NCBI GenBank assembly: GCA_032622095.1
Contig: CP136063.1
Coordinates: 24,120,987-24,184,986, forward strand
Direction of reading: 5' to 3'
Length of the DNA stretch: 64,000 nt
DNA from: Siphonodentalium dalli
Taxonomy: Eukaryota; Mollusca; Scaphopoda; Gadilida; Siphonodentaliidae
Shown piece by piece: positions 1 to 64,000 of this stretch (positions within the stretch are counted from its first letter, which is position 1; each line of letters starts with the position of its first letter). The notes under the pieces are model-generated. The model saw only the letters and a program-made list of their open reading frames with translations. It was not told the DNA's origin and made no database searches. Both the position numbers and the translations under genes were made by a program.

Positions 1-371
1 CACCAGGGGTCGACCCGGGGTCAGTATGGGCTCTGGGCTTCCCAGAGTTAGTCACCCCAAGTCAAATATCCTTCGGTGAGGCTTGTGGGTCTAACTTGTG
101 CAGGTGTTAGATTGGAATTTATTGGTCACAATCATTGTGGTATTTGTATTGTATTAATATGTCTATTAATCATGTATATAATTATAATGATTTTTCTGTA
201 CAGAAGTACAGCAATGAATTACTTCATCCACAGCAAGTATTACTTCGTCCACATGTATGTGAAGTTGCTAGTCGCCATGAACTTGAGGAAGTTGAGGTAG
301 GATAGACACATATTATCCTTTACCCACCATTAATGCACTATCCCATTATTTTTTGGCCGACCTTCGGTTTG
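1..371. other. Unassigned non-coding DNA
   Basis: AT-rich sequence with no supported gene. An open frame at 76-300 has no recognisable domain and is not called. Confidence 0.4.
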
Positions 372-649
372 GCAGAAAAAGCCAAAAAATTCATATACTG
401 GGATAGTTGATTAACACAATTATTTATATTTTGCATTGCAGTACCGGTACCTGCAATAACAATATATCATTCTAATTTCTATGACTTGTATGAGTATAAT
501 TATAAAATATTAATTATTATGTTTCAATTTTGACATTTTGTTTGTGTCATTAATAGTATAATGATATCGATGTTGGGGAGCATAGCTCCCCACATTTTGG
601 CAAATAAATTTTATATAAAACACTTGGGAGTTATTATTTCTGGGAGATT
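372..649 (+). repeat. 278-bp direct repeat, copy A
   Basis: Nearly identical in sequence and equal in length to 988-1265, with 338 bp between the two. Both start GCAGAAAAAGCC and end CTGGGAGATT, and both contain a small hairpin GGGGAGCATAGCTCCCC. This could be a recent tandem duplication or the direct repeats of a small element. Confidence 0.85.
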
Positions 650-987
650 AGTTACTTTTATGATACCATCTTAAAATGATTAATCTTCTCGGAAAAGCTT
701 GAACTCCGCGTCGACATTTTGTTTTTCCTCCTCAGGGAATAATGTTTCGCTTTGTTTCATTGGTCCAACGCATATAGTTTTATCCAATCATGATAGGTCG
801 CTAAGGGTGACAACCCGTTAGTACTAGCGATTTGATTGGTCAGATTTGTTTAGGTTCACTTCCGCGTTAATTTCTGAGAAAATAAATTATTCGAATTTTG
901 ACTTTGAGCGTGATTAGCTCTCTTTTTATTTCCCACCCACCCAAAAATTACCCAAAGTATTTAGATATTTCATTTTGTCATTGTATT

Positions 988-1265
988 GCAGAAAAAGCCA
1001 AAAATTTCATATACTGGGATAGTTGATTAACACAATTATTTATATTTTGCATTGCAGTACCGGTACCTGCAATAACAATATATCATTCTAATTTCTATGA
1101 CTCGTATGAGTATAATTATAAAATATTAATTATTATGTTTCAATTTTGACATTTTATTTGTGTCATTAATAGTATAATGATATCGATGTTGGGGAGCATA
1201 GCTCCCCACATTTTGGCAAATAAATTTTATATAAAACACTTGGGAGTTATTATTTCTGGGAGATT
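988..1265 (+). repeat. 278-bp direct repeat, copy B
   Basis: Second copy of 372-649. The two differ at only a few bases and show no indel in the alignment by eye. The intervening 650-987 shows nothing recognisable. Confidence 0.85.
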
Positions 1266-2397
1266 GGAGGTGATAATCTGAATGTCCATGAGTAGGGACA
1301 TTACCTCCCTCGAGATGTCGCTCGTAAGCTGACTTCCGGTATTAAAAAAAGGCGTCCCGACCATGGAACCGGAGCGGGGTGTTGCAATCTATGGAATCAC
1401 ATGACACTCGATCTTTATAGATCTTTTTGGATTTCGCGCTAAAACGAAATCCGAATAAATAAGCTATCATTTAGTGCTCAAATAAATAACCGGGATCAAT
1501 TAGAACATGATAAAAGAAATTTTCGAAAATTAGGCGGACACAGTAATTGGGGTTCAATGCAGTTCACGTGGATAAAAAGTAATGTTTGAGACAGAATTTT
1601 TTTTATTTAGCTGCTGCGCTCTCATCGGCCACCCGGTAGAATACCTGGTAAAAGTTAATGGCGAACCAAATTTTATAGTGGCTATAAATAGACAAACGGA
1701 TATGGCAAGGGTTCGTTTCGCTGAATAGTTCTCACTTCCGCTTTAGATCCAGATCTGAAGAATTGAAGCACGTTTTCGCGAACAGAACGCTTTTTACGAA
1801 GCAAAAGCTATACTAAGAATATATTTCACTTGTTTATTTTGAGGTAGGTGAAGCTAAACATTGAATACGTATATTCGGAGTGCCATGACCTTGTTCCCAT
1901 TGTCTCCGACACAACTTATCAATTGTTGTGATTACCGTTATATCAGTTTCACTTTCAGTTTCGATTACACCTAAGTACCTGGTCAAAACAGCTGATCGCT
2001 ACAGGTGTTAGATTATATTTGATTTTGTTAGCAGCAATAAACACGTTGAAAGTGTAATTTTACACAAAATAGTATAACATTATGTGAATATAAACTGTAT
2101 GTATAACATAAGTAAAAGTGGTTTATATATATTACTAGGGGGTTGCCCGTCACAAAATGACGGGTATATAAATGTTCTTTGTCATTTTCTAGTGTCCGCT
2201 TTCATGGACACATGGAATGGTCATGCTTCTCTTTTTTTGTTACTGGATGCACGTTGGAACACTTTATTTCGCTAACACTGTTTTCTACACACCCAGTCTA
2301 CATATGCGCATGCACACATTGAACGAAACAAAATCAGTATATTATTTAAATACTACTATGCACCAACTGAAACATACTCAATTCAGGAGCTTTCATT
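1266..2397. other. Unassigned non-coding DNA
   Basis: No gene, RNA gene or clear repeat was seen. From about 2140 the sequence enters the same repeat family that is duplicated at 2398-3020. Confidence 0.35.
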
Positions 2398-3020
2398 TGG
2401 GAGCTTGTTGCACATTTTGAACGGACCCACTTTGGAACCTTTATTCCGCATGCCGCCTAATTATCATACGCCTGCACTGTGCGGTCCATTTGTATGAACA
2501 CTTTTCAATAAAATTGTATTTTTACCCCCATCTCCCCAACCCATGTATATGCATGCACATATGGAACGCAACAATCCAAATATTGTACTTTATCTATACT
2601 GAAACAGGCTCAATTCGGGAGACTTTATTCAGCGGGGAGGGGTATACAGCCCTTTCTGCGCATCGCGCACATTATATATGATCTTGAACTGCGTGAGCTT
2701 CGCGCACATATAGGGAGCTTGCAGCACATTTTAAACGGACCCCCTTTGGAACCTGTATTCAACATGCAGCCTAATGATCACACGCCATGCAATGCGCGGC
2801 CCATTTGTATGAAAACTTTATTTCAATAAAACTGTATTTTTGCCCCCACCATCATCTCCCCAATGCACGTATATGCATGCACATATGGAACGCAACAATC
2901 AAGATATTTTACTTTATCTATAGGGCCTACTAACTGAAACAGGCTCTATTCGGAACCTTTATTTAGCGGGGGAGGGGTCTGCAGCCCCTTAGTGAGCTTC
3001 GCGCACATTATATGAATTTA
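2398..3020 (+). repeat. Tandem duplication, unit about 315 bp
   Basis: Two diverged units start at about 2398 (GGGAGCTTGTTGCACATTTT) and about 2713 (GGGAGCTTGCAGCACATTTT). Both continue through a shared TATGCATGCACATATGGAAC block and a TGAAACAGGCTC block. Related sequence (CTGAAACAGGCTC) recurs near 56340, so this is a dispersed family. The class of element is not recognised. Confidence 0.7.
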
Positions 3021-3868
3021 AACTGCGTGCGCTTCGCGCACATTGTGATCTTTTAAACGTTTATTCTTTTATCAGATTTGCACTCAACCAAAAGATTAAA
3101 AGAATATTAATTAGCGTCGGCAGTATTGCTTACACTATAGGCCCTATTATTAGGCCTGTCCCGAGAATGTGATTTTTCTAACTGAGTTTGGCGAATTTAC
3201 TGAGTTCACGGTACCCACTGGCGGGAGGTCAGACTGTCCATTCGCCATCTTCCGTGTATACTGGTACTCCTTCGATACCACACTCAATGCACAACTTTCG
3301 TATCAAAGACAGCATTATTTACTTATGTTCAAACCCAACTGGCAAATTAAAATAGAATCAAAATACCATATTAGAATTAGTACCCATTCCCAACGACGAA
3401 CGTTCGAGTCTTGACTCTGCACCCCACTACATCCATCCATTCCCAACGACGGTAGAACGTTCGAGTCTTGACTACACCCCACTATACATGCACTTCCGCG
3501 ACAAAATCAACATTCGTTATCTAAATTCACAATGTACCTGAACTGACACTTTAAATATTGTATATCCTACTATATGTGAACTTGAATTATGTCATCACCA
3601 ATAAATGCATGTATAATCGATTATCTTTTCAATAATAATATCTCTCGGGGTTCTATCTAGGTAACAATATTTTGTTTGGCAAGAGATTTTCCACAATAAT
3701 CTCAGCTGCTTATCGCGTTAATGCTAATACGTCACATACTCTTATCACACGTACATATTAGCAGCTTATCGAACTATGCATACATACGCTCAAATAATAT
3801 GTACACGCTGTAACACGCAACCCTTGAAGTTACTTTGATGTTATTGTTATTTTGAACAAACTGAAAAC
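3021..3868. other. Unassigned non-coding DNA with a short direct repeat
   Basis: A block of about 45 bp beginning TTCCCAACGACG occurs at about 3389 and again at about 3440, both followed by CGTTCGAGTCTTGACT. No gene is supported. Confidence 0.4.
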
Positions 3869-4084
3869 ATGACGATGCAAGAAATTTTCATTTTTGTATG
3901 CTTATCGCTGTACCAATTGATTGTATGTAATCAACGACAAAATGACCAACACGCCGAGAATGATTCATACCATGCTGATGATAAACACTGGAATATATGC
4001 ATTCATACTGATGGTGACATTGGCCAAGATGACAGCGACTCGGACCAGTCCATCAGACGCCGTCCCGTCTATTCCATCATATAA
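3869..4084 (+). CDS. Possible small secreted peptide (71 aa), unrecognised
   Basis: The frame starts with about 20 residues typical of a signal peptide (hydrophobic FIFVCLSLYQLIVC). An acidic, Asp/His-rich segment follows, then a C-terminal RRR before a short tail. An AATAAA lies at about 4138, some 50 bp after the stop. A tribasic site after an acidic spacer would fit a processed secreted peptide, but a chance frame in repeat-rich DNA is equally possible. No family is recognised. Confidence 0.2.
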   Translation: MTMQEIFIFVCLSLYQLIVCNQRQNDQHAENDSYHADDKHWNICIHTDGDIGQDDSDSDQSIRRRPVYSII

Positions 4085-4253
4085 TTGTCTCCACAATGTT
4101 TTACCTGAAATAATTTGACGTCATTGCTCTTACATAAATAATAAAGAGCGTTTATTTTACTTCTCTATCACGATGAAGTTATTGAGCATCGTGTATCGCT
4201 ATTTCACCAGAGGTCACATGTTAGACATTGTACACGTATATACATACGTAACA

Positions 4254-4722
4254 TCAGAGCAAGAGGGGAGAGGGGAAAAAGCAAATGAGCAAGAGGGGAG
4301 AGGGAATAAGAGAAAATAGTGAGCAAGGGAAAAAGAGCAAAAGAGTAAGTGAGCAAGGGAAAAAGAGTAAGTGAGCAAGGGAAAAAGAGCAACTGAGCAA
4401 GAGGTGAGGAACAAAGAGCAAGTGAGCAAGGGAAAAAGAGAAAAAGAGTAAGTGAGCAAGGGAAAAAGAGCAACTGAGCAAGAGCTGAGGAAAAAAGAGC
4501 AAGTGAGCAAGGGAAAAAGAGCAAGTGAGCAAGGGCAAAAGAGTAAGTGAGCAAGGGAAAAAGAGCAACTGAGCAAGAGGTGAGAAAAAAGAGCAAGTGA
4601 GCAAGGGAAAAAGAGCAAGTGAGCAAGGGAAAAAGAGCAAAAGAGTAAGTGAGCAAGGGGAAAAGAGCAACTGAGCAAGAGGTGAGGAAAAAAGAGCAAG
4701 TGAGCAAGGAAAAAAAGAGCAT
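4254..4722 (+). repeat. Purine-rich minisatellite
   Basis: Irregular tandem repeats of about 20-25 bp built from GTGAGCAAGGGAAAAAGAGC and variants cover about 470 bp. Purines dominate the plus strand throughout. Long minus-strand frames rich in Ser, Leu and Phe are by-products of the repeat. Confidence 0.9.
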
Positions 4723-5195
4723 ATAGAAGAGGATACTAATCACACGAGTCAATGGATTATAAAAAGCAGCATTTTATAGATCGAAAAGAATTTTGTCAGA
4801 ATATTGTCATGAAAAAGAATTTCATACCGAATATAAGTAATCTCCCAAACTTCTCACCCGTACACGTCAGCAGCTTATCGCGTTAATACTTCACCTGTAC
4901 ATATAAACGGCTTATTGAGTTATGCATACATATATAGTACGTCACCTGGACATTTTATCAGTTTATCACGTGATCACTAAATGTGGCAATCGGGTGTCCA
5001 CAGATGCCTGCAATGTATTATTTATAATAATTGGACTCATTGATCTCACGTAAATAATACTCTTAGTTGTTCCAATATATTTGACTGGAATATAACGATC
5101 TTTAACTTATTTATCGATCTATGTTAGAACATGGTCTTAACAAAAAACATGACCATAAAAAAATTACCTTACCTTTATGCATGAATCTAATTTGA

Positions 5196-5735
5196 TCATG
5201 CGTAAATATTGTCAGCTTATCATCGGATTTACTCATCAGACGATAAGCTCAGGTATGATTGTATCATGTGTACATGTATATATGGTCATGGTAGGGCGAG
5301 CAAACTGTAATGTTTACACACTTAAGCTCTGGATAAACAATACATATCGCATCTGCAGCAGTCTACTTCATTGTGAATTAAGTCACTCTGGGTTATTTGA
5401 CTATAAACGTGTTACACCACAGTATTGGGTTATTGTAATTTAATGAAAATTTTCACACGCACCCACACACACACACACACCCTCACACCCACCCACACAC
5501 ATCCTCGCACACCCTCCTATACACCAACGCACCATCACTCACCCTCACACCAACACTCACACACGTGCATGCAAACACAACACAGCCGTTGGTTATTGTA
5601 ATTTAATGAAAATTGTACACGGATGTATGCCATCATGATTGCTTTCAAAAATAGTACAACTTCCCGTTGGTAATTACTCATACGAACGAAGAGCGTTTAA
5701 CTTATACGAAATTACTGATTATTACACGAATAAAT
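5196..5735 (+). repeat. Dispersed repeat, diverged copy 1
   Basis: Shares blocks in the same order with 5840-6404: AAGCTCAGGTATGA, CTTAAGCTCTG-ATAAAC, CATTGTGAATTAA-TCACTC, GGTAATTACTCATACGAA. A CA-rich stretch and a partial internal duplication interrupt it. The element type is unknown. Confidence 0.65.
5453..5580 (+). repeat. CA-rich simple repeat
   Basis: Pure (AC)n followed by CCTCACACC and CACACC variants. Confidence 0.9.
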
Positions 5736-5839
5736 TGAGCCTTGAAATCTATATTTCACATCTTCCTTAAATGTCTCGACATATACAGACATATACACAT
5801 TTTTATGCTCATCCCGTCTGATGAGTAACTCAGATGTTT

Positions 5840-6404
5840 ACATATTTAAGCTCAGGTATGACGCAAATTGTATCAATGGTACATATATGTGCATCTTATC
5901 ACGTGGCAATCAAAATGTGATATTTACACGCTTAAGCTCTGAATAAACTATACATATCGCATCTGAATGAATTTCTGGAATGTAGGTTAGCCATGCGTTC
6001 ACAGACACTGGAATAAAATAGTCACTGTCTATAGAGAAGTATGACCGGTACGTAAATAATAAAGCGCGTTATCGAGTCTATTCATTATCAATAATAGATG
6101 GTCATTTAGTCAAAACAGTATGGTGTCCTTTATCCCCCACATATTGGAGCCACACATTACTTGATGTTCACTTATACAGTTGTATGTCAATTATCAGTGG
6201 AGTGTCAGTGTACTTCATTGTGAATTAAATCACTCTGGGTTATTTGACTATAAACTATAAACCTGTTACACCACAGCCGAGGGTTATTGTAATTTAATGA
6301 AAATGTCACACCGAGGTACGCCATCTTGATTGCTTTCAAAAATAGTGCAACTTACCTGTTGGTAATTACTCATACGAATGAAGAGCGTTTAACTGATACG
6401 AAAT
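5840..6404 (+). repeat. Dispersed repeat, diverged copy 2, abutting the Polinton
   Basis: Second copy of the 5196-5735 family. Its end (ACGAAATTACTG) coincides with the truncation point of Polinton copy 1 at 6404/6405. Confidence 0.65.
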
Positions 6405-6637
6405 TACTGTCTGAGAAGACTTCTGATCAAAACTCCACCGAGAAATCCGCCTCCACCAGATTTTAAAAGTATTTTCTTTTTTGAATCGATATGAGTTCTA
6501 CTGTCAGCTATTTTCTTCAGCTCCTTTTTGTGTTTTTGCAAAAATGTTCGTGTCTGCTTTGGAAGCTTTAAGTGATCATCAAGTATTAATTTAGCTGTAG
6601 TCGAAAATACACTCAACACTGCTTCATGCGACTCCAT
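6404..6637 (-). pseudogene. Polinton basic core-like protein, truncated N-terminal part
   Basis: The 77-residue frame has a helical N-terminus, a Lys/Arg-rich segment ending SKKKILLK and a Gly-rich hydrophobic tail (GGGGFLGGVL). In copy 2 the corresponding gene (44961-45527) continues for about 110 more residues. Here the frame is cut at 6405 by the join to a dispersed repeat, which supplies the stop codon. The basic plus Gly-hydrophobic layout recalls adenovirus core and pX-type proteins, but that is only an analogy. It follows the ATPase gene on the same strand after a gap of about 40 bp. Confidence 0.7.
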
Positions 6638-6674
6638 GATTGGAAATGAAAATATTATGTTGATACACTTATCT

Positions 6675-7328
6675 TTATACCGATGAATAAATTATCGCAC
6701 CTCGGTCGTCATTTGTGAGCCAACGATGGAAAATATCAGTTCTAAGTCTCAACGATTAACCGTTTTTGGGTGAAAATCGAGCAGTAAATAACCATGATTG
6801 GTTGAAGTTGCATCATCATATGCTTGCATTAAATGAGGTATTTGCATTTGAGAGGCAATAATTTTTATTTGGCCTTTATCACGCACACTTTGAAATAATA
6901 CCATGTAATGTGTATTCAAACTCAAAGTTCTACTCGCTTTAGATTTCTGAAACATGTTTTGGGTTATGTAAATAACAGACGTATTTCTGTGATGTCCTTT
7001 TCTTGTAAACCACAACATAATTTTTTCTTCATCTTTGTCACCTAACATGTCATAAAAAACGATGAGGTGCGGTAAGTCTGTGTCATCGACAAGTTCATTG
7101 TCATCATCCGGTATTCCATTTATAAATTGAATATTGTGAAATTCTTGCATCTGACTAACTATAGGTATTTTGCCATTCTTTGTAACACCAAACGACTTTG
7201 TATGGAACAGGTTTGAACAAATCATCTTTATATTCAATTAATTTCTTAACAAAATCTGTTTTACCACAACCACTTGGTCCCGATATGAAAATGTTACAGG
7301 GATGTTTGAACAACAATGATTCGTCCAT
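6675..7328 (-). pseudogene. Polinton FtsK/HerA-type packaging ATPase
   Basis: Genome-packaging ATPase of the A32/FtsK-HerA class, expected to pump DNA into the capsid. Walker A is GPSGCGKT, about 17 residues from the start. The Walker B region reads LPHLIVFYDM, where copy 2 has the usual pair of acidic residues, so Asp is replaced by Tyr here. A downstream sensor-like segment reads VIYITQN. The start is the ATG at 7328, which leaves the family's short N-terminus. A frameshift near 7156 splits the gene, and a second indel near 6754 removes the native C-terminus, which in copy 2 runs to an equivalent of 6675. It sits between the F-box-like gene and the core-like gene, as in copy 2. Confidence 0.88.
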
Positions 7329-7359
7329 CTTTACCCTGAGACAAATAATGTAAGACTGA

Positions 7360-7959
7360 TTAGGATTGTTCGGAATCAACCTTTTTTATTTTTAATGAAA
7401 AGTCACCATAACTCCAGATTATTCCAAATGTCCATATTAGTTCATTATCTAAATCTGAAATAGGTCTAGTGGTTTTTAGAATATAATCCAAAGACACTTT
7501 TTCTTCAAATAACTTTTCAGCAGTGAAAATTGTACATGGTTCTCGGAGAATAATGTATCCATATATTCTCGTCACCTCTTCGAATTTCAAAGTTTTTTCA
7601 TTGAGAATCCTGTCTTGATATTCAGAAAAACGAATAAAATTATTTTCAACTAATTCACGAATTTCGTTTATTTCATTTTTAGGAGCACCATGAAATATCC
7701 AATAATCTGAAAACAGTTGATTCAATATATCCATTAAGAAATCAGTTTCAAATTCTGATCTCTCAATCAAACATCTCAGTCGACTCTGCCCCTCAGAGGA
7801 ATGTCCGTTCAGCAAAGTCTCCATTATAATTCTACTTTCCCTCAAAAACCAAGTTTGCTTAAGTTCTCGTTTGATTTCTTGATACATTTTTGACATTTCG
7901 ATCAAGTTATTATAAATTTTCAAAAGCATTTCTGTTGGTAACACATCAATTCCATCCAT
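7360..7959 (-). CDS. F-box-like protein downstream of polB (199 aa)
   Basis: The frame from the ATG at 7959 opens with LPTEMLLKIYNNL, which matches the N-terminal half of an F-box (LPxE, hydrophobics, Ile, Leu). An alpha-helical, charged region follows with no other recognised domain. The start codon overlaps the end of the polB frame by 14 bp, an arrangement also seen in copy 2 (43642). In this copy a 1-nt deletion in polB runs the two frames together. If the F-box is real, the protein could bind Skp1 and recruit a ubiquitin ligase. The motif is only about 15 residues long and the W-containing second half is not obvious, so the domain call is tentative. The open frame itself is intact. Confidence 0.55.
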   Translation of the reverse strand: MDGIDVLPTEMLLKIYNNLIEMSKMYQEIKRELKQTWFLRESRIIMETLLNGHSSEGQSRLRCLIERSEFETDFLMDILNQLFSDYWIFHGAPKNEINEIRELVENNFIRFSEYQDRILNEKTLKFEEVTRIYGYIILREPCTIFTAEKLFEEKVSLDYILKTTRPISDLDNELIWTFGIIWSYGDFSLKIKKVDSEQS

Positions 7960-10900
7960 AAGGAATTGTGTTGTATTCACCCACAACAAGTCGTTTGGTG
8001 TACACAGATCGGAATGTCTTTGTTTGTCTTCACTAATTACTTCTCGGTTCTTTGTGCGTTTAATTCTGCATGGATAGTTTATGACACGTTGAAAATTTAA
8101 CCAGTCGTTAACACATTCAACCATTGAATGCAAATTTATTTGCTGTTTAGTTTTATAATCCAGAGTGATACCCTTGACCTTACATACAGATTGTATGACA
8201 TCATCTATCATGTACTGATATCCATAATTTTTCGGTCCTAACCCTACAAATTTCATGATTTTAGCATCCGGATGTTCATCAGTCCATTTACCAAGGTAGC
8301 TGTCTTCGGTTTTGATATTTTCTTTTTCTGGATCAAAAATATACATACAGCTATCGGTGTCGAAATACAACACCCTATCTTGGAGTTTTTCTAAAACTTT
8401 ATGCAACTCCAAGCGTGCATATGCTGTGACAAATTATGCAACAACTACATTGGCAGATGGATGTGGTTCTATAATATCGGTTTTATTTTCATAGCTGAAT
8501 AATATGAATTTATCCTGTTCAAAAATTTCAACTGCTTTGACGGTGATTTTTTGTATCAGTTAATAGTTCAAAATATCTGGATGGTTCTGAGATATATTCA
8601 GTTTTAGTAAGAATATTATTTTGTGCATTTTTTCCCCATATGCAATTTATCATTAATTTTGCGCACTGGCGGAGTCCTCGATTTTTTCGATTTTTTCTTT
8701 TTCAAGTTTTATACCTTCAACCTCACAATAATCTTTATTGTATTTATCTTTATCTTCTTCACTTTTAACATAATTTGGATATCCACTTGCTTCTTGTTTA
8801 ATTTTGAGGTATTTATCAATGTAATCCCTGTATACTTTGTCCGACCACTCAGTCCAATGCCAAACTTGATACACTTCCAGAATTTGGTAACCCAATTCTA
8901 TTGCTTTGAATAATTCTAAATGTGTCCAAACTCCAACTAAAGCACGCTGTTCGGTTTTATGATTACACTGTCCACTTGCATTTTCTGCACAAGTTTTACA
9001 CAATGTATATATCATTTTGTTATTACAGTGGATCGGTAGCACTGGAATGTACAATTTGTTTGGAGTTAATACTTTGCATTTAATGAGTCCTTTGTAGGAT
9101 TTGATGTCCCTATTTATTCCTGACTTAGAATTGCAGGATGACCAAGAGGGTACTCCTTATATTTATTCACACTAGGATACAAACTGCATATATCAATATA
9201 TTTTATTTCCTGTTTAAATGTTGGTTCTATTTCATGATATAATTTTAGAGCATTAGTCCTGCCATCAAATAATGCTTCCCTTGGTTTAATTGGGTCTTGA
9301 TGCAAATAGAATTGATCCATAGTTTGTTTTAAATTTTTGTCTGCTTTACATTTATTGTCCAGGTCATGTTCCCAGATGCATATTAATTTGCATCCCAAGC
9401 TTTTGATTTCAGTTTCCGTTTTTATTGTTTTATCATACAATTCATGCATTGTTATATTACTGTATGGGTTTCGGCGATTTCTATCTGGATAGCAAGTAGG
9501 ACAGCCATGAAAAAAACACCCATACATTTCATACACTGTGTTTGATCCTGCATGATAACCATCAACAAAATGTGTGCCTATTTTAACTTCACCACCATTT
9601 AAAGCATGTTTTATGTTTATATTTTGTTTTGTAGCAATGTACTGTCGCCATCGAATTGCTTTCATTCAAAATTTACGCATTGTGGATATCCAGCGTCTGA
9701 AATTATACCTAGAGAATTCTCTGGTAATGAATTTTTTCTCCATGCAAGGTTACAGGTTTGAGCTAATGTTATTGCTTCCCGGAATGGATCTATTTGATCA
9801 GTTTCCATTACACATAGTCTGAATTTTCCACATCCACGTCTTAAAATGTCTACATCTGATTTACAATACTTTTGAATTTCTTTTTGGAAATCAAAATTAT
9901 CCTCACCCCTAGCTTCGTACCATTTCAGAAATGAAGTCCTATTTTCCTGACATGATTTCAGGTTTATAGTATTTTTTGTCTAGATATGGTCCTACGTAAT
10001 TCTGAAAGTCCTGTGTATTTGCCCAATGTGGAAAATAACCTTTAGCCATTTCTTCAAGTTGGAATGTTTTTGGAAATTTAGATAATGCCATTGGGATGAA
10101 ACTCAATGAATCGATTACTCTAACACCATTGCATTGTAAACTAAGTATTTTGTTACCATTCATAATAACATTAGGTTTTGAATTTCGATTGTTCACCAAG
10201 TAATGTAAGAGGAACTGACTATCGTAACCTCTTGCATTGTGAGCAATACATGTTGTACCTTTATGGTCGTTGGTGTAAAACAACCATTTGCAAAATCTTT
10301 CCAATACATTCTCACCTTTAAAAACATATTCTCTGTTTGACTATACAGAATAACATGAAATGCATATTTCATCAATGGGTTTACATATACAATTTTCACA
10401 AGCAGTTTGTGCAACACAAAAATTGGGTATATGAACACCAGTATCTTGTTGACATTCAAAATCAAAAAATATGAATGGTACCTTTACTGCTTTCTGTGTT
10501 TCTCTCTTTTGGTACTGTTGGATATGACATCTGTGATCTGATGCGACGATTTCCTTACAGTATTTGCACTTCTTTGTTCCCGAACATATATGTCTTTTCT
10601 CCTTTCGTGTGACGATGTCATTCCCACATTTCTGGCATTTGTGTATCATATCACAAGTAGTTTTGTCTTGTTTTGGTGATTTTTTTTTCAAATGATTGTC
10701 AAGACATCGTTTACTTCTAAAAGTCCTCTTACATTTGATGCAGTGTATCCATCGTTCAAAGGGACATATCTGACTCTCGAAACACATACACTTATATGGA
10801 TATAAATGATCACCTCTGTTGTTCGAACCGACATCACAGTGTTCACAGTAATAATGACATCCAAGGAATCCCGTGACAGTTGTGATCACATCGTAGTTGT

Positions 10901-11741
10901 TGTCATTGAAATATAGATGGACAACTTTACTTTCTTTCCCAACTGGTGGTGATTGAAAAAGAAATCCTTCGTCAGCAAATTGATTATGTATTTTTATAAC
11001 ATACTCAGGATATAATTTTGTATTCCTCAACCCCGCAACTGGTGTCGTGTGATAACCCCACTTTATCCAACAATGACTTTGCAGCTTCCCGTTGTGGAGC
11101 TCTTGCTGGCCTCGTAATCCGTCTCCATTGTTGCTTACATTCAGCTGTATCTTTTTTGTCAGTATTACACATACCAACAACGACAGCCCTCGCAAAACAC
11201 ATGTTATCTTCTGCGTTCTGAATCAGAAGAATACTTTTCTTTATTGTTTTCATTTGATTTTGTTCACCGAATGCTCCATAATTAATGTATGCCTTGCAGT
11301 CCCTGTAGGCATATTCGTGACAGTGATGTCAAATGTCATCTGTCCGTCGTGAATTTTGAATTTTTTGTTCGATAGTGCAACTTTTTCTATGTTGTCAAGC
11401 AATAATTCACCCGTCAGGTCTTTTGCTTCAGTGAACGGGACGTGAATCCCTAGATCTAGCCCTGGATGAAAGATGGAAATTCTCATTTCATTTTTTGGTC
11501 CTGCATCACACTCATCTTTCAAACTGGTCACCAGATCTTTGAAAATTCTGTGAATAGTTTGAAATGGTTGATGATATTCTTGAAATGTGACGTTGAATTT
11601 CTTTGATGCTGTTTTAAATTTCCTCGAGTATTTATCGGTCAGATTTTCTATAGGATAATATTTACAGTCATCATCCAGTCGCACTCTCTTTCTATTATCT
11701 CGTTCGCTTTCGCTATCTGAATATGGCACAAGGCGCTTCAT
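7946..11741 (-). pseudogene. Polinton protein-primed DNA polymerase B
   Basis: Replicative protein-primed B-family polymerase of about 1,260 codons, broken by several frameshifts. The N-terminal part (11741-11250) is a basic, Ser-rich start followed by the conserved pre-polymerase region. A 1-nt deletion near 11270 and another shift near 11020 follow. Next comes a cluster of C-x2-C zinc motifs (about 10850-10560). The exonuclease motifs follow: DFE in IFFDFECQQ near 10455, AHNARGYDSQF near 10230 and KSDVDI near 9855. Polymerase motif A is DICSLYPSV near 9185. Motif B (KLMINCIWGK) lies near 8640 in a shifted frame, and motif C is YFDTDS near 8360. The end is set by the stop at 7946-7948, by comparison with copy 2. 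Confidence 0.92.
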
Positions 11742-11746
11742 CGTGA

Positions 11747-11856
11747 AATGACGACGTGATGTAAATTCGCATCGCTTTTATGCTCTGACACGGACATGCG
11801 CAGTCATCGTCCGTGTCAGAGCATAAAACGACGCGAATTTTCATCACGTCGTCATT
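11747..11856. promoter_or_regulatory. Inverted-repeat divergent promoter between polB and the zinc-knuckle gene
   Basis: Two arms of about 47 bp, near-perfect reverse complements (left AATGACGACGTGATG..., right ...CATCACGTCGTCATT), are separated by about 14 bp. They fill the gap between the divergent polB (start 11741) and zinc-knuckle gene (start 11892). Each arm carries TGACGACGTGATG and TTATGCTCTGACACGGA. The role as a bidirectional promoter is inferred from position. Confidence 0.7.
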
Positions 11857-11891
11857 ACACTGACGATTGAATAACGCAACGAACGCTCACA

Positions 11892-12479
11892 ATGGATCCA
11901 AGATTGCAGAGTAACAACCTACAACATTTACGAAAGATTGCATTAGAAGTTTTAAAGAATACAAAGTGGATACCACCACAAGGTAACTGCTTTAGATGCA
12001 ACTCGAGTTCACATTGGGCTTTTCAATATGATGGCACTACGAAAAAGAAGATTGGTCAGATGAAAAAATCATCATTGACGCTGACTTAATCTACTCCTGG
12101 GAAGTCTACTTGGACGCACACATCAGACAACGATGATCTCACAACATATGATGTTATGAACATTGATCAAACTGAGACATTAACTAATGAGATAGCGGAT
12201 ATGAAAGCTGAAAGTGGAGAACAATGGAACTCAACCGCGATGTCAATTAACGCGATCGCGGATGTGAAAACTGAGAGTGGTGAATTATACGCCTCAACCG
12301 AGGTGTCAAATGATGAAATCACTATTCTAAACACGGAGGATTCGCAGCTGGAAGTGATAAATGCTGTAGCCAAAAGCGCTAACGATACTGAAATTAAGCA
12401 GACCACTTTGCCTAGCAGAAAGAGAAAAAGACGTTTATCGCAAAAAAAATCTTCCAAGAAAGTTAAAAATAGTGAATAA
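11892..12479 (+). pseudogene. Polinton accessory protein with zinc knuckle and basic tail
   Basis: About 195 codons. Near residue 35 there is CFRCNSSSHWAFQ followed by Tyr. In copy 2 this position is Cys, giving the exact C-x2-C-x4-H-x4-C zinc-knuckle spacing, so this copy has lost a ligand. A middle region contains two repeats around EIADxKxESGE, and the C-terminus is a bipartite nuclear-localisation-like tail (RKRKRRLSQKKSSKK). A TAA at 12087-12089 interrupts the frame here but not in copy 2. The stop overlaps an AATAAA (GTGAATAAAATA), so this gene looks conventionally polyadenylated, unlike its neighbours. A nucleic-acid-binding role is inferred. Confidence 0.7.
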
Positions 12480-12552
12480 AATATTATTTATTTTATTTAT
12501 TTGTTACGTTTTTTTTAGCAATTTCAGAGCATATCTTTTGAAAAATTTGGGT

Positions 12553-12568
12553 GGCCCTGAAAAGGGCC
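12553..12568 (-). terminator. Histone-type mRNA 3' stem-loop
   Basis: On the minus strand this reads GGCCCTTTTCAGGGCC, preceded by AAAC and followed by ACCCAAA: the metazoan histone 3' stem-loop consensus (6-bp stem, TTTC loop). It begins 19 nt after the stop of the PTY-repeat gene (12588). A purine-rich AAAAGATATGCTCTG follows about 13 nt downstream. Confidence 0.9.
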
Positions 12569-12587
12569 GTTTAAATTGTTTGCCGAA

Positions 12588-12939
12588 TCAATAAAATTCA
12601 GACAAATCAGGATAAAATCCTCCCTTGTTATATGTGGGTCTCCAGTGTGGATCCGACACGTATTCTGCTTCCTCAGTGGTAATCCACCTTGGTAGCGGCT
12701 TTGGAGGATTAAATTCAGACAAGTCTGGATATAATGCCCCCTCCTTATACGTAGGTTTCCACTCTGGAGTTTCCACATACACCTTGGGAGGACTAGGTCT
12801 CCGTCTTTGCAGGAATTCTTGAACTCCAACTCTAATGGCTAGCTTATGGTTCTCCGAATCTCTAACATTCTTCTGCCAATACTTTAATTGAGCATTGGCA
12901 GTGAATTTTAGCAAAATTTTCATTTAGTTTAGAGAACAT
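12588..12939 (-). pseudogene. Polinton accessory protein with duplicated PTY motif
   Basis: About 117 codons. A basic N-terminal helix (WQKNVRDSENHK, LQRRRPSPP) is followed by two copies of a motif: W-x-PTY-x2-G-x2-YPDLSEF at about residues 60-80 and again at the C-terminus. A 2-nt deletion near 12917 separates the native start (ATG at 12939, by comparison with copy 2) from the rest; a downstream ATG at 12923 keeps the main frame open. No known family is recognised. It is divergently arranged with the MDYRDLY-type gene across a promoter block and ends in a histone-type stem-loop. Confidence 0.65.
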
Positions 12940-12954
12940 TTTGAAGATAAAAAA

Positions 12955-13040
12955 AACATTACACTGCGCCCCATATTATATGAAACGCGCGGACGCCGCC
13001 GCTGACGACGTCATGCGTATTTCAACAAATTTCTCCGAAC
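12955..13040 (-). promoter_or_regulatory. Shared accessory-gene promoter block
   Basis: The minus strand carries the block found upstream of every accessory gene with a histone-type 3' end: GACGTTCGGAGAAATTTG, then TGACGTCGTC, then CGTCCGCGCGTTTCATATAA, a TATA-like end about 30 bp before the gene start. Confidence 0.7.
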
Positions 13041-13080
13041 GTCAATTCAAGTGTTTCTTTTTTCCAAAATACCTCGAGCG

Positions 13081-13560
13081 ATGTGGGGTGTGTCAGTGAC
13101 AGGTCTCAGAACCTGGGCTCTCACTCTGACTCATGGGTCAGAGTGACAGTCAGCGAGGGGTGGGCCAGGGTGACAGGTTCCAGGTTAGGATTCATCGGTC
13201 CAGAGGTTGTGTTAGATTCCAAAAGAGTAAGGTGAGCGCTTCGAAGGGATTTTTTGACAGAAAAGAGCACAATTTACCAATGTATAGATTTCTTCTCGGA
13301 TTCTAATGTCAGTGTGGTAAGCGAAGGGCGCTCCCCTTCACTGTACACATTGAACTTATAATAATACGAGAACAAATAGATACATTGTTAAATTGTGCAT
13401 TTTGTAACAAAAGCGAAAGTCTTTGAATAAATTCGAAGACGCTAGCATTGTACAATGTACTTGCAGAAGTTACCTTTCAGTGAAATATGTTATGAGATAA
13501 TTGTAAAATGGTACAGATAAATTTTCCCGAGTCAAATCGGTGTTTTTATTCATAGAAATA
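13081..13560 (+). repeat. Extra internal copy of the Polinton TIR
   Basis: Matches the left TIR of copy 2 in the same orientation: palindromic CTCTGACTCATGGGTCAGAG, then GTCCAGAGGTTGTGTTAG, the CGAAGGG hairpin and GTACAGATAAATTTTCCC. It lacks the outermost AGTAGTATTG. Copy 2 has only a short palindrome here, so copy 1 carries an additional or displaced TIR between its divergent genes. Confidence 0.8.
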
Positions 13561-13574
13561 TGATGTTTTTGACC

Positions 13575-13665
13575 AAAAAAAGAAACACATCTGATTTGAA
13601 GTTCGGAGAATTTGGTGAAATACGCATGACGTCGTCGGCGACGTCCGCGCGTTTTCAATAAAAAA
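13575..13665 (+). promoter_or_regulatory. Shared accessory-gene promoter block
   Basis: Reads GAAGTTCGGAGAATTTGG, then GCATGACGTCGTC, then CGTCCGCGCGTTTTCAATAA, ending about 35 bp before the ATG at 13699. Same block as at 31345, 32690-32900 and 60335. Confidence 0.7.
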
Positions 13666-13698
13666 AACCAGATATCCCCATTCTTCATTTATACCGAA

Positions 13699-14110
13699 AT
13701 GGATTACCGAGATCTGTATCGGAGCTATTTGGAGGATGGGATGCTGGTGAAAGGTGTTTGGGGATGAAGCACATATGATATGGAAGGCTTTGAGTTTAGC
13801 AGAAACAGGGACGGTAGATAACTGTTTTGATATCTACAGGTACACCGTTATGTTGATGACGGACAACAGAGATCGGGTGTTTGGACTGCCACCACGGTGG
13901 ATCCGACACACCATATTGATGGTACGACTTTCGGCTACATCACTACAGCGGTCTATCATAATCTTCTCAGGGCAAAGAGTTTAGGAATTCGCACCGCTCT
14001 GGGGGATACAGACAGCCTAGCCGTGCAATTGTGCCATTTGGTTGCGACGTTCCCAAGACCACTTTCAGCTGTATACAAACCCAAACACATCGTGCGGTTT
14101 CTTTTTAAAC
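13699..14110 (+). pseudogene. Polinton accessory gene (MDYRDLY type), frameshifted
   Basis: Starts MDYRDLYRSYLEDGM and loses frame near 13755. The next segment (MIWKALSLAETGTVDNCFDIYRYTVMLM) is recognisable in another frame, and the 3' part is again shifted. The same gene on the minus strand of copy 2 (32256-32680) keeps a longer frame. No family is recognised; the centre is hydrophobic and helical. The end is placed shortly before the histone-type stem-loop at 14121, so it is approximate. Confidence 0.55.
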
Positions 14111-14120
14111 CATACAAAAC

Positions 14121-14136
14121 GGCCCTTTTCAGGGCC
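14121..14136 (+). terminator. Histone-type mRNA 3' stem-loop
   Basis: GGCCCTTTTCAGGGCC on the sense strand of the MDYRDLY-type gene, preceded by AAAAC. The 3' flank is TCTCAAA rather than ACCCA. AAAAAGATACGCTCTG follows about 13 nt downstream. Confidence 0.85.
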
Positions 14137-14386
14137 TCTCAAATTTTTAAAAAGATACGCTCTGAAATTGCTACTGTACGATTTTGTTCATTCTTCCTGG
14201 AGAGAATGTTCGCATAATTTCTCCAAACCAAAATCATTCATCATGAACTTGGAGAAATATTTTCACATAATTTATCAAAGAATACTTCCCTAACAATAAA
14301 AAAAAACCCACTACCACCCTTCATATCTATAATACGATCATCATATAGCATAATAATACAGAGCGTATCTTTCGTGAATTTTAAAT

Positions 14387-14402
14387 GGCCCTGAAAAGGG
14401 CC
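14387..14402 (-). terminator. Histone-type mRNA 3' stem-loop
   Basis: Minus-strand GGCCCTTTTCAGGGCC preceded by TTTTAAAC, downstream of the coiled-coil accessory gene. CGAAAGATACGCTCTG follows. The stop codon that precedes it in copy 2 has been lost here, so the open frame runs through the stem-loop. Confidence 0.88.
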
Positions 14403-14426
14403 GTTTAAAATAATATATATAAAAAA

Positions 14427-14876
14427 TAATTTCTTTTGTTTCTTCATCACTGTTAAATCTTTCCCGAGTGATCCAAATGTTGATCGCTTCGTAGGTTCTT
14501 TCTGAAAACCACCTACCTCAATTGGTATGTCAATCGTGTGAGGTTTCAAGTTGATTGTACATTCAGCCGGTTTTTGTGTTAATTGCTTTCGCAAATCCTT
14601 CATTTCCTGATAAATATTCCGTAACAATTTTTTCTGTTCTTCCCATTGTGAACTGTTGATAACTTGGTATATAACAGGTTGAGCTATTTGTTGTGTTTTC
14701 ACCGGCGGTGTATACACTGGTTGTTGATCAGCTCGCGGATACACCATTGGTACCTGTTACTGTTCTACCCGTGGCGTCACATTTCCTGCATACAGTGGAG
14801 TCGACATTTGCGTTGTTGCAGGACCCTGATCGTACTGTACATCAATAGTCTTGAGAAATTCCGTTACTGGATCCAT
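14427..14876 (-). pseudogene. Polinton accessory protein with coiled coil (MDPVTEF type)
   Basis: About 150 codons starting MDPVTEFLKTIDVQYD. A Pro/Gln/Thr-rich segment is followed by a predicted coiled coil (EEQKKLLRNIYQEMKDLRKQ) at about residues 80-105 and a C-terminal beta-like region ending in a basic KKQKK. A TAA at 14757-14759 breaks the frame, and the native stop (TGA in copy 2) is replaced by TTA, so the frame reads on to 14241. It is the first gene inside the terminal repeat. The function is unknown; a virion or scaffold role would be speculation. Confidence 0.65.
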
Positions 14877-14949
14877 GTTTCAAAATAACGCTAACGTTAC
14901 AATTTACGCATCTAATACGTTAACATTTTCGAGCATCAAGTATATGGGA

Positions 14950-15030
14950 TGCGAGGGCCTCGTTGACGACGTCATGCGTTTTTCTACCAAATTTCTCCGA
15001 ACGTCAAATCAGATGTGTTTCTTTTTTGTC
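14950..15030 (-). promoter_or_regulatory. Shared accessory-gene promoter block
   Basis: Minus strand: GACGTTCGGAGAAATTTGG, GCATGACGTCGTC. Lies about 70 bp upstream of the coiled-coil gene start (14876) and joins the inner edge of the terminal repeat. Confidence 0.65.
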
Positions 15031-15079
15031 AAAAACATCATATTTCTATGAATAAAACACCGATTTGACTCGGGAAAAT

Positions 15080-15654
15080 TATATCTGTACCATTTTACCA
15101 TTATCTTATACAATATTTCACTGAAAGGTAACTTCTGTGAGTACATTTTACAACGCTAGCATCTTCGAATTTATTCGAAGACTTTAGCTTTTGTTAAAAA
15201 ATGCACTGGTAAAGTAGCACAATTTACCAACACATCTATTTTTTCTTGGTATTATTCTAAGTTCAATGTGTACAACGAAGGGGAGCGCCCTTCGCTTACC
15301 ACACCGGCATTAGAATCCGAGAAAAATCGATACATTGGTAAATTGTGCTCTTTTCGGTCAAAAAAAACCATTCGAACGCTCAACTTACTCTTTGGAATCT
15401 AGCACAACCTCTAGACCTACCCTGGGCCGTCACTCTGGCCCACCCCCCTCGTTTGGGGCCACTCTGGTCCATGGGCCAGAGTGGCAGCCCCCAGAAAATT
15501 TCTGGGGACTGCTAGTCTGGCCCATGGGACAGAGTGGTCCCAAACGAGGGGGTGGGCCAGAAAAATTAAAAAAAACCTGGGACTGCCACTCTGGCTAATG
15601 GGCAAGAGTGGCCCCAAACGAGAGGGGTGGGCCAGAGTGGCAGCCAATACTACT
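15080..15654 (-). repeat. Polinton copy 1 terminal inverted repeat
   Basis: Contains the conserved order of hairpins (TCTTCGAATTTATTCGAAGA, the GGGAGCGCCC hairpin) and then the palindromic GGCCCATGGGCC-type array. It ends with CAATACTACT at 15654, the exact terminus seen at 61468 in copy 2. The next six bases are GACGTA, unlike the AGCGCT beside copy 2, which fixes the element boundary. Confidence 0.9.
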
Positions 15655-15660
15655 GACGTA

Positions 15661-16459
15661 TGCGGGGAAATCATTTAATACATCGTGCAACTTGTGACAT
15701 AAGAGAATCCACACCGGATATATCTGCGGGAAATCAGTCAATGATTCGAGCAACTTGGTGACACATAAGAAAATCCACTCCGGAGATAAACCTTACCATT
15801 GTGATGTATGTAGGAAATCATTTAATACATTGTGCGTCTTGGTGAGACATAAGAGAATCCACACCAGAGATAAGCCTTACCATTGTGATATATGCGGGAA
15901 ATCATTTAATACATCGAGTTATGTGGTGGCACATAAGAGAATCCACACCGGAGATAAGCCTTACCACTGTGATATATGCGGGAAATCATTTAATACATCG
16001 AGCTACTTGGTGATACATAAGAGAATCCACTCTGGAGATAAACCTTACCATTGTGATGTATGTAGGAAATCATTTAATACATTGTGCGACTTGGTGAGAC
16101 ATAAGAGAATCCACACCGGAGATAAGCCTTACCATTGTGATATATGCGGGAAATCATTTAATGTTTCGAGCAATCTGGTGGCACATAAGAGAATCCACAC
16201 CGCAGATAAGCCTTACAGTTGTGATATATGCGGGAAATCATTCAATCAATTGAGCAACTTGGTGAGACATAAGAGAATCCACACCGGAGATAAGCCTTAC
16301 AATTGTGATATATGCGGAAAATCATTTAATATATCGATCAATGTGGTGGCACATAAAATAATCCACATCGGGGATAAGTCTTACCGTTGTGATATATGCG
16401 GGGAATCATTTAATCACTCGGGCGCCTTGACGAAACATAAGATGATTCGTACCGTATAG
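15661..16459 (+). CDS. C2H2 zinc-finger protein, 5' end cut by the Polinton
   Basis: Open frame at 15755-16459 encodes tandem fingers of the type CDICGKSFN-x7-H-x3-H joined by TGDKPY-like linkers. Seven are complete and the last has Arg for its final ligand. Upstream (15661-15754) two more fingers are visible but damaged: indels in the first, and a deletion across the linker of the second. The sequence right after the Polinton terminus (GACGTATGCGGG) is the Asp-Val-Cys-Gly of a finger, so the transposon end lies inside a finger codon pair. The remaining 5' part is not in the window on the other side of copy 1. Likely a nuclear DNA-binding protein. Whether it is still expressed is unknown. Confidence 0.85.
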
Positions 16460-16471
16460 ATAAGTTCACAT

Positions 16472-19467
16472 ACATGTATTATATAGTTACCGGGGTATAA
16501 AAATGTTCGGAAATGCTTCTATCGATTAATATTCATTTTATTTCGAATAGTTTATGGTATAAAAGGTGTGGTTATTTAGATAACGAACATAGTAGTTACT
16601 ATTAACAGAGACAAAACAATTATTGCGTAATTTTGTCACAAATAAACGTTAATTATACCCATTGTCGCTTATAACTATGAAATAACATTATACAACCTAT
16701 CAATCTGGGCCATTTGACGTTCGATACGTAGTCACAGAAACAGTCCAGTGCTCTATATCGCAATATGGTATTATCCGAATGGTCTGTTCTGAAAATAGAC
16801 ATATAAACGTTCTCAATTAAATGTATATTTAATAAAATCAATATTAATTGATAGAAACTTTTCTGGACAGGTGTCTTCAGTTCATATTTATTATTTTATA
16901 CCCGCGCAACTAATTAAAATTTGTTATTTAAAGAGATAATCCATCTTTAAAGTCTTATACTGCAAGATGCAACTTGACACTGGCCACTCATTTAATATTT
17001 CACGGAACATGAGCCCCAGCAGACTCGTGCAATAATTTCACCACATTGACAGTCTCGGTACATTTACATGTTTTTTTATTTGTAGTGATTATTTATCTTA
17101 CTTCATTGTATAATAATAAGCTTTCCGTGCGTAAATTAGCCCGCAAGCTTCCAAGATAGATTATCTCTTCGTTATAGCAAGTTGTATATCGTTTCCCCAA
17201 GTATAAAAAAGTAAGTACCAATCGAAGATGCCTATCCGGAAACGCTAATATTAATTAAAGATGGATTATCTCTTTAATTAACACATTTGATATTAACTGT
17301 GATATTCAAAATAAGGACACTGCGACATTCAAAATAAGAAATAACGACAATGTGACCTTCAACAATAAGAATGAGAAACACTTTGACATTCCCTGCTCTA
17401 AGCATGTCAGCTATGCAACCGTCGATCAGCATTGTTACCAGAATAGTCAGATAAAGTCCCATTCCGTTAAAACATCAAGGAATGTGAATGCTGAGGGCGC
17501 CGGGTGTAGTGGGAGTGACTTCAGAATATCTTAAAGACTGAAGATCCCGAATCATTCGCTGTGACCTGGGATGATTCAGTATTTAGTGGTCTCATTAAAG
17601 ATGGATTATCTCTTTAAATAACAAACTTTAAATAGTTGCGTGGGTATAAAATAATAGATATGAACTGAAGACCCCTGTCCGGACAATCTTATATCAATTA
17701 ATATTGATTTTATTTCGATTAAAGATGGATTATCTCTTTAAATAACAAATTTTAAATAGCTGGGTGGGTATAAAATAATAGGTATGAACTGACGACCCCT
17801 GTCCGGAAAATCTTCTATCAATTAATATTTATTTTATTTCGAATATTAAATCGGGACCGTTCATGTTACTATTTTTAGAACAGACCATTCGGATGATACC
17901 GTATTGCGATATAGAGCATTGTGCTGTTCCTACGGCTACGCAACGAAAGTCAAATATCACAGATTGGATGTTTGTATTGCTTTGTTCCACAGATATAAGC
18001 GCTAAATAAGGCCTAAAAAATAGAGGTTTGTTTCCGCTAACCCGACCGACCCTATTTTAAACCCCCGACCCTAAACTTTTTATTGCCATTGCAAAAAAAA
18101 AAACATTGGACAAAAAAAAAAAAAAAAAATTTATTTCAATTTAGGTCCCAATTCATATCATAACAAGATGCAAAACATTTATAAATATTGACATAAGAAA
18201 TTTAAGTTTCCAAAAAGATTTAAGTTTAACAATTGGAATCATACTGTAAAGTATGTTTGGCTTTATCTAGCTTTCATCTGGGAAAACTTCAAATAGTTTC
18301 AGTTCAGGTTTGTTATCATTCAGACTTCAGTATTTCAATCAAATGCAGTACAGGAACATTAACAATTTGATCGAATCAACCTGGTTATCAGATGGGATCT
18401 CATAATACCAAATGAATAATTAATATAGAGATTAGTACTATAAATAGTAATTACTAACTTAATAGACATTGTTTCTGTACTACATGTAGTATATTATGTA
18501 TGTGTCTTACTTGAATTTTATAAAATAGCCAATTATGATGATATTTGACAATGACTTATAAGCATTTCCAATCCATACATATATAAAAAAATTCCAAAGT
18601 TATGCTTGAGAAACTTGATCAAATTGACCTCTCAGTAAAATTCAAAATACTGACTCAAAGTGTCCTAGATTAGCTCTGAATGCAATGGATTTTCAAAAAT
18701 TGTCCAGGGGAGAACCCCCACCACCAGCAGGGGGTCATCCCTCCCAAACCATCCTCTGCTCAGGCCTTCAGGTTATGCCTTCGGCATATCATTGCCCAAA
18801 ATCAGGTGTCCCCAAAAAATACCTAGATCCTTCACTGAATGCGGAGGAGAAGGTAGTGTTGTGAAGCCATCATTAAGAGATCGGTACAAGATGGTCACTC
18901 CAATATGTGAACAGTGCAGTGGCGCTGGACTGACTCCAGTTGTCGCCAGACCATATGGGAAATATTAGGATTATCAAAGACTATATTAGTATATAGACTG
19001 GTACATGTATGTAAATATTAAAGCATATGTAAGATTGAATTGGAGTTTCTAGTTCCTCTGTCATCTGGGTTAACCTGATTGGGGCTAAGAAGTACATAAT
19101 TTGGGTTATTGACAAGTATTATACAATTATTTTTAAAGATACTGAAAAAAAAAGTTAACAAAAAAAAAGATAAGCCTACCTACCTACCCTAATTTTTTTC
19201 AGCTCGTTGGCGGAAACAAATGTATATTTTTTTAGGCCTAAGTATAATTAACGTTTATTTGTGACAAAATTGTTACATAACATTCTGGTCTCTGTTAACG
19301 GTAACCACTATTGTTCGTTAGCTGAACAAACAAATCTTTTTAGACCAGAAAATATTCGGAATAAAATTAATATTAATCGATAGAAGCATTTCCGGACGGG
19401 AGTCTTCGATTCAAATCTAATATTTTATACTCCGGTTTTTATACTCCGGTAACTATATAATACATGT
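16472..19467. mobile_element. Foldback element with long inverted arms
   Basis: Left arm 16472-16951 and right arm (about 17710-18009 plus 19239-19467) are reverse complements. The outer ends are ACATGTATTATATAGTTACC and its complement; inside come the CTTCTATCGATTAATATT block and the GATGGATTATCTCTTTAA block. An additional inner-arm fragment lies at 17593-17700. Net of the nested insertion it is about 1.8 kb. No transposase is visible, so it is probably non-autonomous. Confidence 0.75.
18010..19238. mobile_element. PIF/Harbinger-like non-autonomous element, TSD TAA
   Basis: 1,229 bp with imperfect inverted ends GGCCTAAAAAATA...TTTGTTTCCGC, flanked on both sides by TAA (18007-18009 and 19239-19241). 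Removing it with one TAA restores continuity of the right arm of the foldback element, which proves insertion. A 3-bp T-A-A duplication with GGCC-type ends is typical of PIF/Harbinger. There is no coding capacity; poly(A) tracts lie inside near 18100. Confidence 0.75.
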
Positions 19468-22064
19468 TTACAAAGAGATAATCCACCTTTAATCGGGACT
19501 CAGAATGATCCAAACTGAATTTCAACAATCAGCTCTTTCCTAACATAGAGTATGTTAACCTTTCCATGACTAAAATTTAGCGAAAACCCTGTACCAATGC
19601 ATTCTCTTATATATAAGATGATGCATTGGCCTAACAGTATTTAATTTGACTTTGAAATTCAGTGTATTCTCTTATATATGAGGCCATATATAGGATACTT
19701 GCATATATAAGAAAATGCGCTGGTACATGATCTTGTTGGAGCTAGTTATTCATAGTTGATTAATATCTAAACAGAATGGGGGCTCCAGATGGTGAATTAG
19801 CATTACTAAATTCACCCTCTGGAGTCCTCATTCTTCAAATGTCCTGCACCTTATTTTGAGGCCTGAGAATTTCAAATAAGGAAATATATTATCGCGGAAG
19901 TTTATCGTCCCATTAGAAATGTTGCTCAGGGATTAAAATTCTTATTATGTTCAGACGCGCTACAATCAGCAAAATCCGTGCATTGTTATATTCTCCAGAT
20001 ACGTTTTTGTTCATATCTTCACTGTGCGCGCTCAATTGCCCAGTGACATTCAGATAAGATTTTTTGTATTTATGATAGTATTTATACAATAAACTATTTA
20101 TCTTTACCTGTTGTTTAACTGCTATACCAATTATTGTGCTACTTTATATATTATTGACTTATCATTTGTTATCACCCTTATGATGTACTCCGCTATGCGT
20201 ACCCAAGACTATACATTGTTTACGTGCAGGTAGTGGTTTATTACTTACCATCACTGCCCGTGGAGTTGCCTGCCACCCACCGTTGAATATTATTATACAC
20301 ATCAGGTTATAGTCCATTTAATTTCCATATGTCAGTTGTGCTGACAGTATTATTGCGCTGTTTTATTACTTTATCTTTATCTAATTTTGGCCGTGTGCAA
20401 GATACTTCACCATTCTACCTTATTGCCATACACTACCAAAAATGTGAGCATCTTCTCAAATTGAGTACTCCGCCGCCATGTGTCGAAAAGCGGTGGTATG
20501 TTGCTTAAACACTCCATCACCAGGTACATAACTGACGACGATTCCAGTGATATTTAGTATTTTACTACAGACCTACACCTATACTTACATTCCACAACTG
20601 GTTACTCGTGTACATAACTCTAAATTTCAAAATTAACCCTTTCGAAAACTCGCGGCCTATGCTTACGTTCCTAATTTCTAAATTTGTAACACCTAACTAT
20701 GTACCACGTTCCCATCTTTTACTGAAACTACCGGTATGGGACAATCATGAAACTTTAAAAATTTAATACTCTACGTATAATTATTTCATTTATGATAGCG
20801 CGTGATTCTAAGACACTGGTACGCATACTCTGTCATATGTATACCCATATTTTCCAAATTTCAAAACACCAGGCATACTTATATTATGCTCCTGTTTTTC
20901 ATTTAACTGACTATGAAATTGTCCAAGTGGCGCTTCGGAATATGTACCTAGATAATGAACACCTTTGTCCATATTACCGATGACAGGTTTACCCCTGTAT
21001 TATATGGTGTTCCCAGCCCTCCTGGATCTCTATATTTTTATAACAAATTGAGTACTCCGCCGCCGTGCCATCGATTATCTTCTTTATGTTTGTTTGACCA
21101 TTAGAATCCTTGTGATTTACTCCACAATATGTACACAAGAAATGGCATCGCCTGTGTGCACACCAGTGGTTTAGGACTTACCCTCAATCTATCGGCTTTC
21201 CTAGCAACCCTTGAATTATTTTTACAACACTTGCATTTATACTCCCCAGATACGTATTTGTTTATATGTTCAGACTCCATACAATCCGCTAAATTCGTAT
21301 ATTACTGACCAATGCTTAAAGACATAGTATGTACTTGTTCGGTGCGTGCAACTGATAAGTTAGTATGCAGGCGCTATGCCAACTGGATGAATGTAACATG
21401 CTACTAACATCACCAACAATTTGAAGCAAATCGACCGTACCACTCCATAGAAAACATTGTCTGAACTACGCTAAATTGTAAATATTTACTACTAGAATCG
21501 GGACGCTTCTATCGGCGATAAACTAACGAAAACGATTTCGCCATCGACAGTCACTGCATTTAAATAATAAATAAGAATGTCGGTGTGTGTTGTCAATTAA
21601 GATATATCTGTAAAAATAACTACTTTGAACAAGATTATTCTCACTTTCTATTTGATCACCCTACCGGAGTGTTTCACATCACCTTTAAGTCAGTGATACA
21701 AGAATCATTTTATAATTGCGGTTATTCCTCATCTGTTTTTAACTTCGTGCCTCCTGGATCGCCTCCTTGATTTCCCTCTAATATGAAATATGACGTCATC
21801 GCTTGATAATATCGGACTAGTTGACACAATTCGGTTTTACAACTCATCACTCCACACTGCATTTCGCTCCAGCACGGGCTGACCGTGCGGTTCCTTCGTG
21901 ATCAAGGGAATCACCATCTCAGAATATGTCTTGAATCCGCAAATGGTCACATGCAAGCCACCAACGATTTGATGACACAGCAGCAAGCTTGAGAGTGCTA
22001 ACGAATAAGATCGTAGCATTGAGTTAGGCTTCATCTTACGATGGATTGTCAGTGTAGTGTTCAG
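19468..22064. other. Unassigned non-coding DNA with small hairpins and repeats
   Basis: Contains a short inverted repeat at about 19590-19733 (ends GTACCAATGC and GCGCTGGTAC) and a hairpin at 19781-19832 (arms GCTCCAGATGGTGAATT). A diverged repeat has GAGTACTCCGCCGCC near 20462 and 21048, with CCAGATACGT-TTTGTT nearby in each. No gene is supported. A minus-strand frame at 21837-22034 with a hydrophobic start is too weak to call. Confidence 0.4.
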
Positions 22065-24360
22065 AAATAATTATAGGTTCGATTTCGCACCGTTGAAATA
22101 TGGACGCGGTGTCAGTAATGAAGCTCGCATATACTGCTTAGTCTCGATGTCGCACCGATGAAATATGGACGCACTGTCAGTAATGACGCTCACATATACT
22201 GCTTAGGTTCGATGTCCCGCCGATGATGTGTGAGCGCTGTATCAGTAATGACGCTCACATATATTTCTTAGGTTCGATGTCCCGCCGATGATGTGTGAGC
22301 GCTGTATCAGTAATGACGCTCACATATACTGCTTAGGTTCGATGTCCCGCCGATGATATATGGACGCGGTATCCGTAATGATGCTCACATATACTGCTTA
22401 GGTTCGATGTCCCGCCGATGATGTGTGAGCGCTGTATCAGTAATGACGCTCACATATATTTCTTAGGTTCGATGTCCCACCGATTAAACATGGACGCACT
22501 GTCAGTAATGGTGCTCACATATACTGCGTAGGTTCAATGTCGCACCATTGAAATATGGACGCGGTGTCAGTAATGGTGCTCACATATATTGCTTAGGTTC
22601 GATGTCCCGTCGATGATGTGAGCGCTGTATCAGTAATGATGCTCACATACACTGCTTAGGCTCGAGTTCCCACCGATGGAATATGGACGCGGTGTCAGTA
22701 ATGGATCTCACATATATTTCTTAGGTTCGATGTCCCGCCGATGGAATATGGACGCGGTATCAGTAATGATATAGACAGAACACAACGCGCATCTTAATCG
22801 AGACCCTTTTATCGAATGAGTTGCGGATGGCGCAAGGATATATTTCGCGAGAGCGTAGCTCGAGCGAAATATAACTTTGCGCCGTCCGCAACGAGTTCGA
22901 TAAAAGATTCGAGATTATGATGCAAGTTGTGTTCTGTATTTATTCTACACCGTTCAGTCAGATAAGTTCAATCCATGAATAGCACCGTCATTGCTAATAT
23001 AGCTACCTATATTGTGATTTCAGTCTGACAAATAACCAGTAATTATGGGGGGATCACCGGAAGCGGATGATCGACGTAATGTACGTCATCTTTCTTGGCG
23101 ACAACGTCAACTAGAATAGTTCCGGCTTGTATTCCACTAGAGGTATACACTAATATGTATTCAATGGCTGGGATTCCGTTGAATACATGTGACTCACGTC
23201 AATGGGTGTGGAATAAAATCACAGCTACTGCTTGGTCTCGAGTTCCCACCGATGAAATATCGACGCGGTGTCAGTAATGGATCTCACATATATTTCTTAG
23301 GTTCGATGTCACACCGATGGAATATGGAGCGGTATCAGTAATGATAATCACAGCTACTGCTTGGTCTCGAGTTCCCACCATTGAAATATGGACGCGGTGT
23401 CAGTAATGATGATCACATATAATTATTAGGTTCGATGTCCCACCGATGATATGTGAGCGCTGTATCAGTAATGATGGTCACAGCTACTGCTTGGTCTCGA
23501 TGTCACACCGATGAAATATGGACGCGGTGTCAGTAATGATGATCACAACTATTGCTTAGGCTCGAGTTCCCACCGATGAAATATGGACGCGGTGTCAGTA
23601 ATGGATCTCACAGCTACTGCCTAGGCTTTACGTCCCATTGATGAAATATGGACGCGGTGTCAGTAATGATGATCACAGCTATTGCTTAGGCTCGATTTCC
23701 CACCGGTTACATGTGGACGCGGTGTCAGTAGCGGTGCTCTCTGCTACTGCTTAGGTCCTATGTTCTACCGGTTATATATGGACGCGGTGTCAGTAATGGT
23801 GCTCACAGCTACTGCTTAGACTCGGTGTCCCACCGATAAAATATGGACGCGGTGTCAGTCATGGTGCCATCTGCTACTGCTTAGATCCGATGTCCTACCG
23901 ATGAAATATGGACGCGGTGTCAGTAATGGTGCTCTCTACTACTGCTTAGATCCGATGTCCTACCGATGAAATATGGACGCGGTGTCAGTAGCGGTGCCCA
24001 CAGCTACTGCTTGGGTCCGATGTTCCGCCGATGAAATATGGACGCGGTGTCAGTAACGGTGCTCACAGCTACTGCTTTGACGCGATGTCTCATCGATGAA
24101 ATATGGACGCGGTGTCAGTAATGGTGCTCTCTGCTACTGCTTAGGTCCGATGTTCCGCCGATGAAATGTGGACGCGGTGTCAATAATGGTGCTAACAGCT
24201 ACTGCTTAGACTCGGTGTCCCACCGATGAAATATGGACGCGGTATCAGTAATGATGCTCACATATACTGCTTAGGTCCGATGTTCCGCCGATGAAATATG
24301 GATGCGGTGTCAGTAATGGTGCTGACAGCTACTGCTTAGGTCCGATGTTCCGCCAAGGAT
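22065..24360 (+). repeat. 65-bp satellite array
   Basis: Roughly 28 diverged tandem units of about 65 bp, consensus pieces GATGTCCCACCGATGAAATA, TGGACGCGGTGTCAGTAATG and GTGCTCACAGCTACTGCTTA. Spacing of GACGCGG is 65 bp where measured (23911, 23976, 24041). Two subfamilies alternate: one has TGTGAGCGCTGTATCAG, the other TGGACGCGGTGTCAG. The array is interrupted at about 22770-23217. Confidence 0.92.
22775..22936. repeat. Long near-perfect hairpin inside the satellite
   Basis: Arms of about 75 bp face each other around a short centre (GCGAGAGCGTAGCTCGAGC). The ends are CAGAACACAAC and GTTGTGTTCTG. It looks like a palindromic MITE or foldback remnant that landed in the 65-bp array. Confidence 0.8.
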
Positions 24361-26989
24361 TTATGGAATCTATGGACACGTATCAATGATGGTGCTCATA
24401 ATAATACAAGTGCTGTACGCCCAATATGAATCCGATGTTGTAGTGATGGCACACTGTATGCTATTGTGTGCCGCGTTCGATGGAGCGGCTCACATTATCG
24501 TGGAACAGAAACGCTACATAATATAAGCAACCTATAACAATCATTGAGCACACACGACACCGGAAGCTGTTCGCATGACGAGTATTTTTAATGTTACAGT
24601 ATGTGCATATATATCTTATTCTCCCATACGTTGAGACTTTTCCGATACGAACCTACACAAATGCATGGCAGATATACACTCTTAGATATAACAATCCTCA
24701 GATTACATATACGTCTCTCGATTTCAAAGCATTTGGTTCTATATATTGATGTAATACATACGAGCATTTTGGTATTAGTCGATCTCAAACCTAATGGTGA
24801 CTCACGTGATTGCATTACGTTTTGTACGATACAATTCCACAAAAATGTGGCGTTGTCTGGCCACTTGAGGCGATTCAGTTTTTTACAATATATAAAAATG
24901 GAGAAGACACAAACTAATATCAGTCTTACACATTTTATGTTAGATCCGCCCAGGCCTCGGCTTACACGCTATAGCGTGTGCCCAATTAGGTGCATTTTAC
25001 TCTGTCTGGGGGTATTTAAGAATAGGGAAGTGAACGTTCTCGGAAAGTTATCAACATATTTTTTTATGTGACATTGTACTTGTTTCTTATAAACCTGGAA
25101 TATTGTTAGCACTGTCTGTATTATGTTTGTATATGGACGGGACAATATTGTTATAACCTCCGACGAAAATTAACGGTGGCTAATCTGCAAGAAAGCAGCC
25201 ATTTAAGACAGACCAAATTGAACCAGCAACAGACTGAGTACAGTGGTGTTACACTTGACATGCACGACAGTGTTGTGAATTTCAAAAGACAGATACTTAA
25301 GTTTCACAAAATTATAAACCGCACAATAACTTACAAGAGTCACCCCCTGGTGACTAATCACTACGAGACATACAACAATGTAGAAAGTAGTTGGAATTAT
25401 GACATCATATTTCAGTAATTACACATGAGTGAGTCACAAGTGTGTTGGCCTGTAATCATATTGAAGAGTGTCCATTCACCGTTTGGTCTGCACTTGATTT
25501 AGGTATCGCCCCAAAATGTCCTAGCAATTAAGGAAGAGGCGCACGTTTTTCATAAATCCAACCAAAAAATAGATTTTCAACAAAGAATTTATCTGGATCT
25601 ATCTGACAAACAACCTTGAATTTCACATATTTTCATCGTATCTGAGCAATTATTAAGAGACAACAAAAATAATGGATTTTAAAACATTTGAGAGGCTGAA
25701 AATTTATTTCATTTTTTGCCCATTTCGGTACCAAGAACTGATAGAATAATTAATAATTTCGCACAAAACTCCAATCACCAAATAGCTTATTGTGTTAATT
25801 GGCTCTAAGAGAGGAGGCTTCATTTGAATCCTAAATTTGAGTTAGATTTTTAATTGGATAATATATCATCATACCCCCATATATTATAATGGAGAATAAA
25901 GCAATCCCAAATATTCCACCCAATGCAAACAACTGTTGATATGCAGTCTGGTCAACTAAAGCGGGGAACAATCAACAGGAATTATGCGACAGGGTTAAGA
26001 GATATGGTGATCATCTTTAACTTGGTTATTTACCCATGACCCACAACTCATCTGAGCCCAATTGTTCATTGATCAACAGACATGGCTTGAAAATCCTCAA
26101 ATAGAGAAAACCATTTATGGGTAGTTGCGTTTCCTGATGAAAGTAATCAATACATTTCACAAATACAGAATAATTACGTCTCATCTCATGATCTTGAGTT
26201 ATTATAGCATGGATATATGAACTGCACTTTTGAAAATAAATATTTGACAGAAGTTCTTGGTACCTGAAAACAGAGAACTTTTAAATATTGTTCATCCCAT
26301 AAATGTGAAATAAATGAAGTTGTAATATCAAATTGATCGATGGCTCTTAAATACAACAATTGCTTGTACCAAATTTCACTAAGACATTCCTAACAGATTT
26401 TAAGAAAATCCGTTTTGAAATACCAGGAAATGTTGGCAAAACGTGCGTCTGACCCTTAATCCGACGATGCGTGCCCAGGAAAGAATACTTTTTATAAATT
26501 TAATGATGGTTGTTATTTTTGATATTTCGTTTGTTTATCTTCAATTGAAAAATTTAGTGTAATGAACTACTGGTGTTAAGAATTACGAATGGTGTACTAC
26601 GTCTTTCTATCGGCAACTATTGTCGTTTTGCCATTATCCGCAGTTACGATTACGGTATCGAGAAACAATTGAAGATTGCCCATTCACCGTTTGATCTGCA
26701 CCTGCTTTATGTATCGCCCATCTGTACCAGCAAATAATTCCTGCTTGATAATGGACATGTATTTGCTAGCATGTTGGCGTTTGTCGAGTGGGGAGGCCCT
26801 TTTCTAATATGTGCCGAATATGTGTTGATCACCCAAGTTATGTATATGTCCTGTTCAGTATCAGGTACTGTGGTCAAATGCTCTTTAATTACAGCTAAAT
26901 TGTCACAGTTTTAAAAAGATGAGTTGTTAGAACGAAACTCTTCGGAATAAATAACTGAACAACAATTAAATCACAGTATCGTATCACAC
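24361..26989. other. Unassigned non-coding DNA
   Basis: No gene, RNA gene or tandem repeat supported. Open frames at 24601-25071 and 25176-25418 have no domain, composition or neighbour that suggests a real gene. Confidence 0.4.
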
Positions 26990-27290
26990 AGTGTTAATAT
27001 CGTATCACACAGGGTTAATATCGTATCACGCAGGGTTAATATCGTATCACGAGCTCACACAGTGTTATTGTCGTATCGCGTGCTCACACATGTTAGTATC
27101 GTATCGCATGCTCACCAGTTGTTAATATCGTACAAGGTTAATCTCGTATCACGCAGGGTTAATATCTTATCACACAGGGTCAATGTCGTATCACATGCTT
27201 ACACAGGGTTAATTTGGCATTACAATCTCACACAGGGTTGGTATCGGATCACACGCTCACACAGGGTTAATCTCGTATCACACACAATAC
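26990..27290 (+). repeat. Minisatellite based on TCGTATCACACAGGGTTAAT
   Basis: About ten units of 20-30 bp; longer units include a CACGCTCACACAGGG insertion. Confidence 0.85.
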
Positions 27291-28088
27291 TGAATAATCA
27301 TTGATTTATACAAAGTTCAAAATGCAATAAATTACTAGCATGCAGACAGACTTATACATTGTTCATACAAGTATATCTTATATGATGCCAAGAAAACGGC
27401 GTAAGGACCACACCCGATGTAATGATAGCCATCGGTGAGGTCTCATATTTTGATTTACGGTAATGATATGCCAGTCGTACGCGAGAACCAACTAATGGCA
27501 GTCGGTGCAAACGTTTTGGGAGGACGTATTTCCAACAAGAACAAGCAATCCGGTTATCACTTAAGTGTTCGCGAAACCAACACTTGTCTTAAGAAAATAA
27601 ACTAAATGTGCAGCACGCTACAGTACTCTCAAAATATTATATCTGTGCATGCATCCTTATTAATCATTTATATACTAAATACTCATTGACGAGTAGTTAT
27701 CCCAAGGGAAATGTTCAATGAATTACCAAATTTATTTTCACCTTCATTTTCTGTCATCTGCTTATATTTCCAAAATGAATAATAGACCATGCCAATGTAT
27801 AGCTATATGACGGATTGGGATAATCCAGTTATTACAGCAACCACCTTATACCCAAGGCAGGTGAATGACGTCATATAATTTGTTCGCGGGTATATATTTT
27901 TGAGAAATTGTTACGCGACTTCCGGTAGGTCAGACTGCGCAGAATCTATCAAACCCAAAAGTTTGTCGATAATCGCAATACGATAGGGGAACACTCCGAC
28001 GTTCGTACTCAAATATCATCAATTTTTGTACCTAGCTTGCCTGCTCTAAGTTTTACGGGTAAATGGCTAATTTTATTCTATTTTCTTC

Positions 28089-28119
<31 letters not shown>

Positions 28120-30623
28120 CACTCCATTTATTATTCCTTTTCATAAAAATAAAATAAAAAAGCCGAAAATGATGTTTAAAATTTCTTATGCATGGAATTG
28201 GCGATACGTTATCAGAGTACCTTATAGCGCCCGCTCTCCCGCGGCGAGGCCGCGGAAGCGAAGCGACCTAGGGTATACGTATGCGAATATGAGATATACT
28301 AATCGACTTTTTCAGCCCAATCTAAAATTGGAGTGAACTTACCTAAAATAGAATAATTTATTTATAACTCAAGGGACAGCCGAGTCCAAAAAAATATATT
28401 TAGCGACGGCCGCCATTTTATATTGATTAATACCACCTCGAAATGTGTAATTAGGCAAAATGCTCCAGGGCAAAAATAAAAAAAACTTTCATCATACATA
28501 TGAACATCATGGTCCTAAAGTCAAAGATATTTTAAAGATTTAATGTAAATTAAACCAATGCCCTGGTTAACAAAAACTGATATTGCATGAAAAAGTTTTG
28601 TTTACATATTTTATAAAATTATTCAAAATATTTGCCCCGAAAGAGGATTATAGGGGCCTTACTGGCCGTTTATATTTGATCTTCCATTTTCTAACGGTAT
28701 TTCCGCCTAAAAGATTGAAGAAATATTCTCAAAGTTCAAGGCCGACAAACGGAAACTTTAAGTTCCGATTGAAAGATCGCAGAGTCCTTTCAAGTCCTTT
28801 TAAGCTTCCTGATAAACCAGAAAAGGCGTCATGACATCAAGAAGTATGTAACAACCTACATCGGCGTACAAAATTCCTGACAGGTCTGCGTCGATGGCCA
28901 GACAGCTGAGACTCGTATTACACGGGCAGGCTAAACATCCACATTTATGTTATATGTGATTATTGGCATTATTTGTTTACAAATAACCTAATTCTCAGAG
29001 ATTGGTCAGACAGCTGTTCACTACATTATTAATGTTTACATCGCTTTTCATTGGTTGATCGTTTAGGTGTAAAATTCGCGAAGTAATAGCGCGCCCTTTT
29101 TCGTCACAATTGTTCTGACTCTAATAGAAACAATACGTCTAATTTTGATTTTAATTTTAATTTGAAAGTCCTCATACAAGAGGCAGTTCTTGTTCCCACC
29201 CACCCGCCCATTTAAACCAGATGTTATTTGAATTAGCATCTGGAAGAAGTTAAAATTAATACAATTAGGCTAAATTTAAGGAATAGGTTAAAAGTTTTAG
29301 TATTTGAATAATCAAATTGTCATTTTACCACTGGTGCCTTCTGGTTTGGATGGGTGTATCGGCTTTTGAAATACATGTTCTATCATTTCTAATTATGTAT
29401 ATATTGTACCCGTGTCTGTTGAATATAATTTCAAGAATGCTTTGTGTTGTCTGAGAAAGTTATTATTTATGCATGCTGTATTGTATGTGTGTAGGCAAAT
29501 ATTCATAAACTCATATTCATATTAAACAATTAAATGTTAAGATGAGACAAGATGTGTATTCATGAAAGCAATAGTATAAACTAAATTATGTATCTCGTCT
29601 TATCTTGATATTCTTTTCTATAGTGACTATGCATGTTTGCATGTTTATTGTATGTATCGTCTTGTAACAATTAGTCTCAGTCCAGCAATAAAAAATTAAT
29701 CGTTAATTAATTGTCATTATTCTGACCCTCTGAGAATTTACATACATTGTATATATTATGTTCTTGTGTCCCATTAGGGTTTATATCATCAAATCCTTCT
29801 AAAGATAAAAATTCATCCGATAATCCCATGATCAGTAGCAAGCGGGCGCAGATTACGTTTGCGTATGATCATATTACTTGTGATAACGGACCAAAGCCAG
29901 ACGCTTTGGGTCGTATATAGACTATATCTTATTTTGTGACGTCACCAATTATTATCTAATACGACGCTGCTGTTTTGAATTTGTGCGAGCGCTTTTGTCG
30001 CACGGTAGATCCGTGGGCTTAAAGCATTAATGTCGTAATCGGAAATGTTGTTACTGTGTCTTTCGATTACTAGTATTGCAAATGAGAAATATGAATTTTG
30101 AATAACAATGTAAGTTCATTCGTAGCGGTAGTAACGGGTAGTTTATCTTTTATTGCGAAAATGAGACAATAAATAACGGCACTATAGTAAATACAGTCTA
30201 CACCCATCGGGGCGAGTGAAATGTGATCGAAATTCGTGATGTGAAATATAATATGATTGACATCACAAATTTACCGATCAACTATGCGAAGGTGGGCCTT
30301 TAATGTGCAACAATTGGTACTGTACTGTGCGAAACTAAATAACATATATTTAATAGGGAATTAATTATTATCATAAAACTATGTAGTATATACATGGATG
30401 TGATAATCCGTAAATATCATACAATTTTCTGGAATCGAAGGAAAACACATAATTATGAAAGCAGATGATACATTCATGCAGGTTCAGACGAACTCGGTCA
30501 ATTGGGGAAAGTTATACGATGTCATTGTTCGTCGATTTTCGTTGAAATCGACACGGTAACCGCTTATGAATGAAATGAACAGCCATTAAATGGACACCCT
30601 TCTCCATACAGTATCTCAGCCGC
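27291..30623. other. Unassigned non-coding DNA
   Basis: Only a (TA)n run at 28088-28115 stands out. No coding region is supported. The last bases (30624-30629) are the left target duplication of Polinton copy 2. Confidence 0.4.
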
Positions 30624-30629
30624 AGCGCT
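30624..30629 (+). repeat. Left target-site duplication AGCGCT
   Basis: AGCGCT directly precedes AGTAGTATTG and is repeated right after CAATACTACT at 61469. Copy 1 has a different hexamer next to the same terminus, so AGCGCT is not part of the TIR. Confidence 0.88.
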
Positions 30630-31215
30630 AGTAGTATTGACTGTCACTCTGGCCCACCCCCTCGCTACGACGAGCGAGGGGTGGGCCAGAGTGACGGCCC
30701 AGGGCCGGGCTCGTCGTCACTCTGGCCCATGGGCCAGAGTGACAGACCCAGAAATTTCTGGCCCATGTTTGTTTACCCAGGGCTGTCACTCTGGCGCATG
30801 GGCCAGAAATTTCTGGCCCATGGGCCAGAGTGACAGCCTCGGGTAAACAAACATGAGCTAGAAATTTCTGGGTCTGTCACTCTGGCCCATGGGCCAGAGT
30901 GACAGCCAGCGTGGGGGTGGGCCAGAGTGACCCGCCCATGGTCGGTCCAGAGGTTGTGTTAGATTCCAAAGAGTAAGGTGAACGCTTCGAAGGGTTTTTT
31001 TGACAGAAAAGAGCACAATTTACTAATGTATCGATTTTTTATCGGATTGTAATGGCAGTGTGATAAGCGAAGGGCGTCTCCCTTCGCTGTACACACTGAA
31101 CTTAGAATAATACCGAGCAAAAAATAGATGCATTGGTAAATTGTGCTACTTTACCAGTGCATGTTTTAACAAAAGCGAAAGTCTTCGAATAAATTCGAAG
31201 ACGATAGCGTTGTAA
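30630..31215 (+). repeat. Left terminal inverted repeat of copy 2
   Basis: Reverse complement of 60925-61468. The outer half is an array of perfect palindromes with arms TCACTCTGGCCCA (for example 30716-30743 and 30876-30903) plus AGAAATTTCT. The inner half has the GCGAAGGGCG hairpin and the 22-bp palindrome with arms GTCTTCGAAT. Confidence 0.92.
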
Positions 31216-31344
31216 AATGTACTTTTAGAAATTGCTGTTCAGTGAAATGTTATGAGATAATGGTAAAATGGTACAGATAAAATTTTCCCGAGTCAAATCG
31301 GTGTTTTATTCATAGAAATATGATGTTTTTGACAAAAAATCAAA

Positions 31345-31415
31345 CACAGCTGATTTGACGTTAGGGGAAAATTGGTAGAAAAACTCAATGACGTCGTCAC
31401 AACGAGGCCCGCGCA
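31345..31415 (+). promoter_or_regulatory. Shared accessory-gene promoter block
   Basis: Reads GACGTTAGGGGAAAATTGG, CAATGACGTCGTC. Upstream of the coiled-coil gene at 31490 and just inside the TIR. Same block as at 12955, 13575, 14950, 32690-32900 and 60335. Confidence 0.65.
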
Positions 31416-31489
31416 TCACACATATTTGATCATCGAAGATGCTATCGTTATTACATGCGTAAATTTTAACGTTAGCGTTATTTTGAAAC

Positions 31490-31938
31490 ATGGATCCAGT
31501 AACGGAATTTCTCAAGACTATTGATGTGCAGTACGACCATGTTCCTGCAACAACGCAAATGTCGACTCCACTGTATGCCGCAATATAACACCACGGGTAG
31601 AACAGCAACAACTACCAATGGTGTATCCGCGAACGGATCAACAACCAGTGTATACACCGCCAGTGAAAACACAATAAATGACTCAACCTGTTATATACCA
31701 AGTTATCAACAGTTCACAATGGGAAGAACAGAAAAAATTGTAACGGAATATTTGTCAGGAAATGAAGGATTTGCGAAAGCAATTAACACTAAAACCGGCT
31801 GAATGTACAATCAACTTGAAACCTCACACGATTGACATACCAATTGAGGTACATGGTTTCCAGAAAGAACCTACAAAGCTATCAACATTTGGATCACTCG
31901 AGAAAGATTTAACAGTGGTGAAGAAACAAAAGAAATGA
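31490..31938 (+). pseudogene. Polinton accessory protein with coiled coil (MDPVTEF type)
   Basis: Counterpart of 14427-14876: the same start, the same Glu/Lys-rich coiled-coil segment, and a native TGA at 31936-31938. At least two frameshifts (near 31590 and in the coiled-coil region) disrupt it, so it is read in pieces. The stem-loop begins 19 nt after the stop. Confidence 0.65.
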
Positions 31939-31957
31939 TTTGTATATTATTTTAAAC

Positions 31958-31973
31958 GGCCCTTTTCAGGGCC
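31958..31973 (+). terminator. Histone-type mRNA 3' stem-loop
   Basis: GGCCCTTTTCAGGGCC after TTTAAAC, followed by ACATAAA and then CGAAAGAGACGCTCTG about 13 nt downstream, the best match in the window to a U7-binding downstream element. Confidence 0.92.
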
Positions 31974-32226
31974 ACATAAAATTCACGAAAGAGACGCTCT
32001 GTATTATGCTATATGATGAGCGTAGTATATATATGAAGGGTGGTAGTGGGTTTTTGTTATTGTTAGGGAAGTATTTTTTTATAAAATTATTTTAAACATT
32101 CTCTCCAAGTTCACGATGAATGAATTTGGTTTGAAGAAATTATGTGAACATTATCTCCAAGTTCAGGAAGAATGAACACATCGTACAGTAGCAATTTCAG
32201 AGCGTATCTTTTTTTAAAATTTGTGA

Positions 32227-32242
32227 GGCCCTGAAAAGGGCC
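32227..32242 (-). terminator. Histone-type mRNA 3' stem-loop
   Basis: Minus-strand GGCCCTTTTCAGGGCC after CAAAAC, followed by TCACAAA and AAAAAGATACGCTCTG. Lies about 13 nt after the proposed stop of the MDYRDLY-type gene. Confidence 0.88.
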
Positions 32243-32255
32243 GTTTTGGATGGTT

Positions 32256-32680
32256 TCAAAAGAAACCGCACGATGTGTTTGGGTTTGAATACAGCTGAAA
32301 GTTGTCTTGGGAACGTCGCAACCAAATGACACAATTGCATGGCCTGTCTGTATCCCCAAGAGCGGCAAGAATTCGTAAACTCTATGCCCTGAGAAGATTA
32401 TGATAGACCGCTGCAGTGATGTAGCCGCAAGTCGCACCATCAATCTTGACGCCCCCAGCAATCTGGCGTGTCGGAACCACCGTGGTGGCAATCCAAAGAC
32501 CCGATCTCTGTTGTCCGTCATCAGCATAACGGTGTACCTGTAGATATCAAAGAAGTTATCTACAGTACCCGTTTCTGCTAAATTCAAAGCCTTCCATATC
32601 ATCTGTGCTTCATCCCCAAACACACCTCTCACCAGCATCCCATCCTCCAAATAGCTCTGATACAGATCTCGGTAATCCAT
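32256..32680 (-). pseudogene. Polinton accessory gene (MDYRDLY type)
   Basis: Starts MDYRDLYQSYLEDGM and keeps frame through MIWKALNLAETGTVDN and FDIYRYTVMLMTDNRDRV. Beyond about 32470 the two copies agree only across different frames. The end is placed at a TGA (32256-32258) just before the stem-loop; it needs one frameshift relative to the start. No family is recognised. A faint resemblance to the right-end gene (60457-60851) is visible: a small helical WKA segment followed by GT. It is divergent from the PTY-repeat gene across a 200-bp palindromic promoter. Confidence 0.55.
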
Positions 32681-32689
32681 TTCGGTATG

Positions 32690-32900
32690 AATGAAGAATG
32701 GGGATATCTGTTTATTTTTTATTGAAAACGCGCGGGCGCCCCTGACGACGTCATTGCATATTTCACCAAATTTCCCCGAACGTCAAAACAAGTGTGTTTC
32801 TTTTTGTCAAAAGAAACACACTTGAATTGACGTTCGGGAAAATTTGGTGAAATACGCAATGACGTCGTCAGCGGCGTCCGCGCGTTTCATATAATATGGA
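32690..32900. promoter_or_regulatory. Palindromic bidirectional promoter
   Basis: Two promoter blocks in inverted orientation (each with GACGTTCGGG, AAATTTGGTGAAAT and TGACGTCGTC) meet around GTGTTTCTTTTTGTCAAAAG. They serve the divergent MDYRDLY-type (start 32680) and PTY-repeat (start 32927) genes. Each outer end has a GCGCGTTT followed by a TATA-like AT-rich stretch. Confidence 0.75.
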
Positions 32901-32926
32901 GCGCAGTGTATCGTTTTTTTATCAAA

Positions 32927-33280
32927 ATGTTCTCTAAACTAAAAGAGAAAATTTTGCTAAAATTCTCTGCCGATGCTCGATTAAAGCATTGGCAGAAGAA
33001 TGTTAGAGATTCGGAGAGCCATAAGATAGCCATTAGAGCTGGAGTTCAAGAATTCCTGCAAAGACGGAGACCTAGTCCTCCCCAGGTGTATATGGAAACT
33101 CCAGAGTGGAACCCCACGTATAAGGAGGGGGCATTATATCCAGATTTGTATGAATATAATCCTCCAAGACCACTGCCAAGGTGGATTACAACTGAGGCAG
33201 CGAAATACGTGCGAGATCCATACTGGAGACCCACATACGACAAGGGATGACTTTATCCTGATTTGTCTGAATTTTATTGA
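32927..33280 (+). pseudogene. Polinton accessory protein with duplicated PTY motif
   Basis: Native start MFSKLKEKILLKF, basic helix, LQRRRPSPP, then the duplicated W-x-PTY-x2-G unit with YPDL. A GGA-to-TGA change at 33248-33250 stops the frame 10 codons early relative to copy 1; the native stop is at 33278-33280. A histone-type stem-loop begins 19 nt after it. Confidence 0.7.
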
Positions 33281-33299
33281 CTCAGCAAACAATTTAAAC

Positions 33300-33315
33300 G
33301 GCCCTTTTCAGGGCC
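33300..33315 (+). terminator. Histone-type mRNA 3' stem-loop
   Basis: GGCCCTTTTCAGGGCC with 5' flank TTTAAAC and 3' flank ACCCAAA, identical to the textbook metazoan form. CAAAAGATACGCTCTC follows. Confidence 0.93.
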
Positions 33316-33447
33316 ACCCAAATTTTTCAAAAGATACGCTCTCAAATTGCTACTGTACGATCTGTTCATTCTTCCTGAACTTGGAGAGAATGTTCACATA
33401 ATTTCTCCAAAAAAACGTAACAAGTAATTAAATCAATAATATTTTAT

Positions 33448-34024
33448 TCACCAATTTTTAACTTTCTTGGAAGATTATCGCGATAAACGTCTTTATCTCT
33501 TTCTGATAGGCAAATTGTTTTGCTTAATTTCAGTATCATCAGCACTTTTGGCTACAGCGTTTATCACTACCATCTGCGAATCCTCCGTGTGTAGAATAGT
33601 GATTTCATCATTTGACACCTCGGTTGAGGCATAATTCACCACTCAGTTTTCACATCCGCGATCTCGTTAATTGACATCGCGGTTGAGTTGCATTGTTCCC
33701 CACTTTCAGCTTTCACATCCGCGATCTCGTTAGTTGATGTCTCAGTTTGATCAATGTCCATTACATCACATGGTGTGAGATAATCGTTGTCTGATGTGTG
33801 CGTCCAAGTAGACTTCCCAGGAGTAGATTCACTCACCATCAATGGTGATTTTTTCATCTGATCAATCTTCTTTTTCGTAGTGCCATCACATTGAAAAGCC
33901 CAATGTGAACTCGAATTGCACCTAAAACAGTTACCGTATGGTGGTATCCACTTTGTATTCTTTAAAACTTCTAAAGCAATTTTCGTAAATGTTGTATGTT
34001 GTTACTCTGCAATCGTGGATCCAT
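33448..34024 (-). pseudogene. Polinton accessory protein with intact C-x2-C-x4-H-x4-C zinc knuckle
   Basis: Counterpart of 11892-12479 on the minus strand. Retains the complete zinc knuckle (CFRCNSSSHWAFQC) and the EIADVKAESGE repeat. Frameshifts occur near the N-terminus and at about 33640. Stop and poly(A) signal overlap (TGAATAAAA). Divergent from polB across the 34049-34145 inverted repeat. Retroviral nucleocapsid-type knuckles bind single-stranded nucleic acid; that role is inferred here. Confidence 0.68.
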
Positions 34025-34048
34025 TGTGAGCGTTCGGTGCGTTATTCA

Positions 34049-34145
34049 GTCGTCAGTGAAATGACGACGTGATGAAAAATCGCGTCGCTTTTATGCTCTG
34101 ATACGGACGATGACTGCGCGATTTTTCATCGCGTCGTCATTTCAC
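34049..34145. promoter_or_regulatory. Inverted-repeat divergent promoter (damaged)
   Basis: Same structure as 11747-11856: left arm AATGACGACGTGATG...TTATGCTCTGATACGGA, but the right arm has lost its inner part. It ends CATCGCGTCGTCATTTCACG next to the polB start (34147). Confidence 0.65.
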
Positions 34146-35278
34146 GATGAAGCGCATTGTGTCATATTCAGATAGCGAAAGCGAACGAGATAATAGAAAG
34201 AGAGTACGACTGGATGATGACTGTAAATATTATACTATAAAAAATCTGACCGATAAATACTCGAGGAAATTTAAAACAGCATCAAAGAAATACAACGTCA
34301 CATTTCAAGAATTTCATCAACCATTTCAAACTGTTCACATAATTTTCAAAGATCTGGTGAACAGTTTGAAAGATGAGTGTGATGCAGGACCGAAAGATCA
34401 AATGAGAATTTCCATCTTTCATCCAAGGCTAGATCTAGGGATTCACGTCCCATTCACTGAAGTAAAAGACCTGACGGGTGAATTATTGCTTGACAACATA
34501 GAAAAAGTTGCACAATCGAACACAAAATTCTAAATTCATGACGGACAGATGACATTTGACATCACTGTCACGCATATGCCTACAGGTACCCCAAGACATA
34601 CATTACATTATGGAGCATTCGGTGAAAAAAATCAAATGAAAACAGTAAAGAAAAGTATTCTTCTGATTCAGAACACAGAAGATAACATGTGTTTTGCGAG
34701 GGCTGTCGTTGTTGGTATGTGTAATGCTGACAAAAAATATACCGCTGAATGGAAGCAACAATGGAAACGGATTACGAGACCAGCAAGAGCTCCACAACGG
34801 GAAGCTGCAAAGTCATTGTTGGATACAAAATTATTCAGGAACAATTATATCCGGAGTATGTTTTAAAAATACATAATCAATTTGCTGACGAAGGCTTTCT
34901 TTTTCAACCACCACCTGTTGTCCATCTATATTTCAATGACAACCACTACGATGTGAGCACAACTGTCACAGGATTCCTTGGATGTATTTATTACTGTGAA
35001 CACTGTGATGTCGGTTTGACAAACAGAGGTGATCATTTATGTCCATACAAGTGTATGTGTTTCGAGGGTCAGATATGTCCCTTTGAACGATGGATACACT
35101 GCATCAAATGTAAGAGGAATTTTAAAAGTAAACGATGTCTCGACAATCATTTGAAAAAATCACCAAAACAAGACAAAACTATTTGTGATATGATACACAA
35201 ATGCCAGTAATGTGGGGTTGAAATCGTCACACGAAAGGAGAAAAGACATATCTGTTCAGGAACAAAGAAGTGTAAAAT

Positions 35279-38200
35279 TCATCACAACCCAAAAGGGTTA
35301 TTTTACGGTATTGCGTAAGCGACGCAAGTAAAGTTGTGACGTCACTAATTTATATAATCCGTCAACATGAAAAAATTGTTTTTACATCCGGGCGATTCAG
35401 ATCTATGGGGCCCAGTGGTGGCCGCCATGTTGGAATAGAATTGACAAATTAATAAAACGAATTTATTTTTCTTCGATCAGCCTCCCCATAGCAACACTAT
35501 TTAATTTGAAACACAAAATCAACCTTATTCAAAATTAAATGCTTAATGTGGATTTAGCTGACACGGGCGCGTAGCATTCGGCAAACCTCGCCAGATTCCG
35601 TACCGTTACAGTTTGAAAATTACGTCCCCTGGCAGGCCATAGCAACGTTGGAAATGATGACGTAATTTCGTTACAAAATGGTGGCGCTCTCTTATTTGCG
35701 ATATATGAAATTGAATTGCTTGTTATTGTTATCGCTCGTATTTTAAATGTACAACGGTATCACAGCACGTAGTGGGGGGGGGGGGGGTAGTTGCAAAATC
35801 GTTCACTTTGTGATAGAAGCGCCAAACTTTCAGAGTTTGGTAAGTGGTTGGTGAGTATCACTAAACTGGCTGGTTCCAGATTTTGGAGGTCACCTTGATC
35901 TTCAATTTGCCCTTGACCTTTTTGAAAATCTCAGTTTTTGGGTTGGGTGGTTTATGCCATCCTTTTCTTGTGAAAATTGCATCTTCTCACAGTTTTCTCA
36001 ATACCATTATAGTTGGGAGGTGACCACAGTTCATTTGGGCCAAAACATATCTAAATTTTCATGAGATGGCCGCCAATATGGCCGCCGGAAGTTAAAAATA
36101 TGACATTTTTTCACAAATGTCTTCTAGTTCAATTCATGCTGTTTGGAACTGGTAGAGTAATGCAACTTTATTTGGTGTTTTGTATATTAACCGATCATTG
36201 GAGCAATTAAATATGCAATTATTGTGGTCCTAGCCCCTTCCGATCCCTCAAAACTTCGATTTTACAGGATGCGGTATAAAATTTCACAAAAAATCACAAT
36301 TGGGATTCTAGTCATATATCAACAAGAAATGAACATAACTTTGTAATGTAAGTGAGGCATATCATTACATATGAATGTTCCAAATCACTGGAACCAAAAT
36401 TCTTACTTTTGCTCAAAATGGCTGCCAATATGGCCGCCAAAATATGGAAAATGGTAAATATTACACCAGCGTCTCCTGCAATCGTTTGCAAGTTGTTGTT
36501 GATGTATAACATTGGCAATTCTGCATTCTATACATTGAATACTAACATGTCTGATGCACCATGGTTAATTGTTACTATTGTCACCACTGACATCGTCAAA
36601 AATATTGGACTTTTCTCTCAAAAACTTGACATAAATATTGGCAAAAATTCACTTTTCAGGTTTGGACCATTTTTCAGGTAAAATGTAACTATCTTTGGAT
36701 TGAAAGGTGTTTATTGTTTTGGTCTATCTTAAATGTGTCTCACTACGGTGTTTATAGATCAAATTGCTCAAGATGGCTTCCAAAATGGCAACCAAATTTT
36801 TAAAATGTTAATTTTTTACATATATCCCGAACATTCTCTGCGTTATCCGAAAATGTAGCAAAATGTGACTCACTTGGTTATTATACGTGTTAGTTAATTA
36901 ACTGACAACTAAATGTTCTATTCTGGTTGTCCCACTTCCGTATGGGGCAAAATAAATTCATTTTAAAGTATGTAATTTTGCCGAGCACCTCTTTTGTGAT
37001 TTTGGCCATAGTTATTGTAAGGAAATGGGCAGAACTTTGAGACAGAATTGAGATGGACCATAATATTTGGCTATTCTGGTCCATTATGCTAAGAAAATGT
37101 CTGAATACAGTGTGGATGCCAAGATCGTAGCAAGGGAGTTACTCTATGATCATACGTGAGGTGAATAGGTATACAGTGAGTTATTGTACGTCATGACTTA
37201 TGTGAATAGGTATACAATGAGTGACTATATGGTTATGAGTGGGTTGTCCATTATAAGATGCATCTATGTATACAAGGAGATGTCATGGTCAGGTGTGATG
37301 GTAATCGGTATGCATGGAGTGACTGTATAGTGCATGATTGTGTATATCCAGTACGGGTGCACCAGGTGTGCCTGTATGGGCATTGGTGTGGTGTATGGAT
37401 ATAGCTACATGGTCATCTATGTGTTGATTGTGTATATATGGAGTGACTGTAAGGGCATGGGTGGGATGTACATGTGTTGTCTGTATGATCATGGATGGGT
37501 GTGTTGGTAAATAGGGTGTGATTTTATGGTTACGGGTAATGTGTATAGGTATACATGGAATGACTGTACGGTCATGATTGAATATGATTACCTGGAGTAA
37601 GCTGGGTGGACATTATCGAGTGTGTGGGTATATAGGGAGTGTCCTTGTGGTAACGGGTGGGATGCATATTGATATATCTCATGGATGTATTATCATTGGT
37701 GGATTAGGGATTAGCTGTATTATCATGGATGGCATGTATGATTATACAGTGAATTGCTGAATTGTCATGTGTGAGGTGTATAATTATGCAAGTATGGATT
37801 GTTTGAGTGGTTGTGTGTATATCTGGAAGGGCTGAATGGCCATTAGTGAGGTTTACTTGTATGCTTGGAGTGAATCTATGGTCTAAGGTGGGCTATATAT
37901 ATATATCGAGTGGTTATATGACTATGTGTGTCGATATAGGTATACAGGTAGTGAATGTATGGTCAATGGTGCGATGAGTACATGTAGGTATACAAGTAGT
38001 GACTGTATGATCATAAATATAATGGATATCTATACAGGGGGTGACTATTAAATTGGCCATGTGTCAGGCGTATGAGTATACCTGGTGTTCCTGGTTGGTG
38101 ACTCGTGGCGGTATGGTCATGTGTAGGTTATACCAGTATACACATGTGTTGCTTTATTGTCATTGGCAAGGGATATGTGTATATAGCAAGTGGCTATATG

Positions 38201-41158
38201 GCCATGGATAAAGTGCATATGCATACATGGAGTGACTATACTGACATGGCTGGGGTGTATTAGTATATCTTGAGTGACTATGCGGCTATGGTGTGACAAA
38301 TAGGGATACAGGGAGTGACATGGCCAATGTTGAGGTGAATATGTATGCAAGGATTGACCATGGTCGTGTATGAATGTTTTGAATAGGTACACACGGTGTG
38401 ACTATATGGCCATAGGTCAGGTACCATTGGTGAAGGTATGTGTATGAAGCGAGTGGCTATATGGCCATTGGTGAGGTGCATATGTATACCCGGAGTGACA
38501 TTATGGTCATTGTTGATATATATATTGATTGTCTATTTGACCACGTGTTTGGAGAATAGGTATACGGGGGATGACCTTATGGCCAATGGTGAGCTGAATG
38601 GTTATACAAGGAATGACTATATGGTTATCTGTCATGTTTAGGAGTATCCCCGGTGTGCTTGTATCGTGACGCGTGGCTGTAAGGTCACCCGTGGTCATGG
38701 GTCAGATGTACATGGATACAGTGGGTCACTATATTGATATGTCTGTGGTGTTTATGTATATAAGTAATGACTGTGGTAATAGATGGCCATCGTGTTCCGT
38801 GTTTAACGCCCCCCCCATGTATATAAACACCATCAAGATAGAGAACTCTCTGACATTACCTCTCCATTGATTAACATATCCTTGAGTTATTGTGCCACCC
38901 AAGGTACACATGTACAACCCACCCATTACCTCAGTCACTCCACTTTATACACGTACACCTGATCATACAGCCATACTTGGTTATACCCGTGCATACCACA
39001 AATGACGATACAGCCACGCGTCACCATGTATGAACACCAGGTATACACATACACCCGACACATGGCCATATAGTCACTCTATGTATACATATTCACTACA
39101 TTCACGATCATACGGTCACGCGTTGTATACCTATTCCCATAGAGTCAATCCAAGTATACATATGCACATCACCAATGGTGAACCCTTCCAGATATACCAA
39201 TACCCGCACATACGACCTCTCATAAGTTCCACAATTGCCATACTCATGATCATGCATCTACTCCCCATACACCATCAATGATAACACATCCACAACATAT
39301 ATAAATATACAACCCACCGTTGCCAACAGGGCACTCCCCATATACCCACACATCATCCATGACCATAAAATAACTCGCGGTATACCTATTATCCTCATCT
39401 GCGATCATAGAGTAACTCCCTGGCTGTCATCTTGGCTTCCACCCTGTATCCAGTTGATAAATGTTTATCATAATGGGCCAGACTACCCACATCTCATGGT
39501 TCATCTCAGTTCCGTCTCAAAGTTCTGCCCATTTCCTTTCAATAATATGGTCATAATCACAAAAGAGGTTATCCGCAAAATTCCATACTGCAACTTTAAA
39601 ATGAATTTGTCATGCCCCATACGGAACTAGGATAAACATACTAGAACATAGTTGTCAGTTAATTAACTAACAGGTATAATAACTAAGTGAGTCACAAAAT
39701 TTGCTACCTTTTCGGATAACGCAGAGAATAGTTTTCTGGATATGTGTAAAAAAATTTTTTTTACAAATTTGTTTGCCATTTTGGAAGCCATCTTGAGCAA
39801 TTTAGTCTATGAACACCATACTGTGACACATTTAAGATAGGTCAAAACAATAAACCCATTTGATTCCAAAGGTAGTTGCATTTTATTTTTAAAAAATGGT
39901 CGAACCCTGAAAAGTGATTTTTTGCCGATATTTATGTCAAGTTTGTGAGAGAAAAATCCAATATATCTGGTGATGTCAGTGGTGATAATAGTAACAATGA
40001 CACATGGTGTATCAGACATGTTAGTATTCAATGTATAGAATACAGATTAGCCAATTATATACATCAACCACAACTTGTAAGCAATTGCATGACACCCTGG
40101 TGCAATATTTACAATTTTCCATATTTTGGAGGCCATTTTGGCAGCCATTTTGAGCCAAGGTAAGATTTTTGGTTCCAGAGAGTTGGAATATTCATAGGTA
40201 ATGATATGCCTAACTTGCATTACAATGTTCTTTTCATTTCTAGTTGAAATATGACTAGAATCCCAATTGTGATTTTTTTGGTAAAATTTTGTACCGCGTT
40301 CTCTAAAATCGACTTTTTGAGGGATTGGAAGGGGTTAGGACCCCAATAATTGCATATTTAATTGCTCCAATGATCGGTTAATATACAAAACACAAAATAA
40401 TGTTGTATTACTCATCCAGTTCCAAACAGCATGAATTGAGAAGATATTTGTAAAAAAATGTCATATTTTCAACTTCCGGCGGCCATATTGGCGGCCATCT
40501 TATGAAAATTTAGATACGTGTTGGCCCAAATGAACCGTGGTCACCTCCCAACTATAACTGTATTGAGAAAACTGTGAGAAAATGCGATTTTCACAAGAAT
40601 TGGATGGCATAATGCACCCAACCCAAAAACTGAGATTTTCAAAAAGGTCAAGGTCATATTGAAGGTTAAGGTGACCTCCAAAATCTGGAACCAGCCAGTT
40701 TAGTGGTACTCACCGACCACTTAACAAATTCTGAAAGTTTGGCGCTTCTATCACAAAGTGACCGATTTTTATGTTTTCCTGTAAACTAATCAAATATTTT
40801 TTTCCCACCGAAGCCAAAGAAAGAGTGATTTAGCAGCGTCTTATCGGATTGAGTACCTTTAAGTTATTTCCTTCATAAAAAGAGTCTTATGATAAAGAAC
40901 CCTCTCAATATTTTAGAATATAGAATGAAACTTCAAAATAACAAGTTATAAAAACCTTCTGAATTTTGAGGAATATAGAGAAACACGGGAATAGCGAAAC
41001 TTCGGTATAATGAACCTTTGGACATAGAGTGACATGTCGCCGTCCTACGGTCCATACGCACTGGCGTGATCGTATATCCCAAGTTGGCCAGAAATACAGG
41101 CACTCCTATGAGACATACATTTATCATATCATTTGGGTGGTCCATACGTACTGACGTA
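35279..41158. mobile_element. Foldback element inserted in polB
   Basis: Long inverted arms lie at about 35793-37130 and 39430-40770. Matching landmarks are GATAGAAGCGCCAAACTTTC and its complement GGCGCTTCTATCAC, and GGCCGCCGGAAGTT and AACTTCCGGCGGCC. The 2.3-kb centre is repetitive and is listed separately. Outer strips (35279-35792 and 40771-41158) are not inverted copies of each other; the right one has two GGTCCATACG-ACTG-CGT repeats. No transposase was found. Confidence 0.8.
37130..39430. repeat. Diverged tandem repeats in opposed orientation, foldback centre
   Basis: From 37130 to about 38870 units of roughly 40-60 bp carry GTATACA-GGAGTGACT-TATGGTCAT. From about 38880 to 39430 the complement appears (CCATATAGTCACTC, TGTATAC). 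The switch of strand near 38870 is the loop of the foldback. Confidence 0.8.
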
Positions 41159-43641
41159 ATCATATTATTTTTCTATTTTGAATGTCAACAAGATACTGGT
41201 GTTCATATACCCAATGTTTGTGTTGCACAAACTGCTTGTGAAAATTGTATATGTAAACCCATTGATGGAATATGCAATTCATGTGATTCTGTATTGTCAA
41301 ATAGAGAATATGTTTTTAAAGGTGACAATGTATTGGAAATATTTTGTAAATGGTTGTTTTACACCAACGACCATAAAGGCATAACATGCATTGCTCACAA
41401 TGCAAGAGGCTACGATAGTCAGTTCCTCTTATATTACTTGGTGAACAATGGAAATTCAAAACATAATGTTATTATTGATGGTAACAAAATACTGAGTTTA
41501 CAATGTAATGGTGTTAGAGTAATCGATTCATTGAGTTTCATCCCAATGGCATTATCTAAATTTCCAAAGACTTTCCAACGTGAAGAAATGGCTAAAGGTT
41601 ATTTTCCACATTGGGCAAATACACAGGACTTTCAGAATTACGTCTGAAATCATGTCTGAGGAAAATAGGGATTCATTTCTGAAATGGTATGAAGCTAGGG
41701 GTGAGGATATTTTTGATTTCAAAAAAGAAATTCAAAAGTATTGTAAATCAGATGTAGACATTTTAAGACGTGGATGTGGCAAGTTCAGACTATGTGTAAT
41801 GGAAACTGATCAAATAGATCCATTCCGGGAAGCAATAATATTAGCTCAAACCTGTAACCTTGCATGGAGAAAAAATTCATTACCAGAGAATTCTCTAGGT
41901 ATAATTTAAGACGCTGGATATCCACAAGCACGTAAATATTCATTGAAAGCAATTCGATGGCTACAGTACATTGCTACAAAACAAAATATAAACATAAAAC
42001 ATGCTTTAAATGGTGGTGTAGTTAAAATAGGCACACATTTTGTTGATGGTTATCATGCAGAATCAAACACAGTGTATGAAATGTATGGGTGTTTTTTTCA
42101 TGGCTGTACTACTTGCTATCCAGATAGAAACCGCCGAAACCCATACAGTAATATGACAATGCATGAATTGTATGAAAAAACAATAAAAACGGAAACTGAA
42201 ATCAAAAGCTTGGGATGCAAATTAATATGCATCTGGGAACATGACCTGGACTATAAATGTAAAGCAGACAAAAATTTAAAACAAACTATGGATCAATTCT
42301 ATTTGCATCAAGACCCAATTAAACCAAGGGAAGCATTATTTGGTGGTAGGACTAATGCTCTAAAATTATATCATGAAATAGAACCAACATCTAAACAGGT
42401 AATAAAATATATTGATGTATGCAGTTTGTATCCTAGTGTAAATAAATATAGGGAGTACCCTCTTGGTCACCCTGCAATTCTAAGTCAGGAACAAATAGGA
42501 GACATCAATTCTTACAAAGGACTCATTAAATGCAAAGTATTACCTCCAAAAAAGTGTACATTCCAGTGCTACCGATCCACTGTAATAACAAAATGATATA
42601 TACATTGTGTAAAACTTGTGCAGAAAATGAAAGTGGACAGTGTAGTCATAAAACTGAACAGCGTGCTTTAGTTGGAGTTGGACGCATGTAGAATAATTCA
42701 AAGCAATAGAATTGGGTTACCAAATTCTGGAAGTGTATCAAGTTTGGCATTGGACTGAGTGGTCGGACAAAGTATACAGGGATTACATTGATAAATACCT
42801 CAAAATTAAACAGGAAGCAAGTGGATATCCAAATGCTGTTAAAAGTGAAGAAGATAAAGATAAATACATTAAAGATTATTATGAGGTTGAAGGTATAAAA
42901 CTTGAAAAAGAAAAAATTCGAAAAAACCCCAGGACTCCTCCAGTGCTCAAAATTAATGATAAATTGCATATGGGGAAAAATGCACAAAATAATATTCTTA
43001 CTAAAACTGAATATACTTCAGAACCATCCAGATATTTTGATCTACTAAATGATAAAAATATCACAATCAAAGCAGTTGAAATTTTTTAACAAGATAAATT
43101 CATATTATTCAGCTATGAAAATAAAACCGATATTATAGAACACATTCATCTGTCAATGTAGTTGTTGCATCATTTGTCACAGCATATGGACGCTTGGAGT
43201 TGTATAAAGTTTTAGAAAAACTCCAAGATAGGGTGTTGTATTTCGACACCGATAGCTGTATGTATATTTTTGATCCAGAAAAAGAAAATATCAAAACCGA
43301 AGACCTTGGTAAATGGACTGATGAGCATCCGGATGCTAAAATCATGAAATTTGTAGGGTTTGGACCGAAAAATTATGGATATCAGTACGTGAAAGATGGT
43401 GTCATAAAATCTGTATGTAAGGTCATCGGTATCACTCTGGATTATAAAACTAAACAGCAAATCAATTTTCATTCAATGATTGAATGTGTTAACGACCGGT
43501 CAAGTTTTCAACGTGTCATAAACTATCCATGCAGAATTAAACGCACAAAGAACCGAGAAGTAATTAGTGAAGAGCAAACAAAAACATTCCGATCTGTGTA
43601 CACCAAACGACTTGCTGTGGATGAATACAACACAATTCCTT

Positions 43642-44226
43642 ATGGATGGCATTGATGTGTTACCAGCAGAGATGCTTTTGAAAATTTATAATAACTTGAT
43701 CGAAATGTCAAAAATGGATCGAGAAATCAAACTATAACTTAAGCAAACTTGGTTTTTGAGGGAAATTAAAATTATAGTGCAGACTTTGCTAAACGGACAT
43801 TTCTCTGAGGGGCAGAGTCGACTGAGATGTTTGATTGAGAGATCAGAATTTGAAACTGATTTCTTAATGGATATATTGGATCAACTGTTTTCAGATTATT
43901 GGAAATGTCATGGTGTTCCTAAAAACAAAATAAACGAAATTCGTGAATTAGTTGAAAATAATTTTGTTCGTTTTGCTGAATATCAAGACAGGATTCTCAA
44001 TGAAAAAACTTTGAAATTCGAAGAGGTGACGAGAATATATGGATACATTATTCTCCGAGAACCATGTACAATTTTCATTGCTGAAAAGTTATTTGAAAAA
44101 AAAATGTCTTTGGATTATATTGTAAAAACCACTAGACCTATTTCAGATTTAGATAATGAACTCATATGGACATTTGGAATAATCTGGAGTTATGGTGACT
44201 TTTCATTAAAAATAAAAAAAGGTTGA
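43642..44226 (+). pseudogene. F-box-like protein downstream of polB
   Basis: Begins at the ATG at 43642, inside the last 14 bp of polB, with LPAEMLLKIYNNL (F-box-like). A stop at about 43736-43738 breaks it; the frame continues from 43756 with LLNGHFSEGQSRLRCL. An extra A near 44220 shifts the final residues relative to copy 1, where the protein runs to VDSEQS. Conservation of the overlap in both copies supports a real gene and translational or transcriptional coupling to polB. Confidence 0.55.
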
Positions 44227-44273
44227 TTCCGAACAATCCTAATCAGTCTTACAAGATCTGTCTCAGGGCAAAG

Positions 44274-44930
44274 ATGGACGAATCACTGTTGTTCAAACAA
44301 CCCTGTAACATTTTCATATCGGGGCCAAGTGGTTGTGGTAAAACAGATTTTGTTAAGAAATTCATCGAATATAAAGATGATTTGTTCAAACCTGTTCCAT
44401 ACAAAGTCGTTTGGTGTTACAAAGAATGGCAAAATACCTATAGTCAGATTCAAGAATTTCACAATATTCAATTTATAAATGGAATACCGGATGATGACAA
44501 TGAACGTGTCGATGACACAGACTTACCGCACCTCGTCGTTTTTGATGACATGTTAGGTGATAAAGATGAAGAAAATATTATGTAGTGGTTTACAAGAAAA
44601 GGACATCACAGAAGTACGTCTGTTATTTACATAACCCAAAACATGTTTCAGAAATCTAAAGCGAGTAGAACTTTGAGTTTGAATGCACATTACATGGTAT
44701 TATTTCAAAGTGTGCGTGATAAAGGCCAAATAAAAATTCTTGCCTCTCAAATGCAAATACCTCATTTAATGCAAGCATATGATGATGCAACTTCAACCAA
44801 TCATGGTTATTTACTACTCGATTTTCACCCAAAAACGGATAAATCGTTGAGACTTAGAACTGATATTTTCCATCGCTCGCACACAAATGACGATCGAGGT
44901 GCGGTAATATATTCATCGGTAATAAGATAA
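44274..44930 (+). pseudogene. Polinton FtsK/HerA-type packaging ATPase, one nonsense codon
   Basis: Walker A GPSGCGKT, Walker B LVVFDDM, then VIYITQN and a C-terminal RLRTDIF as in Polinton ATPases. The start is the ATG at 44274 (MDESLLFKQP). A TAG at 44583-44585, where copy 1 has TTG, is the only break seen. It is expected to work with the capsid as a DNA-packaging motor. Confidence 0.9.
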
Positions 44931-44960
44931 GTGTATCAATATAATATTTCATTTCCAATC

Positions 44961-45527
44961 ATGGAGTCGCATGAAGCAGTCATGAGTGTATTTTCGACCA
45001 TCGCTAAATTAATACTTGATGATGACTTAAAGCTTCCAAAGCAGACACGAACATTCCTGCAAAAACACAGAAAAGAGCTGAAGAAAATAGCTGACAGTAG
45101 AACTCATATCGATTCAAAAAAGAAAATACTTTAAAAAACTAGTGGAGGTGGTTTTCTCGGTGGAGTTTTGATCAGAAGTCTTCTCAGACAAAAAGAAAAT
45201 AAATCAATTGCACGAGTTAGATCAAATAGAGTAAATGCTACTCGAGTAAATTTTACGATTGCACAGCGAGCTAGTCCAGTCAGAGTCAATTCTACAATTG
45301 CACAGCGAAATACTCCAGCTAGAGTAAATTCTACTGGATTAAATTCTATATTTGCTAAATTTCAACCACTCAACGATAATGGTCCGCAACCAATTCCATC
45401 AATTCAAGAAGCAGAACATTACCCGTTGGTTCAACGATACTCAAACATTATGAATCTTTCAAACCCATCGAAATTAGCTTTGATGGCATTTGATCGTAAT
45501 TTTAATAAACGTAAAAGTAAAAAGTAA
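44961..45527 (+). pseudogene. Polinton basic core-like protein (about 188 codons)
   Basis: The N-terminal half corresponds to 6404-6637 (basic helix, SKKKIL, Gly-rich hydrophobic patch). The C-terminal half has three short repeats around ARVNSTIAQR and RVNFTIAQR, a Pro/Gln-rich linker and a basic end (FNKRKSKK). A TAA at 45132-45134 breaks it just before the Gly-rich patch. Its paralogous layout with the next gene suggests both package or coat DNA; that is an inference from composition only. Confidence 0.6.
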
Positions 45528-45563
45528 TTCAGTCATTTGACATTCAACTGTTGAAGAGTAAAG

Positions 45564-45903
45564 ATGACGAAAAAAAACTCCACTGATTAAAAAATATGGT
45601 ACTTTTGTAATGGCTATGAATCAGGCACCAACTCATTTTCGGAAAAAATGATAAAAGATGCCCCAAAGAGAGTGATTGATTGCATGTCAGAATGCTGTAA
45701 AAATATTTTAAAAGGCAATGTAAAACTAACAAGATCAGAAGCGCAAACTTCGTCCGAGGTGTAGACACCTCAGAGAACTTGCAAGTAAATCAACATCTTT
45801 GAAAGGAAAAAAACAAATTTTAAACCAGAAAGGAGGTTTTTTACCACTTCTTATGCTAGCATCGTTGCTTGGTAAAGCAGTCGCTGGAATACTTCGCGGT
45901 TAA
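45564..45903 (+). pseudogene. Conserved Polinton small basic/hydrophobic protein
   Basis: The frame pieces show a Lys-rich start, a Cys-containing helix with NILKGNVKLT, then SLKGKKQILNQKGGFLPLL and a hydrophobic C-terminus. This order (LKGN, basic, SLK-x-K, QKGGFLP, hydrophobic) is common to a short, uncharacterised protein found in many metazoan Polintons. At least two length changes in A-runs (near 45575 and 45648) and one near 45750 break it. The stop lies 2 bp before the next ATG. Confidence 0.62.
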
Positions 45904-45905
45904 AC

Positions 45906-46585
45906 ATGAAGAAAATGGTCGCTGTTCCCTTCAAAATGTTGGATGACATTAAAAAATGGAGAATGAGTCTAACTAATCCGAAATTACCACCTAATCCTGA
46001 AATTACGAATGTTTCAAAACTAAGTAGAGAATTGAATTCAGTTTCTGATCAAAATTTGTCAGAATCTGAGAAGGTTCAATTATATGGTGCAACTTTGCAC
46101 AAATTAAAAACTTCTCAAAAATCAGTTAGAGCTATTTCAACCCCGAAAACAGAACAACCATTTAATCATCATCATAGAGATGTGCTAGAAAGTATTCCGT
46201 TGAAGATGAGAAAAAAAGCTGAACAACTTTTACAACTGATTTCAAAACATCCACAAATGAAGTTTGATGAACATGGACAATTAACATATGGTGAAAAAGT
46301 TATTAGAGGGTCAAATATTGTTGATCTCCTCAATGATATTGTACGACAAAAAAAAGTTTCAAACCAACAGGTTGGCAAACCTTTTCACAAGGATTGAGCG
46401 AACTTAATGTACCTCAAGATTTTGTAGGGAACAGAAACTGCTGGCTTTGGATTAAAAAACATTTGAAAGATGATTCAGATGATGATTTTGAAACTCCGGT
46501 ACAAAGCATAAAACCAAAACGATTTGATTCTCATCGATTCACACCAATGAAAGGTATAAAACAAGACATTCAAAAATTAAAATAG
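45906..46585 (+). pseudogene. Conserved Polinton protein of unknown function
   Basis: About 226 codons in two frames joined near 46360. Begins MVAVPFKMLDDIKKW. The middle has a coiled-coil-like stretch, then a domain with GQLTYGEKVIRGSNIVDLL, then GWQTFSQGL and NVPQDFVGNR in the second frame. The GSNI...L and VPQxxxGN signatures recur in Polinton proteins encoded between the ATPase and the integrase. Probably a virion-associated protein; the function is not known. Confidence 0.6.
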
Positions 46586-46628
46586 CAGATAGGTTGACAC
46601 CAAAGGGTATTAAAACAGAAAAAACACA

Positions 46629-47725
46629 ATGGGATCCATACTAGATGAACAGTTATCTAAAATTTTATATGATCCGAAGAAAGTTGGAAGTTATGGTGGT
46701 GTAAAGAAGCTTTTTGATGAAGCGAAAAAGCAAAATAAAAAATAAAACTCATAGATGTGAAGAAATTGTTGCAAGGTCAGTCGACATATAATTTACACAA
46801 ACCAATAATTCGAAAATTCCAACGTAGAAAGACTGTTGTAGCTGGGATTGATATTCAATGGCAGGCAGATTTAGCTGATCTTCATAATTTGAAAAAAACA
46901 TAATGATAATTACAGATATCTGTTGTGTGTGATAGACGTGTTTTTCAAAATTTGCGTGGGTACTGCCAATCCACGATAAATCTGGACAAACTTTGATCGA
47001 ATCATTCAGGAAAATTGTGAAATCTTCAAAACGTAAACAAAACTCGTTTCGAGCTGATAAAGGTTCTGAAATCAAAAATGAAAAGTTTTTGAAATTTCTG
47101 CAATCAGAAAGCATTCATTTCTTCAAAACTGAGAATCCAGAGACTAAAGCAAGTATTGTTGAGCGATTTCAAATAACTTTAAAAACTCGTATGTGGAAGT
47201 ATTTCACACACAATAAAACTTCAAGATATATTGATGTTTTACAGCCCCTAGTCGATTCTTACAACAATAGTTATCACCGTAGCATAAAATCGAAACCGTC
47301 GGAAGTTACTTTGAAAACTGAAGCTGAAATTTCCAAAAATCTTTATGGAACCTGATGGAACAGGGAATAAAAAAGGAAAATCTACACTGAAAGTGGGTGA
47401 CTTGGTTTGTATCAACAAAACCAAAAGAACATTTGAAAAGGATTATTTACCAAACTGGACTCGTGAAATTTTCAAAGTTGATAAAATTTGTAAAACTAAT
47501 CCAATAACATACAAAGTTTCTGATCTTGATGGTGAAGAGATTGATGGATCATTCTACAAACATGAAATCCAGCATATAAAAGACAGTGAGGTGTATGATA
47601 TAGAATCAGTTATTGATAAAAGAACGAGAAGAGTGGGTGGTAAAACAGTAAAAGAAATTAAAGTTCATTGGCTTGGATATCCAAAAAAGTTTGACAGTTG
47701 GATCCCAGCTTCAAATTTAGTATAA
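46629..47725 (+). pseudogene. Polinton retroviral-type integrase with chromodomain
   Basis: Catalyses integration of element DNA. The start is the ATG at 46629; the N-terminal region has YDPKKVGSYGG. The DDE triad is visible as Asp in QWQADLAD (about 46865), Asp in FRADKGSE (about 47060) and Glu in KASIVERF (about 47160). RYIDVLQPLVDSYN follows. The C-terminus is a chromodomain (VIDKRTRR...HWLGYPKKFDSWIP), which could target modified histones. Breaks: near 46740, 46905, 46935-46990 and 47350. Confidence 0.92.
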
Positions 47726-47738
47726 AACAGAAGATATC

Positions 47739-47966
47739 ATGTCGCAAAATCATTCAGATTCAATTAATCTCGATGAACCATCACAATTTAAGTTCTGCAC
47801 CTACTTCACGCAGATAATAATTATTTATATCATAATAATTACATCTATTGTGCACAGTATCCAGAGCGCAAACAAAGAATTGTGGCTTATTCTTCTAAGT
47901 AGTTCTCTAGGTTATATTCTACCAACACCTGGACTGAAATTATTGAAAAATACTGAGAAAAAATGA
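47739..47966 (+). CDS. Small Polinton membrane protein (75 aa)
   Basis: Intact frame with a polar N-terminus, one strongly hydrophobic segment (IIIIYIIIITSIV) and a second amphipathic one (ELWLILLSSSLGYILP) ending in a basic tail. A short membrane protein next to the penton gene is common in Polintons. Its last 4 bp overlap the penton start (ATGA), so translation is likely coupled. Membrane location is predicted; the role is unknown. Confidence 0.6.
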   Translation: MSQNHSDSINLDEPSQFKFCTYFTQIIIIYIIIITSIVHSIQSANKELWLILLSSSLGYILPTPGLKLLKNTEKK

Positions 47967-48809
47967 ATTCATTCTACATAACTCTCGTGAGGTATAGTTC
48001 AATGTCACTTTACCCAGCCAACTCACAATATTGTTTCACAGTGAAGTTACCAAAAACCCTACATATTGATAAAGAGCTTTGGGAAGTTGCAATGGTTGAA
48101 TTAATTGTACCATCAGAAACATACAACATTATTGGAGATGCTTGCATAATAAAAATAAAAACTTCTGTTCCAAGAATTTTACAATACCTGCACAAGTTAC
48201 CAATAAGTGAAGTAGTAATTTCAAAACCAGAAAATGGTATAGAATTAAAAATACCAGAAGGAGCATATGCTGGTGCATCACATTTGACAGATACAATTGT
48301 GTATAATTGATAGTACAGTAGGCAGATTGATTCCAGAACTGGAATTCGAATTCGGATATTCCAAAGCACAACAACGAGTTAAAATTTCAACCAATAGTTA
48401 CACCAATGTAGGTCTTGTACTCCCCAGAGCTCTTTTGGGTAAACTTGGTTACAGAACAGAATCAGAGACTGCTAAATTTGCTATTCCTTCGATAACATTT
48501 CCATATGGAGTTGATTTAAATGCGGAGCATAATCAGTTGTTTGTTTATTCTGACATTGCTGATTATACCATTCTTGGTGATGTTGAGGCACCGATATTAC
48601 GAGTGACATCATTCGAGAGTAAAAGAATACATGATGGTAAACATATTAAGCATGAATTCAAAAACTTACATTATGTACCATTATCAAAGTCTAGCTTTGA
48701 TACCATAACTGTATATATAACTGGTGATACTGGCAAACCAATTCAGTTTATTGGTGGAAAGTCTATGGTAAAGTTCAATTTCCGACGCCGAAGTAATTTG
48801 TATTTATGA
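47963..48809 (+). pseudogene. Polinton penton (minor capsid) protein, one frameshift
   Basis: Single jelly-roll vertex protein. The N-terminal part has SFYITLVRYSSM and FTVKLPKTLHIDKELWEVAM, the typical opening of Polinton pentons. The C-terminal part, in another frame from about 48300, ends with YVPLSKSSFDTITVYITGD, FIGGKSMVKFNFRR. The frames join near 48290-48310. The start overlaps the membrane-protein stop and the end overlaps the next start (both ATGA). Confidence 0.88.
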
Positions 48810-49186
48810 TGATCCCCGTGTATAGAGGCGTACATAGACAGTATGGAAATGGAATTGGTTCACTATTCAAATCTGCAATGAGAACAGTAGTACCATTTCT
48901 AAAACCTATTGGTCAGATTGCTAAACAACAGGTATTCAAGCATGGACTTGCTGCAGTCGAAGATATCATTCATCGTGGAAAAAGTCCAAAAGAACTATTT
49001 TTGAAACAAGGTAAAGAAGCAATGAAATCTTTTGGAAGGGAAACAATAATAAAAATATCAACAACAAATGGCATAAATAGATCATCGCGACCTTTGAAAA
49101 ATCATTCTTCTCGCAAACGAGTTAGAAGTAAGTCCCTTAAAACGCCTGTAAAGAAATCACAACGATCTCTCGATATATTTGATTAA
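48806..49186 (+). CDS. Polinton pVI-like minor virion protein (126 aa)
   Basis: Intact frame. N-terminal GNGIGSLFKSAMRTVVPFL forms an amphipathic helix, followed by another helix (AKQQVFKHGLAAVEDII) and a very basic C-terminus (RKRVRSKSLKTPVKK). Position between the penton and the major capsid gene, and the amphipathic-then-basic layout, match minor proteins compared with adenovirus pVI or pX. The assignment is by layout, not by motif. Overlaps the penton stop by 4 bp. Confidence 0.6.
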   Translation: MMIPVYRGVHRQYGNGIGSLFKSAMRTVVPFLKPIGQIAKQQVFKHGLAAVEDIIHRGKSPKELFLKQGKEAMKSFGRETIIKISTTNGINRSSRPLKNHSSRKRVRSKSLKTPVKKSQRSLDIFD

Positions 49187-49190
49187 TCAT

Positions 49191-50468
49191 GATGATGCAA
49201 AGTCCGAGTTAGATGCTTTTGATGTTCCACCAACAATGACAACGATGTTGGAATCACAATAGATAGAACATCACCCGATTAGCTCTTTGAATAATTCCGC
49301 ACCGGTAGAATTTGTAATTCCGCCTCAAACTAAAAAATGGACAGATGTAAATCAATCATATTTGTACCTGAAATTCAAAATCACAAAAGCAGATGGAACA
49401 AACTTGGTTGATGGTACTGATGAAATTGCGCCTATTAACAACTTTTTCCATAGCATGTTCAGTAGTATCGATATTTATCTAAATAACAAACTTGTAACGG
49501 CGAACGGAGATACATATCATTATCGAGCCTACATGGAAAATCTCTTGGCTTATTCTGGTGAATGTAAAGAAAACCAACTTGCCGCACTAGAAATGTGGTA
49601 TCCAGACACCACTAAACAGTTCACCGAAAACACTAAAGCTGGTGGTAATGATGGATTGAAATCTCGCCAAGCAATCATAGCAGGTAGTAAAACTGTAGAA
49701 TTGTGTGTTCGTTTACACACAGATATATTTCTACAAGAGAAATACTTACCAAATGGAATTGAGATAAGAATTCGTCTGAATAGAGCGAATCCAAAATTCT
49801 CTTTAATTGGTCAGGCCAACGGAAAAATAGTATTTGAAACGGCAGTTTTCAATGTTCGTACAATTACGCTGATGCCAGTAGTAGCAAATAACTTGAACCA
49901 AACAATAAACAGAAAAATATGAAAATACCGATTAGAAGAGTTGAAGTAAAAACATTCACTATTGGTGCAGGGCTTAGATCAAAAATTGAAGATCACCTTT
50001 TTCAAGGACAATTGCCAAAGAGACTTTTCATAGGCTTGGTATCAAACAACGATATGAATGGCGATATTGAAACGAACCATTTCATTTCAAATTCTTCAAT
50101 CTGAAAAAACTTGAAGTTAGTCAGGACGGACACACCATCCATAACCGACCATTTGAACCAAACTTTGAATCAGAACAATGCCTAAGATCTTATTTATCAC
50201 TGTATCAGTCTTCGGGTATGTTTGGACAAAACAAATCCATTGGTTTGAATCTCGAAAAATACATGAATGGTTATTGTTTCTGGTTTACGACCTCACACCT
50301 GACCAATGAGCAGAGGAGGGACATTTGCATCCTATAAAAACCGGTAACATAACGTTAGAGCTTCGGTTTGCTGCAGCTCTAGCTTCAGTGATCAACGTGA
50401 TAGTCTATGCTGAGTTCGATAATCAAATTGAAATCAACAGTTTGCGAGAAATAATAACAGATTATTAA
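49191..50468 (+). pseudogene. Polinton major capsid protein (double jelly-roll)
   Basis: Hexon-type capsomer. Opens DAKSELDAFDVPPT, the family's usual N-terminus. A TAG at 49260-49262 precedes the long frame (PVEFVIPPQTKKW, MFSSIDIYLNNKLV, HTDIFLQEKYLPNGIEIRI). A frame change at about 49920 continues with PIRRVEVKTFTIGAG and FQGQLPKRL. Two more breaks (near 50090 and 50270) and a TGA near 50308 precede the C-terminus (YAEFDNQIEINSLREI). No in-frame ATG is obvious at the start. The full length of about 425 codons is short of the usual 500-600. Confidence 0.9.
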
Positions 50469-50472
50469 AAAC

Positions 50473-50903
50473 ATGGATGGATTGCATTTGGAGGAAAAAT
50501 TGAGAGTGGAAGTTGGAGGACTCGATTTCATTCCATATGTTTCTATCCTTGACAAAGTTCGAAAAACATTCGAGAAATGTTTCGTTCATGAAATACAAAA
50601 TCAAATTTCAAAAGAAGTGACACTCAATTGTGAAGGATGTAAAATAGATCATCCAAGTCAGACACGACATTTATACAATGGGTAGATATGCTCATTGATA
50701 TAGCACTACTTAAATTGAACATCTACCGAGTTATGGAACAATGGTATCCAGAAATAGAATCATTTACACAAGAGAAATGTGAGGCATTCAAACTTTGGAA
50801 AGATATAAAGGAAGTTGTTCATGCAAACTGTAACCAATTTAATTCGGTTTGTGTTGACTTGTGGTGTGAAAAAGTAAAACAATACTACGAAGATAAACAC
50901 TAG
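50473..50903 (+). pseudogene. Polinton C-x2-C protein of unknown function
   Basis: Begins 4 bp after the capsid gene. Contains LNCEGCKIDHPSQTRH, a compact Cys/His motif that may bind zinc, then (in another frame from about 50685) a helical region ending CVDLWCEKVKQYYEDKH. The CEGC...HPSQ...H signature is familiar from uncharacterised proteins encoded with Polinton capsid genes. One frameshift at about 50680. Confidence 0.58.
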
Positions 50904-51297
50904 CGAACTTCAGCATATACTAGACAAATCATCCTACCTCTGTTCATTGTATGGTGTGGTGTGTGCAAACGATCAGTTACCACACGAGAAACCTCATCGT
51001 GTAGAAGCATACATAGAAAATACACATACGTCAGAAAAACCAGGAGAACACTGGGTTGCAATTTTCTTCAATGGAAACATTGCAACATATTTCGATTCGT
51101 TTGGGATACCAGTTATTGATGAATATATCAAATCATTTATTCAAAGAAATTCGATCGAATGTAAAATAAACGTTGGGCGGTTTCAACATCACGGTACAAA
51201 CGTATGTGGTATCTACTGCATATTTGCTTTACATTTCTTGAAAAGCGGATATGGTATGAAAGTATTAGCAACCACCCCGGTGGGTGTTTATACCTAA
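50890..51297 (+). pseudogene. Polinton adenain-type cysteine protease
   Basis: Maturation protease of the adenain/Ulp1 clan. The frame opens near 50890 without an ATG (SELQHILDKSSYLCSLYGV). The catalytic His is in GEHWVAIFF, Asp in YFDSFG, and the nucleophile Cys in NVCGIYCIF, with the preceding Gln in RFQHHG. The frame ends at 51297, shorter than the family's usual 200 residues, so the C-terminus is probably lost. Confidence 0.88.
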
Positions 51298-52491
51298 ATG
51301 CAGGTGAATTATAATATTTCTATATTTCTATACCAAGAAACTGATCAAAGAATTACGTTTTCTTCACTTCAACTTCAACACAATCGACTGTTAGTTACGG
51401 TACTGAGTTAGGAGAGCAGCGTGCTCCGAAGACAATCGCATACAAGTACAACAACAACAACGATTGCCGATGATCACTTTTTAATTGTCCTCACTGAGTC
51501 ACTCAGACTCAATCAAATAATAGATTAATCGAGGATTAATCACAGCCTTTCTAGTCTGATAACATGGCATTCGGTAAAATATTACCGTGGCACAGTTTGT
51601 GATTTAATAGCCATCTCGATTGTAAACAAATCTTCTACGCGAAATTTGTAAATTAAAAAAACAAATCAAATGTGCATGTACGATAAACAATATCATCCAT
51701 GACCCAACCCGGACACCCATACCAAATCGCATTCACATCCACTGAGAAACAACGAAGAAGCGCGACATTACACTTTTATTTAGAGCCGGCATCGGCGTCG
51801 ACAAACACTTTATACACACCGCTTTCTCCACTACAAGGTCAAGGCCCATATGGCACGAAATTGAAAAATCAACGAGTGATTTATCTGTGTATCATTGAAT
51901 TTGCAACAATGAATGTTGTTTTGAGGATTTTGTGGATTATTGTGTACCACAGATACATGTACATGAAGACCAGTCAATTCATTGTTAAGTGTATTCAATT
52001 TCATGACATCATGTGTAAACTGTGTTTGTGACATGATTATTGCCCTTTCACTTTCGACAGGAGCTTAGAGGCATCGTTGAATTTGTTCTCTAGTCTAATC
52101 AACACTGATCAAAGGTTGCACAGGTATTTGCTTATCATTAATTTAATCATTATTTGATTTAGGACTGAAAAATATTTGTTTCTGTTTTCAAATTGAAAAG
52201 ATCAATCATACTAGTACATGTGTATTCAGTTCAAATTCATACAGATATCTTTATGTTGATTCCAACGTTAACGCTATTACTAAATATTAATTTTTACCAC
52301 TTTAGAGGGCGTTCTTTATTAGATGAACATTATTATACCCACACGTCATGATTCCATAATTATAAGGTGAAGTTGAACAGAAGCGAGCGCTAAGCTTTGT
52401 TTTCATTAACGCATGCTCACACCAGGACGGTGTGGTAATAATAGTAATAACATGATTTTGTCGGGCACCTTGGTTTCTTAACATCCGTTCA
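51298..52491. other. Unassigned DNA after the protease gene
   Basis: No gene supported. A plus-strand frame at 51699-52031 has no recognisable feature. Probably the start of the secondary insertions that fill 51.3-60.3 kb of copy 2. Confidence 0.35.
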
Positions 52492-52550
52492 GGAATGATT
52501 AACTCCTTCTCGGGCCTATAAATAGGCCCTCGGGCTGTTAATCATTCCTG
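52492..52550. repeat. Imperfect palindrome
   Basis: Arms CAGGAATGATTAAC and GTTAATCATTCCTG, with an inner CTCGGGCCTATAAATAGGCC palindrome. Confidence 0.75.
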
Positions 52551-52619
52551 TCGGGTCCAGGTGCTACCACGGCCGAGTAACTTTATAAGCCTGTGGCGAC
52601 TGCAGTAGCGTTCTTTAAT

Positions 52620-53330
52620 GTGAACACACCGAGGCGGAATACAGGAGAAGTCGGCCCCGAAACAAAGTCGACCCCAGAGAAGTCGGCCCAGGAGAAGTCG
52701 GGCCCCGCACGAAGTCGGCCCAGCTATTAACATCAGTTAGTGACATGTTTACTCAATTGAGTAACGTACCGGTACATGTATACCAGGTGTCACGGAAACC
52801 TTGTTTAACACTACATGTGTATGACTTAGTGTTGATCTTTATCGCTGACTGCTTCCATGTGGAAATCCCTCTGGCGCGACGCCCATTATAATTATGACAG
52901 GACATTGTTTAGGTCTATAGATTAATTGGCTGACTGAGTGTGAAGGTTCGTATCTGGTCTAATATCATGTCTCGTATATATTGCTACTTTTCCGGTACAG
53001 ATCTAAATGTCCCTTTAGCGAACCCTATCGACATATCTGCGTAAAGCCATGACAGTGCGCGATAAGCAAATGGATTGCCAGGAGGTGATATAATCCTCCT
53101 TGACACCATGTGACCAAAACATGGTCACATAAAATGGAATGCTACGAGGTGATATAATCCCTTATGACACTGTGTGGCGAAATGTCGGTGTCATCTTATT
53201 GTGCCACAGGCATTAACAAGCAGTAAAATAATATTGGGGCCGACTTCTCTTGGGGCCGACTTCTCTTGTGGCCGACTTTGTTTTGGGCCGACTTCTCCAG
53301 ATACCCCGAGGCGTGTACACGGGTCAGCCA
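52620..53330. mobile_element. Small foldback element with GAAGTCGGCCC arms
   Basis: About 100-bp arms at 52620-52720 and 53236-53330 are reverse complements, each made of 3-4 short units GAGAAGTCGGCCCC or its complement. The outer edges share ACACACCGAGGCGG-like sequence. The centre has no coding sequence. Confidence 0.7.
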
Positions 53331-53519
53331 TTAATGTCCGCACCGGGGGCACCCCAAATCGGACAGCGTACTGCACCACAACAACATACCTGGATAGATG
53401 CTGTAATGGGGGAAGTCGGCATGTTTGCATTCGGATCTTTATTCAGTGATCTCAAATGAGAGTTTTCAGCTTTACAAACTTGGTATCTGACCGAGTTCTG
53501 ATTTTTGTCAGAATACCCT

Positions 53520-53590
53520 GACCAGGTTGCGATCCCCGGTCTGCTAGCACGAGAGACCAGTACACTACAGTACCTCTCGGCTATCGACTT
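53520..53590 (-). repeat. tRNA-derived SINE head
   Basis: Minus strand has an A-box-like TAGCCGAGAGG (53573-53583) and a B-box-like GGGGATCGCAACC (53525-53537) at tRNA-like spacing. The acceptor stem does not pair well, so a SINE or tRNA pseudogene is more likely than a working tRNA. Confidence 0.45.
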
Positions 53591-53849
53591 CCCTAGATTT
53601 AAGTAATTGACCCCCTCTAACATGGTGTCACCCCATGTACATGTAATACTGCTGTATTATATAAGAAATGAACGGCAGGTTCAATGTGGTCATGGGATTT
53701 TGACCGCGAGAAAAATTCAGCAAACTGCATCAACCCCGAAGTAGTAGAGCCAAAAAAATATATACCCGTGTTTCCGGTAACCCGCACTTCCTATTTCGGC
53801 GCTCCCGACGGTTTTCATTTTATTCATTTTGCAAAATTCCTACGCATCC

Positions 53850-55665
53850 CGTTTTATTAGCTCAACTTACTTTGTAAGTTTGAGCTATTGCCATGGTTTG
53901 GCGTCCGTCATCCGTGTGTCTGTGTGTCCGTCAACAATTTCCTTTGGCGCGGGCTACAGGTTGTGCCTTTAGTCTGATATTTATGAAATTTGTCATGAAT
54001 GTTGACATTGACATGTACCCTGCTGGACAAAACAAGTGTCCATTGGCACCACGGTGTATTTGCCGTTCGGCCACAGTGTCAGAGTTTGTAACTGCAGTTG
54101 AGCGCCGTGGCCGAGCGGCAAGTACACAGCGGCCGAACGACAAGTACACATGTACACCATGGCCAAAAAGCAACTACAACGGGGCCGAATGGCATGTACA
54201 CCATGGTTAGATTTCTGGTTTGTATTGTCTTTTTTCAGTTTGATGAATGTACATCGCGGCAACTATCGGTACACCGTGGCCGAATGGCAAATACACCAAT
54301 GCCCAACTGAAGTTAGCCGGTGGAGCCGCGGTGTAGTTGCATGTCGGCCGCGGTGGCAATGCTAACCGCATCGTGGTTAAGTGGACACTTGTTTTGCCCA
54401 GCAGGTTAGATGGGAACGAATCATTTTGGGGTCATTCGACCGAAAAACATTGCCGCTGGTGGCCATCTTGGATTTCAAGGTTGTGCCTTTAGTCTGATCA
54501 TCATGAGATTTGTCATGGATGTTAATATTGACATGTAGATGGGAACGAGTCATTTTGGGGTCGTTCGGCCAAAAAAACATGGCCGCCAGCAGCCCTCTTG
54601 GATGTTACTCTTTGCATGACTAAATTCTTTGGCGCGGGCTACAGGTTGTAGATTTAGTTGGATCTTCATGAAATTTGTCATGGGTCTTAACAATGACATG
54701 TAGATGGGAACGAGTCCTTTTGGGGTCATTCAGCCAAAAAACATGGCCGCCAGCAGCCATCTTGGATTTTACTCTTTGCATGACTAAATCCTTTGGTGCG
54801 GGCTACAGGTCGTACCTTTGGTCTGATCTGTATGAAATTTGTCACGAATGTTGACAATGACATGTAGATGGGAACGAGTCGTTTTGGGGTCATTCGGAGC
54901 CATCTTGGATTTTACTCTTTGCATGACTAAATCCTTTGGTGCGGGCTACAGGTCGTAGCTTTGGTCGGATCTTCATGAAATTTGTCATGGATGTTAACAA
55001 TGACATGTAGTTGGAAACAAGTTCTTTTGGAATCATCGGCCAAAAAACATGGCCGCTGGCGGCCATCTTGGATTTCTAAATTAATACATTGGCGCGGTCT
55101 ACAGGTCGTACTGTTCGTCTGATCATTGTGAAATTTGTCATAGATGTTAATATTGACATGTAGATGGGAACGAGTTATTTTGGGGTCGTTAGGCCAAAAA
55201 ACATGGCCACCAGTAGCCATCTTGAATTTTATTCTTTGCATGACTAAATCCTTTGGCGCGGGCTACAGGTCGTCGCTTTGGTCGGTTCTTCATGAAATTT
55301 GTCATAGATGTTAACAATGACATATAGATGGGAACGAGTCCTTTTGGGGTCATTCGGCCAAAAAACATGGTCGCCAGCAGCCATCTTGTATTTTACTCTT
55401 TGCATGACTAAATCCTTTGGCGTGGGCTACAGATCGTACCGGTACCTTTGGTCTGATCTTTATGAAATTTGTCATGAATGTTGACATTGACATGTAGTTG
55501 GGAATGAGTCATTTTGGGGTTTTCGGCCGAAAACATGGCCGCCAGCAGCCATCTTGGATTTTACTCTTTGCATGATTATATCCTTTGGCGCGGGCTACAT
55601 GTCGTAGCTTTGGTCGGATCTTCATGAAATTTATCATGGATGTTAACAATGACATGTAGATGGGT
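53850..55665 (+). repeat. Tandem array, unit about 150-170 bp
   Basis: Units share GGCGCGGGCTACAGGTCGTA, ATGAAATTTGTCATGGATGT, ATGTAGATGGGAACGAGTC and GCAGCCATCTTGGATTTTAC. GGGCTACA recurs near 54646, 54800, 54945, 55258, 55424 and 55592. The first unit follows a GTAAGTTTGAGCTATTGCCATGG head. Confidence 0.85.
54035..54375 (+). repeat. Short-unit repeat inside the larger array
   Basis: Irregular units of about 25-30 bp with GTGGCCGAACGGCAAGTACAC variants interrupt the first long unit. Confidence 0.6.
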
Positions 55666-57994
55666 CTCAAACCAACTTGAAGGTGCATGTGTGTACATGT
55701 ACACTATACGGTAGGTTAATATTATTTTAAATTTTAAACTGGGAGTGGGACTGGAGTGTGATTTCTGGGAAAAATACTCTCAGACCGATGCGGCACCCTA
55801 CATGCACAGTGAATGTTTTTTCTTGGAATGGTGGATATGTCCTTAGAAATTTGATGATTTCCTATTCTGGAATTTCTTCTCAATTGTGAATAACAGTAGA
55901 TAACCGAACATACTATAATACACACAGGGGGGGTACAAAATTTGCAGGAACGTTTTTTTGCATCTGGTATTTTTGGGGACCCACCACCTTCAAACCTGCA
56001 AAAACAATAATTTTTTAGTCCCAATATTTTGACACCCACCCCCCAAATTTCACTAAAATTGGACTAAACTCGCATAAAACTCTACTGATATCACTCTTGT
56101 GACTGGGGGTGATCTCAGTTAGTTAAAATAACAGTTTAACCTGTTTCAGAAGCTGTTTTAAATGAAAAATGTTTTATAAGTTGCTGATCATCTGTAAACC
56201 AAGGTCATTGTGCAGAATACACAAAAGTTCATAATTTCTAACTAATTCCTGATTAGTCTGTCAACCAGCCCATTATCTAACATATTCCATACCACTTATA
56301 TTAGTATACTGGAGCAACTTACTTCTATTATACTAAACTAGCTGAAACAGGCTCCCTTTGGGAGCCTATATTCAGTATCGGAGATACCTGTGGCCCCATT
56401 TGTGGGACTTCGCAAACATTTTGATCTGAGACAAAGCCTTCATTTAGCACATTTGGTCATTGAAACATTTTGATATATATATATATTGTTTTAATAAACT
56501 TTTTAAAGATTGAATTCCTTGCTCAATTTAACAAAACCAATAGTTTGTTTTTTTTAATTAAAATTTTTGAAAAACTAACACCATTCGAACATCCGCCAGG
56601 GTACCCAGAGTCACCACACCGAATTTGGTTGAACTCGGTGCAGGGGTCTGATAGAAAAACCCGGACAGATCTTAATTGATTATATATATAGATGACAAGC
56701 AGTCACAGCACTACCGGTATACGGTATACCAGACTTGGATGCGTTCGGTCATGTGAGACATCACCTGATGACATGCAAATAATTCACTGACTGGCTTGAT
56801 GCACTAATGACAGATCTTTTCTACCCATTGATAGTCACATTAATGTTTGAGACAGTTGCTCGCCCTTTTTCCATGCACACATTGATCTAGACTTTAGTTA
56901 CATCAAGACGAGTTTATTTATTTCAGTTTTCATTTCTCGAATCGACTTTCCGAATCAACACACCGCCCCATATGCAACATGCCATGTAGCTCAATGTCAT
57001 CCCGACTAAGGCCCATATGAGGTCCCAGTAACATAAATATGGTGTTTTTGCCGTAATAAATTCTTATAATATGTTTTTAACTATTACAAATGTCATATAA
57101 GGGCACAAAAGGTCTTTAGTAAAAAAATTGCATGAGGGTGTAAAAAACGTGTCCCCCGGTCCCCCCCCCCCCCCCTCGGGCCACCCACTACCTCGGTATA
57201 CATTCCTGAAAATTTTGTACTACCCCCCTGATACGCATGTATAGCATTACCGGTACCAATTTGTGTGAATAGACCCGCAGCATATTATGAATAAGAGTAG
57301 GGTCATACCTGTATGCATAGTCATAGTACATTGTTTTGGAATCACAAATTTAATTATGGGCAGAGCCTGGTTGAAGTGCTATTTTGTGGCGAGACATACT
57401 CGTCTCGAGCTACTGATGCCATGTTATCATGTGTGCATGGTGCTATTAACGGTTTTTATATTGAAAGGGTGAAACTGCTCGTAACCCTCAATGTAACATT
57501 TCACACCAGGTTCTGTTCACAAATCAAATTCAACAACTGATTCCAATGTAATTTATTTCCATGCAAAATATTTTGGAACTAGAATTTCTTGGTCAAATGT
57601 CAAATTACATGCTCTCGAGATAAAAGGAATATCATAAATAGGCTGTACATATGTCCATTAATTTTCAACAAAACATCCACCCTGTATTAACTATGATCCT
57701 TATTTGTGTGTGTACTATGTTTATTTAATTTTACTCACCAGCCTCACCTGCAAGATGTGCCCTCAGATCATCTCAGGACCAAATGTGTGGGACTCATAAT
57801 GGAAGTGTACAAGTTTCTGTCAAAACTTGTCCAAATCACTTGTCTGATTATGGCTCTGCATGTGGATTGTGGAAAGCATGAACAGAATCCATCCGGCCCA
57901 TACTATTATTTAGATCTGTACTTTTATTCAATTTGGGGAATTATTCCACCCCGTGGTAGTGTTTGGTACCATACTATTATCTGGTGTTTGTATA
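55666..57994. other. Unassigned repeats and simple sequence
   Basis: At 56330-56700 is a member of the family also seen at 2398-3020 (CTGAAACAGGCTCCC, GGGAGCCTATATTCAG) with TATATA at its end. A poly(C) run lies near 57161. No gene supported; the 57706-58131 frame overlaps the next element and is not called. Confidence 0.4.
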
Positions 57995-58473
57995 CAGCCC
58001 TGGGAATTAAGGAAAATTTGCCTAGGCAATATATTTTCCTAGGTGAAAGTAATCGGCCTATAAGGCAAAAACAGATTTTACCTAGGCAATTTGCAACAAT
58101 ATTGCCATCTCAAATCAAAATGATTCAATAATAACCTGAAATGCTTAGTTATTTTGGGGAACATGATTTTCAGGCCACTATTCAACATATATGTACAATT
58201 CCACAAATCATCTCCAAAATAAGAGTCCTTATACAGGGTAGCTAGTTAATGGCCGAGTGCCATGGAAACAATTGTAGGGTAATATCGGTATATATGAAGA
58301 GTGATTTAAAGAAGTCATTTTGGCTAAAGAGGCTCTATTTCTGATAGACACAAATCAATTTTAGTAACCCAATGAACTTGTTTTACCTATGAAATATAAT
58401 TGCCTAGGCAAACCGATTTTGCCTCTGCTTTTACCTAGGCATTGCATATTGCCTAGGCTAATTCCCAGGGCTG
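57995..58473. mobile_element. MITE with CAGCCCTGGGAATTA termini
   Basis: 479 bp with 15-bp inverted ends, flanked on both sides by TTGTATA (57988-57994 and 58474-58480). The interior has several TGCCTAGGCA palindromes near both ends. CAG-type ends with a 7-8 bp duplication suggest a hAT-derived element, which is an inference. Confidence 0.75.
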
Positions 58474-59099
58474 TTGTATATATGTGTGTGATGTAATGAC
58501 ATGTAATATATGTAATATATCATAATATCATTCCCAGACAACTGGTATATGTTGGAATTATGGACACCACTTTGTCAGAAGTTAATATATAATGGAACTT
58601 CATTTCTGCCTAAATGTATTATATACCGGTATGAGTACTGATATGCCCTATATTTTAGGCTATAAACTACAACAAACATGAAGTTCCAGGCACCACGACC
58701 ATATGCACAGTGGGAATAACTGTAGGGCCTATACTTATATTGTATCACCTGCTTGTGTCTTATATTTGACCTATATATGCCTACATTTATATATGCTGAA
58801 CAGTTTATTATCTTACAGTATTTAGCATCAGTGCCTTAGACCAAATAATAGTCTTCTCGGAAATATCAGGCCTCAAGTGGTACATTTTATTCGGATGGAG
58901 TGAGTATTCTCCTTTATTTAGACCAAATAAATCGTGTACATGTACGGTATCATCTTATTTGACGATTTCATCCGTGTAGATGCTAATGATACAAGCTGTG
59001 AAGCTAGCATACTGTGAATACGTTTGTTATTTATATGTACTACATGTATATATGTTTCATTAAAACCACACACCCAAGTTGACTCAACATGTATATATA
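58474..59099. other. Unassigned non-coding DNA
   Basis: AT-rich, with short TATATG-type stretches. No feature supported. Confidence 0.35.
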
Positions 59100-59665
59100 G
59101 CCCATGTTTGGTCGGATCTTCATGAAATTTGTCATGGATGTTAACAATGACATGTAGATGGGAACGAGTCCTTTTGGGGTCATTCGGTCAAAAAACAGGG
59201 CCGCCAACAGTCATCTTGGGTTTTACTCTTTGCAATGACTAAATCCTTTGGCACAGGCTACAGATCGTACCTTTGGTCAGATAATTATGAAATTTGTCAT
59301 GGCTATTGACATTGACATGTAGATGGGAACGAGTCATTTTGGGGTCGTTTGACCAAAAACATCGCCACCAGCGGTCATCTTGGATTTCATAATTCAATCC
59401 ATTAGCACGGGCTACAGGTCGTATCTTTTGTCGGATCTTCATTAAATTTGTCATGGATGTTAAAATTGACATGTAGATGGGAAACGATTATTAGACGACT
59501 AAATCATTTGACACAGGCTACAGGTCGTATCTTGTGTCGGATCATCATGAAATTTGTGATGGATGTTAACAATGACATGTAAATGGGAAGGAGTTTTTTT
59601 GGGTCATTTGGCATCAAAAAACATGGCTGTCGTGGCCATCTTGGATTTTAATCTTTGCATAACTA
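59100..59665 (+). repeat. Second block of the 150-170 bp tandem array
   Basis: Same units as 53850-55665 (ATGAAATTTGTCATGGATGT, ATGTAGATGGGAACGAGTC), at least three copies. The two blocks are probably one array split by later insertion of 55.7-59.1 kb. Confidence 0.8.
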
Positions 59666-60334
59666 AGCCTTTCAACTTTCCACATTCCTAAACGCTCCAT
59701 TGACTGTAACACGTGAAATTATTCCCATTCCAAATTGAGCTACAGTGTCATAAATACATTTCAGTCAATTCACATTTTCAGCTTCATATACATGTAAACC
59801 AATTTCATCAGTGTTTTCTTCATTAAAGGAAATTGCAAATTCATCGTTGATTCCATCATATAAACATTTCATTATCAACTGGGTGGTTGCTCCATTACGT
59901 GTCACGTACGATCATATTAGTTGAAATGTATTTTGATGGTGACTACTTCAAAAATGATAGAAAAGTATTTGATGGTTTCATAGAAACTATGAGCCCTTAC
60001 GAAAAGAATCAGAAACATTACCCAAAACATGTATTTCACAAACTTGTAAGACTTACTGTGAATTTCAGTATTGATAAAATGTGATCATTACCAATTGTTT
60101 AAATATGTTAAAATCACAATCATTTGTAAATATGTTGATTGTTAATGATGAAATGAGTTACCAAATGTAAATTATGTTCATTGCATTACCAATTATTGAT
60201 TGTAAATAAGATAATTTCATGATCAGTTGTAAATTTGTTGATTCTTAATTCAAAAATAAAAGTTATGTTGTTGAAAAACAGTCTTTTTTAATGATCGTCT
60301 TCGGCAATGTCGATGAAGATCTTAATTCACCAAA
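59666..60334. other. Unassigned; possible 3' end of an unidentified gene
   Basis: An AATAAA lies at 60256. A plus-strand frame at 59887-60084 and a short acidic minus-strand frame at about 59780-59920 are both open but unrecognised. Neither is called. Confidence 0.3.
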
Positions 60335-60415
60335 AAAAGAAACACATTTGAAATATCATTTGGGAAAATTGGTAGAAAATCACAATGACGACGCCAACGA
60401 CGTCCGCGTGTTTTA
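60335..60415 (+). promoter_or_regulatory. Shared accessory-gene promoter block
   Basis: Reads CATTTGGGAAAATTGGTAG, CAATGACGACG, CGTCCGCGTGTTTTACATAT. Diverged but recognisable copy of the block at 31345 and 32690-32900, about 40 bp before the ATG at 60457. Confidence 0.65.
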
Positions 60416-60456
60416 CATATAACAAAATCCCATTTAGAGCATATCATTTATCCACG

Positions 60457-60851
60457 ATGGAATACCCTAAAACTGATCTTATGTCAGAGCCATCCTTGTA
60501 GTGGCTGCGAAGCCCATTGCGGTGTGGAAGGCCATTTCCTGGGCAATGTTTGGTACAGATGAAAAGTTATTTGAACTATTCGCTTTTGTCTGTGCAACTT
60601 GGGCTCGGAATCCTACACTGCTCAGTGGACAGGAGATAGAGTACATCGAATGGCTTGGGACAACAGATGTCTTACTCACGGTGTTTTGGAGAGAGAAAAA
60701 GCAATACAGATTCAGCGTATCCCCAGTGAGTAATGTGAGTATACCGAAAGGTATATTTCCATCTCTCATCGAGGGTTCGCTTGTGTTTCGGGCGTTCGAT
60801 CAAGAGGATGGATTTGAGTTCCTAAAGACCCCTTATCCACTTTTCTTGTGA
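60457..60851 (+). pseudogene. Right-end Polinton accessory protein (about 131 codons)
   Basis: Starts MEYPKTDL. A 1-nt shift near 60482 leads into the long frame (AAKPIAVWKAISWAMFGTDEK...), which ends in TGA at 60849-60851. The body is helical at first (WKAISWAMFGT, LFAFVCATW), then beta-like (YRFSVSPVSNVSIP). It shares the promoter block and a histone-type stem-loop with the left-arm accessory genes, so it belongs to the same regulon although it sits at the opposite end. No family is recognised. A weak resemblance to the MDYRDLY-type protein (WKA...GT) may reflect common origin. Confidence 0.62.
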
Positions 60852-60864
60852 TCTGACGTAAAAC

Positions 60865-60880
60865 GGTCCTTTTCAAGGCC
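60865..60880 (+). terminator. Histone-type mRNA 3' stem-loop, variant
   Basis: GGTCCTTTTCAAGGCC with 5' flank AAAAC and 3' flank ACCCAAAA, starting 13 nt after the stop of the right-end gene. One stem pair is a C-A mismatch and one is G-T, so it is a decayed version. Confidence 0.8.
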
Positions 60881-60924
60881 ACCCAAAACCTGCTATAAGA
60901 TGGTTCTTGCATGTGCATTTTCAC

Positions 60925-61468
60925 AGCACTATCGTCTTCGAATTTATTCGAAGACTTTCGCTTTTGTTAAAAATGCACTGGTAAAGTAGCACAATTTACC
61001 AATGCATCTATTTTTGCTCGGTATTATTCTAAGTTCAGTGTGTACAGCGAAGGGGGGCGCCCTTCGCTTACCACACTGCCATTAGAATCCGAGAACAAAT
61101 CGATATATTAGTAAATTGTGCTCTTTTCTGTCAAAAAAACCCCTTCGAAGCGCTCACCTTACTCTTTAGAATCTAACACAACCTCTGGATCGACCCTGGG
61201 CGGATCACTCTGCCCCCCCCCCCCTCGCTGGCTGTCACTCTGGCCCATGGGCCAGAAATTTCTGGCCCATGGGCCAGAGTGACAGCCCCGGGTAAACAAA
61301 CATGGGCCAGAAATTTCTAGGTCTGTCACTCTGGCTCATGGACCAGAGTGACGACGATCCCGGCCCTGGGCCGTCACTCTGGCCCACCCCCTCGCTCGTC
61401 GTCACTCTGGCCCATGGGCCAGAGTGACGACGAGCGAGGGGTAGGCCAGAGTGACAGCCAATACTACT
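60925..61468 (-). repeat. Right terminal inverted repeat of copy 2
   Basis: Reverse complement of 30630-31215, including the TCTTCGAATTTATTCGAAGA hairpin, the GGGGGGCGCCC region and the palindromic array (for example 61401-61428). Ends CAATACTACT. Confidence 0.92.
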
Positions 61469-61474
61469 AGCGCT
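61469..61474 (+). repeat. Right target-site duplication AGCGCT
   Basis: Same hexamer as 30624-30629, directly after the right terminus. Confidence 0.88.
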
Positions 61475-62231
61475 CACCCAGCATCCACAAATATGTTGCT
61501 TACATTCGACGAACCGTTGTGTACGGAGTGTAATTACAGATAATCACACAGGAAACAGGTTTTATGTGAATCTTATTTTGGTATGAATACCACGGAATCT
61601 ATGAACTAATTTCGATAAAACAATATTAATTAAAAGCCACAGCTACCCTCGTGAGTGGCTTAGCTTTGGTTCGTTATTGCGCTAGCGTATGATCATATTA
61701 GTTACGTTACGCACACGGTGTTCCCATATCGTATTGTTTCAGCTTTTCTCATCTCATCAAATTCATTCCTGCTGTGTCTCTGCTCGCTTGATTTCGTAAA
61801 GAAAATTCAACTTCGGTCTTCAGGTTCAACACAGTTCATGTTCAATCGACAGTTGGGCTACTGACGTAATGTAAATCAATGTAAACTTTTACAGACAACA
61901 CCGTTGACGATGGCGATGAAGTCTCAAGATTCCGGAAACAACCCACAACTTCAACTTCAAGTTCATGGAAATTAAAAAAATAAAAGAGCAAGTTCTGTGT
62001 TGCATGTAATCAGTAATGTTATGTCAACATGACCGCTTTCGCAGATTGCCCTGGCCTAATATTCTTTGTAGTCATTGTTTTAGCCACTTGTGCAATTTTT
62101 TTAGCCACTTTTGAAAACGTACTGTGGGGTACATTCGCACAATATGTAATACTATATAAACATTTATTAACTCAAGGTTATATAAGTCATACAATATACA
62201 CCGTCAACAAATTAATAGTAACGTTCAAAAT
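61475..62231. other. Unassigned host flank
   Basis: No gene supported. The frame at 62029-62397 has a hydrophobic start but overlaps the hAT relic on the other strand and is not called. Confidence 0.35.
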
Positions 62232-62507
62232 TCAAACATTGTTGAAACTCCTACGCGAATTCACATCGTTCCACTTTGTGAACGCAAGTTCGAAATCAAA
62301 CTCATCAATTGGAGGCCATTCAATTGATAGTTTCATGAGAATGTTCAAATATTCCACAGACAGTCTATTTTGTTGCTTCAATTTAATCAGATTCTGAGTA
62401 GAGAACGCTCGTTCGCGATAAACAGTTGACACTGGTACACAATACACAATTGCAGCTAAATTACTAACTATTGTTTGAGCACAATCCCATTGTTGCAATC
62501 GTTCCAT
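62232..62507 (-). pseudogene. hAT transposase relic, C-terminal dimerisation region
   Basis: The minus-strand frame contains VPVSTVYRERAFSTQNLIK followed by LKQQNRLSVEYLNILMKLSI and DFELAFTKW. This is the hAT dimerisation signature (PVS...ERAFS...NRLS...L). The usual Cys of the CER triplet is Arg. Only the C-terminal tenth of a transposase is present; the catalytic domain is absent. It lies outside the Polinton. Confidence 0.75.
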
Positions 62508-64000
62508 AATTTTTGGTAAAGCACATCAATTCTCAAGGCCGGCTAAGGAATGGTTCAGTGATTATCCCATTGTTCGGCACACGCAACTCATAACAGACAA
62601 AGCGCACGGACGCTTCAAAGTGGGACCAGTATGTGATGTTTCTGACATATCTATTTACATTCAACGACAATAAGTTCATGTTAATTTCGTTGTTGGGCGT
62701 GGCTGACCGGCTATTGTGTCCAATTGCGGCCAGCGCACGGAGTGTCAAAACACGCTCAACGGCACATTTCCCGTTGATTGCATTATGTGGGATCAATTGT
62801 GCTCTAAGTCGGTAAGAACACGCGAATAGTTCTTTACCAGAATAAATCTCGTCTTCGACTCGATTGATTCTGGTAAAGAACAAGTATTGTGCTCTAACCA
62901 TTACGAAAGAGTTGTTTATTCCTGATCGCAAAGACATAAGTCACAAAACAGTCTGGAGTGGTATCAACACTTCCGAAGTAGTTGAACAAAACCCGAATGC
63001 GTTGGGCTATTCAAACTAATTGCTTCAAGCCTATACTGATTCACAATAGGGCGAGTCTCATTGTCCCACTGGTAACTGCATTGAAGTCAATGGAATGTGA
63101 GAAGCTATCACAAGTTTCTAATTGAGAATATATATTACTTCACTCTTTTGCAATCAGTTTAAAACCACCGTACAACAAAGCCCTTTTGTTACACAAGAAG
63201 CCGCTTCATAAATATTTGTTTACTCAATTGTGATAGCGTCTAAAGAATCCACATCTAAACGATCACTAAATAATTGCCCAGGGCAACCGACGCCCAACAG
63301 TATAGCTAATCGTACACATCGGCAATCTCGTCGCTTCTCGTCAACTCTCGCGAATAGCGTTAAGTCGTCTTGCGCTACGCCGGTTAATATTTTATTTTAC
63401 AATAAATCGGTCAAATCTTTTGTCATTTAGATCAACACGGAAAATGACTGTAGCAACCGACCGAACACAATTAAATTGCATGACCTATTTGATACAAATA
63501 ACAGAAAGATCATAATAAATCTATCAATATATCTAAAAAAGGCCCAAACACTAATGATCCACTCCTGAGGCTCAATGAAAAATCCCCACATCATACAACA
63601 TATAAACAGGGAATCGCCCCACAAACATCATATACCCCATTAATCATAAGATAGCATTATAAAACACACATATTTATATGAAAGCTCTCATACACATGTA
63701 CGGGTACACCCCCTGGATGATATCCATATTTTTTATTGGTAAATACTCTCTTCTGTGTATTCCCCATATTTGATATGTATTTGATATGTATGTATTTATG
63801 TTATTTTGTAATTGCAAATGAACACTCATAAATGTCACATTAGACGATGAGTTTACAACAATAAATTGAATTGAATTTGTTTTTGCCACCACCATATTTA
63901 TTTTAGCCACTTGGTATTATTTTTCGCAATTTGCTAAAATGGTTAGCGGCAGGGCGAACACTGTCCTGGAGTGGAGGCATTGTTCTCCAAATCCAAGTTT
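62508..64000. other. Unassigned non-coding DNA
   Basis: A perfect 15-bp-arm hairpin at 62829-62881 (GTTCTTTACCAGAAT and its complement) is the only structure noted. The 62533-62937 frame is unrecognised. Confidence 0.4.

Follow-up and report, generated by a model that had tools for sequence, protein, structure and literature searches.

Histone-type stem-loops at the 3′ ends of non-histone Polinton genes in Siphonodentalium dalli

In animals, SLBP-dependent mRNAs are under regulation via their hairpin. To our knowledge, replication-dependent histone mRNAs are considered the sole users of the histone stem-loop pathway, and a mobile DNA element using it for unrelated genes would, if true, be the first case we know of. 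SLBP is described in PMC1924863 as facilitating processing and controlling translation. For Polintons, a limited literature search turned up no account of histone-type 3′ ends, in line with the novelty claimed in a preliminary description of the locus studied here, and a term search of the Polinton paper PMC4028283 gives neither ‘histone’ nor ‘stem-loop’.

We analysed 64,000 nt of Siphonodentalium dalli DNA, hereafter the window (GCA_032622095.1, CP136063.1:24,120,987-24,184,986), which holds two Polinton copies, A and B. A pattern search finds the hairpin GGCYCTTTTCAGRGCC exactly at 12553 (−), 14121 (+), 14387 (−), 31958 (+), 32227 (−) and 33300 (+). The preliminary description had listed a seventh site, at 60865 (+), and all seven are where it placed them, but this last one reads GGTCCTTTTCAAGGCC, with two mismatches to GGCYCTTTTCAGRGCC and a mismatch in the stem. 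One extra site, at 2942, has three mismatches; at three or fewer, shuffling of the window gives an expectation of 0.57 matches and a maximum of 4 in 100 shuffles. As had been reported, all seven hairpins lie in sense orientation closely 3′ of small Polinton genes.

In copy A, the hairpin at 12553..12568 (−) follows T3 (12588..12923, −), a gene of 111 aa with no Pfam family above cut-off and 30% identity over 93 aa to T3 of a second Polinton family, family II. Those at 14121..14136 (+) and 14387..14402 (−) follow T2 (13699..14108, +) and T1 (14411..14876, −), both with broken frames, and a terminal inverted repeat segment (15190..15326, repeat D9) lies at the left end of the copy. The zinc-knuckle gene T4, whose 3′ part (12090..12479, +) is convergent with T3, has AATAAA at its stop and no stem-loop. 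Copy B has its left terminal inverted repeat segment at 30968..31113 (repeat D7), followed by T1 (31490..31938, +; upstream frame break) with a hairpin at 31958..31973 (+), T2 (32259..32680, −; terminal stop lost; 39% identity over 87 aa to family II T2, E 5e-18) with a hairpin at 32227..32242 (−), and T3 (32927..33280, +; additional premature stop at 33248) with a hairpin at 33300..33315 (+). Three genes of this copy lack the stem-loop: DNA polymerase B, in broken pieces (34147..43649, +; located by tblastn with family II polB), a packaging-type ATPase (44274..44921, +; 70% identity to the family II ATPase) and a retrovirus-type integrase, also in pieces (46739..47124, +; 59–79% identity to the family II integrase; 1.1e-4 against PF00665, below cut-off). 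T4 of copy B is related to family II T4. An adenovirus-type protease match (PF00770, E 0.011) is below cut-off, and two capsid candidates have no Pfam match. At the right end of copy B, a T2-like gene (60457..60851, +; early frame break) precedes the mismatch-bearing hairpin (60865..60880, +) and the right terminal inverted repeat segment (60962..61098, repeat D9); the left and right ends of the copy align at 82% over 587 nt. This hairpin adjoins the right repeat of copy B, and its assignment to a third element was rejected.

T1, T2, T3 and the 60865 gene match no histone family in Pfam, and the same holds for T2 and T3 of family II. The earlier count of four gene types is fair, with the proviso that the relationship of the 60865 gene to T2 is weak at most (27% over 30 aa, E 6e-4). 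The gap from stop to stem is 19 nt for T3 in both copies and for T1 of copy B, 13 nt for the 60865 gene and 12 nt for T2 of copy A, the last just outside the reported 13–19 nt. The in-frame stop is gone in T1 of copy A and T2 of copy B, and the gap was thus measured in the other genes.

The covariance search proposed at the outset was run with the Rfam model RF00032 (gathering score 34 bits). Three of the seven window hairpins reach gathering: T3 of copy A (39.1 bits), T3 of copy B (38.0) and T1 of copy B (34.4). T2 of copy B is just below it at 33.7 bits, followed by T1 (31.9) and T2 (30.1) of copy A, and the 60865 hairpin is weak (19.4 bits, E 1.3, C-A mismatch in the stem). Of 32 hairpins in nine family II loci, 23 pass the threshold, the best at 43.2 bits; host histone hairpins in one locus score 42.4 bits. 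A chance or generic terminator-like hairpin might be suspected from the occurrence of the bare 16-mer (C/T and A/G variants) in 101 IMG/VR stretches, on viral contigs that we read as phages and where bacterial or phage intrinsic terminators come to mind. However, none of these 101 sites has a directly adjoining AAAC 5′ or AC 3′, none of the 12 loci scanned gives an Rfam match, and two flanked patterns have no match in IMG/VR. The host genome, on the other hand, contains 2785 flanked 20-mers against 0 for the reversed control, and we regard the chance explanation as practically negligible.

This genome pattern, AAACGGYCCTTTTCAGGRCC, is a 20-mer of AAAC plus the hairpin with two degenerate positions; it has 1377 + 1408 matches in the 2.23-Gb host genome, histone genes included (reversed control 0 + 0), and element hairpins probably number in the low thousands. 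The 30 loci that come first by coordinate all lie on contig C1; without exception they are sense-strand 3′ ends of T1, T2, T3 or T5 Polinton genes, with the hairpin 18–22 nt past the stop, or 48 nt in the case of T5's second hairpin. Family II is a divergent family of the same genome, in which relatives of T1, T2 and T3 (25%, 39% and 30% protein identity between families) and a fourth gene, T5, carry the hairpin. Its polB matches PF03175 at 1.2e-37 and is 32–72% identical to the window pieces; its integrase matches rve at 6e-13 and its ATPase Pox_A32 at 6e-9. Across nine family II loci and the window, a C-terminus filter retains 29 T1/T2/T3/T5 ends, and all 29 have the hairpin, one with a stem mutation; T4 ends have it in 0 of 6 cases and AATAAA at 28–30 nt in all 6. 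T1 and T2 are real genes, since their dN/dS is 0.25–0.54 between two subgroups of copies.

The host histone genes H4, H2A and H2B carry AAAC-GGCCCTTTTCAGGGCC at their 3′ ends, the same 20-mer as at six of the seven window sites. The SLBP RNA-binding domain is encoded on contig C2 in two pieces (PF15247, 60.6 and 31.4 bits), the second read with one internal stop; the same search finds nothing in 14 control genomes. A U7 RNA was not found in the host: the best Rfam match (E 0.94) reaches 26.8 bits where the cut-off is 34, pattern searches give 11 and 32 matches, fewer than the 13 and 40 of the reversed controls, and none of the candidates inspected (11 plus 4) is convincing. One candidate has an AT-rich hairpin downstream (−9.7 kcal/mol). 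The identity to host hairpins, the conservation across two families and the host SLBP gene support the original proposal that non-histone Polinton genes obtain their 3′ ends through the histone pathway. As far as sequence can indicate, it is likely that these are real histone-type 3′-end signals and that one co-regulated Polinton gene set goes via the host SLBP/histone pathway.

Downstream of T1–T3, a purine-rich block follows the hairpin by about 12–14 nt, and host histone hairpins precede a similar block. The HDE-like blocks after T3 of copy A (AAAAGATATGCTCTG, 12525..12539, −; comparison over 55 nt downstream), T2 of copy A (14149..14164, +), T2 of copy B (32198..32214, −) and T3 of copy B (33329..33343, +) resemble those of host histones more than any of 1000 shuffles. 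The T1 blocks, GAAAGATACGCTCTG in copy A (14359..14373, −; common to T2/T3) and GAAAGAGACGCTCTG in copy B (31987..32001, +), are equalled by 484 and 343 of 1000 shuffles, and neither they nor the block of the 60865 gene are closer to host histone blocks than shuffles are. The downstream stretches of T2 and T3 are like host histone ones up to ATTGCT, as might be expected if the 3′ modules were passive remnants of a single capture of host histone DNA, propagated with the elements but playing no part in 3′-end formation, and the genes used poly(A). Hexamers that this explanation could draw on are present past three window hairpins (AATAAA at 52 nt for T3 and 159 nt for T2 of copy A; ATTAAA at 112 nt for T3 of copy B), and AATAAA overlaps the flank just before the hairpin in seven of seven family II T2 ends, so poly(A) ends are possible for these genes. 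Against passive remnants, the hairpin is kept at a near-constant stop distance across two families with 25–39% protein identity, and AATAAA lies within 130 nt in 0 of 20 family II T1/T3/T5 ends versus 6 of 6 T4 ends, which makes this alternative improbable. The 3′-end contrast between hairpin genes and core genes is not clean: in one locus, the 200 nt next to the polB stop contain no poly(A) hexamer, and the ATPase gene has one only at 164 nt.

The hairpin sequence is also a near-perfect palindrome, and a role at the DNA level (a site of replication, packaging or recombination, or a palindrome bound by a protein, with the histone likeness secondary) is conceivable for that reason. Covariation in the hairpin is not significant, with one pair changed on both sides and 210 of 500 shuffles scoring as high; there is too little variation for covariation to prove RNA pairing. 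Nevertheless, a DNA site would have to account for a hairpin that in all cases examined is on the sense strand and 3′ of genes, with AAAC 5′, mostly a purine block 3′ in histone orientation, and identity to the host histone sequence. We consider such a role very improbable.

In each family, one promoter module is common to the hairpin genes and absent from polB and T4. In copy B a pair of modules lies between the divergent T2 and T3 (32747..32864; upstream regions 90% identical over 162 nt), and the right-end T2-like gene carries one as well. The modules have no similarity to histone promoters. The other promoter of polB and T4, together with the T4 poly(A) signal, therefore suggests that the genes of the element fall into two or more classes that differ in their 3′-end route. 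For T-gene transcripts, host SLBP would bind the hairpin, U7 snRNP or an equivalent would pair with the downstream block, and cleavage between hairpin and block would yield a transcript that lacks a poly(A) tail; its export and translation could afterwards be aided by SLBP. Such processing and SLBP-supported export and translation would confine most T-gene expression to S phase, in which a replicating DNA element finds host replication factors and nucleotides at hand. S-phase restriction and the absence of poly(A) are thus predictions for these transcripts. The hairpin might instead make histone-type ends that serve poly(A)-independent expression with no S-phase restriction; cell-cycle behaviour is not readable from DNA and the promoters are unlike those of histones, but in animals the hairpin itself mediates the regulation of SLBP-dependent mRNAs, and we hold this variant to be rather unlikely. 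On balance we lean slightly towards the view that Polintons took over the host histone mRNA pathway for the whole accessory set, apart from the polymerase and T4, via a cassette of two parts, a promoter of their own and a histone 3′ end of host type, that ties expression to S phase; their hairpins outnumber the host's and could compete for SLBP. If true, use of the pathway would offer Polintons a simple means of coupling the timing of their gene expression to host DNA replication, and would explain how such transcripts might escape poly(A)-selected RNA-seq. The histone-end reading is directly testable in host total-RNA data.

Compared with known systems, the elements resemble Polinton/Maverick (adintovirus-like) elements in their DNA polymerase B, Pox_A32-like ATPase, rve integrase and terminal inverted repeats. 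The nearest named relatives of polB are from Saccostrea echinata (oyster, 43%) and Lytechinus variegatus (sea urchin, 39%), with unnamed ones up to 58%. The hairpin is like the replication-dependent histone 3′ stem-loop (RF00032) in its 6-bp stem, 4-nt loop and AAAC flank, and often has the ACC 3′ flank of host histone hairpins. The likeness extends to its position past the stop, the presence of an SLBP gene in the host and, most clearly for T2 and T3, the downstream purine-rich block of T1–T3. In contrast to histone genes, the T genes have non-histone coding sequences and promoters, T5 has two tandem hairpins, and the first hairpin lies closer to the stop (12–25 nt across T1, T2, T3, family II T5 and the T2-like right-end gene) than in host histones (29–36 nt).

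Small genes of two Polinton families in the genome of Siphonodentalium dalli carry the hairpin of animal histone 3′ ends past their stop codons, and the same genes share a class of promoter. The preliminary description had placed seven such hairpins on non-histone Polinton genes of the window, at 12553, 14121, 14387, 31958, 32227, 33300 and 60865, and a sequence search of the window found each of them at its position, always on the sense strand. Scored against the Rfam histone 3′ stem-loop model RF00032 (gathering score 34 bits), the histone identity stood for three of the seven, and the other four fell below the cut-off at 33.7, 31.9, 30.1 and 19.4 bits; the lowest score belongs to the 60865 hairpin, which carries a mismatch in its stem and is not to be relied on. 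Covariation as proof of RNA pairing was not significant among the six distinct variants, with 210 of 500 shuffles as high.

The window's own family (family I) is present as two related copies in mutually opposite orientation. Copy A is on the minus strand from ~15.4 kb down to ~6.4 kb, the lower end being where matches to copy B stop among the longest 25 of 36 inverted pairs, and copy B is on the plus strand at ~30.6–61.5 kb, with inverted terminal repeats that include 30968–31113 and 60962–61098. From the left terminal repeat the order is T1, T2, T3 and T4 (our names for the small genes), then polymerase B (polB), with a T2-like gene, the one with the 60865 hairpin, at the right end. At the three genes shared by the copies the 16 hairpin bases are identical, in surrounding repeats that are 81–92% alike. 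The core genes (polB, ATPase and integrase) were identified by comparison with family II, a divergent second Polinton family of the same genome on which Pfam was run; polB and integrase are fragmented in the window. An extra copy of a terminal-repeat segment at 13222–13367, within copy A and flanked by T2 and T3, suggests a rearrangement or a nested insertion. At its left end copy A adjoins an array at 15698–16456 with an 84-nt repeat, named C2H2 zinc-finger-like from its sequence, and tandem arrays of a 65-nt unit occupy 22009–24441.

Isolated RF00032 matches in the host genome fall in family II Polintons. Pfam identified polymerase B (PF03175, 1.2e-37), a Pox_A32-type ATPase (6e-9) and an rve integrase (6e-13) in this family, and in single comparisons its small genes resemble those of the window: T2 with 39% identity over 87 residues (E 5e-18), T3 with 30% over 93 residues (E 6e-10) and T1 with 25% over 83 residues (E 1e-4). 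Wherever the frame is whole, the hairpin lies 18–22 nt past the stop of family II T1, T2 and T3. Another small gene, T5, bears a tandem pair of hairpins, the second usually being GGTCCTTTTCAGGACC, with a paired change in the stem. At nine family II loci, 23 of 32 hairpins score above gathering, the best reaching 43.2 bits against 42.4 for the host histones in locus L118. Purifying selection acts on T1 and T2, with dN/dS of 0.25–0.54 between two subgroups of copies; among close copies, with few changes, dN/dS ranges from 0 to 1.16. At the protein level polB has relatives in named animals, including oyster and sea urchin. Searches with T3, the polB piece of the window and family II polB found no relatives in IMG/VR, a set that as searched may omit records near the window's genome, and a large protein set gave no homologues of T3 or family II T2.

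All 75 RF00032 matches scored in the host genome (2.23 Gb, 9 contigs) were above the cut-off; one of 14 control genomes gave a match, below it. The sequence AAACGGYCCTTTTCAGGRCC occurs 1377+1408 times in the host genome, histone genes included, and its reverse 0+0 times. The first 30 places by coordinate, all on contig C1, are without exception 3′ ends of T1, T2, T3 or T5; family II accounts for 28 of them and family I for 2. The histone sites are estimated at a few hundred at most, from the lengths of the arrays and from the density in L118, so the majority of the 2785 matches would, by this reckoning rather than by count, be Polinton sites. A chance or generic hairpin is ruled out by the window matches, by the genome count against the reversed control and by IMG/VR controls. 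That the T genes are themselves histone genes is likewise ruled out, since the scanned products are not histones by Pfam.

The hairpin separates two classes of gene. Among tblastn matches with the C-terminus aligned, at the nine family II loci and in the window, it follows 29 of 29 T1, T2, T3 and T5 genes (in L111 the T1 hairpin has a mutated stem), whereas none of six T4 genes has it and all six have AATAAA at 28–30 nt; the nine loci were picked through a hairpin match, and the share of T genes lacking a hairpin is that within these loci and the window. Two excluded T3 matches, in L114 and L119, have lost the 3′ end to a deletion, and the 420 nt after each match contain no hairpin. AATAAA occurs within 130 nt in 0 of 20 family II T1, T3 and T5 ends; in all seven family II T2 ends it lies immediately ahead of the hairpin, overlapping the AAAC flank. 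The picture is less sharp for other core genes: in L112, no poly(A) hexamer follows polB within 200 nt, and one follows the ATPase at 164 nt.

Within each family the hairpin genes have in common an upstream module of ~65–90 nt or more, 86–99% identical in family II and 71–90% in family I. Family II polB and T4 have a different module, common to both (93%), and in family I the sequence separating T4 from polB gave no match to the hairpin-gene modules; a single 15-nt match ties the ATPase upstream to those of T1 and T3. Promoter module and hairpin are found in the same genes and are absent from polB and T4, and therefore mark one gene set in which promoter and 3′ end travel together. In family II (L113:2640–4614 and similar loci), polB and the zinc-knuckle T4 start divergently with nearly identical upstreams and nearly identical N-termini (MFKRIK.PVSDD), as if by an inverted duplication of one start region. 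Long imperfect palindromes lie in promoter regions of the window, at 32747–32864 (the divergent T2/T3 promoters) and 34049–34154 (the polB start); they resemble microRNA-precursor models, plant ones among them, at scores below gathering, which we read as an inverted-repeat effect and not as evidence of microRNAs.

The host's own core-histone genes lie in tandem arrays of ~4-kb units at C5:111.42–111.74 Mb and C8:156.30–156.93 Mb. These encode H2B and H2A, above the cut-off of the Pfam core-histone model, and H4, below it (22.9 vs 26.4 bits) and named from its sequence. All three genes end in AAAC-GGCCCTTTTCAGGGCC, and the same 20 bases are found at six of the seven window sites. As a source of the T-gene promoters the host histone promoters are ruled out, showing no similarity. 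Past the hairpin, host H2A and H2B read ACCCAAATTTTCCAAAAAGATAAAC...ATTGCT and window T3 reads ACCCAAATTTTTCAAAAGATACGCTCT.AAATTGCT, with one base differing there between its two copies and another at the C. For T2 and T3 in both copies, the 55 nt downstream match the host histone stretches more closely than does any of 1000 shuffles each; for T1 (343 and 484 of 1000 shuffles as high) and the 60865 gene (98 of 1000) they do not stand above the shuffles. On a score of downstream histone-likeness, T2 and T3 reach 33–43, T1 and the 60865 gene 16–17, and 45 stretches following other long frames at most 25.

Among the open-access PMC papers listed (for one query, 20 of 168), no title or abstract opening attributes 3′ ends of the histone type to Polintons or to any other DNA transposon; histone, stem-loop and polinton all occur as words in PMC12220804, and a search of PMC4028283 for histone and stem-loop terms returned no passage. 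The RNA-binding domain of host SLBP is present in two pieces on contig C2. Neither an Rfam search nor pattern searches, in one of which 4 of 32 places were inspected, found host U7 RNA; this is not decisive because a 2007 paper on C. elegans had likewise not yet identified U7 RNA in that worm (PMC1924863). The sequence evidence for a histone-like route is uneven among gene types and comes from one host genome. In animals, the histone hairpin is bound by SLBP, the U7 snRNP pairs with a downstream element and CPSF73 cuts between the two (PMC7026596, PMC1924863). We infer that T-gene transcripts would enter this same route, bound by SLBP and cleaved a few nucleotides past the hairpin, and that, like the products of that pathway, they would lack a poly(A) tail and be favored in S phase.
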